From Lepisosteus oculatus (taxonomy: Eukaryota; Chordata; Actinopteri; Semionotiformes; Lepisosteidae), in contig NC_090711.1 of assembly GCF_040954835.1 (NCBI RefSeq), positions 3,355,501 through 3,419,500 of the forward strand: 64,000 bases of DNA. Reading direction: 5' to 3'. The notes below the pieces were generated by a model that worked only from the letters and a program-made list of their open reading frames with translations, had not been told where the DNA came from and did not search any database. Numbering within the stretch: the first letter of the stretch is position 1; every line of letters starts with the position of its first letter. The translations under genes were made by a program, and so were the position numbers. This document shows positions 1 to 64,000 of the stretch, in pieces.

Positions 1-3000
1 AATACTCGTTAATCAGATAGTGGGAAGTGGGTTAAAGATTGAGTGTAAAATACGTCTCGAACAACCTGGGGGGTAAAAAGACGGTAGGATTTCAAGGTTA
101 TTCTGTGTCATTCTAACTTAAACACTGAATAATTGGTGAGCTTTATAATTTGTGTTTTTGGTCAGTATTGAGCAGGTAACAGAATGATCTAGCTGATGAT
201 GGGAGAAAGTGAGGTTTTGCGAATTCTTGCAGACAAATAAAACCCCAGTCTAGGTCAGGCAGCATTCCTAACTTCTTGCCTTCAACTAAATCAAAAAAGG
301 CACTTTAAGCTGAAAGGTTTCTGACCGCTACTTTGAGGGAAACGGCTCTCTCATTTGCTTTTTGGTATCCATGTTTCCAGTCCGTGCCGATCTCTCCTCT
401 TGAATTCCAGAGCTGGAGAAAGATGCTGAAGTCTAACACTTCACCTAGCTGCCTGGGTGTTCGTGCACTATCGCTGGTGCCCTTGCGAGAGTGTACAGGC
501 AGCCGACATTGACTTGTGCACTCAGCAGTGGTGCAGTTGTGGTGCGTAGTGGCCTCAGCACGGTCTCTTCCTTCTGTGTTTTTATCCAATTTCCATCATT
601 TGCAGCCAGGTCAGCTGGAGAATGTAATTCGCTGGTGGTAGAAAAAGATGGAGTGCGCTAGGAAATGAGAAGGCATTCCAGAGAGTCTGCCTCCTCACCT
701 GTGCAAACGCAGGCCTGACCCCCTGCTTCAATATTTACCCTGCAGCTACGCACATCCTCTGGCTCAGCTCACCTTCTGGTTAAACAACAGAGACGCTGCA
801 GGCGGCAGGTGCTTCTCCACTGCAGCCAGGCAGGCAGGGAAAAAACAAGCCAAGCTTGCAGTCCGTCTGCTCTGTATACCAGCCGACAGCTGGCAGGAAG
901 AGACCAGGAGCAGGTTCACTGTGTCACTGTGCTAAAACTGCAAACGACTTCTGCAGCTCCTCAGAAGAACTCCCTGCCACACTGCTAGCTTCTCCCCCCA
1001 AACCGAAGTTTAAAAACGGGACAGCTGTGGGCAGAGCCCACTGACCAGCATGTGTGAGAGTCTCAGGGCTGCTGGTCTATATGGCACTTGGCTGGTTTTC
1101 AAGCCAAAAGGGCCCGTCTGGCAACAGTGCGATCCCAGGGGGACGCTGTCACAACTGGCTCAACCCAGCGTGCCCGCCGGGCAGTGCAGGGCAGCAGCTG
1201 TGTCGCACGTCTGTGTTTGTTTGCCTCGTCTTGTTTTACACGTGCACTGCCATGCAAAGGGTCTTGCACATTCTTCCACTCGCTCCCATGCCTTCCTCTT
1301 TCCTCCATTTCCCTTCTTCACCCGGGAACGATTCTCTGCCGATCTGCTGAAGAGTTTTGGTTTAGCCGGTTATGTTTCAATCTAACAGGTAGTCTTGACG
1401 GATCGGTATTTTATTTGTATGGAGGTTTATTGAGAAGCCAAGACGTTAATAACGGGGGAGGACAGTGTGTCAGATCGGATTGCTAACCACCTGGAGTCCC
1501 AGAAGCTGACTGTCATGTCTTTTCTTGAGATTATTGGTCTGTTCCACCTAGTCACTAGACAAATAGCAGTAGCAGCAGATAGTCGAGAGAGATTCTATGC
1601 ACATCAGTTATTCAGCCTCCAGAGCCATTAATTCTCGCTTAGGCTGAAAACAGCTTTTCTTGTTATGACAAGCTAATGGGGGCACTAAAAAAGGTAACTA
1701 AAAGGCTTTTCTAATGCTTGTTTTTTTTATACTTGCATGAGGCTCCCCTCCTCCAGGACCTTTAATGAAAGTCTCATTTCTATTGCAAACACGTCTGGTA
1801 TGCAATGTTAAGACCCGTAAAGGCAAAAACTTAAGGGTTAAACAAGAGCTGCTGGTTCTCGGGGAGGGACAAAGAAAAAAAAAGAAATCCTAAGAGCTTT
1901 GAGAAAGATGCCAGGGGTACGGTTGTCCAGTGCAGGTCTTTCTCCCCAGCAGCCCTCCTGTTTGCATCATAATACGTGGGGAACAGAAGAGGCTGATTAA
2001 GATTCAAGGAGCTCCCCTCCATCAGTGGCCCTGCTACTGCAAGACAGAAGAGGAAAGATATTCCCATCTGAAAACAACAAACTGTTTTGTTGGGTTTTCA
2101 TGAAGGCTTTTACAGAGTAAATCCATCAGCCAATTTAAAATGGAAATCGCTTTTTGTAGCTAAGTTGAGCAAGTGCAGGGAGGACCGCCCTCCTCTCTCC
2201 TCCACTGGCCCTTTTCTCCGCAGAGTGTGTCCGAGTTTCCACAGCGGCCCTTCCGGAGCGGCATTCCTGACGGACGCGGTTCGAAGCCGGTCTGCACCGC
2301 CCTCTTACCTTGCATGGTGACCCAGAACGTACACGCTGTCACCACTCATACCCCTGTGATATCTCCAAGGGGCAAGTGCAAGGCCAAGACTGTAGGACAT
2401 CTCTCACCCTGCAGGTGCAGGAAAAATCATGTTAAAGATAACGCAGGCCCCTTCCCTAACCAAGCCTTCAGGAGATGACGAATTCAATGGGCAAAAGCAA
2501 GTGTCTTCAGCAAATTAGACCTTCTGGTTGCTACATTATAAAAACAGCTTTACTACCCTGGACAGAGTTCAAACATTCAGACCCGAGTTACTAGGAAGTG
2601 CTGGGAAGTGGGAATATGCAAGACATGTCTCTTCCTTGGAAGAAACTAGCTGCACGAGAGTCTTGAGTCGGTAACCTCCTGGAAGCCTGACAATCGTGAG
2701 TGAAAAAACAGCCTCTCTCCTTCGGAGCCTTCCTTGTGTCTGTGAATTGACTCAGGTGTTCCTAAGAAATTCCCAGCAGCGTAGAAGAAAGATTTAGCCA
2801 AGGGCTTTCCTGTAAGGGGGGCTAAGTTCATCCAGGCAGATAGACTGGGAAGAGATGTGAAGCTTTGTTCCTCAAAAGCGTGGTGTAATTTTGAAAATGA
2901 GCTCATGACGGCAAGTCACGAGATGCAATCTTTTTTCTGCCTTGTTGCCAGACCTTCAGAACGGACGTGGAAGAGAGCGTTTGGAATGTGTTCCATTTTA

Positions 3001-6000
3001 GTCTCCGAGTCAAATTATAAAAAAAAAAATCTCCAGTGGATACGTTTTATGTCCTATCAGCATTGACCGAAAAATAGATGCACAAGTCCAGACAAACTCT
3101 GTTAGTCAGGATAGGGATCTGCTGATCTGAGCTGCAGTTATCTAGGTGTGTATGGGTCCCCTCCAAAACAAACAAAGACTCTTCTACCAACATTGTCTGG
3201 AACACTTAGTTGCGCAGACGATTTGGGTCTTAGACGAGCTATTTAGAAGTAATGAACCACTAAATCCCTTGAAATTCAGTATGCAGAGTTAATGCTGGTC
3301 TAAAACCAATCCGCTGTAAGTGCAGTGAGGGGTATAGTGGTGCCTCTATAGTTCGGGTGAAATGAACTAAGACACTTTCGCTTCGTGGAGATGATTTGAG
3401 CGATACCAGCCAGTGGTCTTTTGTGACGCTGCGTGCTTCAGATCTGAGTGGTGATGCCGGAATAACAGATTAAACCCTCACCTGTGGGCATACAAGCAGC
3501 TGTCAGCTGTCATAAAGGACAAGAGGATCAAGGTTGGTGGTGAGGGTTCGACTACGGGGGTTGAAGATGAACATCGGAGAACACAGTGTTGATTGCTAGG
3601 AAATCTAGGACAGCTGCACTCAATTATGCGTCAGGAGACATAATACAATTGGTAGTGCATGTAAAATGGAGAACCGGACATACTTTTTTTTACACAGAGG
3701 CTTGTGTACACAAGCATGTCCTTGAAGCTGAAACCCTGGCTTCTTTCAGATGGGCTGACTGGCTCCTCTCGTTTGTAACCTTTCTTATGCTCTTATTTGT
3801 CTGCCCGTTTCCTCCAAATGAGTTTACTGCTATGTGGGACCCCCCTGGGAAAACACGCAACAACAGTCTCTGGGAACTCTGCTTTGACCGGAAAGTCTTG
3901 TGAGTCTAAAAGGCCCAATTCAGTTTAGCTGCTCAGTCTGGCAGTTCTGCTTGCAGTTCTGGCTGCTGACAGAGAAGGAAGTTGTGGAGAATGGAGGTGT
4001 CAAAAGTGTCTGTCTTGGCACATCGGGTCTTCGGCACATTGCCTGTTTGTTTTTGCCTGGCACACGCTATACCCCGCCCTGCGGTAACACATTCCGCCAG
4101 TCTCCTCCAAGCGCGGACAGACGGCCTCCGCCAAGCCACACTGCTGTGCGGAGCGAAGTCGAAATGACAGGTGGGAAACGGTCTTAGCTGGGGAAGCCAG
4201 CTGCTGCGGTATTTTGATGTCTTGTCTTCGCGAATCTTTTGCTGCTTGGCTCAAAATGATAGGAAAAGGATGTTTGCTTTTCTCTACTTTGTTGAATAAT
4301 TTAGAATCCTTAAGTGCTGTGCCACCAATGGACTCTTGTGATTCATAGTAGCTGCCTTTCTCTGACAATTTAATTTTTCCTGTTTCATGTCCGGTTGCAG
4401 AGGGTGTCTCACCTGTGCTTCCCTCCTGGCTATTTCAGGCATCCTGGCTCAACCTGTCCAGCTCTGCTGCTGAATCCTGCACTCTGACCTCCAGAAAGGA
4501 CTTGCCTTTTTTTTTGGACTGAATTTTGTGTTCGATTAGTTACAAGTAATTAACTTGAACAAATGCAAAAGGGAGCTTTTCTTTATAAGTGTTCTGAGAG
4601 CTGAAAGACACATAGGGGTATTGCACAACATGCAGCTCTCAGAGACGAAACATTTACCTGACCAATCCTCTGAAGATGAGCATTGATCAGTGATATGGTT
4701 TTTGCTCTGGTCCAAGTAAAAAAGAACTACACTCTTCATCTGGCGACGTGACATTTTTCTTTTTACAATACGTAAAATATAATACACACCTAGTGTAGAT
4801 TCTGTTTTAGTTAATATTTCTGGGCTTCTCAATTTCGTGCATGACTGAATCCAATTCCGCTACTTGCATTGAGTCATGTGTCTGTGATGTGAAGATTAAT
4901 ATCACCATGGCAAGTTGGAGAGGAATATTCACTCTTTCGGACTACGTTTGCAGAGGTCTTGCATTGATTGGTCATCGGCTGATCATTGATTGATCGTCAA
5001 CTGATCTTTGCCAGAGACCTCTGAAATGGAAAACTGCTGCTGTCAAAGTCAAGTCAGGGACCAACTTTAGGCTCAACAAAGAAACACAGAATTAAAATGT
5101 GTTGTGTTGTGTGAAAAAAGAAAACCATATTCACACAGGGAGGCATTCACCAACGCTTGGGAACAAACAATCAATACATTTGGTGTCAGAGATAATTGTC
5201 TAATCCTTCAAGGAACAGCTGGACAGAATTTCTGGATCTAATGGCCTTTTCTCATCAGTAGCTCCGTAATCCTGAAGGTATATCTTATAAGACCTGGAAG
5301 GGGATTGATTTGTCACAAGGCCACAATGAGTTGAGACGCGACATGAGAGGAATGGGAGATGCCGAGCAGGAATTTAGATGTGGACACGTAGCTATGCGTT
5401 TTCTGTAACTCACAGGGTCACTGCTTGCATCAGGCCTGCGTTCTGCATTTCTAAGGAGTGGAGAGAGGCTTCTGTCAACCTCGGTGATCAGTCCAGCATC
5501 CTCTGCCCTGGATCACTGCACACTTCAGCACCGAAATGCTTGTCTCTGGACAATTGGGGAAATTCCATGCTGAGGTGGAAGTACCTTCAAGCTGAAAGTG
5601 TTGGCTTAGGTAAGGAGCAGAGGCTGCTGAGCTCATTGCTTAGAGGGGAAAGGTCAGTGGCCTTTGGGTAGGGGCCGCGCATGAGAAAACAAGGGAGACT
5701 CCAGATGGCTGCCAGGAACCGCAAGGTGGTAATCACAGACTTGAGAGGAGGAAAATGAATGGCTGAATTGTTGAAAATAATTAAGCGCAAACTAAAAAGA
5801 TTACACTGCCATTCCCTTCCATGAACTCTGGCAATGAACATCTCTCCTTCGTTCTTAACTTTCTGGTTCCCAGAGACTCAGTGAAGCGGAGGAACTGCAC
5901 TGTCGCGAGCCCAGCATGGCAGTCCGTAATAAACAGCAGCAACTAAACCTGCCCTCTTTATGTGTGGATGGGAAAACGGTTCTTACGTTGGAGACATGTG

Positions 6001-7140
6001 GGGGAGATCTCTCTGGAAACTGTTTCGAAGGGTCTTGAGGGGAGCCACTTTTCAACCGGGGGCAGTTAACACCTCTGTTACTCTCGCCTGCCTGTAAATT
6101 AAGAGACAGACTTCCCATCTCCTCGAGCCACACCATTCCTGTAACTTGCTGCACCTTCAATTCCCAGATCTTCGACGAGACTTTACTTTCCCAAATTCCC
6201 GCACATCCACTGGGAACGTCTGGAAAGTGAGCTGGCCCCCACGATTCGCCAGAAAACCTTACTGTGGTCAAGCCAGGCAGGATGACCTCTGCATTTTGAT
6301 CTCCGGTTCTCACTTCCTGTCATTCGATCAAAAAAACAGGATGTGGAAAACCAGGAGCTTCCATGCTGAGTCACAAACCGGGAAAGAGGAGACTGCACTG
6401 CTCCTCTCAGGTCTGGATTGCGACATCTCAACCTGCAGAGTGCTGGCATCCCAACCCATTTATCCATCTCTCACTGTGTATATATTTCTTCTGTCTGTGT
6501 TTCAACAGTATCCCATAGTGAGGCAGCTCTGGACTTCTGCGTTGCAGCTTCCATTGCTGCCTCTGTCAGATCCTGGTGTGTTCTGCCACGGTTTTCCATT
6601 AAAACAAACGTCGGGGACCCATCTTGACAAGGCCTGGGGTGGAGGACGCCTCCCAGCCCAGCTGTGGAGGAGAACCGATGGCCAGAGAACTCTTCTGGGA
6701 CTGGGGATCCTTCTGCAGTCGGTGCCCAGAGGAGCCAGGTCAGAGGTCAGGGTGGCCGGAGAGATGGATGGGAACTGACAGGGGGCAGCTGGTATTTCAG
6801 TGGTGCAGACAGGATGGAGCTGAAATAACAGGGCGATTGTGCAGCCCTGGCCTGCGCTGTGCTCTGTTCGTGTTGGCAGAGGGCCAGGAGGTGTTGTGTT
6901 CGCTCACTCTGGGTTTTCACCTTCTGTGTTGTGTTTGACTTCTTTGAAAAAAGTTGTGTAAGCAGGAGTAAGTTCCAAAAGCATTTTGTTCTTCTTTTTT
7001 TCCCCCTATTTACTTTTTCAGAGGTCCTGGTATGTGCCCCTTCTGAATAAACACCGTCTGGCTCTGCAGAATTTTGATATTCTTGCAGTCCGGAAGCAGG
7101 GAGGAAGTTCGCTACTGTCACTGGCGCTCGTGATGGACGT
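1..7140. other. Intergenic DNA, no gene recognised
   Basis: All open frames here are short, start at arbitrary points and resemble no protein I know; several occur as overlapping pairs on both strands, as expected of chance. The composition is mixed, without a clear CpG-rich promoter. The one structured spot is a small inverted repeat at 4951-5023, described separately. I see no tRNA, rRNA or transposon coding sequence. Confidence 0.6.
4951..5023. repeat. Short inverted repeat with ATTGAT-rich loop
   Basis: The 9-base arms CAGAGGTCT (4951-4959) and AGACCTCTG (5015-5023) are exact reverse complements and enclose a loop rich in TGATTG/TGATC repeats, which is itself partly self-complementary. 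It may be a remnant of a foldback or MITE-like element or a chance palindrome; no second copy was noticed in the window. Confidence 0.4.
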
Positions 7141-7180
7141 GCATTGACACGACACCCCTTGCATGTGGGCTAAAGGTTAT

Positions 7181-7705
7181 TTATAAAGCGCCTTTCCAAA
7201 CCTATATGAGAACGTTGTACATCTTCCAAAAGAAAACAAAAAAAAACAATAAAAAGGAAAAGGAAAAACAATAAACTAGTACATACAGGACCGACAGGAG
7301 GGCCATCAGACATAGACCCTAGTAAAAAGGTGATTTTGAGTTTGGATTTAAAGAGAGTTTAAGAATTTGTCTCTTGGAGAGTCAGAGGAAGGGCATTCCA
7401 TAACACTGGAGCAGCGACACAAAAGATAAGATAAAATCACTTTATTGGCCATACACAATTTCTTGCATTAGGAATTTGTCTTTTCACATACCCCAGCTTG
7501 CTCTCTCCACACAGGTGGGGAGAGAGAAGTTTGGGGTCAGAGCACAGGGTCAGGCATGTATACGGCACCCCCTGGAGCAGGTGGGGTTAAGGGTCTTGCT
7601 CAGGTCCAGAGTAGAGGACCTGCCTCGACTGAACGGAGCCAACAGGGAGTGTAAACACGGAGGAGGTCAGAGTTGTGCGAGTCCAGTTGTGTAACGCCTT
7701 AAAAG
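7181..7705 (+). repeat. Nested pair of dispersed fish repeats
   Basis: The outer element (about 7181-7410, resuming about 7640-7705) begins with a TTATTTATAAAGCGCCTTTC-type start and contains GGGCATTCCATAACACTGGAG, both typical of a repeat common in fish genomes. It is interrupted by a second dispersed fish repeat (about 7418-7630) that starts AAGATAAGATAAAATCACTT and contains the word AATTTCTTGCATTAGGAATT. The outer element then resumes with a CGCCTTAAAAGTCAGTAAGAA-like end. Family assignment is from memory of fish genomic sequence; the class (SINE, LINE tail or DNA element) is not certain. The short frame across it is repeat-derived. Confidence 0.55.
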
Positions 7706-10700
7706 TCAGTAAGAATAGTTTTGGACATTGTGCAACTTGCTGATGAGACTACACCATTTAAAAAGGAAGTCTTGCAATTAATCTAAAGAAGATACTCTGC
7801 AAAATATTTTCCTTCTATGGTGTAAAAGTTACATTTTGCATTCACGCTATACGGCGAACATAATGTTTTTGAGCAGGTCTATGTGATGACTATGTAATAG
7901 GTCGATCTGACTTATCTGGGCGTGTAGGAGGAACGTGTCCACCCGTTCCTCTCTCTGCCGAGTGGGTACCTGAGTCTTCGTAGGAGAGCCAGATTATAAA
8001 AGAATTACCCTTTCCAAACTGAGTGGTGGGTTAGGTGACAATAAAGTTATCATCGGCAGTCCCAAACGACATTAAAAAGCACAAAAAGGGCTGTTATCAC
8101 GAAGTATCCGGTTGCAGTCATCGAAGTTTTTAACAGTTTTAAAAAAAAGTAAATTACACATTAAGCTCTTAGTCATGACGGCCGCTGCGTCACGTCGAGT
8201 TTGCCGTCTCCTGTGGACATTAGGTTAGTAAGAACCGGTTGTGCCTACGTCACACAGCGCTGTGGAAGGGAGGTGACGTCACGTCCCCCACCCTGTCTGT
8301 TCGGCCTCAGGTGCTGGCGGGCACATCTGACTCAGGCTGTTTCTCGCCTCTTGAGTCGGGAGGTCGCACAAGAGCACGCATTTCAGAGCCGAACCGGAGG
8401 TTTCCGGATTGCCCTCCAGCCGAAACTCTGCGGAGTGTTGCCCAACCTCTCCTCCTCCTCCCCCAGGCCGGCGGCGAGGCTGCTTATCCCAGAGTCTCCT
8501 AAGGGCGCTCCAAGCCTGCATAATGAACTGCACAACCCTTCTGCACTACTGCTACTGAAAACCTAAATTAAGGGAAAATAGGAAATGAGTCATCTGGAGA
8601 GGATTTTCTTATCAAAATACGTTCTAGGTTGAGACGATCTTTTAGACAAGAATTGCATACAAAATATCACAAACTGACCCCTTTTTTTTCAGGTCAAGTA
8701 CTGACCTGAAACCAGACAGACAAGGTTTCTTGTGTATCTTGTCCTCATTTCTTAATTAATACGTCTTTATTCCGAGACCCATCCCCCCGATGTTTGTCTG
8801 CGCTACCAGTTATTTAGTTAGTAACGATGTCTGAGCTAATGCGTCTTTTTTTGTGTGTGTGAGAGGAGCAGATGCGACTGGATTTCTGTCGTGTTGTTCC
8901 ATTAGCTCGCAGTATACTGACGTAGCTTTAACATTCACGTCTTTCGGTGTGTTAAGAGTCTGGTTAATTCGTGGACGGGTCCGCAGGTGTGCTCCGTGTA
9001 AGACTCTGGTGTGTGCGTCGTCACTTCGACGTCAAGACAAGAGCCAGAACTACTAGACTAGATGACTGCCAGAAAACCAACTTCAAATGACGCAGATCCT
9101 TTGCTAAAAGCACGCAAGAGACGTAACTTTTCTCCAAAATGCCATGAAAAATTCAGGGAGCACAAGACCGCGTTTCTTTTCACCGGCGGCTGCTGCATTT
9201 TTCATTAAAAGTTGTGTGTGTGTTTTTTTTCCCTCTTGGTTCAAAAGCCTTGACGAGCGTCGCGGATCGTCATTCTGCCGTTGCGCTAGGGACTGTTCCT
9301 TAGAAGTAGCCGTGCGTGTGAGGGGGAGTAGGGTCTTAATTTCAAGGTCTTGTTGTGTCTCAGGAATGAATCGTCTCTCCGGCCGTTCTGATTTATTGAA
9401 AATGCGTGCTGCCGCTGCACAACGGTTTTTCTCATTTAACTGCAGTTGCAGCAAAAGGCAGACTCGCCTCACCTCCCTCCCCACAACCAAAAGAAAAGGT
9501 AATAAAATGGACTGGGTTACATTCCCGCTGTCCAAAGTTACCCACCGCTCTGTTGGCCACCGTGAGCGGTAGTGCAGCGCAGGACAGGAGTTAAGAGATT
9601 TTGAAAGTGTCGGATTGCCTTAGCGATCCATTATGCAGGTTAAAGAAGCGTGTGTATGCTATTACTCGGAACTATCGTGAAATTTTGTTTCCTGGATGAT
9701 TGTTTCTCACTTAATCTTATGCTCAGCTACCCTAAAGGTAGAACTACTGTATAAAGAACGGCTTCATTGTGTTTCACCGGCTTTTAAAAAGAGTGTTTAA
9801 TTCGTGTAAGAGGGTCAGGTCTAAAATAATTGCGCTGGTCATCTCAGAACATACTTTTGTTGGGCAAAACTGATTATAAGCTGATGTGACTTTAGCAAAG
9901 TGTGTGTTTAGGGCCCACCCTAGGGCACTTATCAGTAGGTAGTCTACTGCAGAACTGTACTGTGTTTTAAGGATTATAGACAATCATTTACATGCATAGA
10001 CGTCTGTGGATTTGTGCTTCTAACTGACAAAAGCAAGCAGGAGCCTTCTGAGTCAGGCCCTGTTTGTTATGATGTTAGCTTAGCAGACAAATTGTCTAGG
10101 CCTCTCCAGAAAGACTTAGAAAAGCCAGGAGACTCACACCGAGACAAGAGGGGATACAGAGGTTAATACAGCTCTGAAAAGGGCATGCTGAAAAAAAAGA
10201 TGCTTCATGTTCTGATTTATATATCAGATGTTAACAGCTGGGAAAGGCGTAGGACTAGGAGACTGGTGCCTGGAGAGTTGTGGCTCTGGAGTCCAGATAA
10301 TCTGCTCTCAACAGAACAGAATAATATGAGCTGAGAGCACTATTCTGCAAGGGAAAGCATGGTTCAGCTCTGAGATAATAGGATGTGTTGTGAGAACTGT
10401 CAAGCCAAAGGAAAGCATGTTAACAATGATAGAATGCACTACTGGCAAGAATTTATTACAAACTGTACAGTTTTGGTAACCGGATGAAAAAAAAGAGCAA
10501 AGGAAAGCAAGATATTTCTTTCCTGGCTTTAAAGGAATGCCTTACCCCCAAAACATCTGAGGAACTGATTCTCTTTTGTCTTTAGGTGTCAGTAAAATCT
10601 TGACAAGGTACTAGCAGAGTAAGTCCCAATGCCTATTGCAGAATCATCAGTGAAAGGAGGAGTCAGATGGGCAGGCCAGCCCCCCTTGATGACTAAGATA

Positions 10701-13700
10701 CTAGTAATCAAGTGAGCAAGGTGGTGACATGGCCTCGTTGCGTGTGTAAACCTCCGTGGGCTCTCTCAGGCTTTCTCCTCCACAGCAGTGGTGACCTGCT
10801 TCTGATTAGGTCTCCTGCTTTCCTTTCCACTGCATGGCCTGTCGCACCGCAGCAAACCCTCACTTATTTAAGTGACGACCGGCAGGGCAATTAACTAATT
10901 AAGGGCCCAATTAAACAATGAATGCAGTGGCTGGGTCAAAATTTCCAGCAGCGGAAAATGAGTGTAAAAGCCTGAGCCGTCCTGGCCTCTCGGCTGTAAC
11001 TGCTGGCTGTCCCCCATCGCGCCTGGGGTGCTGCCTGGGATTGAAGCTGCGCTCAGATGGCGAGGAGTGGCCGGGAAGGGGCCGCGATCCCTTTCCAAAT
11101 CGGGCAGCGTCCCAGCAGATCGGCAGTGTCTGAGCTTGGTTGAATTATTGATTGCTCCTGCTGCCGGGAAAACGGGCTTTGAAACAGCTTCAAATCACTG
11201 GAGCGCGACATCTGTTCCCCTCTGGAAACCTGGCCTTTGGAAATCTATTGCTTTCTGCAGGCTCGTGTTACGTACAGAGCTGCCTTTTATCCCAGTTTCC
11301 AGCCTCCAGGTGATTCACCTTTCCCTAAACTAACAATATACTCTGTGCGCCCCCCCTCCCTCCGCGCTCCCCGACCCATAGGAACAGAGAGACGCACGTG
11401 TGCTCTTTGCCATCTCCACACAGGCAGGTGGTGTGCTTTTCTCGTCATTCTTCTTCAGCAGCTCCTGAGCGCTCTGGAACTGACAGACGGTCTATCCACC
11501 GGTATCATTTTCATCAGGGGCCAGAAGCCAGGCAGGGCACTGACATTTATTCTTTTGCACCGAACCTCCGAACAGTCTGAATACACCAGATGGCACTCTC
11601 AAGACCTTAAAAACATGCATGCACAGCAGTGGGTATTGCTGGCTCTCCAAATGTATTATTTATTTATCTGATGCCTTTTTATTTAAGACGGCGTACATGA
11701 AAATGCAATTACAGAATCGTATAAAGATACATAATACAACACTTCCACATTGCGCAGTGGAGCTATATAACAGAAGGCTCGGAAATTAACATGATGTAAA
11801 AGACGATACATCTATCAAAACCGTAGGATGTTCGGCAAACAATACGCAATATAGGTTTGCTCTCCGCTTGACTGAAATGCACCAGTGTTCCTCTCTCGTG
11901 TTTTGCAAAGCTCTGTTGCCTTTTGTTCCTCTTTTGCTCAAATCAAGTTCCTTTAGAAAAAAGTATTTCCTGTTAGTCTTTTTATTGTGCAGTACTTAGA
12001 GATTTATACTCATTATGTGTGCTTGAACAAGGACACCATTATCTGATCCGTCACACTGCACACTGTACCTGCCAGCTCCAAGCTCAGAAGGCTGGCTGTG
12101 TTTAGGACTGTTACAGACACCTGAGCAACTTCACAAGTCGTTAGTTGTTACAGACGTGTGGCAATGATGTATATGTTTTCGCAAACAGGAAGGAAGAAGG
12201 ATCACTTCCATGCTGATTATTCTGATTATTTTAAATTGAGAACTGAGAAAATGTAGAAAGTACTCTATTCTTTTACTACAATATCTTGTAGTATCTTTTG
12301 CTTGTCTAAGGGTTTCGTTTTCCCAACCAAAAAACTGCCATTTTTTATTTATGAGATCTTTATTAATTCTAATGTGCATAAAATTGTTTTCCACCCTGGC
12401 ATTTCAAATCTGTAATCTTCTACCTCATATGCAGATTATGGAATATACACAGAGTATGTTACACTATTCCACAGATGCGATAGATGCATGTCTAAATGCT
12501 CATTTGAAAAATGAATTTAATCACATAATGCTATGAGTAAAGCCCGGTGGCATTAAGCAGGGGGTATTTTATAATTTAACATTATGGGAGTTACATCTGT
12601 CTAATGTGAATTAAGCATATTGAATGACATATCCTGAGCTGGAAGTTTATTAATATATTATTAGCAGCAGTAGCTTCTAACAAGAAAGTGTCATTTTTGT
12701 ACTCGTGTCTATATAAAGCTATCTGTATATCCTAAAAGTACAGTATATTTAGAGGGGTTTACACTTTAGCCTGAGCTATTGGGAGCCTGTTTCACTGTTG
12801 CAGCCAAGCATGTATTGCGTCTGTCAAACTAATTGAACTAAGCTGTTCTTGTTATTTACTGTATTTCCAAGCCCTGCCCCACCATGGGTGGTTTTACAAA
12901 CACCCCCCCCTGTCAATTGTATCTATATTAAAAACAACATAATTAACACATCAGCTGTGCCCTCGTACATTAGCTCACAGGCCTGCTTTGGACGCCTGTG
13001 TGACCAGATGAGGTCCCAAGCAAAGAAGAAGGTTTCTATAGTAACCCTGATGAGTAAATCCGAAGAGGAGCACCTAGGGGGCTCCTAACAGAGTGTAAAC
13101 AGTGTCACTCCTGGAAAGGACATCCTGGCAGCCTTTATATTGGAGGCTTCTGGCCTGCATTCTAAATTGTGCTGTTAAGCCCATAACTTTCTTTTACTGC
13201 TCACTCTAGCCCTAGATATTTATACAACCACTGCCATAAATATTTACGGCCTGCTTGTGTTTGGAGAGTGAGAGCTCAGATAATACACACCCCACAAAAG
13301 GAAGCCACTGTGTCCTGCTCAGTTTCCTCTAAACACGCTTTTATTGACGCTACTCGTGGACAAGCAGTGGCTGAATAGCTTCACCTCCTTCATTTGTTTC
13401 CCATTAAGAGAGTGATTCACACTGGGGGAGGTATCTGATTTGCTTCAAAAAATAAAAATTACATAGCTGAAATAGTTTCCGATGTTCCTATTTTTCGTTG
13501 TGTAACTGTACAGAACAGAAAAGGGAGACAATATATTCTAATAAGTAAAATAAGAGAACAAACAATAATCACTGTCACTGATCCAAAAGATTGTATGAGC
13601 CCTTATATTTATACGGTGTGTTTAACACGTTTAAGACACTGTTATCACAGTCTGACAACTAGCCTTTAGCCCGATTCCAGCAAGGTGTTACTGCTCATGT

Positions 13701-14790
13701 ATCAGATGCGTCTCATGGTCAGTTTTCTCACTTCCACAAGTTCCCTGTTTAGATGAACTGTCTGTAGGACTTCCATCACATTTAGTAAATGTGAACACAA
13801 GCAGATTCCAATCGCAAATCGCTGTCAGTGGTCATTTCTCTCTCGCTTTAAAAAAAAAGATCAATAAATGACAATCTGCGGTCCATACGCTTGAAGAGTT
13901 TCCTCGCGAGACACGGCGGATGATTTTAATTTTTGCGTCCTCACCCATTGAAGTGCAAATTGTCTCAAGTGTCAACCTGGCCCCCGTGAGGTGTCTCAGT
14001 AGAGCCTTGTCACCTCCGTGATGCAAAAGCAGACCATCAAAGAGTGCAGCGGACCGCGGCCGTTGCGCTAAGGGGCCCTGAAAGACAGCTCTGCACCCCT
14101 TTTCAAGGAACCCGCTGTCTTCATCTGCCACCCATGGGGGCCTTCCTTTCGAGAGCAAAGCATGCCTTGGCCTTGGCCATCTTTGTTGTGACAAACTGCC
14201 CGCCCGCAGAAGCCTGTCTCCCAAGACGAGAGGGGCGGCGCAGCGCAGCGACTCCGGTTTCCTCCTGCAGCTCTTGACTGTCCTGCCAGCACTTGTGCAC
14301 TCGTGCATGAGGCAGCAAGTCTGCTTTAAGCTCAGGAACGCCTTGTTCAATCGAGAGCCCCAGGAGGCAAGGCTGGGCATTGGTCAACCCAGCAGTGTTT
14401 TCATCGGCCCCTTGCTGATGCCTGGTTCATTCATGTTCCCAGCTGATTCTCAACTTGATCGGGAGCTGGAACACAGAGATGCAGGGCTGGCTGCTTCACA
14501 CAGAAGCCGGCACCTTCCTACACTCAGGACCGGTGACGCATGGTGTTTCATAATAAGGGAAATCAAGTCGCCTCTTTGGTTATAAAACGATGATGTTTGC
14601 TCATCACTAAAACACAGTGTTTTTCCATAACAAATTCACAACATGGGTATCGCTGGTCTTTTGCCATGAAATTCCTGATCTGAAGTGTTAGACTTTTTCT
14701 CAGCTCCCTTGTGAGGTGCAGCTTACTGACAAAACACTGGTGAGACCAAACCGACTTTAGAAGTTCGAGGAAGGAGCTGCATCAGCAGGC
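7706..14790. other. Intergenic DNA with scattered regulatory-looking motifs
   Basis: No gene recognised. The stretch contains a CpG-richer patch with cAMP-response-element words at 8187-8281, a homeodomain-type AT cluster near 10,891-10,915, a fragment of a dispersed fish repeat at about 11,650-11,740 (a TTATTTATCTGATGCCTTTT-like start), and an AT-rich non-repetitive block at 12,540-13,300. The longest open frame (13,832-14,380, - strand) has no recognisable domain and is treated as chance. Confidence 0.5.
8187..8281. promoter_or_regulatory. Cluster of CRE-type motifs
   Basis: Within 95 bases there are a CGTCAC word in GCGTCACG (8187-8194), a second in TACGTCAC (8246-8253) and a full palindromic cAMP response element TGACGTCA (8274-8281) followed directly by CGTC. 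The surrounding 400 bases are richer in CpG than their flanks. ATF/CREB-family binding is the established reading of TGACGTCA. That this is an active promoter or enhancer is inference, since no transcript can be seen next to it. Confidence 0.4.
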
Positions 14791-14796
14791 GTAGAC

Positions 14797-14967
14797 CGTA
14801 AAGGAACAGGTAAGGGTATATTCCCTGCGGGAAGCAAGAGAAAAAAAAACAACGTTTCGGCTGTGGAGCCTTCTTCAACCTACTGACACCTGGAGAAGGC
14901 TCTGCAGCCGAAAACGTGTTACTTTTCTTGTCCTTTTCAGCGGGCAATAAACCTTTATCTGTTCCTT
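14797..14967. repeat. Long imperfect inverted repeat, retroelement terminal-type
   Basis: Two arms of about 78 bases (14,797-14,876 and 14,892-14,967) are imperfect reverse complements, separated by about 15 bases. The arms share the words GTAAAGGAACAG / CTGTTCCTTTGC at the outside and TTTCGGCTGTGGAGCCTTC / GAAGGCTCTGCAGCCGAAA at the inside. The same arm recurs at 57,022-57,115. The GAAGGC...GCCGAAA word is common in fish and amphibian retroelement ends and resembles the conserved core of the hammerhead ribozymes found in Penelope-like elements. I infer a fossil end-to-end fragment of such an element; no coding part is present. Confidence 0.5.
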
Positions 14968-16359
14968 TGCAAACCTACTTTGCCTTTCCATTTCTGACCA
15001 CACACTGGATGTCCAGCAGTGCATCTAGGACAAGCAGTGCAGTGTGGTCAGTGCAGGAGGAAGTCTGGGGATTGTTCTCATCCACACAGTTTGAATGGTT
15101 GTCTCCTTGTATCAGCCAGAAATGGTACAGAATGTGGGAGAGCGTTACAGGCCTGTTAAGGCACAGTTTTTCTAATCCTGGGGTCAGTGAGAGGAAGATT
15201 AAATTACTCAAAGCCCAGCTTGCATCTGACACATAATGTGATGGAGATGTTGAAGAATCCTCTTAAACCAGCAACAACTAGCCAGATGGGCCATAGGGAC
15301 TCATGTCATGGGAAACGCCGGAGGTAACTCCTTTTTAATTTTCGCAGCAGTAGCCTTTATGCATTCAGTGGAACTTGGAAAAGCTGTTCTGAAGTTTGCA
15401 AAATAGATAAACGCTTTATAGACCAGAGCACAATCTGCAAGTTGCAAATGGGCATTTCTTAATTTCCTTACTTTGATGTAGCTTTGGACTTTTTGCTTGG
15501 TTTTATTAATAGAAGAGAAAACTTGAATCAAAAGGCGCAGGAAAAATGACACCTCTGACATTCCCACTGTAAGGTTTTGTTTATACACAAAGCATCCAAC
15601 CCCCCTTGCCGATCTGTAGTCTACTGGCATTATTTAACATTGAATCTTCCCATTAGAGCCACTGTAGCCTTTAACCGTGGAGCTGTAGCTCAGTGTCAGG
15701 GCCCCTGCCTGGGCTGTCCTCCGTGCTGATTAAAGTGTCAGTTTGAAAAATGAAGGGGACACAGACCGGGGGGGGTTGGGCAGTTTTCCTCAAGCTCCAG
15801 CACACACTGGTATTGAAGGGCTGGTATCTATCGTCTCCTGCTTCCTGTTCCTTTGCCTCTTACCTGTCCCATACTTCTCACACTTTGCTCTTCCTTCTTT
15901 CCATTTTTTAACTGTTGTTTTCGACTAGAACTAGTGATTCACAAGGCAGAACGTATTTTAGGAAGCATTAGAGGAGAGGGGAGGAATGACTGTTTGGCAC
16001 AAGCCTACGGTCATGATACCCCACCACAGAGCCTCAGAGTGTGGTGCAATACTCATTTCTTCCCCATTTTTCTTGCAGTTATATGCCTTCAACTGCAGAT
16101 GCAGTTGTTCACTGTGCAGAGCTCTCTTATCATGGCTATAATCCAGCTTCATGGCCACTTGCCTTTTTTTTCTGTTTCTCTTAATCATGTGAGATTCCTG
16201 TCCTTTGGACAGACGGTCTGCCCTTGAGTATTTTCTGCTGACCTATATCTCATGAACTCCCCCAGACTTAACTCTTGCATTTCCAGTGCAAACTCCTTTG
16301 TCATTCTCAATGCGTCTGCAGCTGCTGTACAGGTGAAAGCTTAGTGCAGTCCTGTAAAT
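14968..16359. other. Intergenic DNA, nothing recognised
   Basis: Unique-looking DNA. A tRNA-like word GTAGCTCAGTGTCAG at about 15,687 resembles a polymerase III A box but has no B box or cloverleaf behind it. No gene found. Confidence 0.5.
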
Positions 16360-16593
16360 CCATTCAGCCACTGTCGGTAAGCTGCTTATCCTGATTGGAG
16401 TCACGGAAAGCCTGGGCCTATCCCAGCAGCACAGGATGCAAAGCAGGAGTGAGCACATGGCCACCCCCCACCAGAATTGCCGGGGGAAACTATGCACAAG
16501 CAGAGAGAACATGCACACTCCACACAGACAGATACCTTGAGCCCGAATTCCCACAGTACACTGGAGATGGGAGGTGGCAGTGTTGATTACCAA
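16360..16593 (-). mobile_element. tRNA-derived SINE, reversed, 5' part eroded
   Basis: Read on the - strand this matches the SINE family seen in + orientation at 30.9, 31.3, 37.4, 38.0 and 51.4 kb. On the + strand it shows the reversed tail (GCTTATCCTGATTGGAGTCA) at the left, the CCTATCCCAGCAGCACAGGA block in the middle and the reversed head region (ACTCCACACAGACAG, then AGTGTTGATTACC) at the right. This is a short non-coding retroposon copied by a LINE with a matching tail. Confidence 0.65.
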
Positions 16594-19374
16594 GCCAAAG
16601 TTTCGTCTGTTTCGAGTTTAATAAAGTCAGAAAACTGCTTTAGAGAAGAATTGATTTTGTAATTCAACACTTCTGTTCCTCCTGACATCCCACATTAGTT
16701 GCTTTTAAGATGTATTTTTAGCAAAAACACTGAATATCACAAATAATTCCAATTATTCACTATTAGGGAAGACAACCCACTACAGCGCATTTGAACTCTA
16801 AACAGTAGTGTATAACATTTTGCTTTTAAACATTGCTTACTTTTTTATTATTAGCAGCATTAGTAGCAGCTGTAGTACTTGCAGTAATAAATACTGCAAT
16901 TTATGGACTAATAATAATACTAGGAGTAGTGTTACTAACAGCAATGTAAGATAATACTAATTCCTGGCTTTTCTATAGTGTTTTCGTCCCAGAGGATTGT
17001 AATTCCTATAGAGTTTAGGTCAATGTGAGAAATGGCTGAAATGGCTTCACAGCATTCAGAGGGAACTTTAGGAAGCCCAAATTTAAAAGTCCACAGTGGA
17101 CATTATGTAGTAAAACTAGAAGTAGAAGAAACAACCCCTGTAGAAGCAGCAGGGACAGCAGTAATAACAGAGGCAATATTATTAATGGGTGCGCAGGTGT
17201 GAGACTTCAGCCATTCTCTGCCCCCACCATCCCTAGGGCAATGCTCAGGCCAGGAGCTGCAGGGATGTGAGATGAGTATCACAGCCTGATAGACACATGT
17301 ACCCTGATGTCATCCTTTCAGGCAGGGTAAATGTACCCTGGAGAGCAGCTCCCTGGAGGGCATCTGCCTTTAGATTCCCACCCAGGTCTCATCATCTCTC
17401 AGTAAGAGGACACTTAGATGATGATGGCAGAATCACCCCTAGTCACAACCTCAATCTGTCTCTTAGGAAATAAAGGGAAGGTCCTACGGAAAGACGGGAG
17501 AGCACTGTCAAGGTGCCGTGACTGAGGTGGTGGCTGATGGTGCTGTAACATCACAGCACAGCTGGGCTCCTCATGGACAATGACAGTCACTCAGACTGGC
17601 ACTCCGTCAGCTCAGGAAAGATTTCGCAGCAAGAAAGGGATGCTCGGAGGTTGGTCTGAAATTCTCAAAAGAGTTTCAGCTGCAGCCTGGCAAGGTTCCG
17701 CGTCATTCTTCTCCACATTTTGTTTGAATTATTTTTTCTATGGAAAAATCGCTCGCTCGGGCTGCGGCAGAGGTTTAAATCCCATAGAGCAATCAAAGAA
17801 AATCATTATCTAGCCTGCTGCTTCTGGCTAGGTGATGGCTTGGAGAGGCTGGATATTGCAAGCTGAACATAATATTCCCTACTCAGTAGCTTTCCAGTAC
17901 CCTGCTCCGACCTGCCTGCAACAAAGCCAGTTACATTCCCAGGCCTAGCACTCCCTGATTCTGTGCAGCAGCTCCAAACACGGGGGACGACAGAGTCCAT
18001 TAGACCGCCTGGAGGAGAAGGAGCTCTGGTTTCTGCAGTTACATATATACAGTACACACTGTGTGTGTCTTTTTTTCACATCAGACAAATAGAGGATTAG
18101 TCTGAACTCTGCCACCTGGGCTATAGTCCTCTCCATCAGCATGCTTGACATTTATTAAGCTCAATATCAGACTACAAATCCCTGTGGCTTCAGAAGAGTG
18201 AAGGGGAGGACAGTCTGCCAACCCCAGAGCTTTCCCGTGGCTGGGCTGCTGGGCGGAGAGTCTGGTGACACCCCCAGTAGTGTTTACAGAGGACATCAGC
18301 CCACCTTCTGGTGCTGGTGTCAGACACCAGAGTGCTCAGACACCAGAAATACCCTTTCGACAGCAATAACATTAAAACACTACTAGTAATAGCACTAGTT
18401 AATAACAATTAACCAAGCGCAGCTAACAGAAGGGTTATGTTCCACCCTGGGGAGAACAAAGATCTCTTTCAAAGGGGAGGTGGCACAGCAAAGCCCCTGA
18501 TTGTGCAGTCTGAGCCATGTTTTACATCCACAGTATGGATTAGCATCCAAATGTGAACTCATCAGAAAGTGGCTGTGTGCAAACATACTCATTGCCAGGA
18601 GAGGCCTGTAGTGTGAGTCTGGTGGGGGCAGCAGGACAGGGAGATCGTGCAGCTTGTTGCTAGCTGACGATGTGTCTTATAGTAGTTCCCTTCCCTTTCC
18701 TCCCTTCTGTCACTGTGCTTCAGTTTCTGTCTTTCCATACACATGGGTAGGTGCTGCTGCTCAGAAGAGCCTTTTCCCCTGTCCTTCGTCACTGCTGGGA
18801 CTGACCGGTCTCCTGTCCTGCAGTAACGGTGGAGTGAGGTAGGTGTACTCCTTGCATCCCCTCCTCAAGCCCGGCTGTGCTCTGCTAGAAGATGAAAGTG
18901 ACTTAGTGTGCACCTTTACAGAAGTTCTCCAGACTCGCACACATAACTAAAAAATACATACAGTATTTGTAAGGGTATAAATGAAGAAAAAAAAACTTTC
19001 AAACTTAAAATTCATAGAGGTATTATGACTAAGTCTCTCAGAAATCCTTATCATATCCGCTAAAGTCTATCAAAGCCTTTGACAGAGTCTACAAGATTGC
19101 GTGCTCCTGTGTTCCCTGTAGTGTTTACTGCTTGGCTATAGTGTTTACACTTGAGATATCCATTCTCACATTGGTCAGTCATCTCAAACTAAGCTTCACA
19201 GCTTTCACCAGTGCACCAGAACACAGAGCCTTGGCAGCAAAGTCACAGGAGACAGCTGACGTGCCGCTGATAACATAACATCTTCCCAAGTCTGCCGAAG
19301 TTCCACTGACACCGAGTCAGTCAAACCAGAGGACTGACTTCCGCATGAACAGTGAAACACGGACCAGTGGGCCC
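16594..19374. other. Intergenic DNA, nothing recognised
   Basis: No gene found. A patch rich in imperfect TAA/TAG/CAG trinucleotides lies at about 16,850-16,930. The rest looks unique. Confidence 0.5.
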
Positions 19375-19575
19375 ACGCGGAAACTACGTGGAAGTCCATT
19401 TAAATTCAAGAACCCTTTACACAAAGGGTGGTGGGAGTATGGAACCAGCTGCCCAGCCATGTAGTTGAGGCCGATAGCCTGGCTCCTGTGCAGAAACACC
19501 TGGATGAGGAAGGATGAACTACTAACTACCACCTGGCCAGATGGAATGAATGGCCTCCTTTCACCTGTAGCCTCT
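19375..19575 (+). repeat. Dispersed vertebrate repeat, copy 1
   Basis: This contains the words ACACAAAGGGTGGTGGGAGT, GGAACCAGCTGCCCAGCCAT and GATGGAATGAATGGCCTCCT. They match, in reverse complement, the repeat at 62,125-62,455 (GGAGGCCAGTCGGCCCATCC ...) and the one at 21,655-21,930. The family is widespread in fish genomes and probably derives from a LINE or a non-autonomous relative, but I cannot assign its class from this sequence. Confidence 0.6.
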
Positions 19576-21654
19576 TTTTCACGAGGGAGGGTGACAGTTG
19601 ATTTCAGTATGTGGCGAAGTAGGGTGAGAAAACACCAAGCACCTCAGAATGCAGACAAGCCTGAAATCATTCATGATTTCAGGATTTCATTCACTAGTGA
19701 GTACGCTGTTTCCCCAGACAAAGCTGAGGGCTTGAGAAGAGACAGATTTAGGGTAAAGGAAGGGGGAGGCAGGCAGTAAACCTCACAACAGGTAATAAAT
19801 ATATAGCTGGAATAAAAGGTTTCTACCCATAGTTAATTATCCTTGAAGACTAAACAGGCACAAATGCATTAGAAAATCCATCTGTTTCCCCCTCAGGAAT
19901 AATTAAAATGCTCTCCTCACTAAGTTTTACGAGCTGTGAGCATTTTATGCTTGCATGCTTTTAATACAGAGGCTGGCTAGAGACTTGAAGCTCAGGATGG
20001 TCAGTGCCTTATCGGCACGGTCACCTACAGGGACTGATGTTTTGCACAGCCCATTGGGACTGATCCCACAGGGGTTAAATGTACAACAGTTTACCTTCTA
20101 TCCCTGCGGTACCTAACAGCATTGCTAGGTTGTATATGCTGAACATCTGGATACTATTTCTAAAGGCAAGCAGTCACAGTGTTTAGTCATCAGCAGGTGC
20201 TGGTTTGGAGAGCTAACACATAGCTAACTAGCACCCAATCATCTTACTGCCTGCCTGACAAGACTAACTCAACGACTCCCTGTTCTCTGCGATCTAAACA
20301 ACATTTTATAGCACGGTATCGCACAGCAGACTACACCCCTCACCTGAAAAAGAGCTTCCCTTTGTGAAAACTGGAACAGAGCACAGGAGTGCTGCTGCAG
20401 GAACAGCGCTCCAGACCAAGGATGACACACCAGCCAATCAGGCCACAGCCAGTCGGAGCTGTGGGAATACAAGAACGGTAGTGATTTTGTCAGTCTTCAG
20501 CCACCCAGAGAATTGTTCACCAGCCCCCATCTCCCATGCACTGCCATCCGGAGAGAAATGACTGTGTGATATGAATAACGATGTTGACTGCCAGACCCTG
20601 CAGTGGATGTCTGCAGCTTCCAGTATTCTTTGAGGGAGGCTGCAGGCCAGAGACTCAGTGTAAAGGTCAGGTCTATTTGCCAGGCCACTAAAATGACAAC
20701 AGCAGAGAGATCACAAAGTGCAGAGATGCCCCAGGTGTTTTTCTCTTGTTTGCAATTTTGTGTATGAAGACAAACGAGCAAACATCAGGTGAAAACTGAA
20801 CACGTTTCTTCCTGTTTCTTTCTCAATGGGGTTTTGAGTTCTGTGGGAACTGGGAGGCACAGTTTACAGGTCAGAAGAGGAACTGAGAACTCTGCCCTGA
20901 GAGCTCTGGGCGCCCCTGGATTATATCATCAGAACAACATGCATGTGTTTTACAGGTCTGCGAAAGTGAGCCCCTCACAGTCCTAGCAAGCACAAATGGG
21001 AGCAATCAGATCCTTTTTTAATCCAATGTAACAGACAATCTATGCACTAAGGATTGTTTTTCCTAGTGCAATGCCTAATGTTGTGACAGTAGGAGAAATA
21101 CCTTAATTGCACGCTTACAGACAAGAGGTTAGGATTGAACAGAACTTCAGTGCTCATTGTTCTGTGGCTGTATTTTGGTTAATAGCAGCATGTTTCTATA
21201 GACAAATCTGTCCTGTTACCATAGAAATGATGTGCTTATTTTATATTGACGGCTCTTTATTATCCTCTGTAACAAAAATGAAATACATTGTAAATCAGCC
21301 TGTAAATGGATACGTGCTTATTTTGTTAATAACATAATGACTTGCTGTCTTTGTGTGTGCTGACAGAGGAATAGTTTAGGAGTCTGGGCCTGCAGGGGAG
21401 TGGTGCAATCGTCAGCGTAGGTCCTGCTGGAGCGTGGAAGAGCTGCAGGAGCTCATCGCTGCTGGTATTAAGGCGTTTCGCAGATGTGAATCACTCCAGC
21501 AGATATCACCCACCCTTCTGCTCACTGCCAGGCTCTGAACACAAAGGCAAGAGGGATTTAGACAATAATTTGGCTTGTCTGTGTTGTAACAGAGCTCCTG
21601 ATTTATGCCATCTCATTCATGTATCACAGTTTTGCAGTGTGCAATAAGAAGAAC
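19576..21654. other. Intergenic DNA, nothing recognised
   Basis: No gene or clear repeat family found. Open frames are short and unrelated to known proteins. Confidence 0.5.
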
Positions 21655-21930
21655 ATAAAAAAGGGCTTACCCACCAGAAAAGGCCATTTGGTCTGTTTCG
21701 CTCGTGTGGTCGCTGGGTAGCTAACTGAAAGAAATCTGAGCAGCTGGGTACCTTGTTCCTAACTCCCACAACCCTCTGTGTAAAGAGGCTTCACATCCGT
21801 TTCCATTGCTGTCCTCTGGTTTGTGCCTGACTGTGGATTCAGGTTACACAAGATCTGCCCGGTCTAGATCGTCTAGATCCACGCTGACACCCCTAGAGTC
21901 GTATTGCCTGCAGGTTACCCTACAGTTACG
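21655..21930 (-). repeat. Dispersed vertebrate repeat, copy 2
   Basis: This is an eroded copy of the family at 62.1 kb, in the same orientation as that copy and opposite to copy 1. Shared landmarks are the AAAAGGCCATTTGGTCTGTT start, the CTCTGTGTAAAGAGGCTTCA middle and the TCTAGATC...CCTAGAGTC end region. Confidence 0.55.
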
Positions 21931-24900
21931 TGTTATTGTTTCCATAACCTGGCGTGCAATCCGCGTATGTCTCGTTGACCTGTAAACGCTTTGTTTCTTC
22001 ACCCTTTTTGTGAATGGGCGCTACAACAGCCGTTTCCGGTCAGAGACTATCGCCCCTGCTTCGAGCGGCCGATGGGAGGGTTTTATTAGGAACCCATGAA
22101 TGAGCTCTCTCGTCTCTTCTCGGGTCCTCGAGATGTGTTTACCTGCATGCATCTCGTACCCGTGGCCGCCCTGCCGGCTCCTTTCTGACATGATTAAATA
22201 TTGACGTTTGTATTTCCTCATCCTGAGTCATGCTGTCAACGTCTTGTTGCTGCAGAGAGACAGTGGGAGTGTTATGATATTATGCCAGCCCCGCTGAAAT
22301 TGTTGATTCTCTTGCACTGCCGGCTTTCTGCAGGTGTACAGTATCTGGTGCAGATTAAGTTTTCCCGTGGGCCAGAACGGCACCTCTTACAGCATCTGCT
22401 TTAGACATTCCACGTTATCTGAACTATATTTAAAAAAAACAACGTACTGTTTTGTTTTGTTTTGTTTTGTTTTTTCTGGTAAATCCTTCATATCAACCAC
22501 CTATTGATGATCGTCGTCAGGTTGATAAAACTTTCCGGCTGTGAGCGTCACAGCTCGGCCCGGCCCTGCTGCACTGACGTGACCGCGCTGGTAGACCGGC
22601 GGACAAAAATACCGCATTGAGTACAGGTCAAGGGTTTTGAATGGCTTTTTTAAAAAAAATCTGCGGCCAGCTTTGCTGCGCTAATGCAACCAGACACCGG
22701 CTTTCTTTTGCGCGTCTGCTAATCCAGTTATCTGTGATTCCAGGAAGCGGCCGCTGGGTGTCAGCCTGGGAACACATGCAGTGTGTGTGTGTGTGGGGAG
22801 AGAAATAGGTGCGATGCCGTTTTGTTCTGTAGCTCCACTGCGCATATCTCGCATTCCACTGTGGGAGAGCTGCATAACACTGCGCCTGTTATCGCGCTTC
22901 ATTCCTTCATTTGACCGTTTCCCTTTAGAATTCTCTTTGTGGGCGCATTCCATCGTGTGGGAATATGTTGCCAACGGTGCTATTATCCCTGAACAGCGTC
23001 GACTTATTTATGAAGCAACTGCCGTGATTTGACTTTCATACACAGTAATGTCTGTCCTCAAAACTACAGCGATGAGCATTCATTTATCTTCCAGCTGGAG
23101 ACGGCCGGGCCATGCATGCATCGCCACGCATTCCCCCGTGGGCTCGATATAGCGCTGTAGGAGTGCTTTCCAAAATAACCGGCCGGGTGGACCGCGGCTG
23201 CTGCTATTGGCGCATTCTGATCGATAATGACTCCCTGTATGTCTCCTGTTTTCAGTTAAAAAGGACATTTATTTCAGTTTTCTATCTGTTTGTGATGATA
23301 TCAGTGTCTGTAAGAACAAATGCATGATTCAAAAGAAAAAAAAAAAGATGTTACAAATCTCATTGATGTAAGGGCCAAAGGTTTCAAGAATGTATATACA
23401 GTAAATGGGAACTTCCATACTGGATTGATACTGGAATATAGGGTGGTAGTGACCTGCACTCTCTCTCTCTCTCTCTCGTCAGGACAGCAGATTATGTCAA
23501 CATCAAACAAAGGCTAAGAAAAGCAACCAGCTTTCTGAGCATCTTACTCACCATGTGTGTTATTACTGGGGGTATGTGCCCATTGTGAAAAACTGGAGCC
23601 CTGTAAGCAACAAATTCAGCCTGCTGGAAAGACCGAAGTTAATTATTCCCTACTTGACAGATCTGACTCAATCCTGTGAAAACGTTATCATAACATGTCG
23701 AAATACTAGGTGTCTACCCGCGTTCATCGCTTGTCATCACATACTGGCAAACCAGACGCCTCTTTGGCTCTCAGATAAAATAAGTGCTGCACTGTATTGG
23801 TATGAAGAATACCTTTCCAGCAAAACCCAATGAGGTGGAATTGAAAGTACCTTTTGTCACGCTGTGGGAGCGTCCAGTTATCCACAACCTCTAGACTCAT
23901 GTCTGTGTCTGTATTGCGCCGGGCAAACTAATTGGGATACATTTCAAACCAGATCCCTGCCTGTGCTTGTTGATTAATTATGTTTATTTTACTCCGATTC
24001 AGAAAACGCTGCTTTTTTTCCCCGGCTTCAATGCAGTGAAGCAAACCACTGAACGACTCTGCGTAAACCCACTGTGCCAGATAAATACAGGATACTCGCA
24101 TTTCAGTGTATTGCGAACAGATCGAATAAATAAAGCAAATCCCTAGAGGATCCAATCAATGATTTCAACAGCTGTTAGAAATATGCACGTTTATTGACAT
24201 AATACACATACAGTGTATTCTGCATTTATGTGTATTGAACTAGTGTTATATGAGCTTCAGATAAAATTATATTGTACTGTGTTGGTACTTTACTGTTGGT
24301 TGCAGTGTTTATGCATGTTCTCGTTTGTTTTTGTTAATCAAAAAAGTACTTTCCGAGGTAGTGCTGAAACAGCACTGCCCCCTAGTGGACATTATGAGTA
24401 ATGGCTGTTACCAGTTTATTTTCAGAAACTGGAGTTTAGCAGTTCGGTTTGATGAACTGATATTTTTTCTTGGGTTGATATGAGAATATGACATGATGTT
24501 TTTCTGAACTGAGAACTGCTGATTTTTCTGAAGGTGGATTTTTGAACGAGTATCAATTGCATCAGAATCCATTTAGAATCAAGTAACTCTTAAACAATTG
24601 CACAAATGTGTAAAAATCACGAGTGATTCAGAAGTGTGTGTGGTCTGTTAACGGCGAGAGGTGGTCGTTTGTCTTTAATTAGAAATATCACAACAAATGG
24701 AATTAGAAATTCAGTTTTTGTAATTGATTTCAAAGGCATTATGTGTAAGGAATTCGGAAACAATTTGGTTTTCTAGGCGCGTGTAACAGAAACATTGTTA
24801 AAATATTAAAAGTAAAGGCACAGCTAGTTTAGGTGGTAGTATAATCCCTCTGCACTCATTTTTTGTTTAGCGAATGGTCATTTGATATTCCAATAAATGT

Positions 24901-24990
24901 GCTATAATAATAGTGCTTATGTAGAAAATATGTTGATGACTTTTTATTCTGTTTTCTGTTTTTACTGTTAAGTTTGATCCGTTTTAGTGA
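21931..24990. other. Intergenic DNA upstream of nsfl1c
   Basis: No gene recognised. Simple repeats include a (TTTTG)n tract at about 22,450-22,475, (GT)n at about 22,778-22,795 and (CT)n at about 23,457-23,478. A CTCF-like motif lies at 24,374-24,390. The stretch becomes AT-rich toward the nsfl1c promoter. Confidence 0.5.
24374..24390 (-). promoter_or_regulatory. CTCF-like motif upstream of nsfl1c
   Basis: The + strand reads ACTGCCCCCTAGTGGAC; its reverse complement carries CCACTAGGGGGCAGT, which follows the CTCF core consensus closely. It lies about 950 bases before the nsfl1c start codon. This is a motif match only; binding is not shown. Confidence 0.45.
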
Positions 24991-24999
24991 TTTTCAAGG

Positions 25000-25323
25000 A
25001 AATAAACTACAACTCCCATGAGGCAAAGCGTGCTTCCCGGTGCTCCCCCGTCTTTCTTCTTCGCCGGCCTCATAAATTATTGTATTTATAGTGTTCTGCG
25101 GAAACGGCCTGCAATACAATGAGAAGTAAAATGTAAAATAGATGTAGTTAGTTTGTGTAATATATTGTTTCGATTGTGTTTTATCTTGTTTTATTTTTTA
25201 TTTTATTGAAATAGATAGGTTTGGGATTGTTTCGTCTTAAGACGACCCGTAGCCAATAGGAACCACAGTCACGGCGTCGATTGTTTCCCCCCGGCGGACG
25301 GACTCTCAGTGCGTCAAACCAAA
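25000..25323 (+). promoter_or_regulatory. nsfl1c: nsfl1c promoter and 5' UTR
   Basis: A ZNF143/THAP11-type site ACTACAACTCCCATGAGGCA lies at 25,006-25,025, and an NF-Y site AGCCAATAGG at 25,251-25,260, 64 bases before the start codon. No TATA box is seen. Sequence after the CCAAT box is CpG-rich. This combination is typical of housekeeping genes, in keeping with the ubiquitous role of p47. The start site probably lies between the CCAAT box and the ATG; that is inference. Confidence 0.6.
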
Positions 25324-28300
25324 ATGGCTGACCGAGAGGATTCAGTGAGGGAGTTTGTTACAGTTACAGGTGTAGAGGAAGAGCGGGCCCGGTTTTTCCT
25401 CGAGTCTGCAGGCTGGGATTTACAGGTAGGGCTTCCTTGATTTCAGCAGTTCAAAACTTAGAAGTAGGGTTTCGTGTTGTTTAATGTCAAAAGGAGAATG
25501 ACAAAGACCACCCCTCCCCTCTCTCTTTGAAAATCGTCACAACATCCAAGGCGAAACCGCTGTAGTTGTAGAATTTGCAAGTCACTATACAAAGCGCCGG
25601 TAGCTTTGCTGGAAAAATTTCATTACAGTATAAATATAAAACCCCATCTTTCAAGAGCTGAGGTTTGGAGTAGAGGACGTGAATTTGGTTAAGACTAAAT
25701 TGGACACTACTTTCAAATTGAATAGATTAGCCATTCGTGAGATTAAAAAATAAAAAAAATGTTGAAAACTAGACAATCGAAACTGAGACACTTTTTTGGG
25801 TAATCTTATTCATATTTTCGTTTTGTTAAGTAGTTTCGTTTTTCCCAGCTAAATTAAGTTATGGGAGACTGGTCTCGCCTAACAGAATACGTCTTTGTGA
25901 TTTTACTCTTTTATTTCACGTTTAGTTTACGCATGAAGTGAAAGGTAGAGCACCACGTTTGCCAAAAAGTGTTTGCGTTTTCGTAATTCTGCTTCAAAGT
26001 CTGAGGAATTTGCTACGTGAATGGTCGTTCTGGAAGATACACTTTTGTGTGTCTATATAAGGATTATAATACGTGTTGTCACATCCAAATATCTGTAGGT
26101 ATGATGCCCTTCAATAATTTCGTCTTGTTTTAACGAGACAACATTAAATTTGCAAACGGAAATTTAAGGAATAAACACACGCTGAAAAGAAGAAAGAAGC
26201 GAGCGAATTTTGGATTAACTATTTAATTGAACCACCCAGATGCTGACGAGCAACTTTCTTTTCAGAGTGAAATATTATTTACATTAACATTCCTTTCGAG
26301 TAGGAAGCTGCAAGTTTTAAGCATCCACAGTTTTCTTATGAGATTTCCTTCAGAACGGGAAAGACCAGCTCTGGTCCTGGATGCTTGGTATGTCTGTAGG
26401 TTTTCATTCTAGCTTAACTTTTAATGGCCTAATTGGTCATGGCCTTAATTGGATCGGTTATTCAGCTTCCCCAAAGTCTTCAGGTAACAGTGTTTCAAAG
26501 AGACCTTAAAAGACCATGTGATGAAACTGGGCGGTTTTGATGCTCAAGTTGATTAAGCTGATTCATTTAATCTCTGATGAAAAGCAATTCATCGTATGAC
26601 TTGAGGTGTTCTGTCTTTGCTTTGCTGTTGAACTGAGGACAGCAATAAAATGAGCAGTGTGCAAAGTGAACTGTGAACAGGTTTTTCTGGGACCAGTCTG
26701 TTCAGTGTCAAGCAGTTAGTGGTGTCCCGTTTCTGCTTTCTCTGTGCCTTAATATTCTCTCAGCAGCGCTGCATCACGGCTCTTTTTCCCATCCTTCCAC
26801 AGCTTGCCCTCGCTAGCTTTTTCGAAGATGGCGCCGATGATGATATTGTCACTCTCCCGCAACCAGAGGGCAGTTCTACCTCAAGGTCTACAGCTCCTAG
26901 GTAACAGCTGCCTCCTCTGCTGGGCTGGAAAAGCTAAAACCGATCTGGCTGGGTTAAAAAGTCAGTGTAAAAAGGTCTGAGGTTTTTTTTTGGAGGGAGG
27001 GTCTTATTAAAGTTACTCTGCTCTCTTTGCAGTGAACACAGAGTTACATCCTTCAGAGATCTAATGCATGAGGATGAAGAGGAGAGTGATGAAGAAGAAG
27101 GCCAAAGGTATGAGTGACAGAAAGAAATGAAACTCATGACATTGTTTTCCCAGAACTACTTTGGGAAGATGCTGGATGTCTCCATATCTGTTGCTCATTT
27201 CTTTAATTAGTCCAGCGATTACTTTATGTTGGCAGGTCTCTCTTGTGCTCGAGTACATCTGTCAATGTGTGTTTCCATTTTAGCTACACCATTTTGACAA
27301 ATAATTCTGTAATACTGTTCTGTTAAGTTATTGAAAATGAAGTTATAGTGGTGTCACCTTAGTGAGTTCAATGGTGTGAGTGGCAGTATTCAGACCATCT
27401 CTTTGTAAAACTCTGTTGACAGTGATAATGCGTTATTCTGACTGGAGCTCTGGAACCTGCTGCTGCTGCTGCTGTTGTTTTTGTTTGGGGGAAGTGTTTC
27501 TTTTATGAAAACAAAGCTGAACATTGAAATGTGTCGAATCGCCAAAGTCTCTTGATGTTTGGCACTGTTTTTTTCTCCTTCCTTGCCGAGGTCAGGTTTC
27601 TGCAGCAAGCTGGTCTTCTGCTGTTCTGAATCATATGCCCGACTCCTTCTTCACCGTTTTTAAGTCTGATTACTTGGGGCTCAATCTTTACAGGGGATAA
27701 GTCAGCTGGATCTTCTAGCAGTGTGGGTGAAAGCCATTAAAGGACCTGCTGCCCCTGCGTGTTCATTGGGTGTGGTGTCTGTTTGGGTGGAAGCCTGAGG
27801 CTGATCTGTGTTATTTGCCCACTGCAGGTTTTATGCTGGGGGCTCTGAGAGGAGTGGCCAGCAGATTGTAGGCCCTCCCAAGAAGAAGAGCTCCAATGAG
27901 GTGGTGGAAGACTTGTTCAAGGGGGCCAAAGAGCACGGTGCTGTTCCAGTGGAAAGAGCCTCCAAAGGCCCCGGGGAGTCCAGCAGGGCACGGGTAGGGA
28001 AAACCGGACCCTCTTCTCCGTTTCTGTGCATCCCTGGGGGAAAAAAAAAAGAATAAAAAAATGCTTTCTCTGCAGTTGTACTCCTCTGCTCTTTGAGCCC
28101 TTTCAGGCAGCCTCGTGCTTTGTAAGCGTGTTTCCCCGTTTGTTGTGGAACCAGAGTCCGGCTCAGGTGTGCTACACAGGCTACAGAGTTGCCTCCTCTC
28201 ATTTGCAGCCAAGCTCACGTTCTTGATCGCTCTTCTGCCAGTGAGAGAAACATCGGTACATGGAGGCGGTAGGCTCTGTCTAAAAGTATCTCGGTCTCCA

Positions 28301-31300
28301 CCCCACCTCCCAAGGGTTTTTTTTTTTTAGCCGCTGTGAGACCCATCGGCAAAAGCGGGCCACCCCGACGGTGAGGCCGTATCTGGCAACGGTCATCGCC
28401 ATGTTGACGTTAACGTGGCGGCGTAGCGAAGCCGTCTCCTTTCTGGTTCAGATGCAAGTCTGTTTGCCGCGGGGGTCGCCCCTCACAGATGGCGCACCCG
28501 CAGAAAGCTTTGCAATCCCCCCCCCGCGCCCCGGCTCTAACCCCGCGCCCCTCTTGCCCTGTGTGTTGCAGCCGTTCGCTGGAGGAGGGTACCGCCTTGG
28601 CACCGAATCGGGGGAGGAGTCCGCCTACGTCGCTGGGGAAAGGAAGCAGTCGGAGTCGGCGCAGGACGTGAGTCCCCTTGTTCCTCGTTGCCCGGGGGGG
28701 CGCTTGGCCTTTGATCCGGAGGTCCTTCATTTGGGATGAATTAATTGCCGACACCGCTTGATGTGGTGCTGGAAATTAATTGCTAGGTTTTCTTTTTTTT
28801 AACATTTGAAGTTTTTGTGAACAACAACAACAACAAAGACAACAAAAAGAAATGTGCCTGCAGTTAGTACCTCAGTTCAAATACTCGCTTTCCTCCGGAA
28901 GCCTAATGCAGAATTGTGGGATTTAGTTTTGGCATCTAAGGGGGAAACTGAAGGGTTTGGATTTTGTTTAGTTTATGCCAAGGCCAAGAGTGACATTCTT
29001 TTAAAAAGAGTGTGTGTGTGTGTATTGGGTGAGCCAACCGAAAGTAACTGATACGATTTTCTCTCAAACTGAAGCGGGCCGCTGGAGCCTAGAGCTATAA
29101 CTACAGCTTCAGGCTTTCATCCCTATGAACACTTGTGTTCTTTTGTCAAAACTAAGCTTGATACATTGAGTGAATATGACGACTACAGTGACTCATTATA
29201 TATATTCCATATGCATATCGCTCGCAGTGATCAATAGTGCTTAACACCGCTAACTATCGGTTTATCATTTATATTTCTCATTGCTGTTTAGGTCAAATAA
29301 CTAATTCAACATGATGCAGCCTATGTTTGTAGATACGTATTGCAGTAAATCAGTTTTATATCTCCCAACAATTTTGGTTGGCACATGTTTCCTGTAGTCC
29401 AGTGAGGTATCTCTGTCTGGTGTTTTTTTTGTTCCTGATCACAAGTGCTAATCGGTGTCATAACTCATCTGTTTGCTGTTTTGGGACCTTTTTTTATACT
29501 CAGTCTTTGGTTTCAAAAATAAAAGTTCTGTATTTCCAACAACGTAAGAACACAGAAATTGTGTGTGTACTCTCTCCTCAATTTGCAGAACGATCGTTTA
29601 TTTTTTGACTTAACTGCTCTTAAGAAATGACCAATCGATGAACAGATAGGCGGGAATGAGACTTATCACACATGCCCTTTGTAAGTCAGTGTTTTTCCTT
29701 CCACTCAAGATCGCATACCTGAATGAGGGCTTCTTGAAACATGTAAATCAGTACAGGGTTTATACCTATTACAGATCTCATTCAGGTTTAAACAGCTGAA
29801 GGCAAATTTTAAGAAAGGCTCAAAAAGCTAGAGGAGATAAGGGGCAGGACTGAGAACCTCTGTAATGGGGTAATAATTATTATTTGAAACCAAGGCCTCA
29901 GTGTAAAACAGCTCAATTACTAGCAGCATTTAGCACAGGAGATTAAGGGCCCAGCTGGCACAGAAAGCACCAGACACGGTGTCCTCCTGGACCTGGATCG
30001 TGGATCGTTGCTGTCGTCGGGCGACAAGCCATGCATTGTTCCGGCTCATGCAGTGAAGGCAGTGTTGTTGCCCCGACAGGTGCACGTGGTCCTGAAGCTG
30101 TGGAAGACGGGCTTCAGCCTAGACAACGGAGAACTGCGGAGTTACTCCGACCCTGAAAACTCCCAGTTCCTGGAGTCCATCCGGAGAGGGTGAGGAAGGC
30201 GCCGGCTTTCGCTGGGCTGCTGGCGTGGCCTGTCGGAATGCGTCATTGCGACCTGGTTTAAAACGTGGGGCAGCCCGAGCTGTCGCGCAGCGTCCACCAG
30301 GACGGATTTGGAAAGAAACCTTGATTGACAAGAAATGACCTCTCAGAGATAACATTGTAAACCGCTCATTGGCACTTGAAAAATCACAGGAGAATGGACC
30401 GTGACGTGGCCGAAGTACACGTCTTAGTTTGACAAAGGGCAAGATGACAGTCGTTTTCACCTGTGGCTGCTGGCAGGTTTGGCAGAGGAGGCTGGCAGTC
30501 AGAGATCATCTTTATTTTACGAAAGCCGCCGCCCATCTGAGGGACTTGGGGTGTTCCTGTTTTGATGGCGTGTTCACTGCCTGCGCGGCGTGCCTGGGAG
30601 GGCGCGGGCGTCAGTGCTGTGGAGTGACGGGGGCGCGGGGGGGCGTCTTGTTGCAGGGAGATCCCCGTGGAGCTGAGGCGGCTGGCCCGAGGAGGCCAGG
30701 TCAACCTGGACATGGAGGACCACCGGGAAGAGGACTTCTCCAAGCCCAAGACCATGTTCAAGGCCTTTGCTGGGGAGGGCAAGAAGCTGGGAAGGTGAGC
30801 TGCAGGAGCTCCCGTCTTTGGCCTGGCTGTCCCATCCATGAGTGAGGGTGATGTTCTTGATAAGAATGAGGCTTGTGGGTAGCATTGCTGCTCCACGTTC
30901 ATATGTTTTTTTTGTTGCGGCTGCTCCGGTTTCCTCCCAACGGATCCAGAGACGTGCTGGTTGGTTAAATCGGCTTCTGGGAAACCTGGCCCTGGTACGA
31001 GCCAGAGTGTACCCCGTCTTGTGCCTGTTGCATGTTGGGATAGGCTTCTGCTCCACACGTGACCCAGTGTTGGATAAAGTGGTTAGAAAATGAATGAATG
31101 AATGGATGAAATGACTTATTTATTTTGCCTGTTGTAACCTTTTAAAGTTTCTTGGTTTTTGCCAAAAGAAAAGCATTGTTGCATCAGAAGGCCACAAGGG
31201 GGTGTTCACTTCCCATTGCAATGGACAGCAGTTACAAAACTGGTCAAGTGTTTAGGCTTCTTGACGTGTTCCTTTCCTTTATTTGACCATCGTAAAGGAC

Positions 31301-33180
31301 TTCCTACAACTCTTAAATAAAAGATCTGCACCTGATGACTGATGGTGGTATCACCATGGCATGGTCGTTAGTGCTGTTACCTTGCAGCTCTTGAATCCTG
31401 TGTGGTTCATGACTCGGGTCACCTTCGGAATGGGGTTTGCAGGGATTTTGGCTGGTGTCTGTTCCTGCAGTCCCGAGACATGCTGGCCATGCTGTGTGTC
31501 TGGAATATCCCTGTAGTGTGTGTGTGTGTGTGAGCCTTGCTATAGACAGCATCCTGGACAGAGTGTTGTCCCTGCATTTTGTGTTTTCATGACTCTGGAC
31601 TGCTGTGACCCTCAACAGAAATTGGTGGTTTTCTGATACAGAGTGGATGGATAAAAGACAGTTGTCCGAAGAATGTTTGTGTTTGAGTTTTTGAAGAGAA
31701 ATTAGCTGTTTTTTTGCTTAGGCTTTGAAAACGTCCAACATTTTCAGAGCTGTAAGTTGCTGTTCCAATGAAGCCCATTCCACACTTCGTGGGATCTTTT
31801 AAAAGTTAAGCCAGTCCGTCCTACATTCTGTTGATAGGGCTGGTGCCGTCGTCCATAAGCACACTGCAGGGTCTTTCAGTTCCTGCCAGAGCAGGCTGCT
31901 GTTTCTTCAAGCCATCAGCAGCAGCAACACCTGAAGAGCTGGGAAAAACTGGTAAATGGTGCCAATTAAAGACACTAGCGAGTTTCCTTAAAATGTTAAG
32001 AGCTGAGATGCACCAGCTGTGCAGGATCGGAGTCAGTGCACTCTGGCCTGTGGGTCTTCCAGGGAGCTGTGTTGATAGACTGACCTGGTGCGTTGGAGAA
32101 ACCTTGATTTACTTCGGTCTCTGTGTGTGCCTGCAGCGCAACACCCCAGGTCATCGGCTCCATCGTGGGGACACAGCGAGAAGCTGACGAGGCCCAGGCC
32201 TCCAGCGAAATCATAATTAACGAGGAGGAGCCCGTCACCAACATCCAGATCCGACTGGCTGACGGGGGGCGTCTGGTCCAGAGATTCAACCTCACGCACA
32301 GGTCAGGAGCTCATCCCACCTTCCTTCAAATCGATTCCAGGGATAATACTCCAGGATACAAAGTGGCACAACTGTTGGATACCTTTCTGAGTTCCTGAGC
32401 TTTGGGCTCTTGTTCGTGTAGTAACAATGAAACAAAAGAGCACTTTTTTTTCCCAGATGACAAAGCCTACATCACTAAAAATAATGTAGCGTCAGTGAAG
32501 CCTCCAGTTGGTTTACCTACAGTAGCTTTGAAAAGCTTAAACTTCTGTTCCTGGAGTTAAAGAAGTTTCATCCTTGTACTTAGTTCACTCCTTTTTTTAT
32601 TTTTGAAAGAATCCACAGAGCACAAAGAAAAACTAGTGCTCATGAAGGAATGTGAGGCTCGAGGACAGTAATTATCTAGAAACACAGAAGTCAGCTGCCT
32701 CACAGAGATCTCTGTACTGTAATCTGCGGAGTATAATGTAACTTTCATGAAATTTATTTTCTGATAGATCCCTGCTTGATTTTAATTGTCTGTTGTTGAT
32801 CTGATATTTGATGAATTTCCCAACATGTAGGATTCGACCCTTTTTGCTTTTCCTTTTGTGCCGCCTATACTCTGCAGTGCATTTCCAACAGTAATGCTGA
32901 GGGGTGTGCAAGGCTAGAGACCTCGGCTGGTACCTGATGCTACTGCTAACTTCCTCACACCTCCCCTTGCATGTGGAGAGCGCTGTGTAATGAGACGCCC
33001 CTCTGTCCCTTTTCCAGAATCAGCGATATCCGCCAATTTGTGGTCTCTGCGCGTCCGGCCATGAAAGACGTCGACTTCGTCCTGATGACCACCTTCCCCA
33101 GCAGGGAGCTGACGAAGGAGTCCCTGACGCTGAAGGAGGCGGACCTCCTCAACGCGGTGATCGTGCAGCGGTTGAAGTGA
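25324..33180 (+). CDS. nsfl1c: NSFL1 cofactor p47 (p97/VCP adaptor), 9 coding exons
   Basis: Coding exons: 25324-25425, 26803-26900, 27033-27107, 27828-27993, 28572-28667, 30080-30189, 30657-30794, 32137-32301, 33018-33180; 1,113 bases, 370 aa, the same length as human p47. It is an adaptor that brings the hexameric ATPase p97/VCP to ubiquitinated targets in Golgi and ER membrane reassembly. The protein shows an N-terminal UBA domain (about residues 1-45, [20 protein letters not shown]), an acidic stretch after [11 protein letters not shown], a first SHP box FAGGGYRL (149-156), a SEP domain (about 180-245, [20 protein letters not shown]), a second SHP box FAGEGKKL (253-260), and a C-terminal UBX domain (about 288-368, [18 protein letters not shown]). 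The presence of a UBA domain separates it from UBXN2A. The start has an AAAATGG context with no upstream in-frame ATG nearby. The mammalian Cdk1 site (Ser140-Pro) is Gly139-Pro here. Intron 1 carries a dispersed repeat; intron 7 carries two SINEs. Confidence 0.97.
26365..26480 (+). repeat. Dispersed fish repeat in nsfl1c intron 1
   Basis: This contains CCAGCTCTGGTCCTGGATGC followed by GTCTGTAGGTTTTCATTCTA and alternating AATTGG/TTAATTGG words. It resembles a short repeat common in fish genomes (a 'ctggtcctgga ... tgcaggttttcattcc' pattern). A related fragment occurs at about 38,495-38,560 in the transporter gene. Class not determined. Confidence 0.45.
30866..31113 (+). mobile_element. tRNA-derived SINE in nsfl1c intron 7
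   Basis: The head is eroded. The body has CCAGAGACGTGCTGGTTGGT, CGGCTTCTGGGAAACCTGGC and GAGTGTACCCCGTCTTGTGC, and the tail ends GGTTAGAAAATGAATGAATG AATGGATGAAATG. The uninterrupted 'GAGACGTGCTGG' junction makes this copy a useful reference for the interrupted copy at 37.4 kb. Confidence 0.7.
31191..31206 (+). promoter_or_regulatory. CTCF-like motif in nsfl1c intron 7
   Basis: GCCACAAGGGGGTGTT fits the CTCF core less fully than the 24.4 and 53.3 kb sites. It lies between two SINEs. Motif match only. Confidence 0.3.
31343..31658 (+). mobile_element. tRNA-derived SINE in nsfl1c intron 7
   Basis: The head retains a recognisable polymerase III-type arrangement (GGCATGGTCGTTAGTGC, then CTTGAATCCTG). 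The body has GCAGTCCCGAGACATGCTGG and a (GT)n expansion at about 31,516-31,532. The tail region has CATCCTGGACAGAGTG, then ends ACAGAGTGGATGGATAAAAG. It belongs to the same family as the copy just upstream and is in the same orientation. Confidence 0.65.
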
Positions 33181-33690
33181 CCGACGCCCGCCGTGGGCCT
33201 GCTGGGGACATCGCCAACTGGGGAGCCGACAGGAGGGATGGACTTCTTTCTTTAGGGTGTTCTCACCAGTCCGGGTGCGCTGTTGGGACTGAAGAAGATA
33301 GATAAAATGCTTTTTAAAGAAACTTTAATTGACCTCAAGGGGTTCTTCAATAGTGTTAGACTTCTAGTTCTTCAGAGATGCAAGTTTCCTACATCATGCT
33401 CCTCTCCCTTTCATGTGTAATTCGTTTGTACCGCTGTAACCCAATGCCTAAGTCCTTTCATTCAGAATCTGCAGTAAAATGTGCTGGAGGGAGTAAGTGA
33501 TTTGTTTTTTACAGGGATGCGCTATCTGAAGGGTTGGGGAGGAGGGGCCACAATTTGTCTGGATTGCGATGGTTAGACTTGTACAGGGTGTTCACCCTTT
33601 CACCTTCTCTTCCCCCTAACCTTTGAATGGGTTTTTCATGACTTTTGGAAACTTGTGATTAAAACTGAACATAATTTAATTCATGTATTT
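33181..33690 (+). promoter_or_regulatory. nsfl1c: nsfl1c 3' UTR and poly(A) signal
   Basis: The 3' UTR runs from the TGA at 33,178-33,180 to a likely ATTAAA hexamer at 33,658-33,663; AT-rich DNA with a (TA)n run follows at about 33,692. No canonical AATAAA is nearer, so the end is inferred. Confidence 0.5.
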
Positions 33691-35229
33691 TTATATATAT
33701 ATATGTATGCAGCTACTGCTCTTAGCGGCGCTCATCTTTCTGGCTGAACAGCAGCTCCTGTGTGGTTGGCAGGCTCCTGCATTCAGGGGTCCACGAAACG
33801 CGCGACTGTGCCTCTCCGGCCAGCCGCTGCGGAGTGTGTCCGCCCTCAGGACAGTAGCGGCAGCCAAAGAGCCAAAGGGTCCGAGTCTCGGGGTGGGCCC
33901 GAGCTGGAGAGGTCCGGGATGAAAGGACCAGTCAAGATAGCTGATCCACAGGGACCCTGACGATCAAGCAGCGCTAAGTATCACCTCCCTGGGGCCTCAG
34001 GTCGCCCTCAGTAGAATAGAACCAAGCTGTCTTTAGCGAGGTAAGCGTTTGAGCTTTCGTCCTCTACGCGTGTGTGACTTCAGTGAAGGGCTCTGAATGG
34101 GCCACTGGGAGTTTTGCTTGGCGTCTTCTGAATTCACGTTGCCCCCTCCCGTAGTTCGTACTGCCCCCGAGAGCTGCTTTCGTGAATGTGCTAGGTGCTA
34201 GGTTTCACATGTTAGCCTTAGTACTGGAGTTGAACTGTTCTCTTCCACTTTGACTCACGCCAAACCTTCTCGTCCGCTGCAGGGCAACTCTGTGGTGAAA
34301 TCTGGTACTTCATTTAGAAGAAGTTGTTGAATAAGAATAATTGATAAGAACTAGGTTTCCCAAGCAGTGCTCTCCAGACGCAGCCCGTCCGAGCTGACCC
34401 ATATTTGGTCGTACGGAGTGCCCACTGCTTTTCTTATCAGAAGGACGTCCGGTCCACGGGGATCTGGAGCAGAACGGAGGCGTCAACTCTCTTGTTTTTC
34501 TGAAATGGAGCATTGCGTTAGCTGAGGGGAAAATCTAAGAACAAATTGCTTGTGCAAGGGAAAAGAAAAGGGCAGGTCCCATAGCTTGTGAAATACATTT
34601 CGGTGCTAGCAAACACTAAGCACGGCCCTGGTTCTTTTTTTTTTCTCAGAAAGTAATTGGCGAATGACCCTGTCAGGGTACAGTCGTTTTTTTTTTTGTT
34701 CTACATAGAAGCAATTAGATCGCTCCCCCCAAAAAAAAATTATTCTAAAACATCAACGCCTCAGTTGATCACCAGAAAACGAATAAAGTCTTAAGTGGAT
34801 CAGAAAACGGACACCAATGTTTATAAAACTCAAGACTGATAAGTAACAACGAGCTTCCACAGGAAGGATAGTGGCCGGGCTATAGATGCGTAGGTCTCTC
34901 CTCAGGACGGTGTGACCCACTGATGAAAACGCGCTGGAAGTGTCAGGGCGAGAGATGCCACATGTTCTGTGGGAACAATATTAGGCGATTAACGCCCTTT
35001 TCGGGGGAGGGAAAAAGTAACTTGTTTCAGCAGAAACAACTGTCACGCTTCACCGCCGCCTTTTATTTTAATGAGCTGCATAACAACAGTGTATCTTGCA
35101 GCCCGTTACAAAACTAAAGCTGACATTTGGTAGACAGCCCGCAATAAAAAAAACGCACACCCATGGAGTAAGGACCACAAGGGGAACTGACGCGGTTGCG
35201 GTGTTCCTGGTCTCTACAGTGAGGCTTCC
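33691..35229. other. Spacer between nsfl1c and the MFSD2 gene
   Basis: About 1.5 kb without a recognised gene or repeat family. Several homopolymer T or A tracts occur at 34,630-34,740. Confidence 0.5.
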
Positions 35230-35474
35230 CTTTGAAACGCAGAAACCTGCGGACTTCATGCCGCCGGTTCCGGAGGCGGTTCGGTTCTCCCGGCCCGGGG
35301 CCACGGCCCCTAAAAAGCCGGAGAGGTCTCACAGCCGTTTCCGCGACGCGGGTTACGAAACCGCGGCGGTCGGGGAGGATTTCCACCAGATGCGTGACGA
35401 GGCGCATATAAGCGCGCCCGGGTCCGTGGCCAGCGGAGCTCCTCGAGCGTGTGTTCCCGAGCGCGTGCTGCGGG
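35230..35474 (+). promoter_or_regulatory. CpG-rich TATA-type promoter of the MFSD2 gene
   Basis: A strongly CpG-rich block contains TATAAG at 35,407-35,412 in the context GCGCATATAAGCGCGC. With the usual 25-30 base offset, transcription would start near 35,437-35,442 and leave a 5' UTR of about 35 bases before the ATG at 35,475. Unlike the nsfl1c promoter, it has a TATA element, which suggests more regulated expression. The CpG-rich block continues into exon 1. Confidence 0.55.
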
Positions 35475-38400
35475 ATGGATGGAGCGACGGAAGGTCCCGA
35501 GACCGCGACGGCACGGGAGCCCGACATCAGCACCGCGCTCGGCGCTGGCGCAGGGTCCGAGGGTGTAAGTTCACCTCCATCGGGAATGCTTTCCAAACCT
35601 ACAGAACTTTTAGGGGATCTATTGCATTGCGCTTTCTTTACGTTTGTATTTGCCTTTTTTTATTTTTTATTTTTTAAAAAAAAGCGATGCATGTAAAGCA
35701 TTTTAGAGGTTAGTACGCGGAGTGTGATGAAACTTCAGTTCGATGCTTTCTTAAAATGAGAAAAAGTGCTAGAAATACAGCGCGTGGGAAGTTTGGTATC
35801 CTGTTTTCATGAAATTGGCGTGCAAGCGTGCCCCGAACTTTACTTATCGACTGTGTTGGGAAACGTCTCGGCAAACTCTCTTTGTTAAGATCTGGTCTTA
35901 TGCAATGTGCCACGAAACCTCATTTTGAGGAGGCTTTTACGCTGACGTCACGCCCTCCCGCAGAGACCCCCTGGGGCAGGGGGTAAAGTGCACGTTATGT
36001 TTTGCCATCCCCCAAGTTTGAATGCAATTCATTTTGAACTAAAGCCCTTATTGGATATCTGAGCTATGAGCTCGGACTTCAGCCGACGTGCACGGTCCGA
36101 ACGTTGGTATGCAGTGACGCTAAATGTAGTTCATACTGTATGAACACACCGACACCCCTGTCCGGTCGGTTCAATGGGGTGTCTGGTTTCTGTATTGTCC
36201 TGTACCGTTACATCTCCCAGGTCTCGGGATTCCTTTTTTTTAATGGGCGAAGTATCGCAATACCAGTGCAGATAGTGGTGATGTTGCGAGCGAGTTATTA
36301 TGAGCCCAGTGCAGGTCTCCACGACAGTCCGAGAAGGGCGGGGCAGCAGAGCGGTCAGTAGCTCCAGGCTGGAGGTCGAATCCCGGTTGAGAGATCAGCG
36401 AGGGGAGACGAGAGGTCCGAGACCCGATGGGCCTTCGTGTCGGTGGTCAGAGGTTCGAGAACGATGCAAGCTCAGGGGGCAGATGGATCCCGAATACCGA
36501 GCGAGGACTAGGACTGAACGGAGGGCTGAAATAGTGAAGGAAGAGGAGATTGAATCATGAGGATTAATTGCCGGCAGTGCTGGTAACAGGTGGTCCCATT
36601 TGTCCTTCGCCTTAGAGAAACCTCCAGTCTGCCCGGAAAAAACAAAACAAAAACAAAACAAGATTGATCTCGGGTGTCGAATGGCATTCGAATCTTTGGG
36701 GTTTTGCTGGGGTCGCGAATGAGATGGAAATGCAGTTCCTAGAACAAGAAAAGCAGAGAGAGAAGGGAAAACGAAGAGATCGCTTGGGCTTTGACCACCT
36801 GTTGAAACCGCAGTGTTGTCCGAAATCCCTTTTCCCACTTCAGTGATGCAGACCGAGCAATTCGGTATTATCTCGAGATTCCATTGGACAAAAACAAAAA
36901 CAAGCTTAACGATTTTTAAAATTATATCACAAAAGGGCGAGTCTCTTGTTAGAATACTGAATACTGAAACTGACTTCCTGTATCCAAAATATCTTTTTAA
37001 GATGCTGTTTACCAGACGTGTGTGTTATGTGAATGCTATAGATATATACAGTACTACTGTACAGCAGTGGTGCGGAGCTGAAGTAACCAGTATGCTTCTG
37101 TATACTGTATTGCGTAGCTCCAGAGACGAAGTCGCCCGCCCGTCTAAACTTCAGTAGGGTGGAGAGGGAGCTAAGGTACATGAGTTTTAATCTTCTGCGT
37201 GTTGTGGATGTGCCGACTGACAGACGATTTATCACACACCCCCCTGCAGTTTGAAAACCCGTCACTTAACTCGGCAGCGCTGTACCTGGAGAGAGGCTAG
37301 TGCGGGCAGACAGTAATGCAGTAGCACTCCCAAACCCTCTCCCGCTGTTTTGTTTCCAGAAAGTGTGACGGGTCCTTGGGAGTTCAGCTCCTGACCCGGG
37401 GTGCGATCTGGGTGCGGCTTGTCTGTCTTTACGTGGGTTTCCTCCCACAGTCCAGAGACGTCGTGCTTCGGCGGCACAAATACCAAACATTGTAACGAGA
37501 CCGAAGAGATTGGCATGGCAGGCAAATTCGTGAAGCGTTCCAAAGGCGTGCTGGGAGGTTTTCTGGCTTCTGGGAAAACTGGCCCTGGTGTGAGTGCGTG
37601 CCTGTGTCTGTGTGCCCTGGGATGGACCGGCACACTCTCCAGGGTGTATCCTGCCTTGCGCCAGCTGCTTGCCAGGATAGGCTCCAGCTCCCCCGCTACC
37701 TGGACTTGCATGAAGCTGTAAGAAAACGGATGGAAGGGTGTAACCTGTATCTGCGCAAGTCTTCTTAAGGCCCTACCTCAGCCCTCACCCTAAGACCTGC
37801 TCGGCCACCTGCTGTGACAGATGTGCTTTAATGCTGTGCAGAATTTCTTTGGCACAGTTGTCGTTAACGAGTGCGAATGCTGTCATAATGCCATATGGGG
37901 TTTCAGTAGAGGTGATAGTGTTGGTTATTCGGAGAGCTCATGTAAATAAAGCGAGACCTGAAAAATAACGGAGATATGGAGACGGCTGGATCATGGAAAA
38001 ATGCAAATCATGCAAATGTGTTCCTGTGGGTTTTCTTTCATTTTCCTCCCACAATCCCGAAACACACTGGGAGGTTAATTTCCTTCTAGGAACATCAGCC
38101 CTCTTGTGTTAGCGTGTTAGCGTGTGTGCGTGTGTGCGTGTGTGTGTGTGTTTGTGCCTGTGTGGGCGCTGGGATGGGCTGTTCCCTGCCTTGCGCCCGT
38201 TGCTTGCTGGGTCAGACCCCGAGCTGGAGGAAGAGGCTAGAAAAGGATTAGACGCCTGTGACATGGGTGTCCTCTCGTTCCAGAAGCCCACGGCGATGCC
38301 GCTCCGCAGGAAGATCTGCTATGCAGTCGGCGGGGCTCCTTATCAGATGACATCGAACGCGATTGGCTTCTTCATGCAGATCTTCCTCTTGGATGTGGTC

Positions 38401-41400
38401 CAGGTGAGTAGGTCCGGGGCTGGAAGAGGTCCAGCACGTCCGAATCCCACTTGACATTACAGTTCCACGGTAGTCTTCCAGGTCCTCTCTCAGCGTTTCC
38501 TGACCCTGGTGCTGGAGGACCTCTGTCTCTCAGTTGCGTGTTTTGAACTTTTAATTGCTACGTAGGAGAATTGAGGCCCGGTGAAGCTTCCCGTAAAATA
38601 GTCCATTCTTGGTGGGCTTTTTTACATGCTGAACAAACGGGTTTTGGCTGTAAACGCATTAACCTGTTGAACTGCAGAGTACAGCTTCTGAGAATTCCCT
38701 TTTGTTCTGTGAGTTTTCGGAAGGAAGGGTATGTGTCAGAGAAGGGAAGGAAATCTTTTTTTCTGTCTCAGTTTTGTTGTTCTTGAGGCGTCTGGTTTTT
38801 CTCTCTGCAGAGGCGATATGGTTCCTTAAAGTAACATTTCCTCTTCTCCTCGAAGAGAATTCTAACGTTGCCCATCTAGACGGTCTTCTCGGAGACGAGG
38901 GATTTTAACAGGGCTGTTTCATTTTGCACAGGCCCTCAGGGGCTGCAAGAGCAGGGTAGCAGGGCACCTGTTCAGTTTGCTGTTGGCTTGAGTTGACCGG
39001 TTGACATTTGCAATTGAACTGTCTCCACCTCTGAATTCCATCCAGCCTCCCTCTGCCACTTCACCGTGACAGAGGCACAGAGCCTCAGCTGTGTTTACAG
39101 TCGGACTTGGATCTGTCTTTGCCACTCCAGCCTCCCAATGGGTTTCACCAGCTTCCCTCCTCTCTGGTTTAGATGGAGGCCTTTTACGTGTCCCTGATCC
39201 TGTTCTTGGGACGCGCCTGGGACGCCATCACGGACCCCCTCATTGGCTATGTGGTCAGCAAAAGTGGGAAAACAAGGTTTGGCAAGCTGATCCCCTGGTA
39301 AGTGTACCCCAATATCTAGCCTCGCCTGTGGTAGTCCTCGGGCTGTGCTGGACTGAAGTCATCATTCCTGCGCACGAGGAGTTTAAAATCGCTGGGAAAA
39401 TCTTGCTGAGGCATGAGCGCCCCCCCCACTCACTTCCCTTCCTGAACCTGGATAGGAGTACTCTGCGATATCGGAGTTGTGCTTTGCAGCCTGCGAGACC
39501 GCAGCTGTGTTTTAAAGCTGTGGCAGTGCAGGAACCCCTGAGTTGTCGCAGGCCTGTGAAGCAGTGATTGAAAGCATCCTTTGTTCTAGTGTGTTTGGCT
39601 TGCTTTAAGACATGTTGAGATTTTGGCTGCTTCAAGCCATTTGTTTTGCAAGCCAAGGATGACTTTTTTTATAGTTGGCGTGTTCCCACACGGCCACACC
39701 CCCCCCCACCCCCCAAAACACACCCCTGAACTCGACGAAGACGGGGTGAAGCCGCGAGAGGTGAGAGGAAAGGGAAGGATGTTCAAAGATGCAGCTTTTG
39801 GATTGTGCCTCATCTCTTACCTTGTGTTCAGTGTCTTCCTCAGAAGTTAAGATCTTGATCTTCTTTGTACTGAAATATTCAGCCCCCTGTTACTTGTCTT
39901 CAAATCTTTGAATATGAAGCGGAGTGAGCTTTTTGTGTTGTGTGACCCTGCTCTTGTGTTGTGTTTGCAGGGCTGTCTTCACCATGCCGTTCGGGGTGCT
40001 GTCCTATGTCTTGCTTTGGTCAACCCCCAAAGACACTATGTCCTCCCAGCTCAGCTTCTTCTGGTACTTCTCCATGTACTGCTTCTTCCAGACCTTCATG
40101 AGTGTAAGATCTTACCCCTCGCGGCCGGACCACATCGCCCCTACCTCCCCGTCCCTCGCCTTCTGTCCCAGTGAGACCCTCCTCCTGGCCCCTGCCATCC
40201 CTTAGGAGCATTACTTTATGTTCCCTTGTTATGCGTTTCCATTGCAGGGCCCTGCCATTTCAAAATGAGCAGCCCTGCTACAAAGACACCATAAAAAATT
40301 CGCACTGCCATCCAGGCCATGAGTTTATGGTAGAAAAAGTGGTCAAATCTGCAGTTTGTTGATTGTGTATAAGCTAATAATCTTAACATACGGGTATGTT
40401 CTGATAAATAACACATTCCACCCAATTTACAATTGTTTCTACTTACACTCCTTTCTGCCACACTCACATGTTGTTAAAACTAAGAACAGCAGAGAAAGGG
40501 AAGGCAAACAAACTGCTGTTGCACAATAACAGTGTATTTTAAAAAGTGTGTAGCAAACTGTCTGTTTCTGCAATGCTTTATAATACACAGTATATAAAAC
40601 TCTGGTGTCAGCAAGTCATTTCTTCTCACAGTTTATGGTTTTTCATGTAGGATAAACATTTCCTTAAGCTGTTTTTCTTGAAATTATCAACAGCACAGAT
40701 ACTATATCAACAGTCCCACCAAAAAGAGTAGCTTTGGGTGGTTATCAAATTACCTGCATTTTGAGGTGTATGGAAACCTCATCTCTGCCCAGGCCTGTTC
40801 CCTGATAGTTCTAGAGTAACCTGGTTTTGGCTGATTTGTGAGATAAGCATGCCTGAGTAAACAGAAAACCATCATTTTGCAAGAAATCTGATATAGACCT
40901 GTTCAAAAATGTTTCCCTTTCTGTGGAGATGTACTGTTTTGGAAGTTTTTCTTATGTATTCTGTCAGAGTCCAAGCTCCTTGCTACTGTTCTGTATGAGG
41001 TGTCTGATCTGAATATGTAAATCCAGGTCGGTGTTGTAGAGTTCCTTGAATTTGTCATGTTTCTCACCGTTTCCTCCTCTCTGCCTGTGCAGTGCTACCA
41101 TGTCCCTTATTCATCCCTCAACATGTTCCTGGGTGGAGATCAGAAAGACAGGGACTCGGCGACAGCCTTCAGTAAGCAGGCCTCACTTGTCTCTGACTTG
41201 TCTCTCTGGTCTTTTTTCTCCTCCGGGACACTTGATTCTTCTGCTTTTGTTTTGTGTTTGTGGTTTGCTGATGGGACAGTTCTCTAAAACACTTCAATCA
41301 TTGCAGTGCAAAAGCCACTTCATGAGCCTCCAGAAGAGACAGGAGAGTCTAGTTGCCTCAGAGCTCTTGAGAGCATGGAGCCAACTGGTTTTTGATGGAA

Positions 41401-44400
41401 ACTGATTTTGTTTTACCAGATAAATTCCATTTGAGGGTGTGTGAGCACTCTGGTAATTTGGGCTGAGACAAGGTCTAAATCTAGTGAGGGTCTTGTTGTG
41501 CTGACCTCACGGTGTCACACTACAGTTTGGAAGAAAACCATCCAACCAACTCAAGAGCGCACCTGACATTGGCCTGACAGACCAGCACAAGTGTTCTAGG
41601 AATGCATCCAGATTGGCTGTGATGGAACTTGGATTTATTTCTGATTGGCTGTGATGGGGCTGGAAGTGATTCCTGATTGGCTGAGGTGGAGCTTTGAGTG
41701 ATTCCTGATTGGTTGTGATGGTTCAATGATGATTGCTGTCACGAAAAACGTTTCTTGACGGCGGCCCATCACTGGATGAGGAACTATATTTTAGTGGTGA
41801 AATGTTGCTGTATACGTGTGACAGAAAATGTCTTCCTGCAGAGGTTGAGTGGTGAATTTCTCTGCTAAACTCCAATGGTGCTCTCTTCTTTGGGCCACAG
41901 GGATGGGTGTGGAGGTTTTTGGGACGTTGGCGGGGGCCACTATCCAGGGGCAGATCGTGGGAGTGTACCACGCCAGGAAGGCACAAGCCTGCAACGAGCT
42001 CAACTCCACCGACTTCAACCTCACGGCCCTGAACGCGACCGTTGCCCTCACGGACACTCTCTACGACACGGTCAGTCTTCCTGGCTCGAGCCGCTTCCTG
42101 CCCATGCTCCCGCCCCCTGAATGCCATGGCAACCGCGATTGACAGGGAGAGCAAAGCACCTAGAATCAAAAACCGCAAGGCGGAGGCGGAGCAGCAGTCG
42201 GGTGCACTCCGCCATTACTGCTAGGAAGTGCGGTAAATTGGAGCGATTGATTGATTGATTGAGATGGGATTCTCTGGATCCAACCTGAATTGAACGGGCA
42301 TTTAATTCACCCTCCTCCCCTTTTAATGCGGACTCTGACTCTCTCTTAAAATATGTTGGAGACAGAAGTACTGTATTTGAATGCCCCCTGCATCTGTCCG
42401 TAGCGGGGTACCAGCTCCACCAGCTGTACAGGATGACCCACGTAGTTTGTGGCGTAATCTCCTCATTAGATCGTTTCTTCCCTTCCTACTGGAGGTAGTT
42501 TGGTCTGTAATGTAGACACGAAAGGGGCACTCAACCAGAAATCCCTAATTACCTTCACTAGTACAAGAAAAAAGTGTGAAAAAGTGTTATCTGAAGGATG
42601 GAAACGTGGGCTGTATGTCTTCAGAGGTTTAAGTGATACCAATAACAGGTCCTGACACTGAAAAGAACCAGTTTTTTCACTGCCTTAGCAATGTGTAATG
42701 AGAGATAAATTAGAGGTTTTTAATTTCATGAAAGGGCAGTTGTAGTTTAAAGATTAACGAAATATTTGTCCTGGTTCACAAAACCCATTCACTGATCACT
42801 GGTTTCTTAATGACTCTTTTTTTCTTTTTGGAAATCAGAGGAAGGCCTACCTGATTGCTGCTGTGATTAACGGAAGCTTTTATTTTCTCTGCTGTGTGGT
42901 GCTGTTTCTGGGGGTGAAGGAACAATTGGGTGAGTGTGGACATTGAAAGGGCTTTAACAATTGCTCTCCTTCCCTTCATCATGCTGCACCTAAAAACACA
43001 TTCCTTCAAGACATGAGGCAATTCAGTATCGCTCCATTATTATCTCCAGTAAGGGGACATTCATATCAGTTTAAGCTGAGGCAGAGGAACACTAGATGAA
43101 ATCTGCACATCTGGGTTTAAGAACTACAGCAGTGTTGTTCTTGCTAGGTGCCTTTTTGATGAGTTATCCCATCCTCTTGTGGGGGGGGATATCAGTGTGA
43201 GTCACCCATTGGTGTTGTTTGTGCCAGTACTTTGTAACTTGTACCCCTTCCATGTAACATTGAAATATAGTTGAGCTGCCCTCCCTTTTTGTCAAAAACA
43301 ATCTGCTCTCTGAGACGAGCCCGTTGGAGACCTGTGCTTTGTTTTCGGCGAGCACAAGGGCTTTCTGTTTCCAGTCCCGGTCACGTGGTGATTGGTGATC
43401 TCTGCAGTGACAGGGGAATTTCTTCGCTTGGCTTTACAAATCGCAAAGCAGATGCGTGACCTGTCACTTAAAAACATTTATGCCTTAACGAGCACCAGTT
43501 GTGGGAAGAATGAGATTTCGGTAGCTCTGCCTAAGCACTGGCACAAGCGGCCTTCGTTAAATTCATCATGCGACTGCGGAGGTCAGAGGTGAGCTGCTGA
43601 AATGTTCGTGGAGACCAGTGGCTCACAGATTCAGCTTCATGCTTGTTTTCTCTCTCCTCCTCCTCCGCAGCCCCCCTCAGCACCCTGGACAAGCTGCAGA
43701 TGTCGTACCTGTCGGGCCTGAGGTGTGTAGTGAGACACACCCCCTACGTGCGCCTGGTTTTCGGATTCCTCTTTGCCTCCTTGGCGTTTCAGGTCAGCAC
43801 TGTGGGGGCTGAGGCTGAAAGACTGGGGCACAGAGAATGGGGGGGCCCTGCAGCTGTGGTTTACTGGGCAACAGTGGGTCGGGCTCTGCTGGAGCTGGAC
43901 GAGATGGGCGACCTCGTGCTGCGTGCCGTGACCCCCTGCATCTCGTGGTGTGCAAATCAGCGATCAGCCCTGAGAGGGGCTAGGGACGTGCCTGCAGACC
44001 CCAACCGGAACCCAGTGCAGGTGGGGGGGGGTAGTGTTGAATTAGCGCCTTGTGGTTCCGCAGTTTGGTCTTTGATCGAGTTCTTTTGGGGGCTCAGGGG
44101 AGCAGTCATGCCAGCGGCCACCAAACACAGAATAGTCACAAACGCGCTCTGTCACAGGGGTGATGTCACGTTTGTGGTTTGGCAGCAGCTGGTTGTCTGA
44201 CTGGAAGGCGTTACAGGGGGTGATCAGGTCAGCCCCGTCCATCACTGGGGTACAGCTCCCCTCTCTTGTGGACATTTTTACAACTCGCTCTCTGAGGAAG
44301 GCTGGAAGTATCGCTAAGGATACCAGTCATCCTGGTTTCTCACTTTTCTCCCCCGTTCCCTCTGGTAAGTGTTATAGGAATGTAAAGGCACGGACATCTA

Positions 44401-47400
44401 GATTCAGAGAGAGTTTCTTCCCACAAACTGTCAGATTACAGAACTCCCCCCCTACCACTGGCTCACACTGAGGGTATTTTTCTCACACTGCTTGTCTGCC
44501 TTTTTAAAAAAAGAAGTGTTATGCTATTTAAATGGCTTTTGTTGCTGCTGCTTTTCTGTGTTTATGGTTTTGGTGATTCCTTTAATGTCTTTGTCTCTGT
44601 ATATATGCAAATAAGCATTTCATTGCACTTGTGCATATGACAAATGAACTGAACTGAACATTTGAAAAGCATGCAAAAACAGGTTCAGGTAAATCCAGGT
44701 GATTCTTTTTAGCTGCATTTAAATTCTAAACCGTAAAGGACCACAGTAATTTGTGGAAGCACTACGTGTGCTTTGAGACATTTATATGCCTGTCTCAACG
44801 AAAGGAGAGTGTGAGGTTGATGTCAGAGAGTGCTCTTATCATTCCCAGATGGCGCAGGGGAACTTTGCCTTATTCTGTACTCATGCTGCGGGCCTTGGCG
44901 CCTACTTCCAACACCTCGTCCTCATCCTGCTCGTAAGTACAACAGCCCTCGCCTTTCGAGGAAATGGACTCCCAGTGCTTGTAACTTCTCCGTAAATAAC
45001 AAGGCCTTTTAGCAGTTTTGTAAGAAGTATGAAGTAGCAGTTAAGTTCTGAGCATCTGGACATTAAATAGTCTGGAATGTGCTGGACGTAGTTCAGTTTC
45101 ATGTGAGTCCGCCCACTGAATGCAGTTCCCCCAGGTGCAAGGAAATTGGTACAAGCTGCTTTATCAGTGTCTTTATCAGCCTCAGAAGGACCTCGTAATC
45201 CAAGATTTTCTTAAAAGGTTCACCAGCGTAGAATGTGAAATGATGAGAAGGAAGAAGCTTAGACTATTTAAAAAACAGTTTTCTGACGTTCGAATGGACG
45301 ACCTTGTATCACTTTATCAGTGAGGAGATGGTCAGAGCCAAGTGTGTATCATCAGTTAAAAGAAACTAGCTTTAGAATGTTAAAGCTGGTTTGTCCTTCT
45401 TGTCCTGATCTAGTAAATGACCAATTGCTTAATCCTCTTTTTGTAACCAGTGAGTCCTGTGTGCGTTGACATAGACTTGTGCTCCAGGGAGGAGCCTCAG
45501 ATTCAGAGAAAAGTATTTTCCTCTGAAATTAGCTTGAAGCAAAACACCCAGATCAGTAGATTGTTTTGATTGATTGATTTATTTGCCATGTCATCAGTGT
45601 GTTGAATTTTTTCTATGCGAGTCAAGTTTCCTGAACCTGCGGAACTGAAATCATTTTAAAAAGGTGTTTCCTATTAGGTGGCGGCTACTTTGTCAATACC
45701 TCTATGGCAGACTCTACTTGTGAAGTTTGGGAAAAGAACGGCACTTTTTGTGGGTCTTTCGGTAAGTTTAACAAAGTCGGCATGCCTGGATGGTCACATT
45801 TTCCATTACTTTTCAGTATGCAGTCAATAGTAGTTAAATTGAATTTTATTAATATAGCAACCTTATGAAAATGATCTATTGACAGCTTGTAGGTTTCTAC
45901 AGAGAATGGAGGCTTTCTAAAGAAACTTTGGGGTTGTTTTTGTAAAGTTTTAGAAACTTTATCAATGCTTATTTCAGTGATATATCCCAGACTTTGGTCT
46001 GGTCTGTTAGGGCTCATGTTGTGCTGTTTAAGAATGTTCAACACGTTCTATCGTGTTTATCCAAACAAAATCCATTCATGTTATTTGAATAATGCACGCA
46101 AACTAGTTAGAGACGCACTAGGAACAGTAGAGCACGTCATCAACAATTTGAAAACAGCAGGCAGAGAAGGCCTCAGGTACTGTACATTCTGCATTCTGTG
46201 AAAAGAATGTCTGTAACGGATCCTGTAATGCCAGAAACTGGCGATCACCCATGCCAGCCCTTTTCAGCATTTCTGCCAAGTCTGTAATTCTGTATACATT
46301 ATGTACTTAGGCACCCTGAGTTTTTTCTCCATGAATAAAAGGTATTATTATGACTGAAAGGACACCCAGATTCCACTGCTTTCACAAATACCACCAGCTT
46401 TATCATATCTTTAACATATCAGTTTGCATATTTATCAAATGCACGGCTTGTTGTCTGCATGTGTGTGTGTGTGGCGTTGACCTCGGTGCACGCAGACGAT
46501 TGTTGGCTGAAGAACGGATGGTGTTTTTGAAAGCAGTGGAATTGCATCTCAAAATGTCAAAGAGCTATTTTAGGACAAAGAAGTTGCGATACTGTCTCTT
46601 CACACACGAAGGAAGTTGCCAATCAGAACATCCCTTTAAAAGGTCACTAACTTCTGTATTTGAACCTGCAGGGCTATTGTAATATAAAAACAAGGTGATT
46701 AACTTCACAGTGAAAAGGTCTCTTACTTACTTATCGTAGACTTGCTAGGGCATGGTTTCACATTAATTAATCTAGTTAGTCATTGTTCTTCTTCCTCCTA
46801 GTGCTACATCCCAGCTCTGATCATCATCGCCTCTGTTAGGAGTAACCTGCCTGTGTATGTCGTCATGGCGATCGTTGCAGGGTCCAGTCTGGCTGTACTG
46901 TACTTACTGCCATGGTGAGTCAGCCTCGCTACCAGACTCACCCAGGCACCTGCATGTGCTCTTGAGTGTTACCTCTTTCTCATCGAATTGCACAACTGTT
47001 CCGCGCTCTGTCCGTACGTCCTGTCTTGCGAATGGGGAAATATCGGTTGTCCGATACTTCCCAGTGCAAGATGGCCCTTTTTTGCTGTTGTTCTCCTCCG
47101 CTTCTGAGATGTGGGACCCAGTGTTTCTGAGAGCAGGTGCCCCGAGTGTGTTAATCTCTAGCTCTTGGGACCTCTCAGGGTTTTTCGTTTCTTATGCCAT
47201 CGCATAAGATGAATTGTTTTTTCACGTTTGGTTTTTATCCCTGCTGCCAGCTATGATGCTCTAGGACAGGCAGTACATTAACTTCTGCCTGCTGGAGCTG
47301 AGGCTCTGGCTTGAGAGCTCCAAAAAGTTTCTATAACTTTGCATACAGAGCACATGACTTGATATTTTCATATTTGGATTTTCAGAAGGTTCCACATAAA

Positions 47401-50400
47401 ACATTAATCCTAAAATTCCATGCAGTAGGCATCCTGTACCATCTAACTGCACGTATTTAGTTTGAAAACTGCTTAGATTTGAGTGAAAGCCCTGGTGTTG
47501 CACAGGGATCTTCTTTCGGACCACTGCTCTGCTTAATTTAGTTCAGTAACCGAGATTCTGGTATAGCTAGTAAGATAAGGTTCACAGATAACAACAAAAC
47601 AAGAAGAATACAAAACAATGCGGAAGTAGCAAAAGAAATTTGAAAAAGGCGAACAGTCTTTATCATTTTAGAGATGTCTTTGAGGCATGCTTTTTCCAAG
47701 ACGAGTTTTGTTGTACGTCTTGCAGTTTCCACATGTGTGGCACAGTTCAGTGGCCTGTGGGGAATCTAGCCTTTTATCTGCAGCCGTGGTGTGTGTCCTG
47801 TCTGCAAAATGTTTATTCCCACCTCTCGCAGAGAGCAGTCACTTCTGCCCTCGCCTCTCGACATACTGACTGACTGACTGGCACAAAGCCAGCTGGAAGA
47901 GCCTGACTTGTCACTCTGGGGCTCATGCTATGAAAAGGACACAAATAACGTCGGTCTGTAAGGGATCCTTGCAGACTAGATGTGGACCAATTTCTTTCTT
48001 CCAGCACAGTCATTTCTAACCAGCGTGAATTAGGGTCAGGGTCGGGGTCAGGGTCGGGCTCAGGGTCAGGAGCAGGGTTGAGGTCAGGGATGGGGTCAGG
48101 AGTAGGGCCAGGGGTCAAGGTCAGGGTCAGGAGCAGGGTGGTGCTGCTAGGCAAACTAGTAAAGGGATGAGCTTAGAGCAAGAAACTCTGTGACACGTAA
48201 CTGTGATATTGTGCAAGCGGCCCGAACTGATTAAAACCTTATCAGTGAAATACTTCTGTGCTTCAGCTTGCATATCCTGTGTTTTTTTTCTCTCACAGCT
48301 CACATTAACACATGCTACCGTTTAAGCTAATGTACATCTAGTGTAAGTTCATTTTCTGTAAATGACATTCACACGTGACATAGGCACAAAAAGGCACAGA
48401 AATTATACACTAACATTTATAAATGGGTTGATTTGGAGTTGGTTGTAATGCATTCTCCTTTACATTACGTTACATTATTCTTTATTGGACATTTCTGACC
48501 AACTAACACAAGACTTCTTTTATAACCCATCTATCATGTTGGTCCCGGAATACCTGAGCTGTTTCTGCGATCTGAGTCCAGTCAGCCATGTGTTGTCATG
48601 ATCGTCCGTCTCACTGAACAGGGGAGTGAAAAACGCAGTCAATGGCCACCTGCGTCTCCGGTCACTGCTACAGCACCTACCTGCTTCACGTTGTCTTATG
48701 GTGTCTGGAAAACTGACCGGAAGTGGAAGTCAGTGGAAAGCTCGTGGCTTCGCTGTCTTGCTGAGAAAGCCCTGACGCGGTGCGTGTGTTTTCGCAGGTC
48801 CATGCTGCCGGACGTGGTGGACGATTTCAAAGTGAAGAACCCCAATTGCAAGGACCTGGAGCCACTGTTTTACTCCTGCTATGTCTTCTTTAATAAATTC
48901 GGGGGGGGGATGGCCATCGGAATTTCCACCTTGGCTTTGCAGTAAGTGGCTCTGATTCCCTCTGACGTGACGCACCGCAGTGCTGGGGAAAAAGCCTCCT
49001 CGCACTAAAAAGATAACAAAGCTTTAGTTCTACTTTGTTACTCTACAATCCGTGTAGTATACTATACTGATGGTACATAAGGAACGGCACAGAGAGGCAG
49101 CAGTTTTAATATACTATTAACAGTGGTTGTGAACTTCCTGATGGACCTGGCAGGTGTGTCGAAGCCCAGGGAAAGGTTTCATCTTTCCTTTTCTTCTGCA
49201 ATCTTCGTATGAACATGCAAGGGTATAAATACTGTGAATACAGAACCTATAACTATCCTGGCTCCCTTCATCAAGCTAGAGTGTTACATTTCAATATCTG
49301 GTCTAGAGAAAAGAGTGCCACCTACTGGCACTTTTCTTCAGTACAGATTGCATAAGAGCAGGCATTGAGGTGGCATTGTCGCTGTTATATCTCATAACAC
49401 AGCTGTTTCATACTGTACCAAGCTTCACTGTTACATCAATATTGACTCATCTGTAAAGAACTTGTAACCTGTGTGACGCTCGCTCTGGTTTTGTGTCCCA
49501 GCTTTGCAGGGTACCGGCCAGGTGCCTGCAGGCACAACCCTGCGGTGATCACGACCTTGAAGGTACTGTTCGCCCCAGCCCCCATCGGGCTGCTGCTGGT
49601 GGGGATGCTCATCTTTTACTTCTACCCCATCGACGAGAGGCGCCGGAGGGAGATCAAGATCGAGCTGGAGAGAGCGTAAGTCTCCTCTGTCCAGACTAGC
49701 CTTGGGGTCAAGGGTTAGGGGTTAGGGGTCAGGGCGGACATTCAGCTTGGGTTTTTCCTAGTAGGAGTCGGAAAACACTTTCCCCTTTGCTTCAGTAATC
49801 CCATGAGCGAGCCCAGCTTAGGTGCATACATTGGAACAGCAGGCAAAAGGGGGACAAAATAAGATGAGAATTTTTTTAAGCAATTTTAAAACTTTAAAAA
49901 CATCAAAATGACATTTAGTCCATTCTCGAACCTTCACGGTGCTTTATTGAATAAAAAAGGCCCTTCCTTGGCAGAATATCCACTGGTGTCCTAAGCAGAG
50001 GTTAACACATGCTGACACTGTGCTCCCTATTTGCTGTGCAGTTATCAGTTTAATATTCTTTAACACATGTATTTAAAAATGTAAGGGAGATAGAAAGGGA
50101 CAGTACACAGTACAGTGACGAAAACAAGACCATTCTCTCTTTACTTCATGTGAGAGGAAGGGTGGAGAAGTTCTGGAAATGAAAAGGCAACATCGGCCCG
50201 TCCCCTGCACTGTTTAGCCTGCAGTGTGCCCCTCTGAAATAAGTGAAATATCTTCTCGTTTATCTCTCGCTGACCTTTTGTGTGCAAAACAAATATTTAC
50301 CAGCCAGTTCAAGAAGTCTGTCGACACAAGAATGGAAACAAGCGACAGGATGTCAGGGTGACCAAACCAATGTTGCACCAGACTCAGAGACAGGTTGTCC

Positions 50401-50783
50401 TGCGGCGTGCATGCCTAATCATGCCCTGTTAGACACAGAAATAGCATTGCATGGCAAGTGGTGTTTTGTAAGCAGAAATCGTACTTTGAAAATGTCCTCC
50501 GTCGTTGGTTTTATTTTTCCTTGCTGTGGCCTTCCTCCCGTGTCAGAAGTGGCTGTCTGGAGTTTTTATGATTCCTTGCAAGTGTGGGGGAAAGAACTGA
50601 GAAATAGGTACTTCTGATAAATGCAGCTTTTTTATTATTTTAATGTGGTAAAATATGTTGTTGCAAAATTTCAAACTGTATTACCATACAGTATACAGTA
50701 TATATATATATTCATTACTCTGTCCTCACAGGGAGAAAAAGGAGAACAACATGAATCTGAACACTCCTCTGCAGAAGCACTGA
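35475..50783 (+). CDS. mfsd2al: MFSD2-family lysolipid transporter (MFSD2A-like third paralogue), 14 coding exons
   Basis: Coding exons: 35475-35564, 38284-38403, 39173-39297, 39971-40103, 41093-41171, 41901-42070, 42839-42929, 43671-43792, 44849-44932, 45678-45761, 46802-46914, 48798-48941, 49502-49675, 50732-50783; 1,581 bases, 526 aa. It is a 12-helix major-facilitator protein of the plasma membrane. MFSD2A imports lysophosphatidylcholine with sodium and MFSD2B exports sphingosine-1-phosphate; the substrate of this one is unknown. Family marks: KICYAVGGAPYQ opening helix 1, GRAWDAITDP with Asp87 and Asp91 (the sodium-site acids), CYHVPYSSL, ERDSATA-type KDRDSATAFRM, SMLPDVVDDF, and Lys437 in YVFFNK (family's functional lysine). 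The loop after QGQIVG has three glycosylation sequons (Asn217, 222, 227) and Cys213, which probably pairs with Cys461. The protein mixes MFSD2A-like features (GGAPYQ, GRAWDAITDP) with MFSD2B-like ones (LFCTHA, DVVDDF). The symbol follows fish 'mfsd2a-like' usage and is less certain than the family. Exon 12 contains a G9 run. Confidence 0.94.
36320..36410 (+). repeat. Possible tRNA-derived SINE head
   Basis: GGCAGCAGAGCGGTCAGTAG followed by GGAGGTCGAATCCCGG resembles a polymerase III A box and B box at tRNA-like spacing. The sequence after it does not match the SINE bodies elsewhere in the window, so it may be an isolated head or a different family. Confidence 0.35.
37385..37735 (+). mobile_element. 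tRNA-derived SINE interrupted by a U6 copy
   Basis: The body (TGGGTTTCCTCCCACAGTCC AGAGACGT) breaks off at 37,461 and resumes at about 37,548 (GTGCTGGGAGGTTTTCTGGC). It then runs through GTGTATCCTGCCTTGCGCCA to a tail AAGAAAACGGATGG. The interrupted point is intact in the 30.9 kb copy, so the intervening segment was added after the SINE arrived or during its copying. It lies in intron 1 of the MFSD2 gene. Confidence 0.7.
37463..37544 (+). pseudogene. U6 snRNA retrocopy inside a SINE
   Basis: The segment contains GTGCTTCGGCGGCACA, then AGAGATTGGCATGGCA and GGCAAATTCGTGAAGCGTTC CA. These match the vertebrate U6 spliceosomal RNA start (GTGC..TTCGGCAGCACA), middle (GATTAGCATGGC) and end (GCAAATTCGTGAAGCGTTCCA). 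It lacks four bases near the start and about 18 bases of the internal region between GCATGGC and GCAAATTCG, so it is a non-functional copy. A shared CGT at both borders could be a very short target duplication. Confidence 0.8.
38018..38252 (+). mobile_element. tRNA-derived SINE next to exon 2 of the MFSD2 gene
   Basis: Body landmarks are TTTCCTCCCACAATCCCGAA, ACACTGGGAGGTTAATTTCC, a (GTGTGC/GT)n expansion at about 38,110-38,150, and CCTTGCGCCCGTTGCTTGCT, with a tail GAGGCTAGAAAAGGATTAGA. The tail ends about 30 bases before the AG at 38,282-38,283, so the branch point of intron 1 may lie within or at the edge of the SINE. Confidence 0.65.
38495..38560 (+). repeat. Fragment of the 'ctggtcctgga' fish repeat
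   Basis: TTTCCTGACCCTGGTGCTGG followed by AGGACCTCTGTCTCTCAG resembles the family at 26,365-26,480. It is short and eroded and lies in intron 2. Confidence 0.35.
41611..41728 (+). repeat. Minisatellite, four 32-base units with inverted CCAAT boxes
   Basis: GATTGG begins at 41,611, 41,643, 41,675 and 41,707, exactly 32 bases apart. Units share GATTGGCTGTGATGG at the start and TGATTCCT at the end; the fourth is partial. Every unit carries ATTGG, the reverse complement of the NF-Y core CCAAT. It lies in intron 5, about 170 bases before exon 6. Confidence 0.85.
44365..44660 (+). mobile_element. LINE 3'-end-like fragment in intron 8
   Basis: ATTCAGAGAGAGTTTCTTCC followed by CACAAACTGTCAGATTACAG AACTCCCCCC and, at the end, AAGCATTTCATTGCACTTGT GCATATGACAAATGAACTG is the typical tail of a fish LINE, ending in a short imperfect GAACT repeat. 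No coding part remains. L2- or Rex-type origin is likely but not settled. Confidence 0.55.
48030..48140 (+). repeat. Degenerate (GGGTCA)n hexamer tract in intron 11
   Basis: About 110 bases of GGGTCA/GGGTCG/GGAGCA units with regularly spaced G runs on the transcribed-sense strand. Open frames in both directions (Gly-Ser and Asp-Pro repeats) are by-products of the tract, not genes. Confidence 0.8.
49316..49330 (-). promoter_or_regulatory. CTCF-like motif in intron 12
   Basis: The + strand TGCCACCTACTGGCA reads TGCCAGTAGGTGGCA on the - strand, a fair match to the CTCF core. Motif match only. Confidence 0.3.
49704..49734 (+). repeat. Telomere-like G-rich tract next to the exon 13 donor
   Basis: Five G runs (GGGG, GGG, GGGG, GGGG, GGG) separated by TCAA, TTA, TTA and TCA lie 29 bases after the last base of exon 13 (49,675). 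Two TTAGGGG units resemble the vertebrate telomere repeat. The arrangement meets the usual rule for an intramolecular G-quadruplex in the pre-mRNA. Confidence 0.7.
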
Positions 50784-52870
50784 TCCCTCTGCACAGCCCC
50801 ACAGCCCTGTCTGTCTGCAGCCTGTTCCCCCGTCAGGCGACACGAGTCTTATCAGGACTTAAAGGAGTAGTGAGGCAGATGTATTCGCTGCACCGCAGTC
50901 CTGACTAAATGAAAATCCACTGTGTGTCTCCTGCTGCACTCTGCTGACTCCAGCAGATGTGCACCTGCTGTTTTATTTTACTGCTGTCTAGCGCCGGGTG
51001 TCCTGCCCTGCGTCCGCTGGGGCAGAGCTCTGGTCGAGGTCAGCACGATTTCACACTCGGCCATTCCAGTCCAGTCTGTTGCAGTACTTCAGTGTCTTAG
51101 ATAGCAGAATTCTCCAGCAGAAAGGACTGAGAGGGACGCTGGTCTGTGGGTGGATATAACACTCATTTGTCATTCATCTTGATTAGACTCCATGTTTAGG
51201 AACAAGAGCAGTGCCTGTCCACCAAAAACTGCTTTTCTCAGAAGTAGATTTTTTCAGGGTGGGTGGAGGACAGCTTTGACACCCTAAATTAAATCTTCCC
51301 AACTCCAGGACTGTGTGGTCTCTCATCCCTGGCCCACCACTCTATGTGAAAGTGATGGACTGAGAAGAGGGCGGACCGGTGATACAGTGATTAGCACTGC
51401 TCTGGGGCTCTGGGTTCAATGCCAGACCTGGGGAGCTGTCTATGTGAGTCTGTTTGTTCTTGTGGCTTTCCTTGGGGTGCTCTGGTATCCTCCTATAGTC
51501 TGAAGACAGGCTGGAAGGTTAATTGGCTTCTGGGGAAGATTGGGCCTGCTGTGAGTGTCTGTGTTTATGTTCTGTGTGCCCTGCAATGAACTGGCTGTCC
51601 ATCCAGAGTGTATCCTGCCTTGAGCCCGTTGCTTGCTGGGATAGACTCTGGCTCCCCGACATAAATATCTGTAAGGACCCTAACCTCAGGCCCCATCCTC
51701 AGACTTGCAGTGCCACTTGATGTGACAGGTGTCCCATCTCGGGTGTATCCTGCCTTGCGCCTATTGCTCGATGGGATAGGCTTCAGCCCTAAACTGGATG
51801 GAGTGCTTAAAAGATGAATGGATTGCGAAGAACTTTCGGCATTTGCAAAGGAGAGGGGCTGCAACAGTGCTCTGGAATGCTCACCTGTACTCTGTATCCA
51901 TAGGTGAGGTTGTGCAATCCAGACACTGTATTCCTGAACTTCCTTCAGCCTGCAGCTATGCTGAAACAGACAGACGCAGTAGCAACTCCTTTGTTCTTTT
52001 TAAAAAACATGAAAGGTCACTGGGCAACCAGACATGCAGCGTCATTTCCAGATGAACTCCAGTTGCCTTGAAGCAGGCGTTCATTTACGTTCTCGATTTC
52101 GAACAGAGACGGCTAAGATTTGCTGGTGCATGTTCCGATGTGGCTTTGTGTATTTGTAAATGCCCATAGATCTAGCTGCCAAAAAAAAAAAACTCTGAAA
52201 GTCATCATCCTGGACAAAGCAGATAAAATGCTCCGAAGGATTAAGTGCAGCACCAATGGGAGCACAAGATTCATGCTGGGATATACACATCGCCTGTGAG
52301 ACTATCACCTTTTGGATATGAAGACCATTGTGGTACTATTGCTTCTCAATGTGTCACAGCTGGTGTCATCAGCTGTCCACCCCAGCTCCACATGGGGTTT
52401 AGCTTGTACCCACCTGTGCCAGCTGGGACAGATTGGATATGATATGGAATGTAAAATATGTCGATTCTGTCTGCTTTTTCTCTCTTAAATCTGGGTTCCT
52501 TTTGCTTATTAGGTTTTTTTTTCACTATTTCTGTCTATGGCAAACTTATATTTCTAATTGTGCTGTTCTGTAAGAGTATGCAATATATCAGATGTTTTGT
52601 TTTTCTTTTCTGTAAAAATGACAAAAGATGTAGCCTTATAGCTAAATTAGTGGGTTTTTTTTTCATATAACTGTGAAGACTGTGTATTCTGTCTTCTGAA
52701 AAGTTTTTAAAATTTCCCATTGCAGTACCTAAGAGATCAAATAACAGAAGATTCCTGATCTCCAGGTATAGTTATACTGTATATACATGGGTTAAAGGAA
52801 CTATATATCTTCAGTACATAGTTTATATATTGTATGTTGTGTTCTTAATAAATACTAATTGATAATGTGA
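50784..52870 (+). promoter_or_regulatory. Probable 3' UTR of the MFSD2 gene with poly(A) signal
   Basis: After the TGA at 50,781-50,783 the first good poly(A) hexamer is AATAAA at 52,847-52,852 in AT-rich DNA, giving a 3' UTR of about 2.1 kb that includes a SINE at 51,371-51,827. An earlier, non-canonical end cannot be ruled out. Confidence 0.4.
51371..51827 (+). mobile_element. tRNA-derived SINE with a duplicated tail
   Basis: This is the best-preserved head in the window: GCGGACCGGTGATACAGTGA TTAGCACTGC (A-box region) and GGGTTCAATGCC (B box, 51,412-51,423). The body has TGAAGACAGGCTGGAAGGTT AATTGGCTTCTGG. The tail block GTGTATCCTGCCTTGAGCCC appears at about 51,608 and again as GTGTATCCTGCCTTGCGCCT at about 51,743, so a second partial copy sits behind the first. 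It ends AAAAGATGAATGGA. Confidence 0.7.
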
Positions 52871-53929
52871 TTGTTCTGCATGAATAATCAGGCTGTTTCA
52901 TTACTGTTATTATATACATTCACAATATTTTAATCTGAAATATTTTTTATTTATTTATGTAGTTTTGATCCTGCGCTATTGTGAAAAATTGTGCGAGCCC
53001 TACTGACATTTCTAGTTATTTGAAAGGTGTTTTTTTTAGCGTTTCCATAAACATGTTTGCTAAGTGCTATGGAGTCCAACGGTGTGCCCCCCCCAGATGT
53101 ACTTGTGCCTCGTCTTATTCTGAAATGGAGTAGATAATGAAAATACGGCACTCCTTTCCGACATACAGTACTGTAGGCATGGCTTCTCTTGTAAACGTAC
53201 ACCATAGAGCGCTGGGACACCAGGACGAATATCACGATGAGACGGACAGGACTGGTGAAGGTTAAGTTGTCCTGCCACCTAGTGGTTGTGGCGACATCTC
53301 TGCCCGTATCTCTGGTCTCCTGGTCTAGAATCGAAACCGTATGAGACGGTCGGAAACGGTCAAGTTAATTTCAAGGGCAGCTTTGGAGTGATTTCCGGGA
53401 TATGCGAATATGTTGTTGTTGTTGTTGTTTTTTTACTTTGCCTATGTCTTTGTGCAATTGGTATAATACACCTCTGGAGCACGGTGACCGATTCCCCTCT
53501 CGGAACCAGTATAAAATCGCGAGTTGCACTGAATCTCGGCGGCTGCTCCGCGTTCAGCATAAATATTATTCCAACCATCTAGAAATCATCTCGAATGGCG
53601 ATGGTGAGGGAGGAGGCGAAACCCACCCCCTTTTATCTTTGACATTTAAAAAAAAAAAACAAATGCCTGGCGTCCTGAGATCCACTTTTCCCTCATAACT
53701 GTATACAGGCCCTTCTATCCATCTCCCTTGCACTGAACAATGCTGTTTTTCGCTCTGCCCGGACCACGAAGCAGCGTCTCACAACGCTTGCCCCCAACTG
53801 CGCTGGGGAGAGAGCGACCGGCTCCAAAAACAAACAAACAAAAAAAAAGTGCGCGGCCCGTTCCTCGCCTTTAATGAACGCAAAGACCACAAAAGGCTCT
53901 CCTTTTTTTTTTATTTTTATTTTTGCACA
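52871..53929. other. Spacer between the MFSD2 gene and fkbp1a
   Basis: No gene recognised. The stretch holds a CTCF-like motif at 53,271-53,285, a (TTG)n tract at about 53,411-53,430 and homopolymer A/T runs. CpG content rises toward 53,930. Confidence 0.5.
53271..53285 (-). promoter_or_regulatory. CTCF-like motif between the MFSD2 gene and fkbp1a
   Basis: The + strand CCTGCCACCTAGTGG reads CCACTAGGTGGCAGG on the - strand, a close match to the CTCF core consensus. It separates the long MFSD2 3' UTR from the fkbp1a promoter and has the same orientation as the site at 24.4 kb. Confidence 0.45.
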
Positions 53930-54098
53930 CAAAAAGCCCCAGAACCGGGCCTCCGGTCCCCGTCCCCACCCCTCTCTTTCCGGCCCCAGCGCGGAGCGGG
54001 GGGAGGTCTGTGTGTCACATGTGCGCGGCGCAGCGCAGCCAGTGCCGCAGCCGCTGGGTAGTGCGCGTCTTCTGCGGAGGGTCGCAGCGAGAGACGAG
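53930..54098 (+). promoter_or_regulatory. fkbp1a: fkbp1a CpG-island promoter and 5' UTR
   Basis: This GC- and CpG-rich stretch, without a TATA box, runs up to the ATG at 54,099 (context GACGAGATGG), as expected for the broadly expressed FKBP12 gene. A pyrimidine-rich block at 53,950-53,990 precedes the densest CpG region. Confidence 0.55.
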
Positions 54099-57000
54099 AT
54101 GGGTGTCGAGATAGAAACCATTACCCCGGGAGACGGTATGGCCTCGCTTTTTTCTCCCCCCACCCCCTTTTTTTTAAAAGACGCAGCCCCGAAAAGGTGG
54201 GGATTTTGCTTTCGTGCTTTTAAGAGAGTTCAGGTGACCGATTTCACCCGTTTACGGCTCTTTCTTTTCTCTCCCCTCCAAACGCGCAGGAAGGACCTTT
54301 CCTAAAAAAGGACAGACGTGCGTGGTGCACTATGTCGGTGAGTAAGCTGGCTGGGTGGGGGAGGACTGTTCACATTGTAGGCCTCTTGTCGGGGAAGTGG
54401 GAAGCGGGGAAAATGAAATACCAGCCACTCTTGAGTGGGAAGGTTTTGCCGCAAAGGGAGACCAGACGGGGCGGCGAGCTTCGTGCAAGAGCTCAACCCG
54501 TTGTTGGGAGTTTTTTTTATTTGTTTCCCGGCAGGATCAGCAGCGATCAATGGTTGTGCGTAAAACCTGCCTTGCGGATCACCTCTGGGCAGAAAGGGGG
54601 ACGAGGCGGTGTCGGATTTAAACCCGTCCCGTTTCTGTTGTGGGGTCCGCCGCAGAGAGGCGGGGGGATTCCTGCTTCAAGCCCGACGGGTTCGTCTCCT
54701 TTGCCTGCTCCAGAGGTGTCCGTGTTTTTGGGAGCCTAACGTGACCTTGCGTCAAATCGAGCAAATTAACTAGGTTGAACGTCGGACCCTTCCTGTGGCC
54801 TTTGCGCCACCATGCTCGGGGTAAACTGGGTTACAAAGGAAAACCGAGAACAAGTGTGTCGGTTTGGCTTGGGTTCATGTAAAAACCGAGCTCAGCGCAG
54901 CCAACAATGCGTTCGACTAGACACTTCATTTCAGCTATAAAGATCACCTTAGTAGTCGAACTTGTATAAGGTTTAATTTCGCCTTTAAATACCTATACAT
55001 TTCAATCCCATTTGTTCAGACCGCTGTAATGCCCTTTTTCCGCTCTTCTTGTTTTTTTTTTCACGTTCTCGTTCCCCGAGCTCTTTTTCCGTCTACATTA
55101 ATTATGGAGTTAATTTACGATCATTGTTGTGCTCAAGACAAACTGAAATCCATTTCCTGCGGCTACCGTGGACAGGCTTAAAGCATGGGCTTTAAATATG
55201 TGAATTTCAAGACTTCGTGGTTCCCCCCCGATGGTTAAAACCGGTGGAATATTAAGAAGCAGTTTCTCACGGGGTGGGAGTGGAGAGGGGTCAGTAAGGT
55301 TGTAGCCTTGATCCTCAGCTGTCCGGAGCGCTTGCCGTTGTCGGATGAGGCGCAGGCGGGGTGAATGTCATTCTCCGCGATTAAGGACTGGGCTGCGCCA
55401 ACTGGTGATCTATCCGTGCTCGTCAGTCTCGTTCATCCTCTCGGCTCTGTCCTGCCCTGATAATGAAGCTGAGCCCGGCGGCCCCCCCAACTGCAGCTGC
55501 ATCCTGTACTGCTGTCGAGAGACAGAAAATCCGGGAAGAGGATTCGTTTACGTTTTATGCCCTTTGAATACAACTGTATGCTATGCATGGCATTAGTGTT
55601 TAAACGTTAATGGAATAGAAGGTGAGCGTTTTATTTGACCCGATACAGTGTTGAAAAGCCCACCTCAAGGCGTTTTATGGTGTTATATGGATGTTAGGAG
55701 CGGCGGGAGTGGTTATTCTGTCGTGATGAAAACTGTGTCATTGCCTGTAATTCATTCTGACTGTCCTCTTACATGACCAGAAGGCACGAAGAAGACAATG
55801 CGACATTGCTTTTCATTTCTCTCTCTCTCTCTTTGCTCTGTGGTGCTTTTCTGCTTCCAGACACATGCGGTGCTGAGCTGCCTCTTGTTCAGATGTGGAG
55901 GACATTCTGTATGCGGCTTTCTCGCAATTAAAAAAAAAAAGAAACATCAGAATCCTTGCCTTTTTAAAGTTGTTGCACGTGGTGGGTTTTGTCTGTCTTG
56001 GGGAAGACCTTTGCTGGGGGGGGTTGGAATTAGCTCCCGTTGCTTTCAGAAACCCCCCAGTGAGAACGTTCTGACCGCGCAGTGTTCTGTACCAGGCGGT
56101 GGACTGGATGCTCAGTGTAGGGTGTCATGGCTGCTGCATGAACAAGCCAGTGCTCTGTGTTCAGAGCTCAGACCCCCCTTTGAGAACTTTATGACCTGGG
56201 GGCCCCTGTTGGCTTGTCCTCCGCTCATCCTCTGAACAAAAAGACATCCTTGAGATTTCGGCTTTGATGTGGACTTCAAAATGTCAGAACTGGAGAACCA
56301 CCTGACATGTAATGAAAGAAGAAAACGTCGCAAATCCAGATTTGAGGCTCATGTGACTTGTTTGTACTTTTTAATATTGTACCATGTCTTGACAGTGCAT
56401 AATGGGAGGGAGGGATGCCATTTTTGATGACATAATTTTATTGTTTTAATTGCATTAACCCACCATTTCACTGAGGGGGCATTGAGTGCTTGAAGGGGTT
56501 TCGTCCGGCTCTCACCCAGGGGTGGGGTTTGTGGTTTATTTTGCAGGTTCACTGACGGATGGCCGGAAGTTTGACTCCTCCCGGGACAGAGACAAGCCCT
56601 TTCGGTTTAAAATAGGAAAACAGGAAGTCATTCGAGGCTGGGAGGAGGGCGTCGTCCAGGTATTTGTGCTGATTGTCAGCCTTCGTTGCAGCATGAAGCT
56701 CTTAGGAGTGTTCGTCAGGAGAAGATGTCAATGTGTAAAATGTGTGCGTGGTCTCAAAAGTCAGGATTCTTGTGCCTTTCAGATGTGGGTACAATTTAAA
56801 TGTGCACCTTCCTTACTGAGAAAAAAGGGTATTTTTAAGTTGCGCTAGTATATAAATTGACCTCTTAGTAATGTCTGTTCTCCGACTGAGATGCCAGGGA
56901 ATCGGATAAATGTTTGTACAGAGGAGTCGAGAAAGCCGAGATTTGTGCTGTCTGTGAGTTCCATAAATGTGTAATTAACAAAGGCCTGTCACGCCCAGGA

Positions 57001-57767
57001 TGTTTGAGGCAATGAAGAAATTCTCTCTAGAAGGCCGGCCTTCTCCATAACACCTGGAGAAGGTTCCATAGCAGAAACATTTTCTTTTTCTTTTAACCTG
57101 GGCTGAACCTTTACCTTCATATCCTAATGTAAAGGGGTTAGCTGTAAATAGGTGTTATGAAAAACCCAGTATCTCGAGAAACCTTCTCGGAGGTGGTGGC
57201 TAATTGTGTGGTTCTGCTGAACGCTGCCTGCACATTTTTTTTTTATGAACTGGAAGGATCAATATGGCAATTCAGTAGCTGGTTCCATCCAGGTACAGCA
57301 ATGGAGAGGTTCAGAGGGACTGCAGAGGGAGTTCCCTGGTTTTACAGGGAAAACAAAGCCGAAAAGCTCCACGTCCTATTTAAAAGTGATCAGTGTGGAG
57401 GTCTTATATCATAGGGATACAAAAATCTTGCCGGACGGCGTGGCCCTGCTGAGCTGGGGCATTTGTGGGTCAGAATAATTACTCTTCCAACCTGCAGCGG
57501 ATTTTTGCTCGTGTTTTCGAGCCCTGTGCGTTTCCACGAGAACGGACACTCGGGGGGGCGGGGGGGGGGGATGTTTGCAGGTCCCCTGGGGGAGCCCTGA
57601 CTCTCACAGCTCTGTGCTCTTGTTTCGGTTCGCTGCAGATGAGTGTCGGCCAGAGGGCCAAGCTGACCTGCTCCCCTGATTACGCCTATGGGTGTAAGGG
57701 TCACCCTGGCATCATCCCGCCTAATGCCACGTTGATCTTCGACGTGGAGCTGCTGGGGCTGGAGTGA
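54099..57767 (+). CDS. fkbp1a: FKBP12 peptidyl-prolyl isomerase, 4 coding exons
   Basis: Coding exons: 54099-54135, 54290-54337, 56547-56659, 57639-57767; 327 bases, 108 aa, identical in length and exon plan to human FKBP1A. FKBP12 is a cytosolic cis-trans prolyl isomerase that binds FK506/rapamycin and regulates ryanodine receptors, TGF-beta type I receptors, calcineurin and TOR. The ligand-pocket residues are all present (numbered without Met): Tyr26, Phe36, Asp37, Arg42, Phe46, Glu54, Val55, Ile56, Trp59, Tyr82, His87, Ile90, Ile91, Phe99. Asp32 and Trp59 match FKBP12, whereas FKBP12.6 (FKBP1B) has Asn32 and Phe59, so this is the FKBP1A side; the start MGVEIETI is 1B-like, but the rest favours 1A. 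Position 84 is Cys where mammals have Ala. Intron 2 (2.2 kb) is the largest; intron 3 carries a retroelement fragment at about 57.05 kb and a poly-G tract at about 57,550-57,570. Confidence 0.96.
57022..57115 (+). repeat. Second copy of the 14.8 kb inverted-repeat element, one arm
   Basis: GGCCTTCTCC...CACCTGGAGAAGGTTCCATA followed by AGAAACATTTTCTTTTTCTT and GCTGAACCTTTACC matches the right arm and centre of the element at 14,797-14,967, with only a short piece of the left arm. It lies in intron 3 of fkbp1a. Fossil fragment, no coding part. Confidence 0.5.
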
Positions 57768-59985
57768 AGCTACCCAGAGCATCTTGTAAGTCCTATAATG
57801 ATATTAACGCTATTAGTGGTTTTACATGGTCTTGATCTTGTGCACAGGTTTTCAGCCGGCACTGACTTTCCAGTCCAGTGGAATTAAAAATACAGCTGTG
57901 TTTTTGGTCATAACACTCTGCTTTCTGTGCGACTCAAGTCATCCATTGGCCTTGTGCATTAACTCTCCATAAATCTCCGACTCGGCCCAAGCATCATTAC
58001 ATCGAATGCCATGATGATAATGACAGTTATCAAATCAGTTCTATGATTTACTAAATCATAAGTACCTTCATGCATGATTTGCACGTTACCTTGTGTTTTA
58101 TCAGAATCCAAATTAGATTCGAGGGCTGGAAATATGTTCTAATGCAGTAGAATGAATCAAGAGGGAATGGAGGGCTATCGGCTCAGGAATAAGCTGTGGT
58201 GTATTGTCACCTGGTTTAACTTCTCAGGGCTGTGGCATTAGAGCAGCGAGCTTGCTTTTGTACTGATGTCGTTGTTTCTGTTCAGGTCACCGAGATGCCA
58301 CACCTATGAATAATGCCAGAGACGTTTTAGCGAAGTTTTAATAACAGCCTGTCGCAACACTTTTTGTTTACTTTTAGAAGAGTGTGCAAAAAGCCTGACT
58401 CATAACGTGTGACTACAGGAATGTCAGGATTGCTGTGTCATGTGTGTTTCAATTTTTTTTTCTTTCCTTTGTAGGTTGCCTCCTGCCCTGGGCTTACGGA
58501 GAAAGCTAGGAGAGTGTGCACTTGAACATTAAAGGGGCTTGTCTTATAGTTCCACTTTGGTCACTATTTATCCATATAGAAAACATTCTGTGTATCATCT
58601 GTGACTCAGCTTTTTTTTTACACACACACCCTTCCTTTGAAAGTATGGGCCATAACCTTTAAAACCTCGTGAAGTTCTTAATCTTGAATTTTAATTGTGC
58701 ATTTGTTTTCAGGGAGGGTATCTGTTTGGATTTTTGCTCTTTTTTGTGTAGAATACGTTGTGCATGATCAAGCATTTTACTGATTATACCAATGAACAGT
58801 GGCAGTGGGAGAGGAAGAGGGTGAATATACAGTAATGTACAGCAGATCGGCGGGGTACTGCAGTAGCCAGACAAAGTGCAATGTTTATACAGAAAAGCAC
58901 TGCGTGTTAAATGTTTTACACTGTTCTGAGTCATTTTGAGACAGGATAATTCACCTGATGGACTGTACAGTTTCCCTCGTGGGAAATGGAGTGGGGGTGG
59001 GTTTTATATTGGAATATCCTGGAATAACATAAGCAGTTTTGAATGAGAGGAATCTCTTTAGGATGTCATTCCTGCGTTGCTGTTGGAAACCTACTGATCC
59101 CAGGACGATATCCAAGCGCGTCTTGAGCAGCAGAGGACATGGCTTTCGCCAGAGTGGCAGGGGAGGTTGTTCCATGCACCTGCCATTCTTGGTGTAAGGC
59201 GTATCCCATTTTCAGTCCTCTATGCTCTGCTTCTTGAATTCCCCTTGCACGTCCCGCGGTCCCACACTGTGTGCGCCGTGAGAGACGTGATGGAGCATCG
59301 TTTGGCTGTGCAGTGCCAGGTTAATTATTGCTTTGGAATTGGAGGTTGGAGGGAGGAAAGTGTGGTACCCCCAGGTCACTGTGTTCCTTCATCTGTCTGG
59401 AACTAGAATGGATTTGCATGTCTTGTTTAAGAATTCAGTTTGTCTGCTTGTATGGTTTACATTTTTTTTTCTCTGGCCTCAGCTGTATTCACAAAGCCAT
59501 AACGGAAAGATGACAAAACAGACCATGCTGGGGAGTGTATTTAAAGTTGTAGGACTTCTTACACAGTGCCTAAGCATTTTGGGCAGGGGAACATGCGATC
59601 TGCCCCGATTTTCATCTGAACAACTTGCCATTGTTTTGCAGAGACGAAAGCCTAAACTGAATCATTTCTACTCTTTTAAACGAGGCTTCAGAAAACCCCA
59701 CACAGGGCTTTTACAAATCGTCGGAGTTACCAGTAATTGCTCCCTACTGCCTAAATATTTTTGTAGGGCCAGAAGCATCCTTTGTAATTACAGATGCTGG
59801 TTTTAGAAAACAAACACAAAACACGCATAAGAAGATGCTGGTCATCACAACTGTAATGTATGCTTTCCAGTGTGGCTTATCTTGTCCTTCACTGCACTGT
59901 ATATCTGCTTCAGAACACGCAGGGAACAAAAATAAACAGGAAATCAAAATATGCTGTTGCAATAAAGTGCTTTCTACCTGCTTTG
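57768..59985 (+). promoter_or_regulatory. fkbp1a: fkbp1a 3' UTR, spliced, with conserved 3' end
   Basis: A donor CATCTT/GTAAGT (intron from 57,786) and an acceptor TTCCTTTGTAG/GTTGCC (exon from 58,475) define a 3' UTR intron, in keeping with the five-exon plan of human FKBP1A, whose last exon is non-coding. The junction lies 18 bases after the stop, too close to trigger nonsense-mediated decay. Near the end, GATGCTGGTCATC (about 59,834) and TTGCAATAAAGTGCTTT (59,957-59,973) match the human FKBP1A 3' UTR end as I recall it. Poly(A) signals are AATAAA at 59,931-59,936 and 59,961-59,966. Confidence 0.7.
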
Positions 59986-62124
59986 GAAAATGCGTGTCGG
60001 TGAATTTTTTCCGTCTCATGTAGTCGTGTCTTTTGAAATTAGTGCGGTAATGTGCAAATTCAATTTTAGCGCTTCATCGGTGTTCTCCTTGCCTCGCAAC
60101 AAACGGTGACATTAACATCTTTAAAGGACACATAATAAAATGTGTCGGGTCTACTCGTGATTTCACCGCTCTTGAATTAGACCACATGGCTCTGTAAATG
60201 ATTGCGTTGGTACCGTGTTCGTGATGCATGTAGTTCTGAAGCTACAGATGACATTGTATCAAATTATGCCAAGTAATCTTCCGAAGTCATGAAAGGACAA
60301 AACGCGCATCAGTTACAGGAATATGGGACAGAGTTCCGTGTCGCCTTTGTGAAGTTTCGAAAGGTAGTTATCAACATGCAGCGCAATGATCGTGTATTTT
60401 TGGTTATCTTAACTGTTAAGAAGGTTACCCTAGAAATACAGTATACAGGGGCTCTCGGGACACCGATTCCTGACAGTACAAAGGGTCTCCGCTGTACAAG
60501 TGTATCTTTGTCGCTTTTAATAGCTGGAGGGTAAACGTTTAATTTCTATTTACTGGAAATCCGAATTTCCAAATGTATGATAAGAACAGACGTTCACTGA
60601 ACGCTGCTTTATTTGGGAATGAAGATTACGGGAAGATCAGTACCGTGACAAGTGCACACAAGTACTGCAAATATTTAATTAACGCATGTACGACATTCAG
60701 TTTCGTCTGGTAATTAAAAGCTGTAAGAATGTAGTTATGCAGGTAGTGGGAACTTTAGAGGGGGCGAGGTTACAAAAACCATCTTTTTAACATGCAATTC
60801 TGACAGAACCCAGGGATTATCGTACGACTCGTTTAGGTGTGGTTGCCGCTACATGCGACCAATATTCTCTGTAGTCTACAGGTGGAAAGGTAAAATGTTT
60901 TGTGAGAGAGAGAGAGAGGTGGGCATTAAAAATAGTAAACTGTGGGTTAATATCAGCGCAGGAAGATATGAAGTCATTTATCGGCGCCAAGGACGATAGA
61001 TTCGTGTAGCAATAGATACTGTACTTTAAAAACTACAATTCAGCATCCACCTACTGTACTTAACGTCGCACCATTCAAACTGGATGACTATACCACAAAG
61101 CACGCAATATCTGGATATTTGTAATCAAGGAGGATATTAAACGCGGATTCCTAGGGATACCCCCACGTGATCAATACCGACACGAACGTGTTTCTGGAGT
61201 TTCTGGGGTAAAAACAAGCTTTCCTGAACTGATTAATTTCCTTGTGACACAGTCAGCTGATGCCCTGGCAGTCCAAGTACGTCATTGATTTTAAAGCAGG
61301 AAATCATCGCACAGGGTTACTTGCTGGAGAAGGAGGGTCGAGATCGCTTTTGGCGTAGTTTGCCTTTTTCCTCTTGCCTGCGCTTCTTGAATTTGTTCCT
61401 CGGCTTCGCTCCACATTTAAGGTAAGTTTGCCTGTTCTTCCTATGTGCTCGACAAACCGGGTTTTAGTTTTATTTTGGCTCACGCAGAGAGAACAAAAGG
61501 CTCTTCTGTATCCAGGCTGGCGTGGAAGTTTTCAGTCTTGTCTCACAGCGAGTTAAGTTTCGTGTTCCCGTTCCGGCAGACAAAGGAGGAAAAAAAAGAG
61601 ATACGCCTGTTCCGATAGCTTTGCTGTTTATGACGGTAATGTCCCGATTTGTAACATAATAATGTATCAGTCTGAATCTTGAGAGTCTACCGCGGTGTTT
61701 GGACAGAGGTAAAATACTCCACTCCAGTCAACTGGCACCTTTTTCGATTTTGTTTTTTCAAGTTTCGCTTCTGGCGTGTTGTTGATTTATGTTCCCTCAT
61801 TGTCGCTTTCATTAGACTTGCGGCCGTCCGATATTTATTTTTCTTTTGGTTGTTAAAATAAAACAACTTAACGTTTCACTGGCTCTCTCTCTCTCTGTCT
61901 TTCTCGTCATACGTGTTTAGTCACCGGAGTGCAACAGCTGGACTCCCGTGTCGTTGTCTGAGATTTCCTGTTTTTTAACAGACTGAAGTACAGTCTCCGT
62001 TTTAATGCGTTAAAAATAACTGAAATATTCTCAATGATGAACATAGAAGGGAATATTAAAATATGCGGTCTGTGAAATTGTAGATGATCGGTATATTTCT
62101 CATGTGTTATTTTGTTTTAAAGAC
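59986..62124. other. Intergenic DNA downstream of fkbp1a, with a possible first exon
   Basis: No protein-coding gene recognised. A (GA)n tract lies at about 60,905-60,920. A strong splice-donor word AAG/GTAAGT occurs at 61,419-61,427 behind a pyrimidine-rich stretch and may end a non-coding first exon of a downstream gene. Confidence 0.45.
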
Positions 62125-62455
62125 TTAACAGTTACAAAGGACAGGAGGCCAGTCGGCCCATCCAGTCTGTTGGGTAGTTAGGGTCTCATCCAGCTGTCTT
62201 GAACTAAACCGGGTTATCAACACCATGGCCATGAGCTTTTCCCGCACTCCTGCAACCTTTTCGGAGAAAAGGTGTCCCTTGTCCTCGGTTTTAAAAGCAC
62301 TTCCTCGTAGTTTCCTCCTGTGCCCTGTGGTTTGAGTTTTACTGGTGATTCTGAAGACGTCCGCCGGCTTGACTCTCTCAGCGTCTGTAAGGATGTTGAA
62401 CACTTGTACCAGAATTTTAAATTTCGATTTATTTACGTTACCTTCCACCTTCTCA
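62125..62455 (-). repeat. Dispersed vertebrate repeat, copy 3
   Basis: This is the best-preserved copy. It begins GGACAGGAGGCCAGTCGGCC CATCCAGTCTG and contains GTCTCATCCAGCTGTCTTGA, CCGCACTCCTGCAACCTTTT, CTTCCTCGTAGTTTCCTCCT and AAGGATGTTGAACACTTGTA. It has the same orientation as the 21.7 kb copy and is opposite to the 19.4 kb copy. The open frame on the - strand is repeat-derived. Confidence 0.65.
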
Positions 62456-64000
62456 TTTAATTAACTGAACAGGGAGGGTACTTTAAAAAAAAAAAGAAGA
62501 AGTGGGGCAATCTTGATGAGAAAACCAGAGTTTGTACAAGAATGACTTCTGAGAATTCTGGTTTTCTGGTTTTATTCTTCTGAAAGTACTGGAGATGGAT
62601 TTTTAAAGAGCGTGGAAAGAGCTTGTATATTCTAAGACCTCAGAAGTTATTTCATCTGGTCTGGGCTGAAATACTGGTTTCATTTACAGTGCTGTGCTGA
62701 AGATGCACTGCATCAATATATTTTATTCAAAACCAAGCAGTCTCCCAATACATGTCTTTTAATAAACCTTTATTTGCCACCAAATTATTATGCCAGTGAC
62801 TAATCTTTCAATACCCTTTTTTTTCAAAATGTGGACATCGAGATGGTAAAATGCGTGCCACGTGGGTCAACAGAGATCTTGGATTATTCCCGGTTTGTTT
62901 GCGCGTGGGGAGGGTGTTGAGAGTGGGTGCCGTCTAGCGTTTTGTTTTCATTCCCTGAATAAAGATCGGTGCTAGAATTAGAAGAGGAGGCTCAGGGGAC
63001 TTCGCCATGTGGACGATGTGGTTTTCCACAGTCTGGGTATTCGGAAGACGCGCCTGTGTCTGGAGACCACAGGACGCGCACGTGCTCTGCACGTCTGGGA
63101 GGCCCAGTGAAAATTCTGGTCAGTGCGTTGGGCGTCGTCGGCCATTTGTGCGTGGACGGAGTCTTCAGGAGCCGAACACGCCTCTCGGGCAGTCACGATG
63201 GTGGCCAGCTGGACGCCGGACACCGTGAAGAACCTCTAAAAGGGATAACCCTGCTGTAGCGTCTCTTTAGTTAATTTCCTTCTTGGTCAGTTTTCAGCCT
63301 CGCTTGGACACAAGAGATGATGCTTCTTCCCACTTTCCTGGTACAACAGCCCCCCTTCAAGCACGACATGAAGCCTTGAAGTCCTTCCCAGTGCACCTGA
63401 AGCCTTTTTGCCGAGCGTCGCGACTTGCTGTGAAAGCACTGGCTGTGTTTTTGAGATGTAACAAGCGCAAGGGGTCCCCAGAGGATCCTGAGCCTGACTG
63501 TGTAACGTGCTCCATGAGCTCACTGTTTATTCTAATGCAGGCTCTGTCTTAACTGTAATTCCAGGAACACACTATGGCTAAGGTGCACTTTAGTTTCTGA
63601 AGCGCCATTATAGCATGACTAATGGGCAGGTTTTTAGTGCTGGTTTCGCTTAAGAGCCACTCCTTCCATAATGGAAGCAAAAGATCAATCGGGTCCTTAT
63701 TTCCTGATTTGATTTTCCTTGGCTCTCAACCTCTGGTGTGACTTCAGAGACAGCTCTGCGCCGGGGTCCGTTAGGAGACGCAGGGAGCGGGGGAGGAGAT
63801 GCTGTGTAGTAGGTTTGAAGCTTCCCGGTGGGGAAGACACTGCCGCAGAGCAGTCTGCTTAATTCTCAGACGTTTTTAGCTGGGAAGAGCTGCCTTGGTG
63901 ACCGTGTTGCTGGGAGAGGTCCCGTTCGGCTGCACTGGGATCTGGGCGGTGATGGTGAAATCTTAGAGCACCGTGGGAGTTTAAAGTGCTCTGATGGGGC
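62456..64000. other. Intergenic DNA to the window end, nothing recognised
   Basis: Open frames at 62,970-63,260 and 63,283-63,552 show no recognisable domain. I looked for the start of syntenin-2, which follows FKBP1A in mammals, and did not find it. Confidence 0.45.

Follow-up and report, generated by a model that had tools for sequence, protein, structure and literature searches.

The window, which is the whole 64-kb stretch of DNA analysed here, carries on its plus strand the genes for NSFL1C (p47), an MFSD2-family protein and FKBP12, in that order. A preliminary description of this DNA had placed these three genes in a row on one strand, and the gene models of all three bear this out. Its limits also hold: the p47 start codon begins at position 25324 and the FKBP12 stop codon ends at position 57767. 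NSFL1C [25324..33180, plus strand] was modelled from splice sites and from PDB and Pfam matches and has nine exons that encode 370 amino acids. The splice sites delimit exons 1 to 5 at 25324-25425, 26803-26900, 27033-27107, 27828-27993 and 28572-28667, and exons 6 to 9 at 30080-30189, 30657-30794, 32137-32301 and 33018-33180. The gene is intact; residues 3-369 of the protein match NSFL1 cofactor p47 (PDB 7r7s, E 7.6e-180), and it carries the Pfam UBA-like (UBA_4), SEP and UBX domains. FKBP1A (FKBP12) [54099..57767, plus strand] encodes 108 amino acids in four exons, 54099-54135, 54290-54337, 56547-56659 and 57639-57767. It was assigned by its match to FKBP1A in the PDB (E 1.2e-60), to which the FKBP1B chains come almost equally near (1.2e-59). 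Syntenin and syntaphilin lie 3' of FKBP1A on this contig, C16.

Structure of the third MFSD2 gene

Between these two genes lies the MFSD2-family gene [38263..50783, plus strand], provisionally named MFSD2C and supported by Pfam and PDB matches. Its 13 exons encode 503 amino acids, counted from the ATG at 38263 and including a predicted last exon; the 526 amino acids given previously were not reproduced by this spliced model. The 12 core exons [38263-49675] are joined by GT-AG introns and have no internal stop. A GC-AG intron after exon 4 was considered and rejected, as the donor is GT. A dispersed repeat lies at most 50 bases from position 38263, where the first coding exon found begins.

All exons are on the plus strand. 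Exon 1 [38263..38403], the first coding exon found, encodes Tyr27 and Gln28. Exon 2 [39173..39297] contains the cation-site motif GRAWDAITDP, with Arg61, Asp64 and Asp68, and is followed by exons 3 [39971..40103] and 4 [41093..41171]. Exon 5 [41901..42070] encodes Met161, Gly162 and Glu164, as well as an extracellular loop in which Cys190 and Asn-X-Ser/Thr sites are found. After exon 6 [42839..42929], exon 7 [43671..43792] has Gln287 at its end, and exon 8 [44849..44932] encodes Gln290, which replaces the headgroup glutamate of MFSD2A, within MAQGNFALFCTHA. Exon 9 [45678..45761] is followed by exon 10 [46802..46914], with the gate residue Tyr377 (Phe in MFSD2A), and by exon 11 [48798..48941], which finishes the split codon of Trp381 and encodes Glu402, Asn413 and Lys414. 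Exon 12 [49502..49675] encodes Cys438. The last exon [50732..50783], about 17 residues to a TGA, is predicted from an acceptor signal and phase alone. The words GGAPYQ, GRAWDAITDP, LFCTHA, DVVDDF and TLKVL, which the preliminary description had read in the protein, are all present in the spliced product.

The gene is a member of the MFSD2 family, as seen from its structure and from a full-length match to Pfam MFS_2 (E 1.6e-89, with all 427 positions of the profile aligned). When compared with the PDB, the protein first finds four chains of MFSD2A (1.3e-156 to 6.8e-149), with four MelB chains far behind. It is 50.6% identical to the MFSD2A and 46.4% identical to the MFSD2B of the same genome, and all 11 comparable introns are identical in column and phase to those of both genes. 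The gene is not a retrocopy, because these introns match, and with the divergence from both relatives they also rule against a recent transposed copy, an outcome that had been named earlier as refuting the proposal and that is not seen in this genome.

MFSD2 loci in the genome

A tblastn search with the third MFSD2 protein gave 23 matches among the best candidates scored, all on C16 (12), C11 (6) and C2 (5). The search found two further MFSD2 loci, MFSD2A on C11 and MFSD2B on C2. On C2, a UBXN2-type gene [24030565-24023399], with a UBX domain of the p47 kind, MFSD2B [24010239-23983054] and FKBP1B [23917395-23916472], the last exon of which best matches FKBP1B chains, are all on the minus strand. 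This triplet mirrors the order and orientation of that on C16. The mirrored arrangement that had been proposed can be found within a single genome, on one strand of C2. In human, no MFSD2 gene is known to separate NSFL1C from FKBP1A at 20p13.

Genome searches found no MFSD2 gene on C6 and no UBXN2B, and on C11 a search of the genome contigs gave no match to UBXN2 or FKBP1. A search for the MFS_2 family gave 10 matches on seven contigs. Those on C19, C32, C3 and C10 were read as not MFSD2, being absent among the 23 tblastn matches; in tblastn with the third MFSD2 protein, C19 and C32 have one stretch each, at 31% and 25% identity, and C3 and C10 gave nothing at E 0.01. A pattern search of viral contigs gave no relative (0 of 255 matches).

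Phylogenetic position

The third MFSD2 protein has 48.6-51.1% identity to five MFSD2A sequences, namely the four PDB chains and that of C11. In the tree, it falls outside the MFSD2A clade (99.5/100) and outside an MFSD2B clade (99.5/100) that consists of the MFSD2B of C2 and a provisional human MFSD2B sequence, and that without the latter is a single sequence. Nesting within MFSD2A or MFSD2B is rejected, as both clades exclude the protein, and the separate standing from both that was predicted for it is supported. When rooted with a bacterial, distant outgroup, the tree places the third gene outside MFSD2A plus MFSD2B with support of 96.4/98.

The gene could instead be the direct sister of MFSD2B, C2 and C16 having split last, with its place outside the other two caused by long-branch attraction to the bacterial outgroup. 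The triplet is found on C2 and C16 only, and the third protein shares with the MFSD2B of C2 15 residues, including Gln287 and Gln290, at positions where all five MFSD2A sequences agree on another residue; the AU test gives sisterhood a p value of up to 0.15. Against this, the position outside both scores best in all eight overlapping data sets, although the alternatives are rejected in only one of them, a set that includes the provisional human sequence and in which sisterhood has p 0.021. Furthermore, 25 residues are shared with the invariant MFSD2A residues against the MFSD2B of C2. We regard sisterhood with MFSD2B as possible, but somewhat unlikely.

Binding-site residues and predicted function

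Thirty-one functional positions of MFSD2A were compared. The MFSD2A of C11 keeps all 31, the third MFSD2 protein keeps 23 and the MFSD2B of C2 keeps 22. The third protein retains the Asp/Asp/Lys of the cation site as Asp64, Asp68 and Lys414. Asp64 is at the position equivalent to Asp93, where the MFSD2B of C2 has Gly; PMC5862976 describes MFSD2B as lacking this equivalent. Gln290 occupies the position of the headgroup glutamate (E312 in chicken, E309 in zebrafish), and the MFSD2B of C2 also has Gln. Equivalents of Asp64, Asp68 and Lys414 are present in all 18 bacterial homologues examined, and six of the 18 have Gln at the headgroup site. Gln290 may therefore be ancestral, and need not point to an MFSD2B-like cargo.

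From these residues, the third MFSD2 protein would be an MFS transporter of 12 helices, carrying a single-chain lipid across a membrane by a lipid-flipping cycle of the MFSD2A type. The complete Asp64/Asp68/Lys414 site would provide cation coupling, with Na+ likelier than H+, and Gln290, Gln287, Gly162, Tyr377 and Asn413 could confer a headgroup or gate chemistry unlike that of LPC import. Judged by its sequence, the protein is a reasonably good candidate for a transporter of a single-chain lysolipid or sphingoid-phosphate, and on balance its main cargo may be something other than LPC.

It is rather doubtful that the protein is a Na+-coupled LPC importer like MFSD2A, with neutral substitutions. 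The 23 of 31 positions kept, which include zebrafish Arg84, Asp87, Asp91, Arg180, Glu421 and Lys433, agree with such an importer. However, the eight changed positions include the MFSD2A glutamate that has been called absolutely conserved and essential, here Gln, and according to PMC10250862 even a change from Glu to Asp at this site significantly abrogates transport.

A further proposal is more tentative. The gene may be a third vertebrate MFSD2, lost in mammals, that combines MFSD2A-like cation coupling and an MFSD2B-like Gln headgroup site in a largely ancestral binding site. It might then carry a lysolipid or sphingoid-phosphate that is not moved in the same direction by either MFSD2A or MFSD2B, and the MFSD2A glutamate would be a later invention for LPC.

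Origin of the three MFSD2 genes

The third MFSD2 gene is very probably an ohnologue of MFSD2A and MFSD2B. On this reading, an ancestral UBXN2/p47 - MFSD2 - FKBP1 block would have resided on a chromosome with MYC, ASXL, DNMT3 and NCOA, and the early vertebrate (2R) doublings would have quadrupled it. The surviving MFSD2 copies would be the third gene on C16 and MFSD2B on C2, each with both neighbours, and MFSD2A on C11, beside a MYC-family gene. The four paralogon families were picked as being common to human 2p23/20 or flanking MFSD2A, and not at random. All three ASXL matches (C2, C6 and C16), all three DNMT3 matches (two on C16, one on C2) and all three NCOA matches (C16, C6 and C2) fall on these contigs. 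MYC has nine matches, strong on C6, C2 and C11 and weak on C16 (E 6.5e-5 and 1.9e-4) and on C5, which is outside the paralogon set and barely worse (2.1e-4). The MYC-family gene on C11 is 41 kb from MFSD2A, and by this one neighbour that links it to the block, MFSD2A appears to belong to the same fourfold paralogon as the copies on C2 and C16.

The preliminary description had proposed a single ancestral triplet duplicated in the vertebrate doublings. The triplets on C2 and C16 and the paralogon agree with it; the best tree, weakly, does not place the third gene beside MFSD2B. The membership of MFSD2A appears to extend this reading beyond the two triplets. A tandem duplication of MFSD2 before the genome doublings, with one copy kept on C16 and the other on C2 and C11, agrees with the tree (third gene,(A,B)), but it requires an extra duplication and reciprocal losses, and among the best tblastn candidates there is a single gene per locus and no tandem pair; we consider it improbable. 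A lineage-specific or decaying copy, for which it could be said that the third protein is further from MFSD2A and MFSD2B than these are from each other, is highly improbable given the intact core exons, GT-AG introns, shared intron positions and retention of most functional residues. Taken as a whole, the ohnologue reading, with the quadrupled block and a predicted cation-coupled lipid transport of non-LPC chemistry, is likely to be correct.

Comparison with known MFSD2 proteins

MFSD2A (NLS1) is a Na+-dependent LPC symporter that supplies omega-3 lipid to the brain and eye, MFSD2B is the S1P exporter of red cells, and the cargo of MelB is a sugar. Fish annotation may already name the third gene 'mfsd2a-like'; the fish genes so annotated (zebrafish mfsd2al1 and mfsd2al2) may be its orthologues. 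A literature search gave nothing for these two names and, among the matches listed, no description of the gene or of its synteny. The gene could account for those lipid-transport genes of fish that lack a counterpart in mammals. As a third ohnologue with the cation site of MFSD2A and the headgroup residue of MFSD2B, it would be a natural intermediate for the functional split of a family in which one member performs Na+-linked import of a lysolipid and another Na+-free export of a different one.

With bacterial MFS_2/GPH symporters such as MelB, the third protein shares the Pfam family, in near-full-length matches of 20-27% identity. It resembles MFSD2B in being flanked by paralogous genes, with order and orientation alike, and in having Gln at both TM7 positions. 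However, it is outside the MFSD2B clade at 46.4% identity, keeps the Asp93 equivalent and has an Arg where the MFSD2B of C2 has Lys. Compared with MFSD2A, it has the introns of the C11 gene, the Asp/Asp/Lys of the cation site, the Arg of trap A and the Arg and Glu of trap B. It differs from MFSD2A in its position outside that clade, in its contig and neighbours, and at eight of the 31 functional positions, for example in the changes of the headgroup Glu to Gln, of the gate Phe to Tyr and of Thr to Asn beside the lysine.

Genes in the window

Three complete genes, all on the plus strand, were read in the window: NSFL1C/p47, a gene of the MFSD2 family and FKBP12. The p47 gene starts at 25324 and has 9 exons encoding 370 amino acids, which matched the solved p47 at E 7.6e-180, while the FKBP12 gene, with 4 exons and 108 amino acids, ends at 57767. 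As limits of the block, proposed in the preliminary description, these positions are exact: the p47 start codon begins at the one and the FKBP12 stop codon ends at the other. The MFSD2-family gene lies between them, with its first coding ATG at 38263, and comprises 12 core exons, free of internal stops and separated by GT-AG introns. With a short predicted last exon, located from splice signal and phase, the spliced gene model gives a protein of 503 amino acids, and not of 526 as previously claimed. Dispersed repeat copies are found around this gene (30972-30996, 37550-37693, 38177-38217, 51510-51657 and 51734-51787), and its intron 4 has a tandem repeat of 3.6 copies of a 32-base unit (41607-41721). 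Because a short dispersed-repeat copy ends less than 50 bases from the first coding exon, the sequence 5' of the ATG is probably non-coding. Visual inspection of frames of at least 58 residues showed no evident coding gene across the first 25 kb of the window. Beyond the window, the same contig carries a syntenin gene on the plus strand, one exon of which has syntenin-1 as its best solved match (E 7.2e-27), and a syntaphilin gene on the minus strand (Pfam E 3e-92). We take syntenin followed by syntaphilin after FKBP1A to be the gene order of human 20p13.

MFSD2 genes in the same genome

The assembly to which the window belongs (1.2 Gb, 813 contigs) was searched with the window protein. Among the best-scoring candidates there were 23 exon matches: 12 on C16, the contig of the window, 6 on C11 and 5 on C2. 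A Pfam family search also matched contigs C19, C32, C3 and C10, which were taken for more distant MFS_2 proteins, not MFSD2. The C11 and C2 genes were assembled, and each is open over 12 exons. The C11 gene is identified from its sequence as MFSD2A, since it groups with zebrafish (90/93) within the MFSD2A clade and keeps all 31 functional positions described below. Together with the single-copy genes, this grouping would point to a ray-finned fish lacking the teleost duplicates. The C2 gene is MFSD2B, by its position and by its grouping with a provisional human sequence (99.5/100). It is located on the minus strand (24010239-23983054), between a UBXN2-type gene (24030565-24023399, minus) and FKBP1B (23917395-23916472, minus), the last exon of which is nearest to FKBP1B chains. 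The UBXN2-type gene, with weak matches (E 3.2e-6 to 8.4e-4) and a UBX of the p47 kind, is presumably UBXN2A, a name based on its position. The claim that the NSFL1C-MFSD2-FKBP1A triplet mirrors UBXN2A-MFSD2B-FKBP1B thus holds within one genome, which has a copy on C16 and another on C2. A cattle gene list has FKBP1B, WDCP, MFSD2B and UBXN2A consecutively (PMC12075139), and the same genes lie within one human 2p24.1-p23.3 amplicon (PMC3664071).

Phylogenetic position of the window gene

The window protein has 46.4% identity to the MFSD2B of its own genome and 48.6-51.1% to five MFSD2A sequences; the gar MFSD2A and MFSD2B are 56.8% identical to each other. The three gar genes agree in the alignment column and the phase of all 11 comparable introns. 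Maximum-likelihood trees included 18 bacterial homologues, and their MFSD2B clade had two members, one of them the provisional human sequence. As had been anticipated, the window protein nests in neither clade, both the MFSD2A clade (99.5/100) and the MFSD2B clade (99.5/100) excluding it. It was placed outside MFSD2A plus MFSD2B with support of 96.4/98, or 93.7/98 without the provisional human sequence, and this placement scored best in all eight overlapping data sets. AU tests rejected the two alternative placements in one of these sets (p 0.021 and 0.040) and did not reject the alternatives in the other seven (p 0.083 to 0.25). A distant bacterial outgroup could attract a long branch in this tree. 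The position of the window gene outside MFSD2A plus MFSD2B is therefore only softly suggested. The gene was absent among the matches listed in literature searches, and fish annotation names such as mfsd2al1 may already cover it.

Duplication history

Four families, chosen for their presumed location and not at random, were searched in the assembly: ASXL, DNMT3 and NCOA, which we take to be common to human 2p23 and chromosome 20, and MYC, which we take to flank MFSD2A. The three ASXL matches were on C2, C6 and C16, the three DNMT3 matches on C16 (twice) and C2, and the three NCOA matches on C16, C6 and C2. Of nine MYC matches, the strong ones were on C6 (best E 5.5e-94), C2 (1.2e-65) and C11 (2.4e-42), and weak ones on C16 (6.5e-5, 1.9e-4) and C5 (2.1e-4). 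The placement of these families suggests that C2, C6, C11 and C16 form a fourfold set, three members of which carry MFSD2. The choice of families weakens this reading, and two results count against it: the C16 MYC match is hardly stronger than that on C5, and a full-length p47 query gave no UBXN2B (p37) match in the assembly among the best-scoring candidates. To the single duplicated triplet proposed earlier, MFSD2A can probably be added as a product of the same event, its C11 neighbour being a MYC-family gene (2747376-2751176), with 41 kb between this gene and the first exon identified for MFSD2A (2791774). UBXN2 and FKBP1 searches gave zero matches on C11, which counts against MFSD2A belonging to the paralogon. 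The two C16 DNMT3-type matches (4126722 and 4167841), 41 kb apart and covering the same domain part, are perhaps a tandem DNMT3B pair in Lepisosteus oculatus. The divergent, weak C16 MYC-family match in two pieces (1269643-1270490) is possibly, on our assumption, of the fish mych lineage.

Functional residues and possible cargo

The comparison covered 31 positions that PMC10167227 names in zebrafish Mfsd2a (30 from section 8, and D174 from section 9). The window protein keeps 23 and the gar MFSD2B 22. Kept in the window protein, by its own numbering, are the proposed cation site (Asp64, Asp68 and Lys414), residues of trap A (Arg61 and Gln28) and of trap B (Arg160 and Glu402), and the gate Trp381; the eight changed positions are Met132, Gly162, Ala289, Gln290, Leu314, Leu315, Tyr377 and Asn413. 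Cys190 and Cys438 are invariant across the three gar paralogues; together they might make the loop disulphide that PMC10250862 describes as conserved. Gln290, which is likewise Gln in the gar MFSD2B, stands at the position of the chicken MFSD2A glutamate E312. E312 is described as absolutely conserved and essential, and E312D as significantly abrogating transport and destabilising the lipid in simulation (PMC10250862).

Because Asp64 is kept and Gln290 replaces the essential Glu, the window protein would be a cation-coupled transporter that flips lipid, with a headgroup preference different from that for LPC, the cargo of MFSD2A. Gln could also be the ancestral state at the headgroup site and Glu a novelty of MFSD2A, since 6 of the 18 bacterial homologues have Gln there and one has Glu; if so, any argument for a cargo like S1P, that of MFSD2B, would be weaker. 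As a putative cation-coupled transporter, the window protein differs from MFSD2B, which lacks an equivalent of Asp93 and does not need Na+ (PMC5862976, PMC7948482), whereas the window protein has this equivalent, Asp64.
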